DNA from: Bacteroidota bacterium
Lineage (GTDB): Bacteria > Bacteroidota > Bacteroidia > CAIKAF01
Reading direction: 5' to 3'
NCBI GenBank assembly: GCA_016866335.1
Contig: VGMT01000017.1
Coordinates: 1 to 41,773, forward strand
Length of the DNA: 41,773 nt
The translations under genes were made by a program, and so were the position numbers. Shown piece by piece: positions 1 to 41,773 of the stretch (positions are counted from its first letter, which is position 1; the number at the start of each line of letters is the position of its first letter). The notes below the pieces were generated by a model. That model saw nothing but the letters and a program-made list of their open reading frames with translations, made no database searches and was not told the DNA's origin.

Positions 1-31
1 ACGAAGGTGAATCGAACAGAAAAAACCAAAA

Positions 32-67
32 TTGTTCATGCACCAAGCATTTTTCATTGTATATTCG
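32..67 (+). promoter_or_regulatory. candidate promoter of the PpiD-like gene
   Basis: A TTGT at 32-35 and a TATATTCG at 60-67 resemble the Bacteroidota -33 (TTG) and -7 (TAnnTTTG) boxes. The -7 box has one mismatch and the spacing of 24 is longer than the usual 17-23, so this is a weak call. It would place the transcript start near 71 and leave about 25 nt before the ATG at 96. Confidence 0.35.
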
Positions 68-95
68 TGCCCTTAAATCTGAATGTAATTCGATT

Positions 96-2243
96 ATGGC
101 TGTAATAGGAAGCATTAGAAAACGCGGAACCCTGCTTTTGGTGGTTATTGGGCTCTCTATGGTTGCATTTATTTTGGGCGAATTCTTACCCAGAATTTTC
201 TCAGAATCCTCCGACACGGGAATTGCCAGCATCAATGGAAAGGAAATTCATGTTAATTCATTCACAGACCTGTATTCAGGTGTTGTTTTGGATTGGCAAT
301 ACGCCAACCCCGATGAGGAAATGACTGAGGATGTTCGCAACCAACTTTCAGGACAAACCTGGAAAAAGCTGCTCGATTCTCTTGTTTTTTACAAGGAATA
401 CAAGGAAGCCGGACTTCGCGTCACGGTGGCCGAACTGGAAGACATGCTCACTGGACGCACCGTTCACCCCCTTATTCAGCAGTATTTTCCAGACCCAACC
501 ACTCAGCAATTCAGCCCTGATGCGGTTCGTCGTTTCGCAAATCAATTCGCCAACGTTCCGGCCGATATGGAGCCAGATCAGGCTAAATCGTTCTACCAAG
601 CCCAAACCCAGTGGGCCCAACTTCAAGAAGGAATTAAAGACGAACGGCTTTCATCCAAATACTTCAATCTGGTTCGAAATGCCGTTTACGCGCCCAAAAA
701 ATTGGTCGAGAATTTTTACCACCAATCGGCAGATATGTACAGCGGCGCATTCGCTATGCTTTCGTATTTCTCGGTTCCCGATTCCAGTTATGAACCTACG
801 GAATCTGAACTAAAAACGTATTTCAGCAAAAACAGCTTTAAATTCAAGCGAAACCCTGGATGGAGAATTCAATACGCTGTTTTTGAAGCGATTCCAACCT
901 CTTCTGATTCCCTTGCCTTGAAAAATGAATTGTTGGGTTTGCTGGATGAGTTTAAAATCACTACCACCGATTCATTGTTTGTAATGAGCAATTCGGAAGA
1001 CAAAGATTCCGAGCCTGCCTATTTTAAAGAAAACACCTTACCCGCAGCCCTTGATTCCATTCTGTTTAATGCGGTTTCTGGTTCTATCGTTGGTCCCGTA
1101 ATCAGCAATGGTCAATTTATAATTGCCAAAAAAATGGAAGACAAATTTGAACCGGACAGCCTGTTCCTTCACCATATTTTCTTCCAACCAACCACCGAAG
1201 CAGAAGTAGAAACAAAAAAAGCAAAGCGAGACAGCGTTTTAAAGCTTCTTGAAGCGGGTGCCGACTTTTTTGCTCTTGCGGCTCAATTTAGCGACATTCC
1301 CAGCGCAGCCGAAGACAGCGGGAAACTAAATTGGATTACCCGGGCAATGCCTGAGCAGGCTGCCTTCCTTGATTCTGCTTTTAAAACGACCTCAAGGAGT
1401 TTCATCGCTGCCAATTCAACAGGTGGATACCATATTTTAAAGCAAACCCGCTATACCAAACCTAAAAAACAAGTTCTTATTGCTCAAATAGTTCGTACCA
1501 TCGAACCCTCAAAGAAAACCCGCGATGATGCTTTTACCAAGGCCTCTGAATTTTCTTCGAAGGCAGTGGCAAAAGGAGAAAAAGCCAAATCTTTCTTTGA
1601 TGAATCTAGAATGTCAGGCCAAATTAGGATTGAATACGATATGCTTAAAGCAGCATCGCGTCGATTGCGGTCCATTACCGAATCTTCAGAAATTGTACGG
1701 TGGGCCTTGGGAGCGGAAGTAGGAATAGTATCTCAGGTGTTCACCTCAAACAACACCTTTATGGTTGGCTACCTTGAACAAAAAGACAGTTTTGATCCTA
1801 GCTTGAACGAGGTGAAAAACGAGGTTACGGAAGAAGCTCGCAAAGCTAAAAAAGCCGAAGAAATGAGTAAAAAGTTCAAGGACGCCTTGGCTAAAAACAA
1901 AAACGATTTGAATTTGGCCGCCACCTCGATAGGAGCTATGTACACGCCGTTGAGTGGTGTAAGCCCTAATGGAGCCATTCCGGGTCTTGGTATGGAACCT
2001 AAGTTTAGTGGTGTTATGAGCGGATTGAAAGCAGGAAAAGTTTCGGAACCCATTAACGGCGCTTACGGCGTATATGTTATTTTGGTATCGCAAATTGTTC
2101 CCGCCGCCAAATCCAACGATTATTCCATGTATAAAAACCAATGGAAAAGTCAATTGCTTGGGTCCATTACTCAATCCATACCTGCGGCCATTGAGGATGT
2201 TTACGACATTAAAGACTGGAGGTACAAATTCGGGTCTTACTAA
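96..2243 (+). CDS. PpiD/SurA-like peptidylprolyl isomerase, membrane anchored
   Basis: This is a periplasmic folding chaperone of the SurA/PpiD type, expected to help outer-membrane and secreted proteins fold. The 715-residue protein starts MAVIGSIRKRG and has one membrane segment at about residues 10-30, a basic inside and a periplasmic body. An N-terminal SurA_N-like helical region is followed by a parvulin (rotamase) domain at about 340-460, where the HHIFF and GGYHIL stretches are typical, and by a second, more divergent repeat towards the C-terminus. I prefer the ATG at 96 to an in-frame ATG at 57, because the extra 13 residues would lie in front of the membrane anchor and overlap the candidate promoter. 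A strong terminator follows directly. The family is certain; whether the isomerase site is active is not. Confidence 0.85.
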   Translation: MAVIGSIRKRGTLLLVVIGLSMVAFILGEFLPRIFSESSDTGIASINGKEIHVNSFTDLYSGVVLDWQYANPDEEMTEDVRNQLSGQTWKKLLDSLVFYKEYKEAGLRVTVAELEDMLTGRTVHPLIQQYFPDPTTQQFSPDAVRRFANQFANVPADMEPDQAKSFYQAQTQWAQLQEGIKDERLSSKYFNLVRNAVYAPKKLVENFYHQSADMYSGAFAMLSYFSVPDSSYEPTESELKTYFSKNSFKFKRNPGWRIQYAVFEAIPTSSDSLALKNELLGLLDEFKITTTDSLFVMSNSEDKDSEPAYFKENTLPAALDSILFNAVSGSIVGPVISNGQFIIAKKMEDKFEPDSLFLHHIFFQPTTEAEVETKKAKRDSVLKLLEAGADFFALAAQFSDIPSAAEDSGKLNWITRAMPEQAAFLDSAFKTTSRSFIAANSTGGYHILKQTRYTKPKKQVLIAQIVRTIEPSKKTRDDAFTKASEFSSKAVAKGEKAKSFFDESRMSGQIRIEYDMLKAASRRLRSITESSEIVRWALGAEVGIVSQVFTSNNTFMVGYLEQKDSFDPSLNEVKNEVTEEARKAKKAEEMSKKFKDALAKNKNDLNLAATSIGAMYTPLSGVSPNGAIPGLGMEPKFSGVMSGLKAGKVSEPINGAYGVYVILVSQIVPAAKSNDYSMYKNQWKSQLLGSITQSIPAAIEDVYDIKDWRYKFGSY

Positions 2244-2253
2244 TTTATTAAGC

Positions 2254-2284
2254 AAGTCCGGGCCAACCCCGGACTTCTTTTTTT
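2254..2284 (+). terminator. intrinsic terminator after the PpiD-like gene
   Basis: A perfect 9-bp stem (AAGTCCGGG at 2254-2262 with CCCGGACTT at 2268-2276) closes a 5-nt loop and is followed by CTTTTTTTT. It starts 10 nt after the stop codon and separates this gene from the next unit. Confidence 0.9.
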
Positions 2285-2298
2285 GAGGCCGGCCCTCT

Positions 2299-2306
2299 AC
2301 CTTTAG
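2299..2306 (+). promoter_or_regulatory. -7 box of the GGGP synthase-pnuC-nadR unit
   Basis: TACCTTTA lies four bases before the ATG at 2311 and matches TAnnTTTG at all but the last base. If the start lies about 4 nt after the box, as in this phylum, the mRNA would have almost no leader. The only TTTG upstream (2282-2285) is 13 nt away, too close to be a standard -33 box. Confidence 0.45.
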
Positions 2307-2310
2307 GTCA

Positions 2311-3051
2311 ATGCTTAAATCTCAATCCAACTCGCATATTCTGCCTTCCCTTCCAAATAAAGGTTGGACTTTGCTGCTTGACCCCGATAAATTTGAAGCG
2401 GCCGAACTGGCTGTAAGGCTTTCCCTAGCACACCGTTTTAAATGTTCGGCCTTGCTGATTGGCAGTAGTACGACTGTTAATCCGGCGGCTGCGTTCGAAC
2501 TGGTTCGCTCTGTTCGCGCCCAATCCCAACTTCCTATCATCCAATTCCCTGGCCCCGACAATCCGCTGCTTCCGGCGGCCGATGCCTTGTTGCTCCTGTC
2601 TTTGATTAGCGGCCGAAACCCCGAATTTCTAATTGGCCACCATGTCAAAATGGCCCAAGAGTTGGCAGCATTGCCCTTAGAAATCATTGCTACTGGCTAC
2701 ATTTTAATGGACGGAGGCAAAGAAACAACGGCACACCGAATTTCAAACACCGCACCGATTTCATCTAAAGATGCAGAGTTGGCCTCAAACACAGCCTTGG
2801 CCGCTCAGCTGCTGGGAATGCAGCTAATCTATTTAGATTCAGGCTCGGGAGCCAAGATTCCCGTTCAAGAAGCGGTGATTCGAGCGGTTAAATCAAAGGT
2901 AAACCTGCCCATTTGGGTGGGTGGAGGACTGCGGAAAGCCGAAGACATGAAAAGGGCTTGGCAAGCAGGTGCCAACCTATTGGTGATTGGAAACCTGGGG
3001 GAAGAGAACATTAAACAACTTGAAGACTGCTTGATTCATGCCATGGATTGA
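2311..3051 (+). CDS. geranylgeranylglyceryl phosphate synthase family protein (PcrB-like)
   Basis: A (beta/alpha)8 prenyltransferase-family protein of 246 residues, the usual length. Family marks in order are LLDPDK near residue 22, SLISGRNPEFLIGHH near 93, the GYILMDGG strand near 129, YLDSGSGAKIPV near 170 and WVGGGLR near 206. These are the glycerol-1-phosphate and diphosphate binding loops. The usual GGS loop reads GSS here, a mild change. In archaea the family makes ether lipids and in Bacillus heptaprenylglyceryl phosphate; its product in Bacteroidota is less clear. The gene overlaps pnuC by 14 nt, so the two are translated from one mRNA. Confidence 0.85.
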   Translation: MLKSQSNSHILPSLPNKGWTLLLDPDKFEAAELAVRLSLAHRFKCSALLIGSSTTVNPAAAFELVRSVRAQSQLPIIQFPGPDNPLLPAADALLLLSLISGRNPEFLIGHHVKMAQELAALPLEIIATGYILMDGGKETTAHRISNTAPISSKDAELASNTALAAQLLGMQLIYLDSGSGAKIPVQEAVIRAVKSKVNLPIWVGGGLRKAEDMKRAWQAGANLLVIGNLGEENIKQLEDCLIHAMD

Positions 3052-3592
3052 GTTGAAAACCTTGGCTGAAACTTCAGCCCTGATTCTTGGCCTTGGTTTT
3101 CCCATCGCAGTGGGTCTTGGATTTCGCATTGGTTGGGTTTTGGGTGGATTTTCGGCACTTTTAAATGGAATCATTGCCGCAGTGTCGGGATATTACATGG
3201 ACTTGGCTTTGAATGTATTTTACCTAGGAATCTCGGCAAGCACCTTTTTAGGTTGGGAAAAAAAGGAAGTTGAATTCAAGCAAATGGGAATAAAAAAAAC
3301 CATTTTATGGCTTTGTTTTCCTTTGCTTCCTGCCCTTCTTTACTCCCTTATTTCGCCTTATATTCCGGGTGCAAATTGGGGATTTGCCGATGGAATAACG
3401 ACGTTTTACAGCTTGGCTGCCACCTATTTATTGAGCCAAAAAATCCGTTGGGCCTGGCTTTTATTCATCCCCATAAATGCGCTTTCGGCCGGAATGTATT
3501 TTCTGCGCGACTACCCTATTTTCGCGCTTCAATTTGTGGTTCTAATCTTTTTAGCCTTTTGGGCATATCAACGTTGGGAAACAAAACACTGA
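3038..3592 (+). CDS. pnuC: PnuC-family nicotinamide riboside transporter
   Basis: A small polytopic membrane protein (184 residues, about seven hydrophobic segments) of the PnuC family, which moves nicotinamide riboside by facilitated diffusion. The signature region ALNVFYLGISASTFLGW at about residues 53-69 is the conserved N..Y...G....W stretch, and a second aromatic-rich stretch lies near 140-180. The ATG at 3038 falls inside the end of the preceding gene. The stop is one base from the start of the kinase gene, which supplies the phosphorylation that traps the imported riboside. Confidence 0.85.
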   Translation: MPWIELKTLAETSALILGLGFPIAVGLGFRIGWVLGGFSALLNGIIAAVSGYYMDLALNVFYLGISASTFLGWEKKEVEFKQMGIKKTILWLCFPLLPALLYSLISPYIPGANWGFADGITTFYSLAATYLLSQKIRWAWLLFIPINALSAGMYFLRDYPIFALQFVVLIFLAFWAYQRWETKH

Positions 3593-3593
3593 C

Positions 3594-4100
3594 ATGAAAA
3601 CCATCTTTGTTTCGGGTCCAGAATCCAGCGGGAAAACAAGTTTAGTGAAATGGGCAGCTGCAGAATTTGGTTGCCCATATAAACTTGAGAATGCGCGGCA
3701 TTTCTTTGAATGGCATCCCGAAAAACTGCCAGCCAGTGCCAATTTGATTCGCCATCTGTTTGCAATGCAAATGCGTATTTGGAAAAACGCCCTGAACGAA
3801 GCACAGAAAAACAAAGCCGAGGTTTTGCTATTAGACAGTTGCCCCATCAACTTTTACATTTGGCATGCTTGGTATTTTGATGAAACCTGGACTCAGCCCC
3901 TTGAAGCCCTTCAAGATTGGCCTACGGAAGTGCAGGTATGGCTTTGCAAACCAGATTTACCCTGGATTGATGATGGACAGCGGAGAAATGAAAAGGACCG
4001 GCTTGCCTTGTTCGAGAAATTCAAATTGCACTGGGCATCGACGGGACATTCTGTTCGACTGGTGGAAGGGGGAAAGATTTCGATGCCGTTTGTCCCCTGA
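3594..4100 (+). CDS. NadR-type ribosylnicotinamide kinase (AAA ATPase)
   Basis: A P-loop kinase of 168 residues corresponding to the C-terminal kinase domain of NadR, without the regulator or adenylyltransferase domains. GPESSGKT at residues 8-15 is the Walker A motif, LLLDSCP near 80 the Walker B region, and PDLPWIDDGQRR near 119 the substrate/lid motif seen in ribosylnicotinamide kinases. It is expected to convert nicotinamide riboside to NMN. It lies 1 nt behind pnuC, the standard pairing for this salvage route. The C-terminus is a little short, but no key motif is missing. Confidence 0.85.
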   Translation: MKTIFVSGPESSGKTSLVKWAAAEFGCPYKLENARHFFEWHPEKLPASANLIRHLFAMQMRIWKNALNEAQKNKAEVLLLDSCPINFYIWHAWYFDETWTQPLEALQDWPTEVQVWLCKPDLPWIDDGQRRNEKDRLALFEKFKLHWASTGHSVRLVEGGKISMPFVP

Positions 4101-4185
4101 GATTATTGATTGGGGGCAAGACTTTGAAACGTAAAATCCCCAAAAAAAATAACAATCTGAAAATCTGAATTTTCAATACAATAGA

Positions 4186-4193
4186 TACTTTTA
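4186..4193 (+). promoter_or_regulatory. candidate -7 box of the SprB-repeat gene
   Basis: TACTTTTA fits TAnnTTTG apart from its last base. Transcription from it would start near 4197, on top of the TTG at 4196, which argues for the GTG at 4217 as the real start codon. No clear -33 box is visible. Confidence 0.3.
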
Positions 4194-4216
4194 GGTTGGT
4201 AAAATTTCTTCTGGAA

Positions 4217-5497
4217 GTGAAAATTCATCTTTATTTAAATCTGTTTGTTCTTTATGCCTTTGCCTGCACCCTTCCGTTGCAGGGGCAAGTTAAAATTGGA
4301 AGCAATCCAGGGCCACCTGACCCCTCGGCTGTTTTAGAAGTGGAAAGCAGCCAAGGAGGTCTATTGCTGCCCAGGTTAAGCACAGCTCAACGTAATGCGA
4401 TTCTTAATCCTGCTGCGGGATTGGTTATTTTCAATACAGATACAAAGTGTGAGAATTTTTTTAATGGGCTTAGTTGGAGGCAACTTTGCGGCACCTGCGA
4501 TTTCCCCGATCCACAACCGGTGATTTCTGGGAATTTTTGCCTTGGGGACACCTTGACTTTAAGTACGCCACAGGTAGGCCAAAATGCCGTTTATCAATGG
4601 TCGGGGCCCAATGGATATACAGCCCAGGGGCAATCGGTACTGGTTGTTCTTTCTTCCAACTCATCAGCAGGAAATTACAGCGTAGCAACCACCATGAACA
4701 ACTGCACCAGCAACACCATGTCGGTCTCGGTTCAGGTTAATTCGCTGCCCATTTTTAATCTAGATAGTCTAAAAAATGTGGCCTGCAACGGTCAATCGAA
4801 CGGGGCCATATATTTGAGTATTTCTGGAGGTCAGTCTCCGTATCAACTGCAGTGGAGCAATGGCGATACCGATAGGGTTTACACCGGCTTGACGGCAGGA
4901 ATCTATTCTGCCACGCTGACCGATGCGCTTGGTTGCAGTGCTTCATTTACTGATACCATACTGCAACCAACAGCCTTGTTGGCATCAGCAAGTTCAAACA
5001 GCCCCGTTCCTTATGGGCAGTCGTTAAATTTAAGCGGCAGTGGCAGTGGGGGTACGGCGCCTTATTCGTATCAATGGAATGGCCCAGGCGGCTATACCTC
5101 AAATCAAGCCACGGCCATTCGCAGTCCCAACAGCCAAAGTGGGGTTTGCTTTCAGGCTACCGAAGGAAGTTCAGGGGTTTTTTCAGCTGGGCAGGGATTG
5201 TTTTTCAGTTCCATTCAATTTGCAAGCTATGGAACACCCAATGGAGGGTGTCCGGGCTATTCCACTTCTGGCTGTCATGCATCCAATTCGGTAACCATTG
5301 TGCAAACCACTTGCATTGGGCAGCCCAGTTGTTTGCTAAACGCCGATAACGGTGTTTTTGGAGACCCTTGTCCTGGTACTCAAAAACGCCTTTATGTTTC
5401 GGCCACGGCACAGCAGAATATGGCGGGAACTTACACCTTAAGCCTTACAGACGCAAATGGCTGCCAGGCGAGTTCGAATACAAGTGTGATTCATTAA
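4217..5497 (+). CDS. secreted SprB-repeat protein with an Ig-like fold and a nested SUEL-type lectin domain
   Basis: A secreted adhesin-like protein of about 426 residues. A signal peptide (MKIHLYLNLFVLYAFA...LQGQ) leads into a DPSAVLEVESSQGGLLLPRL block ending near GLSWRQLCG, found at the N-terminus of many Bacteroidota surface proteins. Next come an Ig/PKD-like domain, a SprB repeat (VACNGQSNGAIYLSISGG to GCSASFTDTI) and the start of a second Ig-like domain. That domain is interrupted by about 80 residues with the SUEL lectin pattern: FASYGTPNGGC, then GCHASNSV, then CIGQPSCLLNADNGVFGDPC. It closes with AGTYTLSLTDANGC. No ATG fits; I chose GTG at 4217 because it starts the signal peptide, while the TTG at 4196 overlaps a candidate promoter. 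There is no T9SS tail, so the C-terminus may be lost. Confidence 0.75.
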   Translation: MKIHLYLNLFVLYAFACTLPLQGQVKIGSNPGPPDPSAVLEVESSQGGLLLPRLSTAQRNAILNPAAGLVIFNTDTKCENFFNGLSWRQLCGTCDFPDPQPVISGNFCLGDTLTLSTPQVGQNAVYQWSGPNGYTAQGQSVLVVLSSNSSAGNYSVATTMNNCTSNTMSVSVQVNSLPIFNLDSLKNVACNGQSNGAIYLSISGGQSPYQLQWSNGDTDRVYTGLTAGIYSATLTDALGCSASFTDTILQPTALLASASSNSPVPYGQSLNLSGSGSGGTAPYSYQWNGPGGYTSNQATAIRSPNSQSGVCFQATEGSSGVFSAGQGLFFSSIQFASYGTPNGGCPGYSTSGCHASNSVTIVQTTCIGQPSCLLNADNGVFGDPCPGTQKRLYVSATAQQNMAGTYTLSLTDANGCQASSNTSVIH

Positions 5498-5649
5498 ATA
5501 CGATGTATCTTTTCAGCCCTGGGATAAATTAACCAAGATTGCACGGATGTATACCTTTAAGTGAGCTTTTGCAAAGCAAGAGGCCGTAATATGTGGTTGG
5601 ATAAACGCCTCAAACCAATTTCAAATCTCACATGACAAACGGCCTGGAA
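5498..5649. other. intergenic spacer before element copy 1
   Basis: No gene is visible here. The stretch TTGCACGGATG near 5539 resembles low-complexity intergenic repeats seen in related genomes. ATGACA...GGCC just before the structured element is also found before copy 4 (near 37180), so the repeated unit may extend upstream. Confidence 0.4.
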
Positions 5650-5792
5650 GCGGCAGGGATTGACGAGGCTACCCCGCAAGGGTGCCGAAGCCTGGCCCGC
5701 TAGGTGCGGAGGCGAGGTTAGGAGCCCCCGCAAACCAGCTGGGCCAGACTTTCGGCAACCGCGGAGTAGCCCGGAAAGCCCGGCTGCCGCCC
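5650..5792 (+). repeat. structured GC-rich intergenic element, copy 1
   Basis: One of four related elements of about 140 nt. Outer helix: GCGGCAG (5650-5656) with CTGCCGC (5784-5790). Inner helix: GCTAC and CCGC with GCGG and GTAGC. Long arm: GCCGAA (5684-5689) with TTCGGC (5751-5756) and CTGGCCC (5692-5698) with GGGCCAG (5741-5747). Tip: GCGG, A, GGC, ten-base loop GAGGTTAGGA, GCC, C, CCGC. The 3' side holds a short GAAAGCC hairpin. It lies between convergent genes. No ORF in it looks real. Whether it acts as RNA or DNA is unknown. Confidence 0.8.
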
Positions 5793-5895
5793 AAATTAAA
5801 AAATCACAAAAACCGGGTTTAAAAAGGTCCCAAAAGGGCAAACACCTGGGTATGGTCCTACAAATCTTACATGCCTAAAGGCCGATACAGCCGCA

Positions 5896-7530
5896 TCAAT
5901 GCTGTACCATTAAGGTCTGCGAGAATTGACGGCCACCGCCGCGGCAGTGCACCACGTAGCCCCCGTTCGACCAATCGCCGGTGTGAATGTCCATGCTGTA
6001 CACAGGCGGAGCGAATTCGTGCATGCGCTCGTACACCTTGCGGCCCTGCATGCTGTAAATGCTAATTTGATACCAACCCGCTTCGTGGATGGGAACGCGC
6101 AAGGTGGTTTTGTGGCTGCATGGATTGGGCGACAAACTCATTGCCGCCTGCTTTATGTTGTCTATGCCCACCGCAGCACACTCCACGAATGGTATGCCCA
6201 CTCCTACCCAATCGCTGAAGCCTACGGTTTGCACCAGCGAAGGCGAAGCCCCAAACCAGTCTTGCACCACCGTTGCCATAATTTGCCGGTAATCAATGCC
6301 CAAAGGTACGTTGCCGCCCTGAAGCGCACTTAAATTCGGATTGGTTCCGAATACGTCTTTATTCACACAGGGACCAAAGGCCAGCAAAGGCTGGGCGTTG
6401 CCATGGTCGGTTCCAAAGGAACCGTTCGATGGCACCCGGCGACCGAATTCCGACATGGTTAAAGTCAGTACTTTTTGGTCCAATCCTAAATTCTGCAAAT
6501 CATCGTAAAAGGCCTTTACCCCTTCGCTGATGTGGTACATTAGGGCGGCGTGGTGGCCCATGGTGGTGTCGAACTCCTCAACCTGATTGGCATGGGTATC
6601 AAAGCCCCCGATGCGGCATAAGAAAATTCGGGTTTTGCAGCCACCGCTCAGCAAGCGAGCTATGATTTTAAGCTGTCCGGCAAGGGGATTGTTTAAGGAA
6701 CCTTGGGGGGCCAAATAGGGATATTGGGTTGGATAAGTTACATTGGAATTGGAACCGGCCATGAACACCGAGCGCAGGCGGCCGGCATAGGCATTGGATT
6801 CGGCTTCAATTTGCATGATGTACTCCAGCTCATCGCCAGCATGCGTGTCGGGCAGGCTTGTAGGAGCCGATCCACCCACCGAATTGATAAGGTTGTAAAA
6901 CCCGATGGGGTCTGAAATGCTCAACCCAACAGGTATTCCGTTGTCGCGGTGAAAAGCCAAAGAGACGCCGGTACCAATTTCAATGGCAAGTGGGTCTTCC
7001 ATTTGGGGGTTTGGATAAGCATCGGGGTAATTGGGGTATTCGTGGTCCAAATACCGGCCCATCCAGCCCGATGAAAAATAGTCGTTGTAGCTGCCACCCA
7101 TAAACCACACATCCCGGCTGCGAAAGTGGGAACCGTTGGCGTAGGGATACGATACGTTTTGAATAACTGCCGCTCGGCCTTGCTCGTACATTTGACGCAA
7201 GCCGTCCATGTCGGGGTGCAAACCCAACTGCCGGTTTGAGGGCAAGGAGGGATCAATGGGAATAATGGAACGTACCCCTGTTTCAGGCAGGGCCAAATTG
7301 GGTCGGTGGCTGTAGTACATTGGATACTGGTCGCGCGGAACCAGCATATTCATACCGTCGTTTCCGCCGTGCAGCTGAATAAAAATCAATACCCTGTCGT
7401 TGCTGCTGTTGGCGGCAGCTTGTTGAAAAATGCCCTGAGGCGACAAGGCCCGAACAGGAACCCCGCTCAACATAAAGGTAGCACCCGCTCCGGCAACGCC
7501 GGTGTTTTTGATGAAGGATCTCCGGTTCAT
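5896..7530 (-). CDS. DUF1501 family protein with Tat-type signal and T9SS C-terminal domain
   Basis: A secreted DUF1501 (sulfatase-like fold) protein of 544 residues. The N-terminus NRRSFIKNTG followed by a hydrophobic run looks like a twin-arginine signal. Family marks include LIFIQLHGGNDGMN near residue 50, IGGFDTHANQ near 310 and LTMSEFGRRVPSNGSFGTDHG near 355. The last 80 residues, from SLSPNP through IYSMQGRKVY to QTLMVQH, match a type A T9SS sorting domain, so the mature protein should go to the cell surface. It starts 2 nt after the DUF1800 stop. These two families are commonly found as a pair; the biochemical role is unknown. Confidence 0.85.
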   Translation of the reverse strand: MNRRSFIKNTGVAGAGATFMLSGVPVRALSPQGIFQQAAANSSNDRVLIFIQLHGGNDGMNMLVPRDQYPMYYSHRPNLALPETGVRSIIPIDPSLPSNRQLGLHPDMDGLRQMYEQGRAAVIQNVSYPYANGSHFRSRDVWFMGGSYNDYFSSGWMGRYLDHEYPNYPDAYPNPQMEDPLAIEIGTGVSLAFHRDNGIPVGLSISDPIGFYNLINSVGGSAPTSLPDTHAGDELEYIMQIEAESNAYAGRLRSVFMAGSNSNVTYPTQYPYLAPQGSLNNPLAGQLKIIARLLSGGCKTRIFLCRIGGFDTHANQVEEFDTTMGHHAALMYHISEGVKAFYDDLQNLGLDQKVLTLTMSEFGRRVPSNGSFGTDHGNAQPLLAFGPCVNKDVFGTNPNLSALQGGNVPLGIDYRQIMATVVQDWFGASPSLVQTVGFSDWVGVGIPFVECAAVGIDNIKQAAMSLSPNPCSHKTTLRVPIHEAGWYQISIYSMQGRKVYERMHEFAPPVYSMDIHTGDWSNGGYVVHCRGGGRQFSQTLMVQH

Positions 7531-7532
7531 GG

Positions 7533-9161
7533 TTAATAGATTTGGAATTCGGGCGATTGTAGAATGATTCGGAACATTTTTTCCAGGGGCTGTTCAACCA
7601 GCATGGCATTTCCGTTTTGGGTAAAGGTGGTCCAATCGGTGGACCAACCGCTGGAGGTTATGCCGCTCAAAAGACCGTTGTCGCGGAAATAATCCAATCG
7701 GGCTTGGTCTAAATCAATGGGCAGCAGCAGGTCGCACATTTCTTTTATCAATACATCGGCATTGCTGGGATTGCTGCAATGGGTTTGAACAAAAGCAGGC
7801 ATGTCCAGCTTGAACAATTCCAAGCCGCTCATATCGGCCACTCCACCGGTAATGCTATCGGACCACAAATAGCGCATGGCCAAGTAATTCGGGGTAATCC
7901 AGAGCCGGTTGAATCCTGGGAATTGATAATAAGGGTCAAAGCCGGCTACATCGTAGGGCTCATGAAAAGGCATTCCCTGTCCGCCCGTGGCCTCGGTCAG
8001 TTTATTTCCATAGGCCAAATAATGCCGAACCAAATCGTTGGGAGCAGGGAAAGGAACCTCTAGGGTTCGCAAGCTGCCCACGGTAATTTCTATTGGACTT
8101 TTAATGATGGCACCGATGTTGTTGTTTTGAAGCACCTGATCGTCTTGGTCAAAGAAATGGCTCGATTTCAATAAGGCCTCAAGCACCGGCTTGATTTCGT
8201 AGTTCTGCTGAACCAGCAGGGCCGCTAGGGGTGCAATGATATCGTTTTCAATTTCGGGGGTAATGTCGTAGTATACGAAAAAGCGGTACAGCCTTCGGCA
8301 AAGGTACTTGGCCGTATGTGGCGAAGCAAACACCATGTCCACAAAAGCATCCAATTCGGCCTCGACGTCCACCACTTGGTTTGAGGCAGGAGCGATAGAG
8401 GTGTTGTTGAATGCGGCGGTAAAGGTTTTTGTACCGGTATCGTGCTGGGTCGCAATGGTACCGTTGCCTTTCAGTTTTCCGCGGGGAATTCCGGTAATGG
8501 GGTCAACCGTTGTAAAGCTGCCGTCCACATCCCAACCGGTTAACAATCGGGTGGCTTCTTTTACATCGGTTTCGGTAAAGGTGGTGTAGTCGGTTGGGCT
8601 TACCTGCGCACCTTTACCTACGGTAAACAGTTCAAAAAATTCACGGGCAAAGTTTTCTTGGGGCGAACCGGCCACGTTTAGGCGGCCGTCCAAATGCACC
8701 AGCATAGCGTTGTCGATGCACATGGCTCGGGTCAGGGTTTTAAAATTCCCTAAGGCGTATTTGCGAAACAAAGAGTGTTGGTAATAAAGGGCTGCCGTAT
8801 TGGTAATTCGGGTTTCGATGGTCGGAAAATGGGTATGCCAAAACCAAACCATGCGTTCGTGGATGGTGGTAGGCTGGGTATGCATTTTATGAATCCACCA
8901 ACCAAAGAACTGAATGCGGCGTACGTCGTCGGGACTGTTGTTGGGGCCGGGCGCAGGACTAACCCAATCGCTGTTGGTCAAGGGGTCAATGGGTGGATTG
9001 GGAATGGGGTCGTCCACCAAAAGCTGCTGCAAAAGCTGGGCAGCAAATTGACCTGTGGCGTTTGAAATCTCAGCTTGGGTAGGCCCAATAAGGGTTCGCC
9101 GAAGTAGGTGGCCGGCTTCCCGCTGGGTTAAAGGTTGGGTGTATGGGGCTAATGAGGCCAT
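7533..9161 (-). CDS. DUF1800 family protein
   Basis: A 542-residue DUF1800 protein. Recognisable parts are the N-terminal REAGHLLRRTLIGPT segment (about 15-29), the WFWHTHFPT region near 105, the RRLYRFFVYYDI helix near 287 and the FHEPYDVAGFDPYYQFPGFNRLW region near 397. No clear signal peptide is seen at the chosen ATG, which is odd beside a surface-secreted partner. It precedes the DUF1501 gene in the same direction with a 2-nt gap, so they form an operon. The family is clear, the function unknown. Confidence 0.85.
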   Translation of the reverse strand: MASLAPYTQPLTQREAGHLLRRTLIGPTQAEISNATGQFAAQLLQQLLVDDPIPNPPIDPLTNSDWVSPAPGPNNSPDDVRRIQFFGWWIHKMHTQPTTIHERMVWFWHTHFPTIETRITNTAALYYQHSLFRKYALGNFKTLTRAMCIDNAMLVHLDGRLNVAGSPQENFAREFFELFTVGKGAQVSPTDYTTFTETDVKEATRLLTGWDVDGSFTTVDPITGIPRGKLKGNGTIATQHDTGTKTFTAAFNNTSIAPASNQVVDVEAELDAFVDMVFASPHTAKYLCRRLYRFFVYYDITPEIENDIIAPLAALLVQQNYEIKPVLEALLKSSHFFDQDDQVLQNNNIGAIIKSPIEITVGSLRTLEVPFPAPNDLVRHYLAYGNKLTEATGGQGMPFHEPYDVAGFDPYYQFPGFNRLWITPNYLAMRYLWSDSITGGVADMSGLELFKLDMPAFVQTHCSNPSNADVLIKEMCDLLLPIDLDQARLDYFRDNGLLSGITSSGWSTDWTTFTQNGNAMLVEQPLEKMFRIILQSPEFQIY

Positions 9162-9323
9162 ATCCTATGCGATTATTATTACCAATGTAAACAATTTTTC
9201 GAGGAATTTCCACCTTGCAACAATCCTTAACATTCTGTAAGGGAGAGTTAAAAAAGCATGGAGCAGGTAAAATGCGCGTAGATTGGGGGTCTACGTAAGA
9301 AAAAAATCTAATTGTTAAAAATA
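9162..9323. other. intergenic region with a small hairpin and possible DUF1800 promoter
   Basis: CGTAGA, seven-base loop TTGGGGG, TCTACG near 9275-9295 forms a hairpin, but the T-rich run on the minus strand lies before it rather than after, so it is not a standard terminator. TTACATTGG on the minus strand, about 30 nt before the DUF1800 ATG, is a poor match to the -7 box. I see no gene here. Confidence 0.3.
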
Positions 9324-10103
9324 TCAATTGTGTGCCAGTCGAAACCCTAGGCTCATGCCCCTCTTGTCGGGGAAGAAACTGTAGCGGCAGGAATTTCGGC
9401 AACCGCCTTCGTGGTAATTCCAAGCTCCCCCGCGAATAACCCTATATGTTCCAGAACTTGCCCCGGTGGGATTGTTCAGGGGCTTTGAAGTGTAGGTTCC
9501 GTACCAATCTTGACACCATTCCCATACGTTTCCACTCATATCAAAAAGGCCCAATTCGTTCGGAGATTTTTGCCCCACAGGGTGGGTAGCATTTGAACTG
9601 TTGTCCCAAAACCAACCTACTTGATTCACCTCGGCACTGCCACTGAATTTATGCCCTGCGGTTTTGGCTCCTCCCCTAGAAGCATATTCCCATTCCGCTT
9701 CGGTTGGCAGTCGGTAGGTTTTGCCAGTAAGGTGGTTTAATCGGGTTAAAAATTGCTGCACGTCTTCAAAGCTAACCTGCTCAACAGGGCATTCAGAACA
9801 GGTAGGAAAATAGCTGGGATTGTTATCCATTACACTTTGCCATAACCGCTGGGTAACTTCCACTTTAGCAATACTGAAACCGTTCAGGGTTATTTTTTGT
9901 ATAGGGCGTTCGTCGTCCTCGCAGTTGTCGCCTTCCGACCATGGGCAACCCATAGAAAAAGTGCCACCCTCAACACGAACCATCTGAGCCTCTACGTATT
10001 GAGAAATCTCGGATTTGGTCATAACTTGAGCATTCAAATTAACACCAAAAAGCAAGAAAAAAACAACACAACCTCCCCAAACTGTAACCCCGAAATGGAA
10101 CAT
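9324..10103 (-). CDS. secreted SUMF1/formylglycine-generating-enzyme-like protein
   Basis: A 259-residue protein with a signal peptide (about residues 1-25, ending NLNAQ) and one FGE-sulfatase domain: MVRVEGGTFSMG near 41, RLPTEAEWEYASRGG near 130, LFDMSGNVWEWCQDWYG near 187, RVIRGGAWNYHEGGC near 222 and the closing GFRLAHN. True formylglycine-generating enzymes use a particular pair of cysteines in the last segment. Here the spacing (CRNSC) differs and no sulfatase lies nearby, so a binding or other role is as likely as an enzymatic one. It is a single gene, divergent from terC. Confidence 0.85.
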   Translation of the reverse strand: MFHFGVTVWGGCVVFFLLFGVNLNAQVMTKSEISQYVEAQMVRVEGGTFSMGCPWSEGDNCEDDERPIQKITLNGFSIAKVEVTQRLWQSVMDNNPSYFPTCSECPVEQVSFEDVQQFLTRLNHLTGKTYRLPTEAEWEYASRGGAKTAGHKFSGSAEVNQVGWFWDNSSNATHPVGQKSPNELGLFDMSGNVWEWCQDWYGTYTSKPLNNPTGASSGTYRVIRGGAWNYHEGGCRNSCRYSFFPDKRGMSLGFRLAHN

Positions 10104-10407
10104 TTTTGCTGATTAAATCGATGCAATATACAAAAAAACCCCAGCGCCCCCTATTTCGATTGATGAATTTAATGGTATTCCCAGTTAACTTGCAGTAATC
10201 AATTCTAAACTAGGTCGATTGACTATTCGGGTAGCTCCGAAAAAACCTATCCGGGAATTCAATTGGGAGACCGGGTCTTTTTGCCCAGAGAAAACAACCT
10301 TGCCCAGTAGTTCTATGTATTTCACGGTGTACAACGCTGGGTAAACCAGGAAAAACCAAACCCAATCAATCCAAAACCTCAAGCATAAAACAATTCAAGC
10401 AATCCTC
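10104..10407. other. intergenic region with no recognised feature
   Basis: About 300 nt between the divergent SUMF1-like and TerC genes. It holds no convincing gene. A minus-strand reading frame at 10185-10382 starts with TTG and resembles nothing I know. I looked for a manganese (yybP-ykoY) riboswitch, common before TerC genes, and saw none. Confidence 0.4.
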
Positions 10408-10415
10408 TACCTTTG
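10408..10415 (+). promoter_or_regulatory. -7 box of the TerC gene
   Basis: TACCTTTG is an exact TAnnTTTG match 15 nt before the ATG at 10431, giving a predicted leader of only about 12 nt. It also shows that an in-frame TTG at 10413 is part of the promoter and not the start codon. No clear -33 TTG is visible. Confidence 0.65.
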
Positions 10416-10430
10416 CACAAATTTGACCTA

Positions 10431-11435
10431 ATGCTTTACATTCAAGCGGCGCAAGATTCTCAGGGTTGGTTGTACGGAATTTTTGCGGTCTTGATTTTGG
10501 CTATGCTCTTCATCGACCTGGGCCTTTTCAATCGCAAAGCCCATAGCATTTCCTTGGCCGAAGCAGGAATTTGGACATTGGTTTGGATTGGATTAGCCAT
10601 GGCCTTTTCTGGCTTAATTTACCTTTGGACCCGCGAGACCCATGGCCTTGAAAAATGGACCCAATTTCAAACGGCCTATTGGATAGAGAAGGCCTTGTCT
10701 ATGGACAATCTGTTTGTTTTTATGCTCATTTTCAACCACTTCAAGGTTGAGGATCGGCTTCAACATAAGGTTCTGTTTTGGGGCGTCATTGGTGCTTTGG
10801 CCATGCGGGCCCTGTTTATTTTTGCTGGGGTTGAATTGGTTCGGATCTCGTACATCGAAATACCTTTGCCTTGGACCCAAAATTCCAGCACTAACACCCT
10901 TGAAATGAATATTTTGCTGCTGCTCTTCGGCTTGTTTTTGTGCCTGGCGGGGCTCAATTCCCTTCGAAGCAGCCCGAACCAGAACCAAGAATTTGCAGGA
11001 AAAAAATTAATTGACCGCCTGTCTCGCCGCCTTCCGATTGGGGGCGACATTCAGTCGGGACGTTTTTTTCTGCATCAAGGAAAGTGGCTGGCTACGCCTC
11101 TATTTTTGGTTTTGCTCGCGGTAGAATTCACCGATCTGCTGTTCGCCGTCGATTCTGTTCCGGCGATTTTCTCGGTGGCCCCGAACGACCCTTTTATTTT
11201 GTACACCTCCAACATTTTCGCCATTCTGGGCCTTCGTTCCCTGTATTTCGTTCTGCAGGGCTTTTCAAACCTGTTCAGCCATCTAAAAAAAGGGTTGGGC
11301 TTCATTTTGGTTTTCATTGGGCTTAAAATGCTGCTTGCCCCGATTTTTCATATTCCAGCAGGCCATTCCTTGCTCATTTTGGCGGGCATTTTACTGCTTT
11401 CCATCTTGGTTTCGGTCTTAAAAAAAGGGAATTGA
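10431..11435 (+). CDS. TerC/Alx family integral membrane protein
   Basis: A polytopic membrane protein of 334 residues with about eight or nine hydrophobic segments. TerC-family acidic motifs sit within the membrane: AMLFIDLGLFNRKAH near 23, EKALSMDNLFVFMLIF near 85 and EFTDLLFAVDSVPAIF near 230. Relatives are tied to tellurite resistance and, for Alx/MeeY-type members, to manganese export; the substrate here cannot be told from sequence. It is a single gene with its own promoter, and the structured element copy 2 follows 8 nt after the stop. Confidence 0.85.
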   Translation: MLYIQAAQDSQGWLYGIFAVLILAMLFIDLGLFNRKAHSISLAEAGIWTLVWIGLAMAFSGLIYLWTRETHGLEKWTQFQTAYWIEKALSMDNLFVFMLIFNHFKVEDRLQHKVLFWGVIGALAMRALFIFAGVELVRISYIEIPLPWTQNSSTNTLEMNILLLLFGLFLCLAGLNSLRSSPNQNQEFAGKKLIDRLSRRLPIGGDIQSGRFFLHQGKWLATPLFLVLLAVEFTDLLFAVDSVPAIFSVAPNDPFILYTSNIFAILGLRSLYFVLQGFSNLFSHLKKGLGFILVFIGLKMLLAPIFHIPAGHSLLILAGILLLSILVSVLKKGN

Positions 11436-11442
11436 TTTTTGG

Positions 11443-11589
11443 GGGCGGGTAATCCGGCTTTCGCGGGTAGTCCGCAGCCATTGGCCTGCGGTACAGCCGC
11501 CTTGCGCGGGCTCCCAAGGTCGCCTGCGCGGCTGGCGTACCACCGGGCCACTGGCTTTGCGGGCTACACCTGCTCAATCTGGCCCGCGG
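11443..11589 (-). repeat. structured GC-rich intergenic element, copy 2
   Basis: Read on the minus strand this is the second element. Outer helix: GCGGG with CCCGC (plus-strand 11583-11587 and 11445-11449). Inner helix: GTAG and CCGC with GCGG and CTAC. Long arm: AGCCAGTGGCC opposite GGCCAATGGCT (plus-strand 11546-11556 and 11476-11486) with one mismatch, extended by GTGGTAC opposite GTACCGC. Tip: GCGC, A, GGC, loop GACCTTGGGA, GCC, C, GCGC, so the tip stem differs from copies 1 and 4 yet still pairs. It fills the gap between the convergent terC and eda genes. Confidence 0.8.
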
Positions 11590-11621
11590 CCGCTCAAACC
11601 CGATACCTTGTTGTAGGGTGT

Positions 11622-12182
11622 TTACTTCAACATCCAAGAACCCCCAACCGCCACAACATTGGGCAACGAAAGGTAATCTTGTTTGGTGGCTTCTTCGATT
11701 CCACCGGTTGGCAAAAACCGCACCGACTGAAAAACCGAAGCATACGCACTCAGGGCCGCAGCCCCTCCAAACAAATGAGCTGGGAAAAATTTTAGCAGGC
11801 CCAAGCCACGCTCTTGCGACTGCATAATTTCGCTGGGGCTAACTGCTCCGGGCAAATAAGGCAGCCCTGTATTTTTCATAGCCAACACCAAAGCCTCGGT
11901 TTGGCCAGGACTCACCAAAAATTCAGCACCGGCTTTGGCTGCCGCCTCGGCTTGAGCAGGTTGGCAAACTGTACCTGCTCCCACACAAAGTTGAGCCCCA
12001 TAGTGGGTCTTTACGTAGCGAATCAAATCCAACGCCCTCTGGGTACGCAGGGTAATTTCCATGGAAGCATAGCCCTGTTCCAGCAGCCGCTTGCAAGCGG
12101 CATCTGCTTGTTCTTCGGTGTTCAATACCGCAACGGGAACAATAGAAAAAGGCTGTAAAAGGGTTAAAATTCCGTTTTGCAT
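11622..12182 (-). CDS. eda: 2-keto-3-deoxy-6-phosphogluconate aldolase (short C-terminus)
   Basis: Cleaves KDPG to pyruvate and glyceraldehyde-3-phosphate, the last Entner-Doudoroff step. The (beta/alpha)8 marks are MEITLRTQRA near 41 (catalytic glutamate), VGAGTV near 67, LLKFFPAHLFGG near 130 with the Schiff-base lysine, and LPTGGI near 156. At 186 residues it ends at GGSWMLK, about 27 residues earlier than the E. coli enzyme, losing the final helix. The sequence after the stop does not continue the protein in any obvious way and runs into element copy 2 within about 30 nt. It lies 5 nt behind edd. Confidence 0.9.
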   Translation of the reverse strand: MQNGILTLLQPFSIVPVAVLNTEEQADAACKRLLEQGYASMEITLRTQRALDLIRYVKTHYGAQLCVGAGTVCQPAQAEAAAKAGAEFLVSPGQTEALVLAMKNTGLPYLPGAVSPSEIMQSQERGLGLLKFFPAHLFGGAAALSAYASVFQSVRFLPTGGIEEATKQDYLSLPNVVAVGGSWMLK

Positions 12183-12187
12183 TTGCG

Positions 12188-13984
12188 TTAAATTAAAAAA
12201 CTTCCGCCCAATTCAGCATGTGAAATCTGGGATTTGGGCTGGGCAAACAATTCTCGACCGCAGCCCCGAAAAACCCGCTCGACGTTCTGGGGCGGTCTTG
12301 ATTCAAAATCCGTTTCCAGCAACTCAAGCCTGCCAGCCATAGCATCTAAGCGCAGAAGGTCGCCGGTTCGAACTTTGGCAATGTTCCCGCCCTTTTCGGC
12401 TTCAGGCCACAAATGAATGGCTGCAGGCACTTTGCCCGAAGCACCCGACATGCGGCCATCGGTAACCAAAGCGACTTTGTATCCCCTTTTCTGCAAAACA
12501 GCTAAGGACGGAGTAAGCTTGTGCAGTTCGGGCATGCCATTGCTTCCCGGACCTTGAAAGGGCAAAACGGCAATAAAATCTTGGTTCAGCTCGTTTGCCT
12601 TAAAAGCTTGTAAAAAGGCTTCCTGGCTTTGAAATACGATAGCGGGGGCTTCAACCACCCAATGTTCTGGATCTACGGCCGAAGTTTTAATAACCGAGCG
12701 GCCCAGGTTTCCTTGAAGCAATCGAATACCACCCGTTGATTGAAAGGGTGCTTCTGCCGAACGCAGCACATTCTCGTTGTACGATTTTTCTGCCGCCCTT
12801 CTCCAAACAATTCGTTGATGTTCAACTCCCGATTCTCTGCAAAAGGCCGACAAGCCGGGCCCCAATATCGTATTTACCTCTTCATGCATTAAACCTTGCT
12901 TTAGCAAAGATTGCATAATAAATGGAACTCCCCCAGCGGCATGAAAATGATTCACGTCGGCAACCCCATTTGGATACACCCTAGCCATCAAAGGAATAAC
13001 GTCGGACAATTCAGAAAAATCGGTCCAGTCCATTAAAATACCCGCCGCTCGGGCTATGGCAATTAAGTGAATGGTGTGGTTGGTAGAACCTCCTGTGGCC
13101 AACAATCCTATAACGGCATTCACCATGGCCTTTTCATCTAAAATGTAGGCCAATGAACGCTCTTTTCGGTGGTTTAAAGTATTCTCCACAAGTTGTTGAA
13201 CAGCAAATTGGCTCAATAATTCCCTATGGGCTGTACCCGGATTCACAAAACTGCTGCCGGGCAGCTGCAAACCCATCATTTCCAACAACATCTGGTTGCT
13301 GTTTGCCGTTCCATAAAACGTGCAGGTTCCGGGCGAATGGTAGCTGTCGGATTCCCCTTTGAGCAGAGCCGCCCGATCAATTTTACCTTCGGCATAATCT
13401 TGCCGAATTTTGGCCTTTTCTTCGTTTGAAATTCCGGTGGGCATGGGTCCCCCGGGCACAAATAAGGTAGGCAAATGCCCAAAGGTCAAGGCGCCCATCA
13501 GCATTCCGGGCACAATTTTATCGCAAATTCCCAGCAACATGGTTCCGTCAAACATATTGTGCGAAAGGGCTATTGCCGTACCCATGGCAATGGCGTCTCG
13601 GCTAAACAAAGACAATTCCATGCCTTCGGCCCCCTGGGTAATTCCATCGCACATGGCTGGAACTCCCCCAGCAACTTGCGCTACAGCGCCTTCTTCTAAA
13701 GCCCAAGTACGTAGCTTTTCGGGATAACTTTCGTAGGGTTTATGGGCCGACAGCATATCGTTGTAGGCCGTTACTATGGCCAAGTTGGGCTGCAGTTCGG
13801 CACGAAGGCGTTCTTTTTCTTGGGCTGAACAACCGGCAAACCCATGAGCCAAGTTACCACAGCCCATTCCGGCCCGGGTTACTTCGCTTCGAAATGCGCT
13901 GTCCATTTGTGCCAAATAGGCTTCGCGCCGTTCTCGGCTGCGTTCCTTTATACGTTGGGTAACCGAAACTATGGTTGATTTCAT
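12188..13984 (-). CDS. edd: 6-phosphogluconate dehydratase
   Basis: Converts 6-phosphogluconate to KDPG using an iron-sulfur cluster; belongs to the IlvD/Edd family. The 598-residue length is standard. Motifs in order: [13 protein letters not shown] near 73, [18 protein letters not shown] near 108, [12 protein letters not shown] near 151, [17 protein letters not shown] near 216, [13 protein letters not shown] near 293 and [15 protein letters not shown] near 508. Cysteines in the CDG, GICDK and GTC motifs fit the cluster. The TTTYNDL-type stretch is AIVTAYNDM, which points to Edd rather than IlvD. It sits between pgl and eda with gaps of 9 and 5 nt. Confidence 0.95.
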
Positions 13985-13993
13985 TTCCGTTTT

Positions 13994-14668
13994 TTAAGGT
14001 GTAAAATAAACAGACCAAACGACCAAGTGTTCAAGGACCCTTGCCACCGGCAATTTCTCTTTCGGTGCATTAATCCAAACATTCTTTTTCGCTTCGCCTG
14101 CAAACAATACATAGGTTTTAATGGCCTGTTTCAACACCGAAACACCCACCGACATGCGTTGATGTGGAGGATTGGGCGAACGGGAAAAAAGCAATGCGGG
14201 TGAATCTGAAACCAACCCTATTTCAGAATGGGTGTCGTTGGGAAACAACGAAGCGGTATGCCCATCTTGGCCCATACCAAGCAAGCACAAAAATGGCATA
14301 TCGTTCAGTACCGCATAGACCTGAGCCGTGTGGGCCAAATTGGCATCTGGATTGCCTAAAATAGACACCATGCTGTGCAAAACTGCTCCTTTTTCAAGAG
14401 CAGGACCAAAGGCTTCGCGCAGCATACGCTCGTTGCTCTGTGCATCATGGGCTGCCACCATACGTTCGTCCACCAAAAAAAGCTGAATGGAATTCCAGTC
14501 TAGGTCTTGTTTTGAAAGCCATTCGTAGAAAGGCCTTGGCGTGCTTCCGCCTGAGAGCAACCAAGCCACCTTACCGTGGGAAGAAATCAGCGAATGGGTT
14601 TGGCATACCCAATCTTCTCCAAGGGTTTGAATCAATTCGGATAGATTGGATTTTTCAATCCAAAGCAT
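13994..14668 (-). CDS. pgl: 6-phosphogluconolactonase (DevB type)
   Basis: Hydrolyses 6-phosphogluconolactone made by Zwf. The short DevB-type protein shows WLLSGGSTPRPFYEWL, LFLVDERMV and LLGMGQDGHTASLFPND, the family's substrate-binding motifs. Two upstream ATGs (14698 and 14695) would give 234 residues and a 44-nt overlap with zwf. I prefer the ATG at 14668 (224 residues), which begins MLWIEKSNLSELI like other family members and overlaps the zwf stop by 14 nt. Translation is probably coupled to zwf. The start is uncertain; the function is not. Confidence 0.88.
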   Translation of the reverse strand: MLWIEKSNLSELIQTLGEDWVCQTHSLISSHGKVAWLLSGGSTPRPFYEWLSKQDLDWNSIQLFLVDERMVAAHDAQSNERMLREAFGPALEKGAVLHSMVSILGNPDANLAHTAQVYAVLNDMPFLCLLGMGQDGHTASLFPNDTHSEIGLVSDSPALLFSRSPNPPHQRMSVGVSVLKQAIKTYVLFAGEAKKNVWINAPKEKLPVARVLEHLVVWSVYFTP

Positions 14669-16139
14669 AGCCTTTGGTATTCCAAACGTGGTCATCAATC
14701 ATAACGGCTTGTCCAGGCCCCCAGGTTCCGGCTTCGTAAAGCACCACCGGCATCTGAACGTCTTTCCAATTTTTTGTAATGGATTCAATCCATGTCCACG
14801 ACGCTTCCAATTCGTCTTGGCGCATAAACAGGGTTTGATTGCCACGAACCACGTCCATAATCAGGCGCTCATAGGCTTCCGGGAAACGTTCTTTAAAGTT
14901 ATCTACAAAATCCAGTTTAAGAGCAATGGGTTTGTATCGGTATCCTCCAGGCCCGGGTATCTTGGTCATTTGAACCAGCTCAATGCGTTCCTCTGGCTGC
15001 AAACGAACAATCAACTTATTGGCCGGAATTTCTTCGCCCGATGGAAAAATATTGTGAGCTACCGGCCTAAAATTGATCACAATTTCCGAATAGCGCTTGG
15101 GCATGCGTTTTCCTGTCCTTAGGTAAAAAGGTACCCCTTTCCACCTCCAATTGTCAACAAAGGCGGTCAAGGCCACAAAGGTTTCGGTTTTTGAATCAAA
15201 TTTTTCAATGTCTTCAAGGTACGAAGAAACCGACTTCCCTGCAATTTTACCTCGGGTATATTGGCCTTTTACCGATTGGGTTTTGATGTTTTTTTTGGAA
15301 AAAGGTCTAAGGGCATACAGCACCTTGAGTTTTTCGTTCCGAACAAAATCGGCTTCCAGCTTATGGGGAGGTTCCATAGCAACCAGGCACAAAAGTTGAA
15401 GCAGGTGGTTTTGCACCATGTCAAGCAAAGCTCCACTTTGGTCGTAATATCCGGCTCGGCTTTGCACACCCAAACTTTCAGCTACGGTAATTTGCACGTT
15501 TTCAATGTGCTGGCTGTTCCAAGCCTGCTCAAACAGGTGATTGGCAAACCTCAACACCATGAGATTCTGAACGGTTTCTTTTCCTAGATAATGGTCAATT
15601 CGATAAACCTGATTTTCTTGAAAGGCCGCACCCACCTGGCTATTTATTTCTTGAGCGGTAGCCAAGCTATGCCCCAAGGGTTTTTCAAGCACAACCTTAC
15701 TTCGCTCGTCAATCAATCCATTTTCCTTTAATGCAGATGCAATCGGCCCAAAAGCTGAAGACGGGGTTGAGAAATAAAAAATACTGGGTGCCTTTGGATG
15801 CAGTTTGAGCGCTGATTTTAAATACGAATACGACTCTGGGCTGTAATCAGATACCTGAACAAGTTGAATCCGTTCCAAAAATACCGTAGCCATATCGCTT
15901 TTCCCGAATTCCAATCCCGATTCCGAAATAAAATCAAGAACAGATTTTTTAAACTCAACCAAAGACCTTTCGCGGCGGCAAATGGCAAAGATTTGAAAAT
16001 CAGGGGTTATTTGACCGTCATACAAGCGATGGAACAAAGCCGGGTAAATTTTACGAAGGGCTAAATCTCCATCTCCTCCAAAAATGATAAAATTGAACGG
16101 ATTGAACGTCTCTTTCTTTGTCTTCCTCATGGATTCCAT
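14655..16139 (-). CDS. zwf: glucose-6-phosphate 1-dehydrogenase
   Basis: Oxidises glucose-6-phosphate to 6-phosphogluconolactone with NAD(P)+. The 494-residue length is normal. The nucleotide-binding motif reads FGGDGDLALRKIYPALF near 19, the catalytic RIDHYLGKE near 178, and the substrate-binding VPFYLRTGKRMPKR near 331. It heads the zwf-pgl-edd-eda operon, which is a complete Entner-Doudoroff route with no gnd beside it. A TATATTTG -7 box with an operator-like site directly upstream lies 25-57 nt before the ATG. A second ATG nine bases downstream is possible. Confidence 0.95.
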   Translation of the reverse strand: MESMRKTKKETFNPFNFIIFGGDGDLALRKIYPALFHRLYDGQITPDFQIFAICRRERSLVEFKKSVLDFISESGLEFGKSDMATVFLERIQLVQVSDYSPESYSYLKSALKLHPKAPSIFYFSTPSSAFGPIASALKENGLIDERSKVVLEKPLGHSLATAQEINSQVGAAFQENQVYRIDHYLGKETVQNLMVLRFANHLFEQAWNSQHIENVQITVAESLGVQSRAGYYDQSGALLDMVQNHLLQLLCLVAMEPPHKLEADFVRNEKLKVLYALRPFSKKNIKTQSVKGQYTRGKIAGKSVSSYLEDIEKFDSKTETFVALTAFVDNWRWKGVPFYLRTGKRMPKRYSEIVINFRPVAHNIFPSGEEIPANKLIVRLQPEERIELVQMTKIPGPGGYRYKPIALKLDFVDNFKERFPEAYERLIMDVVRGNQTLFMRQDELEASWTWIESITKNWKDVQMPVVLYEAGTWGPGQAVMIDDHVWNTKGYALD

Positions 16140-16163
16140 TGGTAAATTAGGTTAATTAACAAA

Positions 16164-16171
16164 CAAATATA
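16164..16171 (-). promoter_or_regulatory. -7 box of the zwf-pgl-edd-eda operon
   Basis: On the minus strand TATATTTG matches TAnnTTTG exactly. The start would lie near 16160, giving a leader of about 20 nt. The -33 region is probably TTAG at 16193-16196, which forms part of the operator-like site. Confidence 0.6.
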
Positions 16172-16175
16172 CACC

Positions 16176-16196
16176 AAATTGTCATTTTTACACTAA
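16176..16196 (-). promoter_or_regulatory. operator-like inverted repeat at the zwf promoter
   Basis: Minus strand TTAGTGT, seven bases, ACAATTT. The arm TTAGTGT equals the corresponding arm of the site between the regulator and sugar-kinase genes (16982-17002). The 7-nt spacer is the same and the site again ends 4 nt before the -7 box. It overlaps the -33 region, the position of a repressor site. That the neighbouring Nudix-winged-helix regulator binds here is an inference. Confidence 0.55.
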
Positions 16197-16198
16197 GC

Positions 16199-16939
16199 TC
16201 AAAAACCAAAATTGTCAAAACCAGTTTCGGCCAATTCCCGGTACTTTATTTCATTAAATTTATAGAATCGAGAGGGTTTATGGGGAACCCCTGCCTGTTT
16301 TTCATCCAAATGGGTTAAAATGCCCAGCTTTTGTATTTTTCTTCTAAAGTTTCGCTTATCCAATGGCTTTTCAAGAATAGCCTCATACAATTTATGCAAT
16401 TGGCCAAGGGTAAATTTGGTCGGAAGCAAATTAAAGCCAACGGGCTTAATTGCAATGGTTTCTTGAAGTCGACTTAAGCAGGTTTTTAAAATCTGATTGT
16501 GGTCGAAGGCCAAATCACCTATATCTTGAATGGGAACCCATTGAACGCTTTGAGCAAACGAGGCGGGCTGGGGCGCGAACTCATGCATATTGATAAGCGT
16601 AAAATAGGCAATGGTAATAACGCGAACCTCGGGTTCTTGACGCACCGTTTTTAGCCAAGCTCTATCTTTGGGTTTTGACAAACGGTCAGGATCCCCAAAA
16701 GCTCCAGCCTGCTGCAAAAAAAGATTGGTTAAACCCGTTAATTCATGCAATACCCTCTGGGCTGCCATGTCTAAGTTCTCGTTTTCATAGATCAGGTCCC
16801 CAGGCAAAGCCAAAACATCGTCCATTTTCCCATCAGCTAAACTGCGGCCAATAAGCAAAACATTTAGGTTTTCATCGTCAAAACCTAAAATCACATTGTC
16901 TACAGAAACCCTAGGGTTCAAATCGTGGCGGTGTGGCAT
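16199..16939 (-). CDS. Nudix-winged-helix transcriptional regulator (NrtR/AraR type)
   Basis: A regulator of 246 residues with an N-terminal Nudix fold and a C-terminal winged helix. The latter shows FTLGQLHKLYEAILEKPLDK and NFRRKIQKLGIL (about 174-210), typical of the NrtR/AraR family. The Nudix box is degenerate: its REUxEExGU core reads RVLHELTGL, so two of the metal-binding glutamates are gone and hydrolase activity is unlikely. I chose the ATG at 16939 (MPHRHDLNPRVSVDN), because a longer frame from 16999 would run through a TATTTTTG promoter box. It lies between the Entner-Doudoroff operon and a sugar kinase, both with a shared operator-like site. The effector is unknown. Confidence 0.85.
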   Translation of the reverse strand: MPHRHDLNPRVSVDNVILGFDDENLNVLLIGRSLADGKMDDVLALPGDLIYENENLDMAAQRVLHELTGLTNLFLQQAGAFGDPDRLSKPKDRAWLKTVRQEPEVRVITIAYFTLINMHEFAPQPASFAQSVQWVPIQDIGDLAFDHNQILKTCLSRLQETIAIKPVGFNLLPTKFTLGQLHKLYEAILEKPLDKRNFRRKIQKLGILTHLDEKQAGVPHKPSRFYKFNEIKYRELAETGFDNFGF

Positions 16940-16955
16940 ATCGGAAGTTGGTACG

Positions 16956-16963
16956 CAAAAATA
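16956..16963 (-). promoter_or_regulatory. -7 box of the Nudix-type regulator gene
   Basis: Minus strand TATTTTTG, an exact TAnnTTTG match 16 nt before the ATG at 16939. The operator-like repeat at 16982-17002 covers the -33 region, which suggests autoregulation. Confidence 0.55.
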
Positions 16964-16981
16964 AAAAGAAAGCGTATCTTG

Positions 16982-17002
16982 GTAGTGTATTATTGACACT
17001 AA
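16982..17002 (+). promoter_or_regulatory. operator-like inverted repeat between regulator and sugar kinase
   Basis: TAGTGT (16983-16988), seven bases, ACACTA (16996-17001): a perfect 6-bp inverted repeat. It lies 4 nt before the -7 box of the sugar kinase gene and over the -33 region of the divergent regulator gene, so one bound protein could control both. The related site before zwf has the same geometry. Confidence 0.65.
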
Positions 17003-17006
17003 GAAT

Positions 17007-17014
17007 TAACTTTG
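17007..17014 (+). promoter_or_regulatory. -7 box of the sugar kinase gene
   Basis: TAACTTTG, an exact TAnnTTTG match 7 nt before the ATG at 17022. The predicted leader is only about 4 nt. The nearest TTG upstream (16979-16981) is 25 nt away, longer than usual, so activator dependence is possible. Confidence 0.55.
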
Positions 17015-17021
17015 TGCCTGC

Positions 17022-17897
17022 ATGAGATTTATCGTTGATAGTGGCTCCACCAAAGCCGATTGGGCTTTATGCCGTGATTCAGAAATAGTTGCCAGTTTCC
17101 AGACCATCGGATTTAATCCCTACTTCATGAATTCCGATGAGGTCCTGTCTTACCTAAACCAAAGGCAAGATTTGCATGAATATGCCCAGCACATTTCTGA
17201 AATCTACTTTTACGGAGCGGGCTGTTCAGATCCCCAGCTTAACCAAAAAATAAGTTCTGCCCTTTCGCGCTTTTTTTCAAAAGCACAAGTTCGGGTTGAC
17301 CATGACTTAACCGCAGCAGCCTTTGCTTTGTATGAAAGCAAACCAATTATTGCCTGCATTTTAGGCACAGGGAGCAATTCTTGCTATTACGATGGCCAAA
17401 TCCTGCAAGAGGTGGTTCCAGCCTTAGGCTACATTTTGGGAGACGAAGGAAGTGGAAGTTATTTTGGGAAAACCTTAATCCGCGATCACCAATACCGAAG
17501 AATGCCAACCGAGTTAAGCATTGATTTTGAAATGGAATATGAAACCCGTTGGAACGAGATTGTAAAAAAAGTATATCAAAGCTCCGTTGCCAATGTTCAT
17601 TTGGCATCGTATTTTCCTTTCGCCATAAAACATAGGAGCCACCCCTACATTATTGAAATGGTAGAAAGCGGATTTGATTTTTTCTTAGAAAATCACGTAA
17701 TGTGTTACCCTCAAGCTGCATCGAGGCACTTCGAGGTGAGCTTTATTGGTTCCATTGGGCATTTTTTTAAACCTTTGCTTTTAACCTCGTTAGAAAAAAA
17801 GGGGCTAAAGCCAGGGAAGATTATACAAAAACCCATCGAGGGATTGGTTGCACACCATACAAAAACGAATAAAAATGCCATCCAAAACCAAATTTGA
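17022..17897 (+). CDS. BadF/BadG-type ATPase, N-acetylglucosamine-kinase-like sugar kinase
   Basis: A 291-residue ASKHA-fold kinase. FIVDSGSTKADWAL at 3-16 is the phosphate-1 loop, CILGTGSNSCYYDG near 110 the phosphate-2 loop and GYILGDEGSGSYFGK near 133 the family's substrate loop. Bacteroidota homologues are usually annotated as N-acetylglucosamine kinase, but other amino sugars or hexoses are possible. It is divergent from the Nudix-type regulator and shares a putative operator with zwf, so its product may feed the same sugar-catabolism programme. It runs convergently into rplQ with only 15 bp between the stops. Confidence 0.8.
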   Translation: MRFIVDSGSTKADWALCRDSEIVASFQTIGFNPYFMNSDEVLSYLNQRQDLHEYAQHISEIYFYGAGCSDPQLNQKISSALSRFFSKAQVRVDHDLTAAAFALYESKPIIACILGTGSNSCYYDGQILQEVVPALGYILGDEGSGSYFGKTLIRDHQYRRMPTELSIDFEMEYETRWNEIVKKVYQSSVANVHLASYFPFAIKHRSHPYIIEMVESGFDFFLENHVMCYPQAASRHFEVSFIGSIGHFFKPLLLTSLEKKGLKPGKIIQKPIEGLVAHHTKTNKNAIQNQI

Positions 17898-17912
17898 CCT
17901 GTCGGCAGGATA

Positions 17913-18569
17913 TTACTTCGATTCTTCTTCCGAACCTGAATCGGCAGACTCAGTTCCTTCGATATCGGAAGGAGTTTCGGAAGCTTCGGCAGCAGGAGTT
18001 TCGATTACTTCAGCGGCAGTTTCAACTACTTCGGGAGCAGTTTCAACCACCTCTGCGACAGGAGCTTCGGCTTCTTCGGCCACTGGAGTTTCCACTTTAG
18101 CGGCTTTGGGTTCAGCTTTGGCTGTAGTTTCGGCGCCTTCCACCTTTTTGGCACCACGGCGGGTGCGACGTTTGCCTGAAGAAGCAGATTTGCCTGTGCT
18201 GAGCAGATTTTCGTTGTAATCGACCAATTCGATTAAGGCCATTTCGGCGTTATCGCCTAGACGGTTCCCAATTTTAATAATACGGGTGTAACCACCGGGC
18301 CGGTCAGCAATTTTAATAGCCACATCGCGGAACAATTCCGTAACCACCGTTTTATCGCGGAGTATGGAAAAGGCCTGACGCCGCTCGTGCGTGCTGTCGG
18401 TTTTGGCTTTGGTCAAAATAGGCTCAACGAACTTTCGTAGTTCTTTGGCTTTGGCCACCGTTGTTTTAATGCGTTTGTGCATAATTAGGCTGTTGGCCAT
18501 GTTCATTAGCATCGCGCTGCGGTGGGCGGACTTACGTCCTAAATGGTTGTCTTTCTTACCGTGTCTCAT
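17913..18569 (-). CDS. rplQ: 50S ribosomal protein L17 with long acidic tail
   Basis: The first 120 or so residues are a normal L17, starting [21 protein letters not shown] and containing [20 protein letters not shown]. They are followed by about 95 residues with a short basic patch ([11 protein letters not shown]) and then a low-complexity acidic run built on repeats of roughly [15 protein letters not shown], ending GSEEESK. At 218 residues it is nearly twice the E. coli length; long L17 tails are known in Bacteroidota. It is the last gene of the ribosomal cluster, 34 nt behind rpoA. I see no terminator after it. Confidence 0.95.
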
Positions 18570-18603
18570 AGGGGCACAAAAATGGACAAAAGTCCGTTAC
18601 AAA

Positions 18604-19596
18604 TCAATCCTTATCCAGTTTATATTTAGCTACGTTCATACCGAACTGCAGCCCTTTGTCTTTAACCAGGTCTTCCAATTCGACCAAAGATTTGCGACCG
18701 AAGTTGCGGAACTTCAACAAATCTGTTTTATTGAAAGACACCAATTCACCGATGGTTTCAACATCAGCTGCTTTGAGGCAGTTTAGTGCCCGCACTGACA
18801 AATCCAAATCGGTCAATTTTGTTTTCAACAGTTGGCGCATGTGCATGGATTCTTCATCGAACTCATCGGAGCTCACTTTTTCTTCTAGATCGACGGTAAT
18901 TTTTTCGTCGCTGAAAAGAGCAAAGTGTTGAATTAGAATTTTTGCAGCTTCTTTAAGAGCCTCTTTAGGGTCGATAGAGCCATCGGTTTCAACTTCAATA
19001 AGAAGTTTTTCAAAGTCGGTTTTTTGTTCAACCCTAAAGTTTTCAATGTTGTATTTCACATTTACAATAGGGGTAAAAATTGAATCGATGCAAATGACAT
19101 CAATGCCGCTGTGAAGGTCCTTATTTTCGTCGGCGGGCCGGTAACCGCGACCTCCGTCGATGGTAATTTCCATGTTCACTTTCACCTTGGGGTCAAGGTT
19201 GCAAATAACCAAATCGGGGTTAAGAACTTGAAAAGCGGAAGTGAATTTACCGATGTTTCCAGCGGTAAAGGAGCCACCACCGCTAAGGCTTACAAGAACC
19301 TTTTCAGAACTAACCGAATCAATTTGCCTAGAAAGGCGAACCTTTTTTAGGTTTAAGATCATTTCGGTTACATCTTCAACGATGCCAGGAACAGTAGAAA
19401 ACTCATGGTTAACCCCTTCGATTTTGATGCTTGTAATAGCGTAGCCTTCAAGAGAAGACAACAAAATTCGACGCAGGGAATTTCCGATGGTAATACCATA
19501 ACCGGGCTCCAGGGGGCGAAATTCGAACTTACCTCTGCGGTTGTCCGACTCTATCATAATGACCTTGTCAGGTCTTTGAAAATCAAGTATTGCCAT
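18604..19596 (-). CDS. rpoA: RNA polymerase alpha subunit
   Basis: 330 residues, full length. The N-terminal assembly domain carries [32 protein letters not shown] at about 20-51. The C-terminal domain (about 260-325), with [20 protein letters not shown] and [14 protein letters not shown], is the helix-hairpin-helix that contacts upstream DNA and activators. It lies between rpsD (24 nt) and rplQ (34 nt), the usual alpha-operon order. Confidence 0.98.
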
Positions 19597-19620
19597 AGCT
19601 AACTGGAACTTAAGAATTAA

Positions 19621-20226
19621 TTATTTAGAGTACAATTCAACGATGAGCTGTTCCTTGATGTTTTCAGGAATCTGTTCACGGTGGGGAGAAGCGATGAACA
19701 CTCCCACCATAGCTTGAGCGTCGAAGCTCAACCAATCTAAGCGGTTTGATGAGGACCCGAGCGCATTGGAAATAACACTAAGGCTCTTAGAACGCTCGCG
19801 CACGCCCACTTTATCACCAGGTTTCAAAATCATAGAAGGGATGTTAACAATATCTCCGTTTACCGTAATGTGTTTATGGCTAACCAGCTGACGGGCACCG
19901 TCGCGGGTATTGGCCAAACCAAGACGAAAAACGACGTTGTCAAGTCGGCTTTCACAAAGCATAAGCAGGTTTTCGCCTGTAATGCCTTTTAAGCTGCTGG
20001 CCCGCTCGAACATCTTACGGAATTGGCGTTCCAAAATACCATAGGTGTATTTGGCCTTTTGTTTTTCTTGAAGCTGAATAGCGTATTCAGACTGCTTTTT
20101 CCTTCTTTTGGAAGGGCCATGCATTCCGGGGGGGTAATTTTTACGTTGCAGCGATTTGGATTCGCCGAAAATGGGTTCGCGAAAACGACGCGCAATTTTT
20201 GCTTTGGGACCTCTATATCTAGCCAT
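19621..20226 (-). CDS. rpsD: 30S ribosomal protein S4
   Basis: 201 residues, starting [18 protein letters not shown]. The S4 RNA-binding motif ([31 protein letters not shown]) lies near 94-124. S4 starts assembly of the 16S 5' domain and in E. coli represses its own operon; no such leader was recognised here. No zinc-binding cysteine set is present near the N-terminus. It follows rpsK by 29 nt. Confidence 0.97.
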
Positions 20227-20255
20227 GATGCTTTTTACTAAACGATTCTAAAAAA

Positions 20256-20639
20256 TTAAACTCGGCGGCGCTTTGGAGGGCGGCAACCATTGTGAGGCAA
20301 AGGAGTAATATCAACAATTTCGGTAACCTCAATGCCCGCATTGTGAACGGTACGGATAGCGGACTCGCGGCCTCCCCCAGGCCCTTTAACAAAAACCTTA
20401 ACCCGGCGTAAGCCAAGGTCATGGGCTTCTTTAGAACAATCAGCAGCCGCAAGTTGGGCGGCATGGGGGGTATTCTTTTTGGAACCGCGGAAGCCCATTT
20501 TACCAGCACTGCTCCAAGAAATAACTTGACCTTGATTGTTGGTCAAAGAGATGATAATGTTGTTGAAAGTAGCGTTGATGTGGCATTGTCCTACCGACTC
20601 AACCTTTACTTTCTTCTTATGCGTTTTCTGTTTCGCCAT
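20256..20639 (-). CDS. rpsK: 30S ribosomal protein S11
   Basis: 127 residues of the small-subunit platform protein S11. [20 protein letters not shown] starts the protein; [35 protein letters not shown] and [18 protein letters not shown] are diagnostic. It lies 18 nt after rpsM. Confidence 0.97.
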
Positions 20640-20657
20640 GACTCAATTCGTTAACGA

Positions 20658-21035
20658 TTATTTGGTAACCTTTTTCTTGTTGGGAACCGTCTTTTTCTTG
20701 CCCTTACGTGTACGGCAGTTGTTTTTGGTTTTTTGACCGCGGCAAGGCAGGCCATTGCGATGCCGAATACCACGGTAGCAACCGATGTCCATCAGACGTT
20801 TGATGTTCAATTGAACCTCAGACCGAAGAGCACCTTCAACTTTGAATTCAGCGTTGATAAGGTTACGAATTGCGCCGAGGTCATCGTCCGACCAATCTTG
20901 AACTTTTTTATCCAGATTGATACCGGCGGAGTTTAAAATGCGTTGAGCCGATTTGCGGCCAATACCGTAAATGTAGGTCAAGCCAATTTCACCTCGCTTG
21001 TTCCTTGGAAGATCTATACCAGAAATCCTTGCCAT
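20658..21035 (-). CDS. rpsM: 30S ribosomal protein S13
   Basis: 125 residues of the head protein S13, which contacts the large subunit. [20 protein letters not shown] opens the protein; [32 protein letters not shown] is the conserved basic tail that reaches the P site. It lies 25 nt after rpmJ. Confidence 0.97.
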
Positions 21036-21060
21036 AGAATGTGTGATTTACCAGAGGGGA

Positions 21061-21177
21061 TTAACCCTGCCGTTGTTTAAATTTTGGGTTTTTCTTATTG
21101 ATTACGTACAACCTACCCTTGCGGCGTACGATTTTGCAGTCTGCACTGCGTTTTTTAATGGATGCTTTAACTTTCAT
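21061..21177 (-). CDS. rpmJ: 50S ribosomal protein L36 (zinc-free form)
   Basis: A 38-residue gene read directly from the minus strand: [10 protein letters not shown], then [19 protein letters not shown], ending NPKFKQRQG and TAA. Only one cysteine is present, so the zinc ribbon (three Cys and one His) of the classical form is lost; this is the C-minus type usual in Bacteroidota. It lies 8 nt after infA and 25 nt before rpsM, the standard position. Confidence 0.95.
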
Positions 21178-21185
21178 CGCAATGT

Positions 21186-21404
21186 TTATTTATACCTGTA
21201 TGTTATACGTCCTTTCGACAAGTCGTAGGGCGACATTTGCACCCTAACTTTATCACCAGGCAGTATTCGAATGTAATTCATTCGCATTTTCCCGGAAATG
21301 TGTGAAATAATCACATGCCCATTTTCCAGTTCTACGCGAAACATTGCATTCGACAATGCCTCGATAATAACTCCGTCTTGTTCTATAGACGATTGTTTAG
21401 CCAT
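21186..21404 (-). CDS. infA: translation initiation factor IF-1
   Basis: 72 residues, one OB-fold: [40 protein letters not shown] and [15 protein letters not shown] are diagnostic. IF-1 binds the A site during initiation. Its place between map and rpmJ, with a 2-nt gap from map, is normal for this phylum. Confidence 0.97.
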
Positions 21405-21406
21405 AT

Positions 21407-22207
21407 TTAATCAACGAACGTTAGGTTCGAATTTTTACAAATATTAGTTTCAATTTCAGCGTAACTGCTAAGTAGATCAAATTGATTTACTCCAACCGCT
21501 ACGTTGTGTTCAAAATGCGCTGAGGGCTTTCGGTCGCGGGTAACAATGGTCCAACCATCATCCAGTTGATTAACCTCCTTTTTACCAAGGTTAATCATAG
21601 GTTCTATGGCCAACACCATTCCTTTTCTTAGGACCGGACCCGAAAACTTTTTACCGTAGTTCGGAACCTCGGGCGATTCATGAAGGTTTTCGCCTACCCC
21701 ATGCCCAACCAATTCGCGCACCACACCAAAACCAAAGGATTCGGTGTACTGCTGAACGGTTTGAGAAATGGCTCCTACCCTATTTCCTTGAATGGCTTTC
21801 TCTACTCCTAAATAAGCTGCCCTTTTCGTTACCTTAAGCAGCTGTTTAAGTTCAGCAGGAATTTCTCCTACCGCAAAGGTGTAGGCAAAATCCCCATGGA
21901 AACCATTCTGATAGACACCCACATCAACCGAGACAATGTCTCCGTCGCGTATGGCTGATCTACTTGGGAACCCATGAACAACCTGTTCATTCACAGAAAA
22001 ACAAATGGAATATGGAAAACCATTGTAATTCTTAAAGGAAGGAACCGCACCGTGGTCTCTAATAAAACCATCGACCAAGCTATCCACCTCAAGACCTGTA
22101 ATACCAGGCTTAAGGAAGGTGGCTACGGCCGCCAGCGTTTTTTCAACAAGCAAAGAACTCAATCGACACAACTCAATCTGCTCGGGCGACTTTATGGGAA
22201 TTCCCAT
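21407..22207 (-). CDS. map: type I methionine aminopeptidase
   Basis: 266 residues. Removes the initiator methionine from new proteins. The metal ligands are visible: Asp in [10 protein letters not shown] and GDFAYTF (about 95-110), His in [11 protein letters not shown] near 172, Glu in AIEPMINLG near 202 and FEHNVAV near 234. It starts [15 protein letters not shown], 4 nt after the secY stop. There is no N-terminal zinc-finger extension. Confidence 0.95.
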
Positions 22208-22211
22208 AAGG

Positions 22212-23540
22212 TCACATGGTAGGATTGTAGCCGGCCGTCATTCGCCCGCGTATCCGTCCACCCTTCATCAAACCATCAAGCTGACGGTTTTTAAGGTAAA
22301 CATCGATTTGGGCTAATGTATCTAAAACAACACCTACCAAAATCAACAAGGAGGTGCCACCATAAAACTGAGCAAAAGAAGGATTCACTTCTGCTTTGGT
22401 TGCAAAGGCGGGAAGTATTGCTACCACGGCCAAGAAAATCGATCCAGGCAAAGTAATGTGCGAAATAACGTAGTCAATGTACTCAGCGGTTTTCTTCCCA
22501 GGTTTAACACCTGGAATAAAGCTACCCTCCCGCTTTAAGGCGTCGGCCATTTGTTGAGGATTAATAATGATAGCCGTGTAGAAATACGTAAACAAGACTA
22601 TCATTAATCCAAAAACCAAATTATACCAAAAGCCAGTATAATCAGAAAAAGCCATAACAAAAGCATTGCCTTCGGAAGCGAACCCAGCCAAAACAATGGG
22701 AACGAACATGATTGCCTGAGCAAAAATGATAGGCATTACACCGCTTGAATTTACTTTAATGGGTAAGTATGAACGAGCACCACCATACATACGGTTGCCA
22801 GCAACGCGCTTTGCAGCATGCACCGGGATCTTACGTACTCCTTGAACCAGCAAAACAGAAAGAATTACTACAGCAAGCAAGATAACCATCTCGAGCAAGA
22901 ACAGAACAAGACCACCGCCGTCGGGAGCTGCTTTAGAGAGGAATTCATCGCGAAGACCACGTGGGAGAGTAGCAATAATACCGATCATAATAATCAAAGA
23001 GGTTCCATTGCCAATACCTCGATCGGTAATGCGTTCGCCCAACCACATCACGAAGATGGTACCCGCCACCAAAATGGTAACGGCAAGAATCCACCAAGCG
23101 GTCGTATTTAGGTGAGCGTTTGCAGGAACATAGGTAGAAAGGTAACTAGGGGCTTGAGCCAACGTAATTAATACAGTAAGGGCCCTAGTAATTTGATTCA
23201 TGCGGTTTCGACCGCTTTCGTCTTTCTGCAGTTTTTGGAAATAGGGAACAGCCACACCCATCAGCTGCACAATGATACTGGCTGAAATGTAAGGCATAAT
23301 GCCCAAAGCGAAAATAGAGGCCTTAGCAAAAGCACCACCGGTTAAGACATTGATAAGGTCAAGGATATTGGCGCCCTGTTGTTCGTTTACAGCTCTAGAA
23401 AGAGCATCGGTATCGATTCCGGGCAGGACAATAAAGGAGCCCAAGCGATACACCGCCACCAAAATAATGGTAGTTAGGATTCGTTCCTTGAGTTCCTGGA
23501 TTTTCCAGATATCTTTTAACTTCTGAATCAAGCCTTTCAT
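22212..23540 (-). CDS. secY: preprotein translocase channel subunit SecY
   Basis: 442 residues with ten expected membrane segments. It forms the SecYEG channel for Sec-dependent export and membrane insertion. MKGLIQKLKDIWKIQELKER begins the cytoplasmic N-terminus; the plug region ALSRAVNEQQGANILDLIN, the GERITDRGIGNGTSLIIMIG segment and the PGVKPGKKTAEYID loop are characteristic. It lies between rplO (10 nt) and map (4 nt). Confidence 0.98.
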   Translation of the reverse strand: MKGLIQKLKDIWKIQELKERILTTIILVAVYRLGSFIVLPGIDTDALSRAVNEQQGANILDLINVLTGGAFAKASIFALGIMPYISASIIVQLMGVAVPYFQKLQKDESGRNRMNQITRALTVLITLAQAPSYLSTYVPANAHLNTTAWWILAVTILVAGTIFVMWLGERITDRGIGNGTSLIIMIGIIATLPRGLRDEFLSKAAPDGGGLVLFLLEMVILLAVVILSVLLVQGVRKIPVHAAKRVAGNRMYGGARSYLPIKVNSSGVMPIIFAQAIMFVPIVLAGFASEGNAFVMAFSDYTGFWYNLVFGLMIVLFTYFYTAIIINPQQMADALKREGSFIPGVKPGKKTAEYIDYVISHITLPGSIFLAVVAILPAFATKAEVNPSFAQFYGGTSLLILVGVVLDTLAQIDVYLKNRQLDGLMKGGRIRGRMTAGYNPTM

Positions 23541-23550
23541 AGGTGGGGTA

Positions 23551-23997
23551 TCAGATCTCTACAATAGAACCGCCGGCCTTTTGAATGGCATCGGCAGCAG
23601 ATTTAGAAAATGCGTGTACTTTAACGTTCACCGCAGCAGAAATTTGTCCACGACCTAAAACCTTAACCAAATCGTTTTTGGAAATTAAGCCATTGGCTTT
23701 AAGCGTCTCCAAATTGATTTCAGTCAGGCCTTTATCGGTGGCCAAAGATTGAAGCAAATCAAGGTTCAATGGTTTGTATTCAACCCGATTAAAGTTTTTG
23801 AAGCCGAATTTAGGCAAGCGGCGTTGGATAGGCATTTGACCGCCTTCAAAACCAATCTTCTTGGAATAGCCGGAACGCGATTTGGCACCTTTGTGACCTC
23901 GGGCAGATGTGCCTCCGCGTGCAGAACCTTCGCCTCGACCAAGTCGTTTGCTATTGTGAACGGCACCGGCCGCTGGTTTTAAATTAGAAAGATTCAT
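23551..23997 (-). CDS. rplO: 50S ribosomal protein L15
   Basis: 148 residues. The glycine- and arginine-rich N-terminus (LGRGEGSARGGTSARGHKG, then KSRSGYSKKIGFEGGQMP) and the IQRRLPKFGF segment identify L15, a late-assembly protein of the central protuberance base. It overlaps nothing and lies 2 nt after rpmD. Confidence 0.97.
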   Translation of the reverse strand: MNLSNLKPAAGAVHNSKRLGRGEGSARGGTSARGHKGAKSRSGYSKKIGFEGGQMPIQRRLPKFGFKNFNRVEYKPLNLDLLQSLATDKGLTEINLETLKANGLISKNDLVKVLGRGQISAAVNVKVHAFSKSAADAIQKAGGSIVEI

Positions 23998-23999
23998 AA

Positions 24000-24185
24000 T
24001 TAAGCAGTTTTTTCAACAACAACAAGGTGAGAAACTTTGCTAATCATACCCTCGATTTGAGGAGTAAGATTGTGTTGCACGGTTTGATTCAACCGACGCA
24101 AGCCCAAAGCCTGTAGGGTTAATTTTTGACGCTCAGGCCGATTTATGGCAGAACGAACGAGTTTTACAGATACCGTATTCGACAT
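24000..24185 (-). CDS. rpmD: 50S ribosomal protein L30
   Basis: 61 residues: VSVKLVRSAINRPERQKLTL, then LGLRRLNQTVQHNLTPQIEGMISKVSHLV. L30 is absent from some phyla but is present here in its usual spc position, 3 nt after rpsE. Confidence 0.95.
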   Translation of the reverse strand: MSNTVSVKLVRSAINRPERQKLTLQALGLRRLNQTVQHNLTPQIEGMISKVSHLVVVEKTA

Positions 24186-24188
24186 GGC

Positions 24189-24707
24189 TTAACCGTTAAA
24201 AACATTAGACAAAGGAAGACCGCGTTCATTGGCCACGGTAAAGGCATCACGCAAACTAGCTAAACCTTCGATGGTAGCTTTAACAACGTTGTGGGGGTTA
24301 GAACTACCCTTGCTTTTGCAAAGAACGTCCTTAACACCTACCGATTCCAAAACGGCACGCATAGCACCACCTGCAATTACACCGGTACCTGAAGCAGCTG
24401 GTTTCATCAAAACAAGCGAAGAACCATATTTGGCAATTACCTCATGTGGAATGGTGCCTTTGTGAACAGGAACTTTAATTAAATTCTTCTTTGCATCATC
24501 TACAGCTTTGGCGATAGCCTCGGTAACTTCATTTGCTTTTCCCAGGCCATAGCCTACAACTCCATTTTCATTACCTACAACAACAATAGCCGAGAAAGAA
24601 AAGTGGCGACCACCTTTATTCACTTTAGTAACCCTGTTGATGGCAACCAAACGGTCTTTCAACTCAATTTCGGTGGCTTTTACTCTTTTTAAACTTGACT
24701 GTGACAT
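24189..24707 (-). CDS. rpsE: 30S ribosomal protein S5
   Basis: 172 residues. The N-terminal double-stranded-RNA-binding fold ([20 protein letters not shown], then [23 protein letters not shown]) and the C-terminal [23 protein letters not shown] segment are diagnostic. S5 shapes the decoding site and mRNA entry. It lies 7 nt after rplR. Confidence 0.97.
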
Positions 24708-24714
24708 AACGCAA

Positions 24715-25068
24715 TTAGAATTTTAAACCACCCTCTCGAGCACCTTCAGCAAGTGCCTTAACTCGACCATGATACAAATACCCACTTCGATCAAACTGAA
24801 CATCGGCGATACCTAAGGCGGCGGCTCGCTCAGCGATGGCTTTGCCAACAACTTGGGCTTGTGCCACTTTGGTAGCTGCTTTATTGAAACCCTTTTCAGC
24901 TGATGAAGCAGAAGCGATGGTTGCACCTTTTAAATCATCGACCAATTGGGCGTAAATCTCTTTATTGCTTCTGTAAACGGAGAGTCTTGGCCGTGTTGCA
25001 GAACCCACCACCGTCTTACGAATGCGGTAGTGAATTTTTTTCCTTCGTATTTGTTTATCCTGTGCCAT
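24715..25068 (-). CDS. rplR: 50S ribosomal protein L18
   Basis: 117 residues. The 5S rRNA-binding protein: [31 protein letters not shown], and the C-terminal [26 protein letters not shown], which is close to invariant. It lies 21 nt after rplF. Confidence 0.97.
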
Positions 25069-25089
25069 AATCGAATTATCGTTGATGCA

Positions 25090-25647
25090 TTATTTCTTAC
25101 CAGCAGACTTACCGGCTTTCCGACGAACTGCCTCGCCTTGGAAGCGGATACCTTTCCCTTTGTATGGTTCAGGTTTGCGGAAGCTTCTGATTTTGGCTGC
25201 CACCTGGCCGATGAGTTGTTTATCAAAAGATTTAAGGGTAACCAATGGGGCTTTACCTTTATCGGTTTTGGTTTCTACCTTAACCTCGTTGGGCAATTCA
25301 AAAACAATGTTGTGTGAATAACCTACGGAGATATCGAGCAGCTGTCCTCGGGCTTCTGCGCGGTAACCTACCCCAACCAATTCCATGTTGATTTCGTAGC
25401 CTTCTGAAACTCCTTTAACCATATTGAAAATCAGAGCCCGGTAAAGGCCATGCAAAGCACGGTGCCGAGGCTGATCGGTAGGGCGGTTAACAGAAAGAAT
25501 ACCATCGGTTACATCGATGGTAATATCTGGATGAACGGGCTGCTGCATTTCGCCCAAAGGACCTTTAACAACAACCAGGTTGCCCTTGGCAACCTCGACG
25601 TTCACTTTGGCCGGAATTTGAATAGGAGCTTTACCTACGCGTGACAT
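25090..25647 (-). CDS. rplF: 50S ribosomal protein L6
   Basis: 185 residues. SRVGKAPIQIPAKVNV begins the first of two related domains; GVGYRAEARGQLLDISVGYSH and the C-terminal KPEPYKGKGIRFQGE are diagnostic. L6 sits near the factor-binding site at the base of the stalk. It lies 11 nt after rpsH. Confidence 0.97.
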   Translation of the reverse strand: MSRVGKAPIQIPAKVNVEVAKGNLVVVKGPLGEMQQPVHPDITIDVTDGILSVNRPTDQPRHRALHGLYRALIFNMVKGVSEGYEINMELVGVGYRAEARGQLLDISVGYSHNIVFELPNEVKVETKTDKGKAPLVTLKSFDKQLIGQVAAKIRSFRKPEPYKGKGIRFQGEAVRRKAGKSAGKK

Positions 25648-25658
25648 AAATCTATTCT

Positions 25659-26051
25659 TTAGTAAATCTTACACAAAACCTCTCCGCCCAAATTCTGGGT
25701 ACGGGCATCTTTATCGGTCATCAACCCTTTAGAGGTAGAAACAATTGCTATGCCTAACCCATTTAAAACCCTGGGCAATTCATCGGAACCAGAATACTGA
25801 CGTAAACCGGGGCGAGAAACACGAGAAAGGTGTTTGATGGCCGAGGCCTTAGTTACGGGATGGTATTTCAGGGCAATTTTAATGACGCCCTGAGGAGCCA
25901 CATCCTCAAATTTATAGGAAAGGATATACCCTTGATTGAACAAAATTTCGGTAATGCCTTTCTTCACATTTGAAGCAGGGACTTCAACTACACGGTGACG
26001 GGCTTTAATGCCGTTGCGCACCCGCGTTAAAAAATCTGCAATTGGATCCAT
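25659..26051 (-). CDS. rpsH: 30S ribosomal protein S8
   Basis: 130 residues starting MDPIADFLTRVRNGIKARH. The C-terminal GLGIAIVSTSKGLMTDKDAR is the rRNA helix 21 contact. In E. coli S8 represses the spc operon; no matching site was recognised in the leader before rpsQ or near rplE. It lies 4 nt after rpsN. Confidence 0.97.
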   Translation of the reverse strand: MDPIADFLTRVRNGIKARHRVVEVPASNVKKGITEILFNQGYILSYKFEDVAPQGVIKIALKYHPVTKASAIKHLSRVSRPGLRQYSGSDELPRVLNGLGIAIVSTSKGLMTDKDARTQNLGGEVLCKIY

Positions 26052-26055
26052 GTTC

Positions 26056-26325
26056 TTACCAGCTAGCTTTAGTTACACCGGGAATTTTGCCTTCGTTGGC
26101 CATTTTGCGGAACAAAACCCGAGAAATTCCGAATTGACGCATAAAGCCACGTGGGCGACCGGTCAATTGACAGCGGTTGTGCAAGCGCACTTTCGAGGAG
26201 TTTCTAGGCAACAAAGCCAAACCTTGATAGTCGCCAGCCTCTTTCAGGGCTTCGCGCTTAGCAGCAAATTTAGCCGCCATCTTTTCACGTTTGCGCTCAC
26301 GCGCTTTCATTGATTCCTTAGCCAT
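26056..26325 (-). CDS. rpsN: 30S ribosomal protein S14 (zinc-free long form)
   Basis: 89 residues: [36 protein letters not shown] and [21 protein letters not shown]. Only one cysteine remains, so this is the long form without the CxxC zinc motifs. Together with L36 it means neither zinc-dependent form is encoded in this cluster. It lies 6 nt after rplE. Confidence 0.96.
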
Positions 26326-26331
26326 AGAAGC

Positions 26332-26895
26332 TTAATTCTGGGAATGTTTAATATTATCGAAAGGAAGACCAAAAGCCAACAACAACGCGTAGGCTTCTTT
26401 ATCGGTAGGAGCGGTTGTCACGAAAGTGATGTCCATTCCATTAATTTTAGATACTTTATCGATGTCGATTTCAGGAAAAATCAACTGCTCAGTAATACCT
26501 AGGTTGTAATTTCCACGGCCATCAAAACCTTTGGAAGAAACGCCTTTAAAATCGCGAACCCGAGGCAAAGAGATGGCTACAAACCGATCCAAAAATTCAT
26601 ACATCCGAACGCCGCGAAGGGTAACTTTGGTACCAATGGGCATGCCCTTACGCAATTTAAAGTTAGAAATATCCTTTTTGGATTTGGTTGAAATAGCTTT
26701 TTGACCGGAAATCAAAGACAATTCTTGAACGGCAACATCTACCATACGCTTATCGCCTACGGCAGCACCCAAACCTTGACTGATAACAATTTTAGTCAGG
26801 CGAGGAACCTGCATAATGGATTTATACCCTTGCTCCTTGAAAAGAGCGGGAACAATTTCCTCTTTAAACTTGGTTAAAAGACGTGGAGTACTCAT
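26332..26895 (-). CDS. rplE: 50S ribosomal protein L5
   Basis: 187 residues of the 5S rRNA-binding protein L5, which also touches P-site t[41 protein letters not shown]-like [19 protein letters not shown] and [19 protein letters not shown] are diagnostic. Its start overlaps the rplX stop by one base (TAATG). Confidence 0.97.
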
Positions 26896-27215
26896 TACTT
26901 AATTTCTTCTGCGGTTTTCTTGGCGTAACGAACTAATTTATCGCCAGATTCATTCAATTTGCGACCAACTCGGGTCACCACATCGCCCACTTTTAATTTC
27001 ACATTCGAAATGTGAAGGGGAGCTTCTTTTTCAATAATCTTACCTTCGGGTTGCTGCGGACTAGGCTTGGTATGGCGTTTTACCATATTTACACCTTCCA
27101 CAACAACACGGTTGGTTTCACGATTGATAGACTTAATAGCACCAGAGGCGCCCTTATGATTGCCGGATATGACAACCACGGTGTCTCCGCTTTTTAATTT
27201 AAGTTTGGTTTGCAT
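26895..27215 (-). CDS. rplX: 50S ribosomal protein L24
   Basis: 106 residues with a KOW motif: [20 protein letters not shown] at about 6-25, then [21 protein letters not shown]24 starts assembly of the 50S subunit. It overlaps rplE by one base and follows rplN by 12 nt. Confidence 0.96.
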
Positions 27216-27227
27216 AGGGCCAAAGAA

Positions 27228-27596
27228 TTAAAGTACCTCAGGGGCTAATGATACAATTTTCATAAACTGCTTTTCCCGAAGCTCACGAGCCACCGGACCA
27301 AAAATACGGGTACCCCGCATTTCACCCTGGGCATTCAATAAAACAACAGCGTTGTCATCAAAACGAATGTAGGAACCGTCCATACGTTTCACTTCCTTCT
27401 TGGTACGAACCACCACCGCTTTTGTTACTGCTCCCTTTTTAACGTTACCCGAAGGCAAAGCATCTTTAATAGAAACAACAATGGTATCGCCAATAGAAGC
27501 ATAGCGCCTCTTTGTTCCACCTAAAACCCGAATACAAAGAACCTCTTTGGCTCCACTGTTGTCGGCAACTTTCAATCTTGATTCCTGCTGTATCAT
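27228..27596 (-). CDS. rplN: 50S ribosomal protein L14
   Basis: 122 residues, the invariant length. [20 protein letters not shown] starts the protein; [20 protein letters not shown] and [20 protein letters not shown] are diagnostic. It forms inter-subunit bridges with 16S rRNA and lies 7 nt after rpsQ. Confidence 0.98.
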
Positions 27597-27603
27597 ACTT
27601 CAA

Positions 27604-27861
27604 TTACTTAGCTCGTTCTACAATTTGAATCAGACGCCAGTTTTTTGTTTTGCTTAACGGACGCGTTTCCATAATAGAAACCGTATCCCCGATATTGCAT
27701 TCGTTGCGCTCATCGTGCGCATGAAACTTGGAAGTTAGTTTAACAAACTTTCCATATTTCGGGTGTTTCACCCGACGTTCAACAGAAACGATGATGGATT
27801 TCTCCATTTTGTTGCTTACAACAACTCCTGTTTTTTCTTTTCTGGTTTTCCGTTCAATCAT
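27604..27861 (-). CDS. rpsQ: 30S ribosomal protein S17
   Basis: 85 residues, an OB-fold primary 16S-binding protein. [20 protein letters not shown] and [20 protein letters not shown], then [20 protein letters not shown], are diagnostic. It is the first gene after the 159-nt gap that holds a terminator and a promoter, so it probably heads its own transcription unit running to rplQ. Confidence 0.97.
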
Positions 27862-27886
27862 AACCGGCGGTCGATTATTGTTTTAT

Positions 27887-27939
27887 TCAGCCCCAAATTT
27901 AGGGATTGCAAAGGTGCGGTTTTATTTTTAAAATTCCAA
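27887..27939 (-). promoter_or_regulatory. internal ribosomal promoter-leader module before rpsQ
   Basis: Minus strand: TTGGA with TTG at 27937-27939, 20 nt, then CACCTTTG at 27909-27916, continuing GCAATCCC. The predicted start is near 27905. The first transcribed bases hold CCCTAAATTTGGGG, able to form a small CCC/GGG hairpin. The leader to the rpsQ ATG is about 44 nt. The rpsJ and rpsL modules are almost the same. Confidence 0.75.
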
Positions 27940-27961
27940 GTTGGGCTTCAATTTTTTATTT

Positions 27962-27996
27962 ACAAAAAAGAACCGCCAGCAGAATCTGCGGGCGGT
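27962..27996 (-). terminator. intrinsic terminator after rpmC
   Basis: Minus-strand hairpin ACCGCC, mismatch, GCAG, loop ATT, CTGC, mismatch, GGCGGT (27972-27996): ten base pairs around one mismatch. It is followed by TTCTTTTTTG. It starts 24 nt after the rpmC stop, inside the ribosomal cluster, and 23 nt before the -33 box of the rpsQ promoter. Confidence 0.85.
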
Positions 27997-28020
27997 ACTC
28001 GTTTTAAAGTCGCCTTTTAA

Positions 28021-28212
28021 TTATTTAAGTTGACGTTGTCGTTGTTCGGTTTGCAACCGAGCAACCAGTTTCCGCTGAACTTCAATGGATTTAGGATTAT
28101 CTAAATTCACCACTGCGTGGTTCATCTTTAACTTGAGCAGCTGAGTTTTCTCGATGCTCACTTTGTCGTTAAGCTCTGTATCAGAAAGAGCGCGAATATC
28201 TATGTTTTTCAT
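28021..28212 (-). CDS. rpmC: 50S ribosomal protein L29
   Basis: 63 residues from the ATG at 28212: MKNIDIRALSDTELNDKV, then QLLKLKMNHAVVNLDNPKSI, two antiparallel helices beside the exit tunnel. A TTG two codons upstream could start translation but the ATG is preferred. It lies 9 nt after rplP and is followed by a terminator, so it seems to end the S10 transcription unit. Confidence 0.95.
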   Translation of the reverse strand: MKNIDIRALSDTELNDKVSIEKTQLLKLKMNHAVVNLDNPKSIEVQRKLVARLQTEQRQRQLK

Positions 28213-28221
28213 GATCAAAAA

Positions 28222-28641
28222 TTAGGCCTCGTAATCGTTACGGGTAATGAACTTGGTTTTAACCGGAAGCTTTTGGGCCGCTAAACGAAGGGCCTCTTGC
28301 GCAACTTCCAAAGGTACACCATCAATTTCGAAAAGAATATGTCCTGGCTTCACAACGGCAGCCCAATATTCAGGGTTACCCTTACCTTTACCCATACGCA
28401 CTTCAGCAGGCTTTTTGGTGATAGGCTTGTCGGGAAAAACCCGGATCCAAACCTGGCCTTCCCGTTTCATGTAACGGTTTAAGGCTACACGGGCAGCTTC
28501 AATCTGACGCGAGGTCATCCAAACCGTGTCAAGCGATTTAAGTCCAAAAGACCCAAAGGCTATGGTATGCCCGCGCTGGGCAATCCCCTTCATTCTGCCC
28601 TTCTGGACCTTCCTGTATTTGGTACGTTTAGGTTGTAACAT
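28222..28641 (-). CDS. rplP: 50S ribosomal protein L16
   Basis: 139 residues. [39 protein letters not shown]-like [20 protein letters not shown] and [19 protein letters not shown] are diagnostic. L16 organises the A-site region of the peptidyl-transferase centre. It lies 25 nt after rpsC. Confidence 0.98.
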
Positions 28642-28666
28642 AACTTAGTTCTCTATTCTGTATCAC

Positions 28667-29386
28667 TTAAATGCGTTTCCGCTTAGAGCGAGGAGCCGAT
28701 ACTCCGGTAGGAGATTTTGGACCCTGTTTTTGAACACCAATATTGGGGGACAAATCGCGACGGCCATATACTTCGCCCAACATAATCCAAACTTTTACAC
28801 CGATACGGCCATAGGTTGTGTGGGCTTCGGCATGTGCATAATCAATGTCAGCACGAAACGTATGCAATGGAATGCGGCCTTTTTTGTACGAATCGCCGCG
28901 GGCAATCTCTACACCACCCAAACGACCGGCTACCGCGATTTTAATTCCTTCAGCCTGCATGCTCATGGTCGAAGCGATGGCCATTTTCAAAGCACGGCGG
29001 TAGTTTACACGACCTTCCAATTGCTTAGCAATGTTCTCGGCAACCAAACGGGCATCCAACTCAGGACGCTTGATTTCAGCAATGTTTATACCAACCTCTT
29101 TCTTGGTTAATTTTTTCAATTCTTCTTTCAGACGCTCTACTTCCTGACCTTGCTTACCAATGATGATTCCTGGGCGGGCAGTATGAATGGTAACCGTTAC
29201 CATTTTTAACGTACGCTCAATAACAATCTTCGAAATGCTTGCACTAGACAGGCGTGCCCGGATGTAGTTGCGGATTTTGTCGTCTTCAACTAATTTTTCG
29301 GTGTACTTTTTTCCACCGTACCAGTTGGATTCCCATCCGCGGATGTACCCTAACCTATTGCCGATTGGATTGGTCTTTTGTCCCAT
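28667..29386 (-). CDS. rpsC: 30S ribosomal protein S3
   Basis: 239 residues. [20 protein letters not shown] opens the protein; the KH domain ([20 protein letters not shown], near 73-92) and the C-terminal [15 protein letters not shown] are diagnostic. S3 lines the mRNA entry tunnel. It lies 5 nt after rplV. Confidence 0.98.
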
Positions 29387-29391
29387 AATCG

Positions 29392-29814
29392 TTATGCGTT
29401 ATCTGAATTAGTTGAAGTTTCGGTAGCCTTAGGAGCGACGGCAATGGTAACGTGATTGCTTCGTTTGCGAACCCTGTGGGCACGACCCTGGGGAGCAGGC
29501 TGAACGCGTTTAAGCGTTTTGGATTGGTCAACAAACACCTCGCTTACAAACAAGGCAGCTTCATCGGCGCGCAATCCGCTTTTCTGCTCAAAATTTGAGA
29601 TGGCCGACTTAAGCAACTTTGACATAGGCAAAGCTGCAGCTTTAGATGTGAATTGAAGCACGTCCAAGGCTTTGTTGGCATCCATACCACGAATCAAGTC
29701 TGCTACCAACCTCATTTTCCGAGGCGAGGTAGGATAATCCATCAAGCGAGCAAAGTAGCGCGTCTTGTTGGCTTGTTTTCTGGCATCTGCTGCCGTTTTT
29801 TTCCGATTTCCCAT
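29392..29814 (-). CDS. rplV: 50S ribosomal protein L22
   Basis: 140 residues. [20 protein letters not shown] near 27-46 and the tunnel-lining hairpin [20 protein letters not shown] near 104 identify L22. It has about 20 residues beyond the usual length at each end; the tail ([12 protein letters not shown]) is polar and low in complexity. No resistance-type change in the hairpin is evident. It lies 18 nt after rpsS. Confidence 0.97.
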
Positions 29815-29832
29815 AAGGCAATTTCTCTAACG

Positions 29833-30114
29833 TTATTTCTTCCCTTTGTCTTTGCGTTGACCGGCGTGGCCTCTCCAAGTGCGGGTTGGGCTAAATTCAC
29901 CCAATTTATGACCCACCATGTTTTCGGTTACAAAAACAGGAATATGTTTGTTTCCGTTGTGTACTGCAATGGTATGCCCAACAAAATCTGGAAGAATCAT
30001 TGACCTTCTGGACCAAGTTTTAATGACCGATTTTTTGCCAGAATTGTTCATTTCTACGGCCCGCTTTTCGAGCTTAAAATCAACAAATGGTCCTTTTTTT
30101 AATGAACGTGCCAT
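29833..30114 (-). CDS. rpsS: 30S ribosomal protein S19
   Basis: 93 residues: [40 protein letters not shown] and [21 protein letters not shown]19 binds 16S rRNA in the head with S13. It lies 5 nt after rplB. Confidence 0.98.
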
Positions 30115-30119
30115 GTGAA

Positions 30120-30941
30120 TTACTTACGTTTTTCAAGAATGTATTTAGAAGACTGTTTTTTCTTGCTGCGGGTCTTATACCCTTTGGCAATTAAACCTTT
30201 GCGGCTACGTGGGTGTCCACCGCTTGCGCGGCCTTCGCCGCCACCCATTGGGTGATCGACAGGGTTCATAGCCACGCCTCGAACGCGAGGGCGGCGACCC
30301 ATCCAACGCTTACGTCCTGCTTTGCCATGTATGTTCAGACTGTGGTCAGCATTGGAAACCGAACCAATGACAGCCTGGCAGGTAATAAGAATCATACGCT
30401 GTTCGCCACTGGGCATTTTAAGTACGGCATATTTTCCGTCGCGGGCAGACAACTGAGCACTGGCTCCGGCACTGCGGCAAAGAGCGGCTCCGCGGCCTGG
30501 CTGCATCTCAATATTGTGAATGGTGGTTCCCAATGGAATTTCAGACAGAGGTAAAGCATTACCAACGTCGGGGTTGGAACCAGGACCTGAATACACGGTT
30601 TTTCCTACTTCAAGGCCATTTGGAGCAATGATGTAGCGCTTTTCGCCATCGGCATAGGCAATCAAGGCAATGCGCGCAGTACGGTTCGGATCGTATTCAA
30701 TGGTTTTTACAACACCAGGAATACCGGCCTTATTGCGTTTGAAATCAATAATGCGGTATTTCTGTTTGTGGCCTCCGCCCACTTGGCGAATGGTCATTTT
30801 TCCGCTGCCATTCCTTCCACCCGATTTGTGGTTTGGTTTGGTTAACGATTTCTCCGGTGTATTGGTCGTGATGGTAGCAAAATCGCTAATCACTTTGTAC
30901 CGAGTACCGGGCGTAATTGGATTAAATTTTCTTAAGCCCAT
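30120..30941 (-). CDS. rplB: 50S ribosomal protein L2
   Basis: 273 residues. [17 protein letters not shown] opens the protein; [17 protein letters not shown], the SH3-like central part and [20 protein letters not shown] with the conserved histidine near the peptidyl-transferase centre are all present. It lies 3 nt after rplW. Confidence 0.98.
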
Positions 30942-30944
30942 AAC

Positions 30945-31238
30945 TTAGATATTTGCAAAAAGATCAATGTTCTGACCTTCTTTCAATGTAACAACAGCTT
31001 TTTTATAGGCGTTCTTACGGCCTTTCAAAACATTCTTCTTCGTGTAGCGAACAACCTTATCGCCAATGTAATTCATGGTGTGCACACGAGAAACCTCAAC
31101 ACCATACAAAGATTGAATGGCTAAGCGGATTTGAGCTTTATCGGCTTTGGGGTTTACCAAAAATCCATACCGATTGAATTTCTCTCCGGCGGCGGTTATC
31201 TTCTCCGTGACCAGGGGTTTGATTATAATGCTGCTCAT
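30945..31238 (-). CDS. rplW: 50S ribosomal protein L23
   Basis: 97 residues: IIKPLVTEKITA, YGFLVNPKADKAQIRLAIQS and VRYTKKNVLKGRKNAYKKAV. L23 sits at the tunnel exit and docks trigger factor and SRP. It lies 2 nt after rplD. Confidence 0.97.
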   Translation of the reverse strand: MSSIIIKPLVTEKITAAGEKFNRYGFLVNPKADKAQIRLAIQSLYGVEVSRVHTMNYIGDKVVRYTKKNVLKGRKNAYKKAVVTLKEGQNIDLFANI

Positions 31239-31240
31239 AA

Positions 31241-31870
31241 TTACGCGCTTAAAAGTTTTTCCAACACCGGAATGCTTTGCTCTTCAACAAAAACACGCTC
31301 GGCATCCATAATTTCGTAGGTGTTCAACTCAGCAGCACTGATTACATTGGCACCAGGCAGGTTCCTTGCACTCAAAAAGGCGTTGCTGTGTGTTTCTTGT
31401 ACTACCACCAAAACCTTTTTGTCGTTGGCAGAAAACGAAGTCAAAAACGTCAAGAATTCTTTGGTTTTTGGCATTTCGAAATTCATACCTTCAACGATAG
31501 TAAAGGCGTTGTTTTGGGTTTTGTAAGCTAAGGCAGAACGACGGGCCAAACGCTTAAGTTTTTTATTCAATTTGAATGAATAATCCCTTGGCTCTGGACC
31601 GAAAATACGACCACCGCCACGGTACAAGGGGTTTTTGATGCTGCCCTTACGAGAGCCGCCCGTTCCTTTCTGTTTGTGCAATTTGCGGGTACTGCCATGC
31701 ACTTCGTTGCGCTGCTTGGTTTTATGGGTGCCCTGACGGGCATTGGCCATAAACTGCTTTACATCTAAATAAATAGCATGGTCGTTGGGTTCGCAACCAA
31801 AAACCGCATCGTCAAGGTTAACCTTGCGGCCGGTGTCTTTACCGTTGAGAGAATAAACTGAGATTTCCAT
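31241..31870 (-). CDS. rplD: 50S ribosomal protein L4
   Basis: 209 residues. The tunnel loop NARQGTHKTKQRNEVHGSTR with KLHKQKGTGGSRKGSIKNPL and RGGGRIFGPEPRDYSFKLNK near 43-105 identifies L4. In E. coli L4 represses the S10 operon from its leader; no such leader structure was recognised before rpsJ. It lies 8 nt after rplC. Confidence 0.98.
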   Translation of the reverse strand: MEISVYSLNGKDTGRKVNLDDAVFGCEPNDHAIYLDVKQFMANARQGTHKTKQRNEVHGSTRKLHKQKGTGGSRKGSIKNPLYRGGGRIFGPEPRDYSFKLNKKLKRLARRSALAYKTQNNAFTIVEGMNFEMPKTKEFLTFLTSFSANDKKVLVVVQETHSNAFLSARNLPGANVISAAELNTYEIMDAERVFVEEQSIPVLEKLLSA

Positions 31871-31878
31871 TTCGTAGA

Positions 31879-32496
31879 TTATTTTTCAATGGTTACAATA
31901 GCCCCTTTGCTACCGGGGCAGCAACCGCTTACAACCAACAAATTCTTTTCAGGGATAACTTGAAGCACACGAAGGTTAAGGGCTTTAACGCGAGCATTGC
32001 CAGTTTGACCAGCCATGCGCATACCTTTAAATACCCGGCTTGGGAACGATGAGGCACCCAATGAACCTGGGTGGCGTTGACGGTTGTGCTGACCGTGGGT
32101 ACGGCCACCTACACCACCAAAACCATGGCGCTTAACAACCCCCTGAAACCCTTTACCTTTTGATTTGGCAACCACGTCAACGAAGTCTCCAATCTCAAAA
32201 ACGTTCACATCAATTTTCTCACCCAAACTCACCTCGCTGGTAAAATACCGAAACTCCCGAATAACGGAAGCCGATTCTTTACCTACTTTCTTAAGGTGAC
32301 CCTGTTGAGCCTGATTCATGTTTTTAACCTTGCGTTCGCCAAAAGCCAATTGAACGGCGGTATAACCATCGCGCTCAACTGTTTTAACCTGGCTTACAAC
32401 ACAAGGACCAGCTTCAATCACCGTACAAGCAATGGCTTTGCCATTCTCGTCGAAGATGCTGGTCATCCCAATTTTCTTTCCAATGATTCCGGACAT
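31879..32496 (-). CDS. rplC: 50S ribosomal protein L3
   Basis: 205 residues. [20 protein letters not shown] starts the protein; [18 protein letters not shown] and [20 protein letters not shown] with [15 protein letters not shown] form the extension into the peptidyl-transferase region. It follows rpsJ after 70 nt that hold a hairpin. Confidence 0.98.
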
Positions 32497-32514
32497 ATGA
32501 TTCTTGATTTAAGC

Positions 32515-32547
32515 GCTGCAGCGGAACGCCGAATCCGTTCTTGCAGC
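32515..32547 (-). other. hairpin between rpsJ and rplC
   Basis: Minus strand GCTGCA, A, GAACG, loop GATTCGG, CGTTC, CGC, TGCAGC: 11 base pairs in two segments. It ends 19 nt before the rplC ATG and lacks a T-run, so it is not an intrinsic terminator. It could tune rplC translation or protect mRNA. It sits in a 70-nt gap, large for this cluster. Confidence 0.6.
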
Positions 32548-32566
32548 TCATCGATTAAAATTAAAA

Positions 32567-32872
32567 CTATACCTTGATCTCCACCTCTACACCACTGGGC
32601 AATTCCAGCTTCATCAAGGCATCAATGGTTTTTGAAGATGTACTGTAAATGTCCATCAAACGCTTATAAGAACAAAGCTGAAACTGCTCCCGGCTCTTCT
32701 TGTTTACGTGAGGTGAACGAAGCACTGTGTAAATACGCTTGTGGGTGGGTAAAGGAATAGGACCATTCACCACAGCACCGGTACTTTTAACCGTCTTTAC
32801 TATTTTCTCGGCCGACTTGTCAACCAAGTTGTAGTCGTACGATTTAAGCTTGATGCGAATTTTTTGACTCAT
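32567..32872 (-). CDS. rpsJ: 30S ribosomal protein S10
   Basis: 101 residues: [40 protein letters not shown] and [17 protein letters not shown] are diagnostic. S10 is also NusE, a partner of NusB and NusG in antitermination. It is the first gene of the S10 unit and has its own promoter module 42-72 nt upstream. Confidence 0.98.
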
Positions 32873-32897
32873 AACTCTATTCCTTGTTATTCTTAGC

Positions 32898-32944
32898 CCT
32901 GTTTTTGGGATTGCAAATGTGCAAACTTTTGTTTATAATTCCAA
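32898..32944 (-). promoter_or_regulatory. ribosomal promoter-leader module before rpsJ
   Basis: Minus strand: TTGGA with TTG at 32942-32944, 20 nt, then CACATTTG at 32914-32921, continuing GCAATCCC. The predicted start is near 32910 and the leader about 38 nt. CCCAAAAACAGGG follows, a three-pair CCC/GGG hairpin with a 7-nt loop. There is no tuf gene between fusA and rpsJ. Confidence 0.75.
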
Positions 32945-32976
32945 TAGCAGGGGATTAAATAAATGGGTTTAACGCA

Positions 32977-35106
32977 TTAATTCTTTTTTCCTTTCACTTT
33001 GGCCACCACATCTTCTTGGATGTTTCGAGGTGCTGGGTCGTAATGGCTGAATTCCATCGTTGAACTTGCACGTCCCGAGGTAATGGTACGCAAAGAGGTA
33101 ACGTAGCCAAACATTTCGCTTAATGGAACTTTGGCCTTAACTACTTTGGCGTTGCCTCGGCTATCCATTCCATCGATTTGACCACGACGGCGGTTCAAAT
33201 CGCCTACCACATCACCCATATTTTCTTCGGGTGTTACCACCTCTACTTTCATAATGGGCTCAAGTAAAATTGGCTTTGCATTGGGCATGGCTTCTCTGTA
33301 GGCCATTTTGGCGCACAATTCAAACGAAAGCGAATCGGAGTCAACCGCGTGGTACGAACCGTCCAACAAGGTAACCCGCAATGAAGTTACAGGGAAACCG
33401 GCCAATACTCCGTTTTGCATTGAGGCTTCAAAACCTTTTTGAACCGAAGGCACATATTCACGAGGAATGTTGCCGCCTTTTACTTCGTCCACAAACTCCA
33501 AACCGGGTTGTCCGTCTGGACGTGGCTCCAATGAAAACTGAATGTCGGCGAATTTACCGCGGCCACCGGTTTGTTTTTTGTACACCTCGCGGTGAGAAAC
33601 CTTACCGGTAATGGCTTCTTTGTAAGCTACCTGGGGAGCCCCCTGGTTGCATTCTACTTTAAATTCCCGCTTTAGACGGTCCAAAATAATTTCCAAGTGA
33701 AGCTCTCCCATACCCTCAATGATGGTTTGGTTGCTGTCTTCGTCGGTATGTACTTTAAAGGTTGGATCTTCTTCGGCCAATTTTGCCAAGGCGGTACCCA
33801 AACGATCAACATCCGCTTGCGTTTTAGGCTCAATGGCTACTCCGATAACTGGATCAGGGAAGCTCATGGCTTCTAAAGTGATTGGCTTTTTCTCGTCGCA
33901 CAAGGTGTCGCCGGTACGAATATCTTTGAAACCTACTCCAGCACCGATGTCGCCAGCCTCGATAAAATCAATCGGGTTTTGCTTGTTCGAGTGCATTTGG
34001 AAGATGCGTGAAATACGCTCTTTGTTTCCAGTCCGTACATTCATTACATAACTGCCTGCATCTAAGCGACCCGAATACATACGGAAGAAACACAAACGAC
34101 CAACAAATGGGTCGGTAGCAATTTTAAATGCCAAAGCAGCCATAGGCTCAGAGGCATCGGGCTTGCGCAATTCCTCTTCGTCGGTGTCGGGATTGATACC
34201 TGTTACTGCCTCAATATCCATAGGAGAAGGAAGGTAACGAATCACGCCATCGAGCATGGTTTGTACGCCCTTGTTTTTGAAAGCCGAACCGCACATCATG
34301 GGAACGATGTCAATGGCCAAGGTGGCACGGCGAATCGCTGTATGAATTTCTTCTTCGGTAATGGTAGAAGGGTCGTCGAAGAATTTCTCCATCAACCGAT
34401 CGTCGTACTCGGCAACCGTTTCCAACAAATAATTTCTCCAATGCTCTACATCGGCAACCAAATCGGCTGGAATATCTACAATGGCGTACTTGGCTCCCTC
34501 AGAAGCGTCGTCCCAAATAATGCCTTGCTGGGTAATCAAATCGACCACCCCTTTAAATGAATCTTCGGCACCTATTGGAACCTGAAGTGGAACAGGCTTT
34601 GCTCCCAAACGGGCTTTTACCTGCTCAACCACCGAAAAGAAATCGGCACCGGCACGGTCCATTTTATTCACGAAACCAATTCGAGGCACATTGTACTTGT
34701 TCATTTGACGCCAAACAGTCTCAGACTGTGGCTCTACTCCGCCTACAGCGCAGAACAACGCCACCGCGCCATCAAGTACACGCAGGGACCGTTCCACCTC
34801 AACGGTAAAATCAACGTGGCCGGGGGTATCAATAATGTTGATTTGATACTGTTTGGTTTCGCCGGAAATGGCCTGACCTTGTTGGGTTGGAAAATTCCAA
34901 AAACACGTGGTGGCGGCAGAGGTAATGGTTATACCACGCTCTTGCTCCTGAACCATCCAGTCCATGGTAGCTGCACCATCGTGAACCTCACCAATTTTGT
35001 GGGTTTTACCGGTGTAATACAAAATACGCTCAGAGGTCGTTGTTTTACCAGCGTCAATGTGCGCAGAAATACCAATGTTGCGGGTGAATCTTAAATCACG
35101 TGCCAT
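32977..35106 (-). CDS. fusA: translation elongation factor G
   Basis: 709 residues, full length. The GTPase motifs are [20 protein letters not shown] near 10-29, [17 protein letters not shown] near 92, and [11 protein letters not shown] near 146. Domains II to V follow, with [20 protein letters not shown] and [15 protein letters not shown] as typical stretches. It translocates tRNA and mRNA, and with RRF recycles ribosomes. It lies 28 nt after rpsG and is followed by the rpsJ promoter. Confidence 0.98.
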
Positions 35107-35134
35107 AATTGTTCGGGGCGAAAATAGTTCTTAA

Positions 35135-35608
35135 TTAAAAACGGAAGTGAGAGAAAGCCTTGTTGGCTTCGGCCATACGGTGGGTATCTTCCTTCTTTTT
35201 ATAGGCTCCACCCTCGTTGTTAAAGGCAGCCATAACTTCGTTGGCCAATTTCTGAGCCATTGATTTATCGTTGCGCTTGCGGGCAGCCAGAATCATCCAT
35301 TTCATACCCAAAGACAAACGGCGAGAAGGCCGAATTTCTTGTGGAATTTGGAAGGTTGCTCCACCTACACGGCGAGAACGTACTTCCACAGCGGGAGTTA
35401 CATTTTCAAGAGCCTTTTTCCAAACATCTAGCGGAGAAGGCTCGTCGGCCATACGCTTGCTGATGATTTCAATAGACTCGTAAAAAATCTCGTACGAGGT
35501 TTGCTTTTTTCCGCTCAGCATCAAGTTGTTCACAAACTTGGTCACCAAGGTATCCTTAAACTTAGGGTCTGGAAGGATAATCCGCTTTTTTGGTTTAGAT
35601 TTTCTCAT
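35135..35608 (-). CDS. rpsG: 30S ribosomal protein S7
   Basis: 157 residues. [20 protein letters not shown] opens the protein; [40 protein letters not shown] and [15 protein letters not shown] are diagnostic. S7 organises the head domain near the E site. It lies 29 nt after rpsL. Confidence 0.98.
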
Positions 35609-35637
35609 TATTGAAAAGGTCTATTCAGCAAGGTTAA

Positions 35638-36021
35638 TTAGCTCTTTTTGGCTTTCGGGCGCTTGGTTCCGTATTTGCTACGACGCTGGTTACGGCCTTC
35701 TACACCGGCTGTATCCAAAGCTCCACGCACAATGTGGTAACGCACTCCTGGCAAGTCTTTAACCCTACCGCCGCGCACCAAAACTATGCTGTGCTCTTGT
35801 AAATTGTGACCTTCACCAGGAATGTAGGCATTCACCTCACGTTGGTTGGTCAAACGTACACGGGCTACTTTACGCAGGGCCGAGTTTGGTTTTTTGGGTG
35901 TAGTCGTGTACACACGAACGCAAACGCCACGACGCTGAGGACATGAATCCAGAGCGATGGACTTACTTTTCTTTACTATTTGGGTGCGTCCTTTTCGCAC
36001 CAGCTGTTGGATTGTTGGCAT
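35638..36021 (-). CDS. rpsL: 30S ribosomal protein S12
   Basis: 127 residues: [39 protein letters not shown], and [19 protein letters not shown]. Both lysines altered in classical streptomycin resistance (in TPKKPNS and GRVKDLPG) are wild type. It is the first gene of the str unit and has a promoter module 45-75 nt upstream. Confidence 0.98.
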
Positions 36022-36044
36022 ATCAATACTTTAAGGATTAAAGC

Positions 36045-36096
36045 CTACCCTACATTTAGGGATTGCAAAGGTGCTGTTTATTTTTCAATTATCCAA
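36045..36096 (-). promoter_or_regulatory. ribosomal promoter-leader module before rpsL
   Basis: Minus strand: TTGGA with TTG at 36094-36096, 20 nt, then CACCTTTG at 36066-36073, continuing GCAATCCC. The predicted start is near 36062, with a 41-nt leader. CCCTA, loop AATG, TAGGG forms a 5-bp hairpin at the predicted 5' end. Confidence 0.75.
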
Positions 36097-36151
36097 CACG
36101 GCCTCTGGAATTTTCTGCAAGTTATTGGTTTCATTCCGCACTAAAACAGCC

Positions 36152-36159
36152 TACCTTTG
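36152..36159 (+). promoter_or_regulatory. -7 box of the SDR gene
   Basis: TACCTTTG, an exact TAnnTTTG match 10 nt before the ATG at 36170, so the leader is about 7 nt. TTGG at 36125-36128 is a possible but distant -33 box. The box begins with T, unlike the three ribosomal promoters. Confidence 0.6.
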
Positions 36160-36169
36160 CAATAAAAAT

Positions 36170-36868
36170 ATGCGCATTTTCATTACGGGAGCCACCGCAG
36201 GCATTGGTCAGCATTTGGCACAAAAGGCTATTCTACAGGGACATGATCTGGTTTTTACGGGCAGCAATCCCAGCGGAGTTCAACAGGCAGAGGGGGAATT
36301 TAAAGCACTTTCAAATCAGTCGGTAGCAGGTTTTGTGGTGGACTTTACCGATCCCATTCAAACCGCCCAATTTATTTCAAATTCCTTTACCGAGGCAACC
36401 TTGCCTGATGTGTTGGTTTTTAATGCAGGTCAGTATGCCGAGGGGCCCTTGCATGAGCCCGGACTTGGGCATATTCAACGGCAGCTTAGGTTGCACTTTT
36501 TGCACATCACCGAGTGCCTAGAAGATTGGCTGCCTATTATGAGGGACAGAAAGGCGGGTCATATTATAGGAGTAAATTCGATTTTGGCGCTGGAACCCCG
36601 CCGTTCGGCTCCGGGATATTGCATGTCGAAACAGGCTCTTTTGCAGTATTTTCGAGCGCTTCAGCCGGAATTGCTGCCCTTTGGCATTCGCGTCAGTCAG
36701 GTGCTGCCCTCTTCAACCGCATCCCGTTCATGGCAAGGCAGCGGCATCAGCGAAAGCGATTTGATTGGTACCGACGAACTGTCAAACTGGATAGCGCAAA
36801 TTTGGTCTAGCCCAACAAACACCCTTCCCACCGAGCTGATTCTTCGTCCAATGAGCTCTATGTTTTAA
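36170..36868 (+). CDS. short-chain dehydrogenase/reductase (SDR)
   Basis: A 232-residue classical SDR. MRIFITGATAGIGQHLAQKA carries the TGxxxGIG nucleotide motif, VLVFNAGQYAEGP the NAG motif, VNSILA the catalytic serine and GYCMSKQA the YxxxK pair. A longer frame from 36071 runs through the promoter and is not used. Substrate and cofactor cannot be told from sequence. It is divergent from rpsL and is a single gene with its own terminator. Confidence 0.88.
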   Translation: MRIFITGATAGIGQHLAQKAILQGHDLVFTGSNPSGVQQAEGEFKALSNQSVAGFVVDFTDPIQTAQFISNSFTEATLPDVLVFNAGQYAEGPLHEPGLGHIQRQLRLHFLHITECLEDWLPIMRDRKAGHIIGVNSILALEPRRSAPGYCMSKQALLQYFRALQPELLPFGIRVSQVLPSSTASRSWQGSGISESDLIGTDELSNWIAQIWSSPTNTLPTELILRPMSSMF

Positions 36869-36872
36869 TGTA

Positions 36873-36908
36873 GATTCCGAATCTGCTTTTTAGTTTTTCT
36901 TTTTTTTA
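36873..36908 (+). terminator. intrinsic terminator after the SDR gene
   Basis: AGATT, loop CCG, AATCT (36873-36885) is followed by GC and a long T-rich run to 36908 with a few interruptions. The stem is short. Element copy 3 begins directly after the T-run. Confidence 0.6.
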
Positions 36909-37050
36909 GGGCGGGTTATCGGGCTTTCGCCGGTAGTCCGCCGTTAAAAGCCTTGTGCCCAGCGGCTTTACGCGGGCTCCTAAAGTCGCCTGCGCAGCAC
37001 GCGGGCACGTGGGCTTTTTCCGTACGGGCTACTCTGGCTCAATCCCGCCC
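36909..37050 (-). repeat. structured GC-rich intergenic element, copy 3
   Basis: Read on the minus strand. Outer helix: GGGCGGG with CCCGCCC (plus-strand 37044-37050 and 36909-36915). Inner helix: GTAG and CCGT with GCGG and CTAC. Long arm: AAAAGCC with GGCTTTT (plus-strand 37012-37018 and 36946-36952) and GTGCCC with GGGCAC (37003-37008 and 36955-36960). Tip: GCGC, A, GGC, loop GACTTTAGGA, GCC, C, GCGT, using one G-U pair. GGC-GAAA-GCC lies on the 3' side. Copy 4 follows in the opposite orientation, so the pair forms a large inverted repeat. Confidence 0.8.
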
Positions 37051-37197
37051 GCGGCGGCCTTACACCAAACTTGGCGATAATTAAATCTAATAAGCTAGTC
37101 CCTGCAGATGGCACTACAAAAGCATATAGGATTAAAATGAGCGGACAAATAATGTGGAACTTAAAATGGAAGCACCTAAATGACACAGGCCACCCGC
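37051..37197. other. spacer between inverted elements 3 and 4
   Basis: About 147 nt of ordinary base composition between two oppositely oriented elements. No gene or clear motif is seen. The last 20 nt (ATGACACAGGCC) resemble the sequence before copy 1. Confidence 0.4.
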
Positions 37198-37337
37198 GGG
37201 CGGGATTGAACCGGGTTGCCCGCAAGGCGGTCGGGGCCTGGCCCGCGTGGCGCGGAGGCGACTTTAGGAGCCACCGCAAGCCCGCTGGGCCAGCCCCCGA
37301 CCGACGCGGACAACCGGTGAAAGCCCGGTAACCCGCC
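37198..37337 (+). repeat. structured GC-rich intergenic element, copy 4
   Basis: Outer helix: GGCGGG (37199-37204) with CCCGCC (37332-37337). Inner helix: GGTTG and CCGC with GCGG and CAACC. Long arm: CGGTCGGGG (37228-37236) with CCCCGACCG (37295-37303), one mismatch, and CTGGCCC (37238-37244) with GGGCCAG (37287-37293). Tip: GCGG, A, GGC, loop GACTTTAGGA, GCC, A, CCGC. This is the most stable copy, with a 16-pair arm. It lies 56 nt upstream of the HAD gene. Confidence 0.85.
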
Positions 37338-37393
37338 ACAACAAAACCACCTAAAATCCACACAAACCCAGCAATTCGCATTACTTTTATTCC

Positions 37394-38086
37394 ATGAAAT
37401 CCCATGTTTTTTTTGATTTAGACAATACCCTTTGGGATTTTAAGGCGAATTCTAGGGATACCCTGACCGAACTCTATGCTTATTTTAGGCTAAACACCAT
37501 AATTCCTGATGCTGAGCTATTTATAGAGTTTTATGAGGGATTTAATGCGGCTTGCTGGGCCGCTTATCAGCGCAATGAAATGCGAAAAGATTTTTTGAGG
37601 CATCAGCGCTTTTTTTTGACCTTGGCGCATTTTGGATTTAAAAACCGAACCTTGGCCAAGAAACTGGGCGCCGAGTATGTGGCTCGCTCGCCCTTGAAAA
37701 CCAAGCTGTTGCCGCATGCCATGGAGGTTGTAGAACGGCTGCACGCCGAGTTCCCACTGCATATTATTACCAATGGGTTTCAAGAAGTACAGTCGGTCAA
37801 GCTCAGGGAATCGGGCCTTGCGCCCTATTTTAAAGAAATAATCACCTCAGAAAAGGCCGGACACAAAAAGCCATCTCCCCGGATTTTTCAATTGGCTTTG
37901 AAGCGTTCGGGAGCGGCTGCCGAGCAAAGTTGGATGGTTGGCGATGATTATCAGGCCGATGCACTGGGTGGTTGGCAATCTGGCCTTCGTTCCATTTGGC
38001 TTGAACCTACCGCTGAAACCTCAAGCCATCCTGAAATTCAAAAGGTAGCCTGCCTATCGGAAGTCCCAAAAATCATTTTAGGTTGA
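37394..38086 (+). CDS. HAD-family hydrolase, YjjG-like pyrimidine nucleotidase
   Basis: 230 residues of the HAD superfamily. Motif I is FFDLDNTLWDF near 6-16, motif II ITNGF near 121, motif III the lysine in GHKKPSP near 155 and motif IV MVGDDYQADALGG near 182. The overall pattern (AxxRxxFLRHQRFF cap region, TNGFQEVQSVKL) is that of YjjG, a 5'-nucleotidase acting on non-canonical pyrimidine nucleotides, a house-cleaning role. TTACTTTTA about 20 nt before the ATG may be its -7 box. A single gene after element copy 4. Confidence 0.85.
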   Translation: MKSHVFFDLDNTLWDFKANSRDTLTELYAYFRLNTIIPDAELFIEFYEGFNAACWAAYQRNEMRKDFLRHQRFFLTLAHFGFKNRTLAKKLGAEYVARSPLKTKLLPHAMEVVERLHAEFPLHIITNGFQEVQSVKLRESGLAPYFKEIITSEKAGHKKPSPRIFQLALKRSGAAAEQSWMVGDDYQADALGGWQSGLRSIWLEPTAETSSHPEIQKVACLSEVPKIILG

Positions 38087-38126
38087 ACCTAAGCAGCAAT
38101 TAAAGCGCGCTAAGAGCTGCTAAGAT

Positions 38127-38156
38127 TTTGCATTTCCATTGTGCTATGTATCTTTG
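38127..38156 (+). promoter_or_regulatory. promoter of the MerR-MltD-DUF4837 operon
   Basis: TTTG at 38127-38130, 18 nt, TATCTTTG at 38149-38156: the best complete match to the Bacteroidota consensus in the window. The start would be near 38160, giving a leader of about 33 nt. It rules out a longer frame beginning at 38139. Confidence 0.75.
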
Positions 38157-38192
38157 AGCACCAACACGTTTCACCAACCCCAATCCAGGCCA

Positions 38193-38549
38193 ATGAGCCT
38201 AAAAGAAAAACAAGCCGAAGACTTAAAACTGTACTACACCATTGGTGAAGTAAGTGCTATGTTGGGCGTGAACGCCTCGCTGATTCGGTTCTGGGAAAAA
38301 GAATTTCCGGCGCTGAAGCCGAAAAAGAACAAGAAAGGGAATCGGCTTTTTACCAAAGCCAACATACACCATCTTAGAGAAATATACCATTGGGTAAAGG
38401 AGCAGGGATTTACCTTAGAGGGGGCAAGAAAAAAAATGTTGGCCGATAAGAAAATTAAAAGCCAAATGGATCGTTCTGGTTTGGAGTCAGACCGGTGGAC
38501 GACCATTCAGGGCTTGCTTGATGAATTAGAATTGCTGTTGAAAAAATGA
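38193..38549 (+). CDS. MerR-family transcriptional regulator
   Basis: 118 residues. The N-terminal winged helix (YYTIGEVSAMLGVNASLIRF, WEKEFPALKPKKNKKGNRLF, near 15-55) is the MerR DNA-binding domain, and the rest is a short helix with no sensor cysteines. Proteins of this compact type are common in Bacteroidota. I chose the ATG at 38193 because it is the first after the promoter. It overlaps the next gene by 4 nt (ATGA), so it may regulate cell-wall functions, though that is inferred only from the neighbours. Confidence 0.85.
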   Translation: MSLKEKQAEDLKLYYTIGEVSAMLGVNASLIRFWEKEFPALKPKKNKKGNRLFTKANIHHLREIYHWVKEQGFTLEGARKKMLADKKIKSQMDRSGLESDRWTTIQGLLDELELLLKK

Positions 38550-40018
38550 GGATTTTTACTGTATTGATTCGGAAATATGGGTTTGTTTTCGTTGGGTGGA
38601 TAAGTGCGTTTAGCGTGTATGCCGATCAGGTTGACCCCATTGAAATGCCCAAAGCCGACGACCCGGTCTTGGCCATGATGGACAGTTTAGATGTACTAAA
38701 CTACTTTAAAAATTACCGAAAGGTGAACGAAGGTTCGGCTCAGCGTAATTTGCAATATGCCCCTGACTCGGTTCCGGAGTTTTCAGACAAGGTTTACCGA
38801 GAACGGTTAAAAAAGTTAGACCAGGCCACTCCGTTTAAACTGGATTACAACCCTTATGTTAAGGGCTACATTGAATTGTATGCCAACCGACGAAGGGGCA
38901 CGGTAAGCCGAATGTTGGGATTGGCCAACACCTATTTCCCAATTTTTGAAGAAAAGCTGGCCAAAAACAACATGCCCTTGGAATTAAAGTACTTGGCCAT
39001 TGTAGAATCGGCCCTAAATCCTTCGGCCAAATCAAGAGCGGGCGCTATGGGCTTGTGGCAGTTTATGTACGGCACCGGAAAACTAATGGGCCTTGAAATA
39101 AGCAGCTATGTTGATGAGCGCTGCGATCCCGACAAAGCCACCGATGCGGCCATAGCTTACCTAAAATATTTGTACAAGTATTTTGGCAACGACTGGCATT
39201 TGGCCTTGGCGGCCTACAATGCCGGGCCGGGGAATGTGAACAAAGCCATTCGCAGGTCGGGCGGAAAGCGCGATTATTGGGAACTAAGGCCTTACCTACC
39301 CGGAGAAACCAACGGATACGTTCCTGCCTTTATCGCCGTTAATTACATTATGAACCATTACCGCGACCACAACATCAAACCGGTTCAGGCAAAATACCAC
39401 AGGTATGAAATTGACAGTATTTATGTGCGTCAGGAAATGACATTCAAGCAAATTTCGGATGTGGTAGGAATTGAAATGTCGGAATTAGAGGTGCTGAACC
39501 CTATGTACATTCAGGGCTTTGTTCCCGCCAAATGGAAACCCCTGCCGGTGTATTTACCCAAAAGCTACATTGGAGACTTTATTGTAAACGAACCTTTGCT
39601 GTACCGATATGTAACGGGGGGCTGGGCAGAACCCCCTGTGGATAGTGCAAAAATTGAAGAGGGTTTTTTTGCCAGTTATCACAAGGTAAGTCGGGGAGAA
39701 ACATTTGAGTTCATAGCCCAAAAGCACTCGGTTGAAGTAGATTCCCTGGCAAGTTGGAATCAATTGGAAACAAACGCTAGATTGTTTTTGGGGCAAAATT
39801 TGATTTTGTACACCAAGCAAGCTCCAGTTATTGAAGAAAAACCGGAACCAAAACCAGAAACCCCTAGTCAAGCACCTGCGTTGTACCACACCGTTCGCTC
39901 AGGAGAAACCCTTTGGGGAGTAGCACGAAAATACAACACCAGCCCAGAGGCCATCAAAGCCAAGAATGGATTAAACAGCGATGGTTTGAGGGTGGGACAA
40001 CGGCTTAAGATAAAATGA
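38546..40018 (+). CDS. MltD-like lytic transglycosylase with two LysM domains
   Basis: 490 residues. A signal peptide (about 1-26) is followed by a family 1 lytic transglycosylase domain: LAIVESALNPSAKSRAGAMG, near 150, holds the catalytic glutamate, and LWQFMYGTG and ALAAYNAGPGNVNKAI follow. A LysM domain lies near 385-430 (YHKVSRGETFEFIAQKHSV) and another at 445-490 (YHTVRSGETLWGVARKYNTS), joined by a proline/glutamate-rich linker. It cleaves peptidoglycan glycan strands in the periplasm. It overlaps both neighbours by 4 nt, so translation is coupled. Confidence 0.92.
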   Translation: MRIFTVLIRKYGFVFVGWISAFSVYADQVDPIEMPKADDPVLAMMDSLDVLNYFKNYRKVNEGSAQRNLQYAPDSVPEFSDKVYRERLKKLDQATPFKLDYNPYVKGYIELYANRRRGTVSRMLGLANTYFPIFEEKLAKNNMPLELKYLAIVESALNPSAKSRAGAMGLWQFMYGTGKLMGLEISSYVDERCDPDKATDAAIAYLKYLYKYFGNDWHLALAAYNAGPGNVNKAIRRSGGKRDYWELRPYLPGETNGYVPAFIAVNYIMNHYRDHNIKPVQAKYHRYEIDSIYVRQEMTFKQISDVVGIEMSELEVLNPMYIQGFVPAKWKPLPVYLPKSYIGDFIVNEPLLYRYVTGGWAEPPVDSAKIEEGFFASYHKVSRGETFEFIAQKHSVEVDSLASWNQLETNARLFLGQNLILYTKQAPVIEEKPEPKPETPSQAPALYHTVRSGETLWGVARKYNTSPEAIKAKNGLNSDGLRVGQRLKIK

Positions 40019-41037
40019 GGAATCTGCTGTTGCTTGTACCCCTATTTTTAATAGCCTGCAACGGAGGGAATAAAAATTACAGGCCAAAAGCCATTGGTCC
40101 TGAAGGCGACGTGATGTTGGTAGTGGCCGATGAATTTTGGAGAGAACACCCCTTGGGCGACACCCTGCGCAATTATTTTCAACAAGAGTACCCTGGGTTG
40201 CCCCAGGTAGAACCGTTATGGAAAATCAGCCGGATTTCACCTAAGGACTTTCAGGGCAACCTGCGTTGGCAAAAAAATGTTTTGATTGCGGTTATATCGG
40301 ATAAAGTCCGCGCTGGGCAGCCAAGTTTAGAATATGCCGACGATCCTTTTGCACGGCCACAATTGGTAGTGCGTTTAAGCGCCAACCACCCCAACGAATG
40401 GTTGGCCGCCTTTCGGGCAAGGCGCGCCGAAATCTTAACCCGGTTCAAAGAAAAGGATGCTCGGGTAATTGCCCAATCCATTCAAGAAAAAAACGCATGC
40501 AAATCGTGCGCTGACACCTTAAAAAACCGAATGGGTTTAAAAATGGCTATTCCATCCGTTTTTAGTCCTGTATTGAACTCGGACGAAATATCGGCCTTTC
40601 AATACCGTGCAGAGCGGGTTGAAAAAGGGAGTACCCATTTGATTGAAAAGGTTATTTGGCTTAGTTCGGTGAAGTACCAATCTGAAGCCCAATTTTCAAG
40701 GGAGTACCTAATCCGCTTGTCGGACCAAATCACAAAAACGGCATTTAAGGGCGAAAATCCGGGCAGCGGGGTGGTGGTTGAATCTAGAATGCCATGCGAC
40801 TCAGCTGTGCTTAGCTTAAACGGGCGCTACGCTATGGAAATGAGAGGTTTATGGCGCATGAGCAACGAATTTAAGGGTGGCCCCTTTCTGCTGTATGCTA
40901 TTTTAGACGAACCCAAACAACGTATTTGGCTTGCGGGCGGATTTGTTTTTGCCGCCGGACTCGACAAACGCGCTCATATCATTGAATTAGAAGGGATATT
41001 GCGTTCCTTAAACCCGGTTGAAAAATCAGGGAACTAG
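40015..41037 (+). CDS. DUF4837 family lipoprotein
   Basis: 340 residues. The N-terminus LLLLVPLFLIACNGG is a lipoprotein signal with the lipid-bearing cysteine at residue 15. The body (GDVMLVVADEFWREHPLGDT, RWQKNVLIAVISDK and GRYAMEMRGLWRMSNEFKGGP) matches DUF4837, found almost only in Bacteroidota. Function unknown. Its overlap with the MltD-like gene suggests a partner role in the cell envelope. Confidence 0.88.
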   Translation: MRNLLLLVPLFLIACNGGNKNYRPKAIGPEGDVMLVVADEFWREHPLGDTLRNYFQQEYPGLPQVEPLWKISRISPKDFQGNLRWQKNVLIAVISDKVRAGQPSLEYADDPFARPQLVVRLSANHPNEWLAAFRARRAEILTRFKEKDARVIAQSIQEKNACKSCADTLKNRMGLKMAIPSVFSPVLNSDEISAFQYRAERVEKGSTHLIEKVIWLSSVKYQSEAQFSREYLIRLSDQITKTAFKGENPGSGVVVESRMPCDSAVLSLNGRYAMEMRGLWRMSNEFKGGPFLLYAILDEPKQRIWLAGGFVFAAGLDKRAHIIELEGILRSLNPVEKSGN

Positions 41038-41074
41038 GTTCCTGGCGCAAGGAAAGTAAACCGCAGATAGCTTA

Positions 41075-41298
41075 GCCAGGAATGCACGAATGGTTTGGTG
41101 GGTTGGCTAGATTGGCGGGGTATTCATAACCGGTGGTTATTAGAAAGGCGTTATAAGGGTAGCCACGAATGCACGAATGGTTTGTTGTGTTGGCTAAATT
41201 GGCGGGGTATTCATAATCGGTGGTTAATAGAAAGGCGTAATAAGGGTAGCCACGAATGCACGAATGGTTTGTTTTTGAGGCTACCCACGCAACCACAC
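41075..41298 (+). repeat. left array of 87-bp tandem repeats
   Basis: The core CCACGAATGCACGAATGG recurs at 41076 (as CCAGG...), 41163 and 41250, exactly 87 bp apart. The spacers (GTTGGCTA(A/G)ATTGGCGGGG and so on) are near copies of each other. The third core runs into a shortened spacer that meets the right array. The first core and the first core of the right array (41299) are exact inverted copies over 19 bp, sharing the CCAGG variant. Confidence 0.9.
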
Positions 41299-41773
41299 CC
41301 ATTCGTGCATTCCTGGCTTAAAACCTAGCCGAAAAAAGCCTAGCCAAATACATGCCTTCAAGAGTGGCTAAAGCCGCAACCACATCCATTCGTGCATTCG
41401 TGGCTAAAACCCCATACACCAAAAGTCTAGCCACATACATTCCTTCAAGAGTGGCTAAAGCCACAACCGCATCCATTCGTGCATTCGTGGCTAAAACCCC
41501 ATACACCAAAAGCCTAGCCCCATACATTCCTTCAAGAGTGGCTAAAGCCACAACCGCATCCATTCGTGCATTCGTGGCTAAAACCCCATACACCAAAAGC
41601 CTAGCCCCATACATTCCTTCAAGAGTGGCTAAAGCCACAACCCCAACCATTCGTGCATTCGTGGCTAAAACCCCATACACCAAAAGCCTAGCCCCATACA
41701 TTCCTTCAAGAGTGGCTAAAGCCACAACCCCAACCATTCGTGCATTCGTGGCTAAAACCCCATACACCAAAAG
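41299..41773 (-). repeat. right array of 87-bp tandem repeats, reaching the window end
   Basis: The inverted core CCATTCGTGCATTCGTGG occurs at 41299 (with CCTGG), 41386, 41473, 41560, 41647 and 41734, always 87 bp apart. Spacers differ from those on the left. Each later unit holds the palindrome GTGGCTAAAGCCAC. The last copies are nearly identical, which points to recent expansion. A minus-strand frame stays open because 87 is divisible by three; I do not regard it as a gene. Confidence 0.9.

Follow-up and report, generated by a model that had tools for sequence, protein, structure and literature searches.

The intergenic elements found in four copies in the window (the whole stretch of DNA that was analysed, 41,773 nucleotides) belong to a real and strongly supported structured repeat, and they are distant relatives, of longer form, of the poorly understood Flavo-1 element (RF01705), which occurs in many Bacteroidia. 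As for the form in which this repeat works, we give about an even chance to its being a dispersed intergenic hairpin that acts as folded DNA rather than as a trans-acting sRNA.

Four copies in the window

A covariance model built from 33 copies (R1, from alignment A2) recovered all four look-alike elements that had been described in a sequence-only reading of the window, two on each strand, at full length (147 to 149 nt) and with refined boundaries. Copy 1 (5646-5793, plus strand; 144 bits with R1, and 30.2 bits at 5647-5792 with R3, a class-wide model described below) has as neighbours a gene that encodes SprB and SUEL-lectin domains (4196-5497, plus) and a DUF1501 gene (5896-7530, minus). 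Copy 2 (11443-11591, minus strand; 123.6 bits with R1, 14.2 bits and E 0.21 with R3) is flanked by a TerC-family gene (10413-11435, plus), the stop of which is seven bases away, and by an aldolase gene (11622-12182, minus). Copy 3 (36909-37056, minus strand; 124.7 bits with R1, E 1.9e-6 with R2 and 3.6e-6 with R3) is located downstream of a short-chain dehydrogenase gene (36071-36868, plus), and copy 4 (37192-37338, plus strand; 151.7 bits with R1, 19.8 bits and E 0.0092 with R3) upstream of a HAD hydrolase gene (37394-38086, plus), the neighbours of copies 1, 2 and 4 having been assigned with Pfam. Copies 3 and 4 are arranged head-to-head, their 5′ ends facing each other across about 135 bases. 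A fifth R1 match (37201-37326, minus strand, 36 bits) is an antisense echo of copy 4.

Each copy is followed by an A-rich 3′ flank. For copies 1 and 4 this flank is read on the plus strand, at 5794-5812 and 37339-37358 respectively, from the sequence and from the flank profile of 150 copies; for copies 2 and 3, which lie on the minus strand, it appears in the sequence as a short T run (11436-11440) and as a T-rich stretch (36887-36908). The GGGATTGA-type 5′ box, the GGCGAnnTTnGGAGCC tip and the GAAAGCC 3′ box reported earlier are present, and the tip arms are generally complementary as claimed, with the exception that GCGC/GCGT of the copy at 36909 contains a G-U wobble. Copies 4 and 1 fold with z scores of -6.14 and -6.68, and for these two copies none of 200 shuffles folded as well.

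Copy number and spread within the genus

The window's genome (2.45 Mb in 62 contigs, 99.09% complete) is that of a freshwater bacterium. A BLAST search of this genome with copy 4 returned at least 40 matches (40 scored of 197 candidates), and R1 found at least 150 full-length copies; this count is a floor, since every one of the 150 candidates scored, out of 916, was a match. R3 adds further places in the same genome, some of them 80-90 nt long. Decayed protein-coding DNA, which had been named as the outcome that would undo the first interpretation, does not account for the copies, since in 144 of 150 the overlap with any gene predicted by a home-made caller is at most 60 bp.

The search of the genome and of other Bacteroidota with a covariance model, as the sequence-only reading had proposed, located the family in the genus and related forms beyond it. 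The family was present in each of the five further genomes of the genus that were searched, strongly in G001, G003 and G004 and as diverged copies in the two others (42 and 38 matches with R1, or 56 and 51 under looser limits). Among 40 relatives searched, R1 matches ten, its own genome counted.

Fold and matched changes

For the 33 copies RNAalifold predicts a single rod without branches; of its 50 pairs, 27 show at least one kept double change, so that the compensatory arm changes first seen among four copies are upheld. A larger set of 265 copies was assembled from the 150 copies of the window's genome and 115 of the 125 hits in 93 sister-genome loci, ten that were cut by locus ends being excluded. 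Over 39 pairs this set gives 10309 cells, namely 9642 Watson-Crick, 122 G-T, 67 A-C (a G-T to A-C ratio under two) and 478 other, part of the latter probably representing misalignment.

Among 87 independent close pairs of copies there are 47 G-T against 27 A-C cells. The closest class (34 pairs, at least 95% identical) shows 11 G-T, 11 A-C, 16 other and 6 double changes, which suggests that new single changes arise evenly between the strands. The two older classes combined (below 95% identity) show 36 G-T, 16 A-C, 112 other and 80 double changes, and this excess of G-T points to A-C mismatches disappearing, by loss or repair, more readily than G-T as copies age. We take this difference as a sign of selection that acts on the plus strand in its folded state, either as RNA or as single-stranded DNA. 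Copying of one arm from the other by template switching was considered as a source of the matched changes and is not favoured, because the closest pairs carry mostly single changes (38 single versus 6 double) and doubles rise with divergence. At one shared site (copy 51 versus L076) the apical half has been replaced while the base is almost unchanged, and conversion between copies may therefore contribute. Across 31 shared sites, 1605 cells include 100 double Watson-Crick, 44 G-T, 21 A-C and 98 other cells, and both versions at these sites are predicted to fold at about -72 to -98 kcal/mol. Matched changes are still accruing at these sites, so that the copies are not plain fossils.

The core element across the class

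When 295 genomes of the class were scanned for the motif, 12 gave matches, the window's genus included, and the backward control gave one hit. Beyond the genus, R1 matched G013 and G014, which belong to the same family and carry forms of about 150 nt, and weakly matched G017 and G023 of other families, where the matches are shorter forms that have the hairpin base in common. R2, a model trained on an alignment (A3) of eight short copies drawn from two other families, was positive in 60 of the 149 genomes searched in the class, or 39 of 99 genera, and the best genomes gave at least 26 matches (26 scored). The alignment of short forms describes a three-way junction that consists of a closing stem (GCGTG/CACGC), a helix A starting with GGGAUnG and a side helix B. 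Purine-rich internal loops are carried by helix A and, as judged from the alignments, are conserved in the genus and in the class.

The class-wide model R3 was built from 31 copies, none of them from the window's genus. In the alignment of these copies 95.9% of the cells of 22 pairs are paired, G-U accounting for 3 of 679, and kept double changes occupy 101 cells versus 31.0 in shuffles (none of 500 as high) and 7-17 in slid controls. Four of five covariation measures exceed all 500 shuffles; the fifth, which counts further pair types, stands at 25 versus 22.2, with 63 of 500 shuffles as high. A second set of 34 other distinct rows, found and aligned with R3, has 98 double-change cells versus 21.1 and 4 G-U in 728, and here all five measures lie above the shuffles. 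Both alignments (A4 and A5) were fitted to models, and thus lean toward the modelled structure. The selection for the fold that had been proposed from the four copies is supported by matched double changes both in the genus and across the class.

R3 matches 31 of 198 genomes of the phylum (its own included), two of which lie outside the class. In the window's genome 75 of 150 scored candidates reach E<=0.01, and in the window itself R3 finds, up to E 1, exactly the four elements (E 3.6e-6, 2.7e-5, 0.009 and 0.21), two of which are significant on their own; the matches at 0.009 and 0.21 carry little weight alone, and the place of these copies in the family is given by R1. R2 alone finds two of the four.

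The link to Flavo-1

Flavo-1 was not matched in the window by Rfam, either at the gathering score (42 bits) or at E<=10. Other Rfam matches on the window or on a single element were microRNA-like and other chance hits, and were set aside. The earlier remark that the element was not recognised as a named RNA family is accurate for the Rfam output on the window, but intermediate copies connect the element to Flavo-1. Ten relatives searched with Rfam gave no Flavo-1 up to E 5, and the link emerged from later loci. In 14 of 20 class-wide loci a Flavo-1 match falls on the R2 site and on the same strand (above the gathering score in two loci and below it in 12), the other six having no Flavo-1 match up to E 1. 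Within 20 further loci the two matches coincide at the gathering score in two (L460 and L466, two rRNA operons of one genome), where R3 copies stand just after the 5S rRNA; a third gathering-level Flavo-1 match (L469:1590-1667) is not an R3 match, and the remaining 17 loci have no Flavo-1 at gathering. The copies on which R3 was trained include some that exceed the Flavo-1 gathering score, L382 at 58.6 bits and L367 at 42.7 bits.

The matches of R3 in the window, together with the same-strand coincidence with Flavo-1, identify the window element as a long form of the Flavo-1-type element. Judged by the threshold that Rfam itself sets, the copies in the window do not count as Flavo-1. They share with accepted Flavo-1, via the intermediates, the sequence and pairing of the helix-A core (GGAUUGnAGCGGAAA.CC paired with GG.UUGnAGCGGAAAGCC, in the same orientation), and both occur in Bacteroidota. 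Rfam's consensus covers no more than helix A and leaves out the closing stem and the side helix B, which covary class-wide. In the long form helix A is lengthened to roughly twice that of Flavo-1 and ends in a GGCGACTTTAGGAGCC tip, the closing stem is kept, and helix B is lost. No description of this long form was found in titles, abstracts or passages of a literature sampled largely outside subscription journals.

Sites, flanks and layout

The age of the sites was assessed by comparing the flanks of the 150 copies with sister-genome stretches picked regardless of the element. The first set of stretches (800 kb of G001 and G003) yielded 24 comparable sites, of which BLAST shows 19 to be occupied and R1 adds another, and a further 400 kb of G001 yielded 17 occupied sites of 19 (BLAST only), for a combined occupancy of 37 of 43 comparisons, some elements being compared in both genomes. 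The element sites are old in this genus. An earlier set of 36 flank pairs is biased because its loci had been fetched for carrying the motif; there, 32 pairs have an element in both genomes, identically oriented in 31, and four lack it. No clean empty site was secured among the sites compared: the site of copy 119 in G001 holds a 5′-truncated copy, and that of copy 137 did not align. At one locus of the genus g63 the element is matched by BLAST in seven of 14 fetched species and unmatched in seven, two of which show a short gap and the others different sequence, with flanks too diverged to define a junction.

Gene contexts, called with a home-made gene caller, are convergent for 43 of the 150 copies, divergent for 19, tandem sense for 33 and tandem antisense for 34, and for 21 copies a neighbouring gene call is missing on at least one side. 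In 90 of 146 cases the gene beyond the 3′ end of the element points toward it. In all four contexts the 3′ flank is A-rich and G-poor over about 18 bases. The 150 copies show no enriched flanking repeat that would indicate a target duplication (longest shared word 3.83 observed, 3.83 permuted); the best of many offsets, a 4-mer 18 and 15 bases off the ends, occurs 6 versus 0.5 times. Other repeats are commoner in the upstream than in the downstream flanks (81 versus 7 similar pairs), partly because a neighbouring element lies upstream.

Neighbouring copies tend to be opposed in part of the genus. In the window's genome, pairs on the same contig less than 10 kb apart have opposite orientation in 46 of 59 cases, and those beyond 10 kb in 116 of 237; neighbours in G001 and G003 are opposed in 45 of 64 cases, and no such bias is seen in G002 (11 of 28) or G005 (23 of 44). 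All six cases of neighbours less than 500 bp apart in the window's genome, G001 and G003, some of which may share ancestry, are placed 5′-to-5′. One candidate cause of the inverted layout is that recombination removes directly oriented pairs. The plus strand of the element shows no significant replication-strand bias, with a mean GC skew of 0.007 that is positive for 42 of 69 copies (p 0.11; 72 R1 hits minus three antisense echoes).

Folded DNA or RNA

Covariation beyond chance is present class-wide, and is expected of a DNA hairpin as well as of an RNA. Wobble cells make up 0.4-1.2% of the element in the genus and class sets, far below the 17 of 179 stem pairs in eight tRNAs from the sister-genome stretches (17 G-T, 0 A-C and 162 Watson-Crick), a control of small size. 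A structured noncoding RNA family, in which many copies of a Flavo-1-type sRNA or a 3′ UTR element act as RNA, is possible and in our estimation unlikely. It would fit the plus-strand excess of G-T over A-C in older pairs, as well as the purine-rich internal loops kept in genus and class, and Flavo-1 is classed as an sRNA in Rfam. The near absence of G-U class-wide and the evenness of the tandem contexts (33 sense versus 34 antisense) speak against it. So does the region upstream, where a home-made EM search for a promoter-like motif returned T-rich words above shuffles that were spread over all positions, none of them placed.

Published accounts of Flavo-1 bear on both sides. The first description rates it as a probable RNA (PMC2864571), and PMC9029176 lists it without a function. 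In a transcriptome study of F. psychrophilum, Flavo-1 hits are reported to be indistinctly sense or antisense, many of them outside transcribed regions; no clue is drawn there from their placement, and expression as RNA receives no clear support (PMC9723704). The few wobbles, the even tandem orientation and the F. psychrophilum report together favour a DNA hairpin over an RNA. The filing as sRNA and the probable-RNA rating count against this reading, as does the G-T excess in older pairs, which fits RNA as well as single-stranded plus-strand DNA. The choice left by the sequence-only reading, between a structured RNA and a hairpin-forming repeat, is not settled by this evidence, which leans toward a dispersed hairpin-forming repeat.

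Each copy is a member of a dispersed hairpin-forming family that shares the Flavo-1 core, which occurs in many families of the class. Under the folded-DNA reading, the element would work through its plus strand, which would fold as single-stranded DNA when extruded or when laid open by replication, and which may be bound by a host protein. The copies would have multiplied earlier by a process that leaves no target duplication, and would now mostly be inherited in place in this genus. Two further points stand against it: matched changes accrue per site, which leaves a role at each site to be explained, and no mover was found for the element, the Y1 transposase being absent from the window's genome.

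Candidate movers

A REP-like element that was moved as single-stranded DNA by a Y1 (HUH) transposase, later lost from the genome, is a distinctly improbable explanation here. It would agree with a hairpin that has conserved mismatches and a strand-specific fold, with the lack of a target duplication, and with an A-rich 3′ flank in every gene context. Y1 (PF01797) has no match in the window's genome, at 99.09% completeness, while five of 14 control genomes match, and it is also absent from G001 in spite of the many copies in both genomes. Y1 genes are present in 28 of 35 element-bearing genomes versus 17 of 20 (of 89) without any R2 match, and this similar presence argues that Y1 is not tied to the element. 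An R2 match lies within 1.5 kb of Y1 in five of the 30 Y1 loci examined in element-bearing genomes, which favours a partnership, yet four of these five genes have palindromes of their own (ACCCC....GGGGT) between gene and element. The Y1 partner was demoted to a rival on account of these palindromes and the failed co-occurrence.

Atypical secondary structures beside Bacteroidetes Y1 genes of subclass 2.6, with copies elsewhere, are described in PMC6006769, and would lend the Y1 explanation some support. Judged by their Y motif, four of the five element-adjacent Y1 proteins resemble subclass 1.2 and the fifth is stop-interrupted; none looks like subclass 2.6. REP/BIME sequences, as described in the same source, likewise are dispersed intergenic hairpins in many copies and both orientations; they measure 21-65 nt versus 147-149 nt for the window element (PMC6006769). 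The element also lacks the GT[AG]G foot that REP has at the hairpin base, its GTAG being paired inside helix A, and the cognate Y1 gene of the REP/REPtron system has no counterpart in the genome.

A MITE mobilised by a DDE transposase through terminal inverted repeats is highly improbable, for although the element is palindromic, intergenic and present in many copies, there is no target duplication signal in 150 copies, mismatches are conserved inside the palindrome, and 37 of 43 site comparisons are occupied. The ERIC/IRU sequences of enterobacteria, which belong to another phylum, are imperfect intergenic palindromes of about the same size, a likeness by description only, and we know of no mover for them.

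Implications

A tentative view, which we regard as plausible though short of probable, is that Flavo-1, filed as an sRNA, is a class-wide DNA hairpin built on a three-way-junction core, that selection on its fold as single-stranded DNA maintains it at each site, and that the window's genus, in which close copies are opposed, carries an expanded long form missed by the Rfam model. Flavo-1 gains a fuller structure, with a covarying closing stem and a side helix, and its kind gains a wide range that covers many genera of the class and two R3-positive genomes outside it. The long form, with at least 150 copies in one genome, keeps its fold through matched changes on both arms and is for that reason well suited to deciding between RNA and folded DNA as the mode of action of Flavo-1. 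Together with the signs that it may act as folded DNA, these results turn an orphan RNA label into a testable question.

Distribution of the element and its short forms

Within the 2.45-Mb genome to which the window belongs (G000), the long form of the Flavo-1-type element occurs alongside short forms of 80-90 nt, which were located at C40:15481-15570, C3:110175-110254, C26:13811-13891 and C42:2210-2291. Minus-strand genes are densely packed at window positions 18604-35106; by its position this run appears to be a ribosomal-protein cluster, the two genes checked being those for ribosomal protein S11 (20256-20639, minus strand) and elongation factor G (32977-35106, minus strand). A search of the window with the 33-copy covariance model (R1) found no copies of the element inside this run. 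A second intergenic repeat lies 5′ of several element copies, at L172:641-900 and 12 other G000 loci, and a search among the fetched loci returned 15 BLAST matches to it of 42-260 nt (two of the 15 being duplicates).

In genome G204, Flavo-1-type copies in two rRNA operons (L460:3123-3209 and L466:3467-3553) each start 98 bases 3′ of the 5S rRNA. Six copies in genomes G230 and G413 start approximately 430-620 bases from contig ends. A Flavo-1-type core motif was also encountered on two IMG/VR viral contigs (L434 and L435), whose matches to the class-wide covariance model (R3) score 85.5 and 30.5 bits, respectively.

Palindromes at other loci

Y1 transposase genes at L417, L419, L421 and L424 carry repeated ACCCC....GGGGT palindromes on their flanks, and three of the four genes possess the Y...Q..HH motif, the remaining one being shortened by a stop. 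These palindromes contrast with the account of subclass 1.2 Y1 genes in PMC6006769, according to which typical secondary structures are generally absent.

In a single intergenic region of another genus, g63 (L484, L486, L489 and L496), palindromic repeats differ between species, and these repeats (TTTGTCATTGC..., TTTGTCATTTCGACG...) replace or accompany the Flavo-1-type element. This region is a landing spot common to unrelated repeats.

Follow-up and report, generated by a model that had tools for sequence, protein, structure and literature searches.

Few bacterial gene arrays are as stable as the S10-spc cluster of ribosomal protein genes. In Escherichia coli, the rpmC and rpsQ genes share 1 nt. 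The wide gap (164 nt) comes after rpsQ there, so that the break lies one gene later than the one described here, as the first-pass annotation of the present locus had stated. Within the Bacteroidota, the published transcript map that comes closest is the one for the ribosomal super-operon of Bacteroides thetaiotaomicron (BT_2700-BT_2731). In this bacterium, dRNA-seq places BT_2700-BT_2731 among the longest transcripts, of up to about 18 kb (PMC7366714), and hence no complete break of the rpmC-rpsQ type has been reported there. The promoters of F. johnsoniae and Bacteroides, in turn, carry TTTG at -33 and TANNTTTG at -7, the latter with its G at -5 (PMC6847099).

The window analyzed here (the whole stretch of 41,773 nt) carries on its minus strand the gene order rpsL-rpsG-fusA, rpsJ..rpmC (S10), rpsQ..rpmJ (spc, including map and infA) and rpsM-rpsK-rpsD-rpoA-rplQ, in which the names of genes outside the family-search matches were read from order, size and sequence. 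The rpmC stop (28021) and the rpsQ start (27861) are separated by 159 nt (27862-28020), the largest of the 32 gaps between rpsL and rplQ, the median of which is 9.5 nt. The claim that gaps elsewhere in the cluster are mostly under 35 nt is right because only two others, fusA-rpsJ (104 nt) and rpsJ-rplC (70 nt), exceed that length. The rpsQ-rplN gap is 7 nt, and the promoter-bearing gap that E. coli has at this position is not found. Assembly error as the source of the 159-nt gap was rejected because the same gap recurs in separately assembled genomes of the same genus.

We consider it very probable that this gap is a transcription-unit boundary at which the S10 unit ends at a terminator and rpsQ, together with spc, starts from a promoter of its own, the boundary having been gained once, with a later fission. 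The best explanation appears to be that the S10/spc boundary shifted upstream by one gene relative to E. coli via the gain of a terminator and of a ribosomal protein promoter like those of rpsL and rpsJ. The anatomy of the gap, its conservation, its restriction to one clade and the fission can be read directly from the compared genomes, and the mechanism that they suggest would run as follows. Transcripts of S10 (rpsJ to rpmC) would end at the intrinsic terminator just past rpmC, and a separate sigma-A-type promoter, the boxes of which begin about 25 nt past the terminator tail, would initiate the mRNA of rpsQ and spc. This promoter would belong to a small ribosomal protein set that also drives rpsL (str) and rpsJ (S10), all members of which have a CCC...GGG inverted repeat where the mRNA is predicted to start; there, by conjecture, it might serve mRNA stability or growth-linked control. 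The boundary would have arisen in a common ancestor shared by three genera; its promoter most likely originated as a sibling copy, and the two halves, once insulated, would have become separable, as realized in genus g5.

Table. Features of the rpmC-rpsQ boundary (window coordinates) and of the leaders found elsewhere in the phylum (coordinates within each locus)
Feature	Position	Strand	Basis or remark
rpmC (L29)	28021..28212	-	last gene upstream of the break; PF00831 matches the same gene in relatives; start TTG at 28218 in the ORF list, ATG at 28212
Terminator hairpin, 6+4 pairs, one mismatch, loop of 3	27972..27996	-	fold, shuffles, footprint
T-rich tail TCTTTTTT	27964..27971	-	sequence, footprint
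rpsQ module including repeat	27891-27939	-	same class as the rpsL and rpsJ modules
-33 element TTGG	27936..27939	-	genome pattern search, matrix scan, footprint
-7 element CACCTTTG	27909..27916	-	pattern, matrix, footprint; position rule from PMC6847099
Predicted mRNA 5' end (putative +1 near 27904) and CCC..GGGG inverted repeat	27891..27904	-	
Predicted 43-nt rpsQ 5' leader	27862..27904	-	deduced from the -7 box
rpsQ (S17)	27604..27861	-	first gene of the downstream unit; PF00366, E 1.6e-34
Sibling promoter module before rpsJ	32897..32944	-	pattern, matrix
Sibling promoter module before rpsL	36048..36096	-	pattern, matrix
Mimic leaders	L226, L227, L228 1394-1438; L253 1379-1431; L274 805-856; L277 815-859	+	
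Mimic leaders	L229 1768-1812; L256 348-399; L262 350-401; L303 349-400	-	

In the direction of the genes, the gap consists of a 24-nt spacer, a hairpin, a T-rich tail, another 24-nt spacer and the promoter. The ten-pair hairpin with a T-run directly after rpmC, noticed at first reading, is present: ACCGCC-C-GCAG-ATT-CTGC-T-GGCGGT followed by TCTTTTTT, with one C/T mismatch interrupting the ten pairs; it combines the stable, GC-rich stem of an intrinsic terminator with a T-run directly behind it. Folded alone, with two pairs added, this hairpin reaches -16.7 kcal/mol, and an equally good site was found in none of 100 dinucleotide-shuffled gaps; the hairpin alone is thus strong, whereas the fold of the whole gap is only slightly more stable than those of shuffles (z -1.66). 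From rpsL to rplQ, the hairpin is the top terminator-like site of the minus strand, and no other intergenic one on that strand of the cluster falls below -9 kcal/mol. A generic sigma-70/terminator scan detected neither this terminator nor the rpsQ promoter on the coding strand, the former probably because of the mismatch within the stem and the latter because Bacteroidota promoters differ. A six-base complementarity between a terminator arm and the rpsQ leader, spotted by eye, is absent in two genomes (G002 and G005) and was judged to be due to chance.

Downstream of the terminator, the sequence reads TTGG, 19 nt, CACCTTTG, CAAT, the repeat CCCTAAATTTGGGG, 29 nt and the rpsQ ATG. The full promoter module that the first-pass annotation had assigned to rpsQ holds up, as a predicted promoter of the Bacteroidota type: TTGG-N19-CACCTTTG has in common with the sigma-A promoters of this phylum (PMC6847099) the order of the boxes, their spacing and the A..TTTG core. 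Compared with TANNTTTG (revised TAHHTTTG), CACCTTTG matches at the A and at the TTTG and has a base other than G at both middle positions, but it begins with C, as do the -7 boxes of the rpsL and rpsJ modules in the window. These modules further differ from the consensus (TAnnTTTG in the -7 box) in having TTGG at -33 and the CCC..GGG repeat at the predicted +1; the predicted rpsQ start base, a C, is unusual as well. The distance of 19 nt between TTGG and the -7 box is identical in all three modules. A weight matrix was trained on 23 promoters that precede rpsL or rpsJ in relatives, rpsQ sites and the genome under study being left out; it retrieved the modules of rpsL (60.5 bits), rpsQ (46.9) and rpsJ (45.4) as the top three sites of the window, the next scoring 3.4. 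Across the 2.45-Mb genome, the pattern TTG-N20-CACNTTTGC occurs in these three modules and at one further site, on contig C14, which precedes a long open frame starting 7 nt past the pattern and has no CCC..GGG repeat. Other occurrences of TTTGCA..CCC..GGG in the genome were not accepted as modules, having no such promoter boxes upstream, and exact TANNTTTG is no more frequent in the window than expected by chance. The CCC..GGG repeat directly follows the -7 box in 36/36 modules examined (genera g1, g2, g4 and g5). Because looser forms of it are found at rpsL of several outgroup genomes and also at an rplS-like gene of the genome that carries the window (L129), the repeat probably predates the split. 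No terminator was found in the fusA-rpsJ gap that carries the rpsJ module.

Both elements look to be under selection, judging by the counts of invariant alignment columns among four same-genus genomes. On the terminator side, invariant columns number 2/24 for the first spacer, 19/25 for the hairpin, 7/8 for the tail and 12/24 for the second spacer; on the promoter side, the figures are 28/31 for the promoter, 17/18 for the next 18 nt and 24/29 for the remaining leader, compared with 46 of the 85 third codon positions of rpsQ.

The family was sampled with 16 genomes of six genera (g1-g6, g1 being the genus of the window). The rpmC-rpsQ gap spans 158-168 nt in g1 and 187-188 nt in g4, compared with 21 nt in g2, 3-4 nt in g3 and 13 nt in g6, and all gaps of 158-188 nt, in six g1 and two g4 genomes, contain both terminator and module. 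In a tree of 12 ribosomal proteins, g1, g4 and g5 form one clade (support 100), with g2, g3 and g6 as its sister group. The clade is represented by about a dozen draft assemblies, its named members being metagenome-assembled genomes (MAGs), and the named near relatives are MAGs of uncultured Flavobacteriales. A hairpin with a T-rich tail follows rpmC in 12/12 clade genomes, with at most 1 of 100 shuffles as good in each case; its sequence differs between genera while the terminator form is retained, and in one genome (G003) a hairpin pair shows a two-sided change, G-C to A-U. Outside the clade, the median rpmC-rpsQ gap is 17 nt among 186 loci, with some genomes counted twice under different sources, and no comparable break was found; only two of these gaps exceed 83 nt, one probably on account of an extended S17 N-terminus, the other holding the helix-11 mimic described below. 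The comparison with other Bacteroidota that had been proposed on first inspection thus finds the wide gap with terminator and module confined to the g1+g4+g5 clade, and in the genomes compared the break is specific to these 12. A separate database record (L104, CP034120.1), titled Glaciecola amylolytica, a gammaproteobacterial name, holds a Bacteroidota-type S17 that is 75% identical to the query, and may be misnamed.

Genus g5 shows the two halves apart. In three of its genomes (G009, G014 and G015), rpmC is followed by a terminator and then by unrelated genes or sequence, and in a fourth (G013) a 1204-nt insert with an opposite-strand ORF lies at the rpmC-rpsQ junction. The rpsQ gene of G009 is located behind the 23S rRNA end, the 5S rRNA and an opposite-strand ORF; on contig C37 (L144 1-1800), a hairpin with a T-run also lies between the 5S rRNA and this ORF, the G013 counterpart of which resembles a solute-binding protein. 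The promoter module precedes rpsQ in G009, G013 and G014 as well. The G015 assembly yielded no rpsQ, and this genome is therefore informative on the rpmC side only. Contig breaks were ruled out as the cause of the apparent fission, given that rpmC is joined to a terminator and unrelated sequence within a contig in G009, G014 and G015, and that in G009 the 5S rRNA precedes rpsQ inside the same contig. More generally, no S17 match was obtained in G015, G028, G056, G072, G110, G127, G133 and G222, genomes rated 96-100% complete; such absences are probably assembly gaps.

A different element occupies the same gap in ten genomes of other classes of the phylum, or of other families, where GGTAGTTGGTGAGG..ACGGCTCACCAAGCC or a close variant is found shortly before rpsQ (Table). 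Located immediately in front of rpsQ, the leader hairpin GGUAGUUGGUGAGG..ACGGCUCACCAAGCC is similar to helix 11 of 16S rRNA. A covariance model (R1) derived from the leaders alone matches nt 241-285 of the E. coli 16S rRNA gene rrsB, with a rough E-value of about 8e-7. This region is helix 11, the known S17 binding site. The element looks like a candidate S17 autoregulatory leader, previously undescribed, that would act through rRNA mimicry; the covariation supporting it is weak because the paired columns hardly vary. No Rfam family matches these leaders; S17 and rpsQ are both absent from the main text of the 2020 survey of r-leaders (PMC7247131), and a 2024 review names uS17 once, as a primary rRNA-binding protein (PMC10931766). 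A search of the window for the mimic was negative.

The rpmC terminator may be leaky, with spc expression stemming in part from read-through where the halves adjoin. That the gap as a whole is a leaky boundary, where the terminator lowers read-through and the rpsQ promoter adds transcripts, the cluster remaining partly one operon and the gap setting the S10:spc ratio, seems to us rather unlikely. Such an arrangement would fit g1 and g4, where the two halves remain neighbours in the same orientation, as well as the internal mismatch of the hairpin and the tail that begins with TC; in g5, however, the halves lie apart, which makes read-through from rpmC impossible, and the same promoter must therefore suffice for rpsQ there.

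It is very improbable that the hairpin is an attenuator or a regulatory leader element of rpsQ, with no boundary involved. Ribosomal protein operons often have regulatory leaders, and a structured leader occupies the same gap in other classes of the phylum, but here the terminator (27996-27964) lies upstream of the promoter (27939-27909), the wrong order for such control; neither the window nor the three modules match any Rfam family, and the hairpin sequence is variable at constant terminator form. The possibility that the gap is what an insertion or rearrangement left behind, its signals being functionless relics, is one to which we attach hardly any weight: the sister-genus genome with the 1.2-kb insert and opposite-strand ORF at the junction would be compatible with it, but the terminator is kept in every clade member and the footprint on terminator and promoter is strong compared with the diverged spacers.

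The rpsJ module is present in g1, g2, g4 and g5, and in g3 and g6 rpsJ lies directly behind fusA; together with the tree, this distribution implies either a gain in the family ancestor with loss in g3 and g6 or two gains. The rpsQ module is confined to the g1+g4+g5 clade. Copies within a genome are only slightly more similar (0.71) than modules of different genes between genera (0.66), with the exception of g5, where the rpsJ and rpsQ modules of two genomes are 91% identical over 58 nt (0.91), which suggests that they arose by copying or gene conversion. The three window modules are 59-74% alike, so that they may instead have converged. Tentatively, and with somewhat less than even confidence, we suggest that one class of ribosomal protein promoter (TTGG-N19-CACCTTTG plus a 5'-terminal CCC..GGG hairpin) was copied in a single lineage from rpsL to rpsJ to rpsQ and kept alike, enabling stepwise dismantling of str-S10-spc, promoter and terminator first and fission later, with coordinated control kept.

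Within this one family, the cluster survives in several states: unsplit, insulated by terminator and promoter, insulated and bearing a short insert, and with its halves physically separated. This makes the order of events in the break-up of an operon readable. In functional terms, promoters of this class, which place an inverted repeat where the mRNA begins, may coordinate separated ribosomal units in bacteria about whose control of ribosomal proteins little is known. We found no description of a break before rpsQ in the open-access literature, and the published study that follows changes in this stable cluster concerns other phyla, its text containing no mention of rpmC, promoters, terminators or Bacteroidetes. 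A ribosomal protein leader or attenuator, such as the L4-controlled S10 leader, would be expected to match a known leader family and to have its terminator downstream of the promoter that it controls, and the window shows neither. The E. coli S10/spc junction shares with the present locus the local gene order, a cluster split by a boundary and a gap of similar length (164 vs 159 nt); in E. coli, however, the boundary follows rpsQ, whereas in the window it would precede rpsQ and employ a promoter of the Bacteroidota type.
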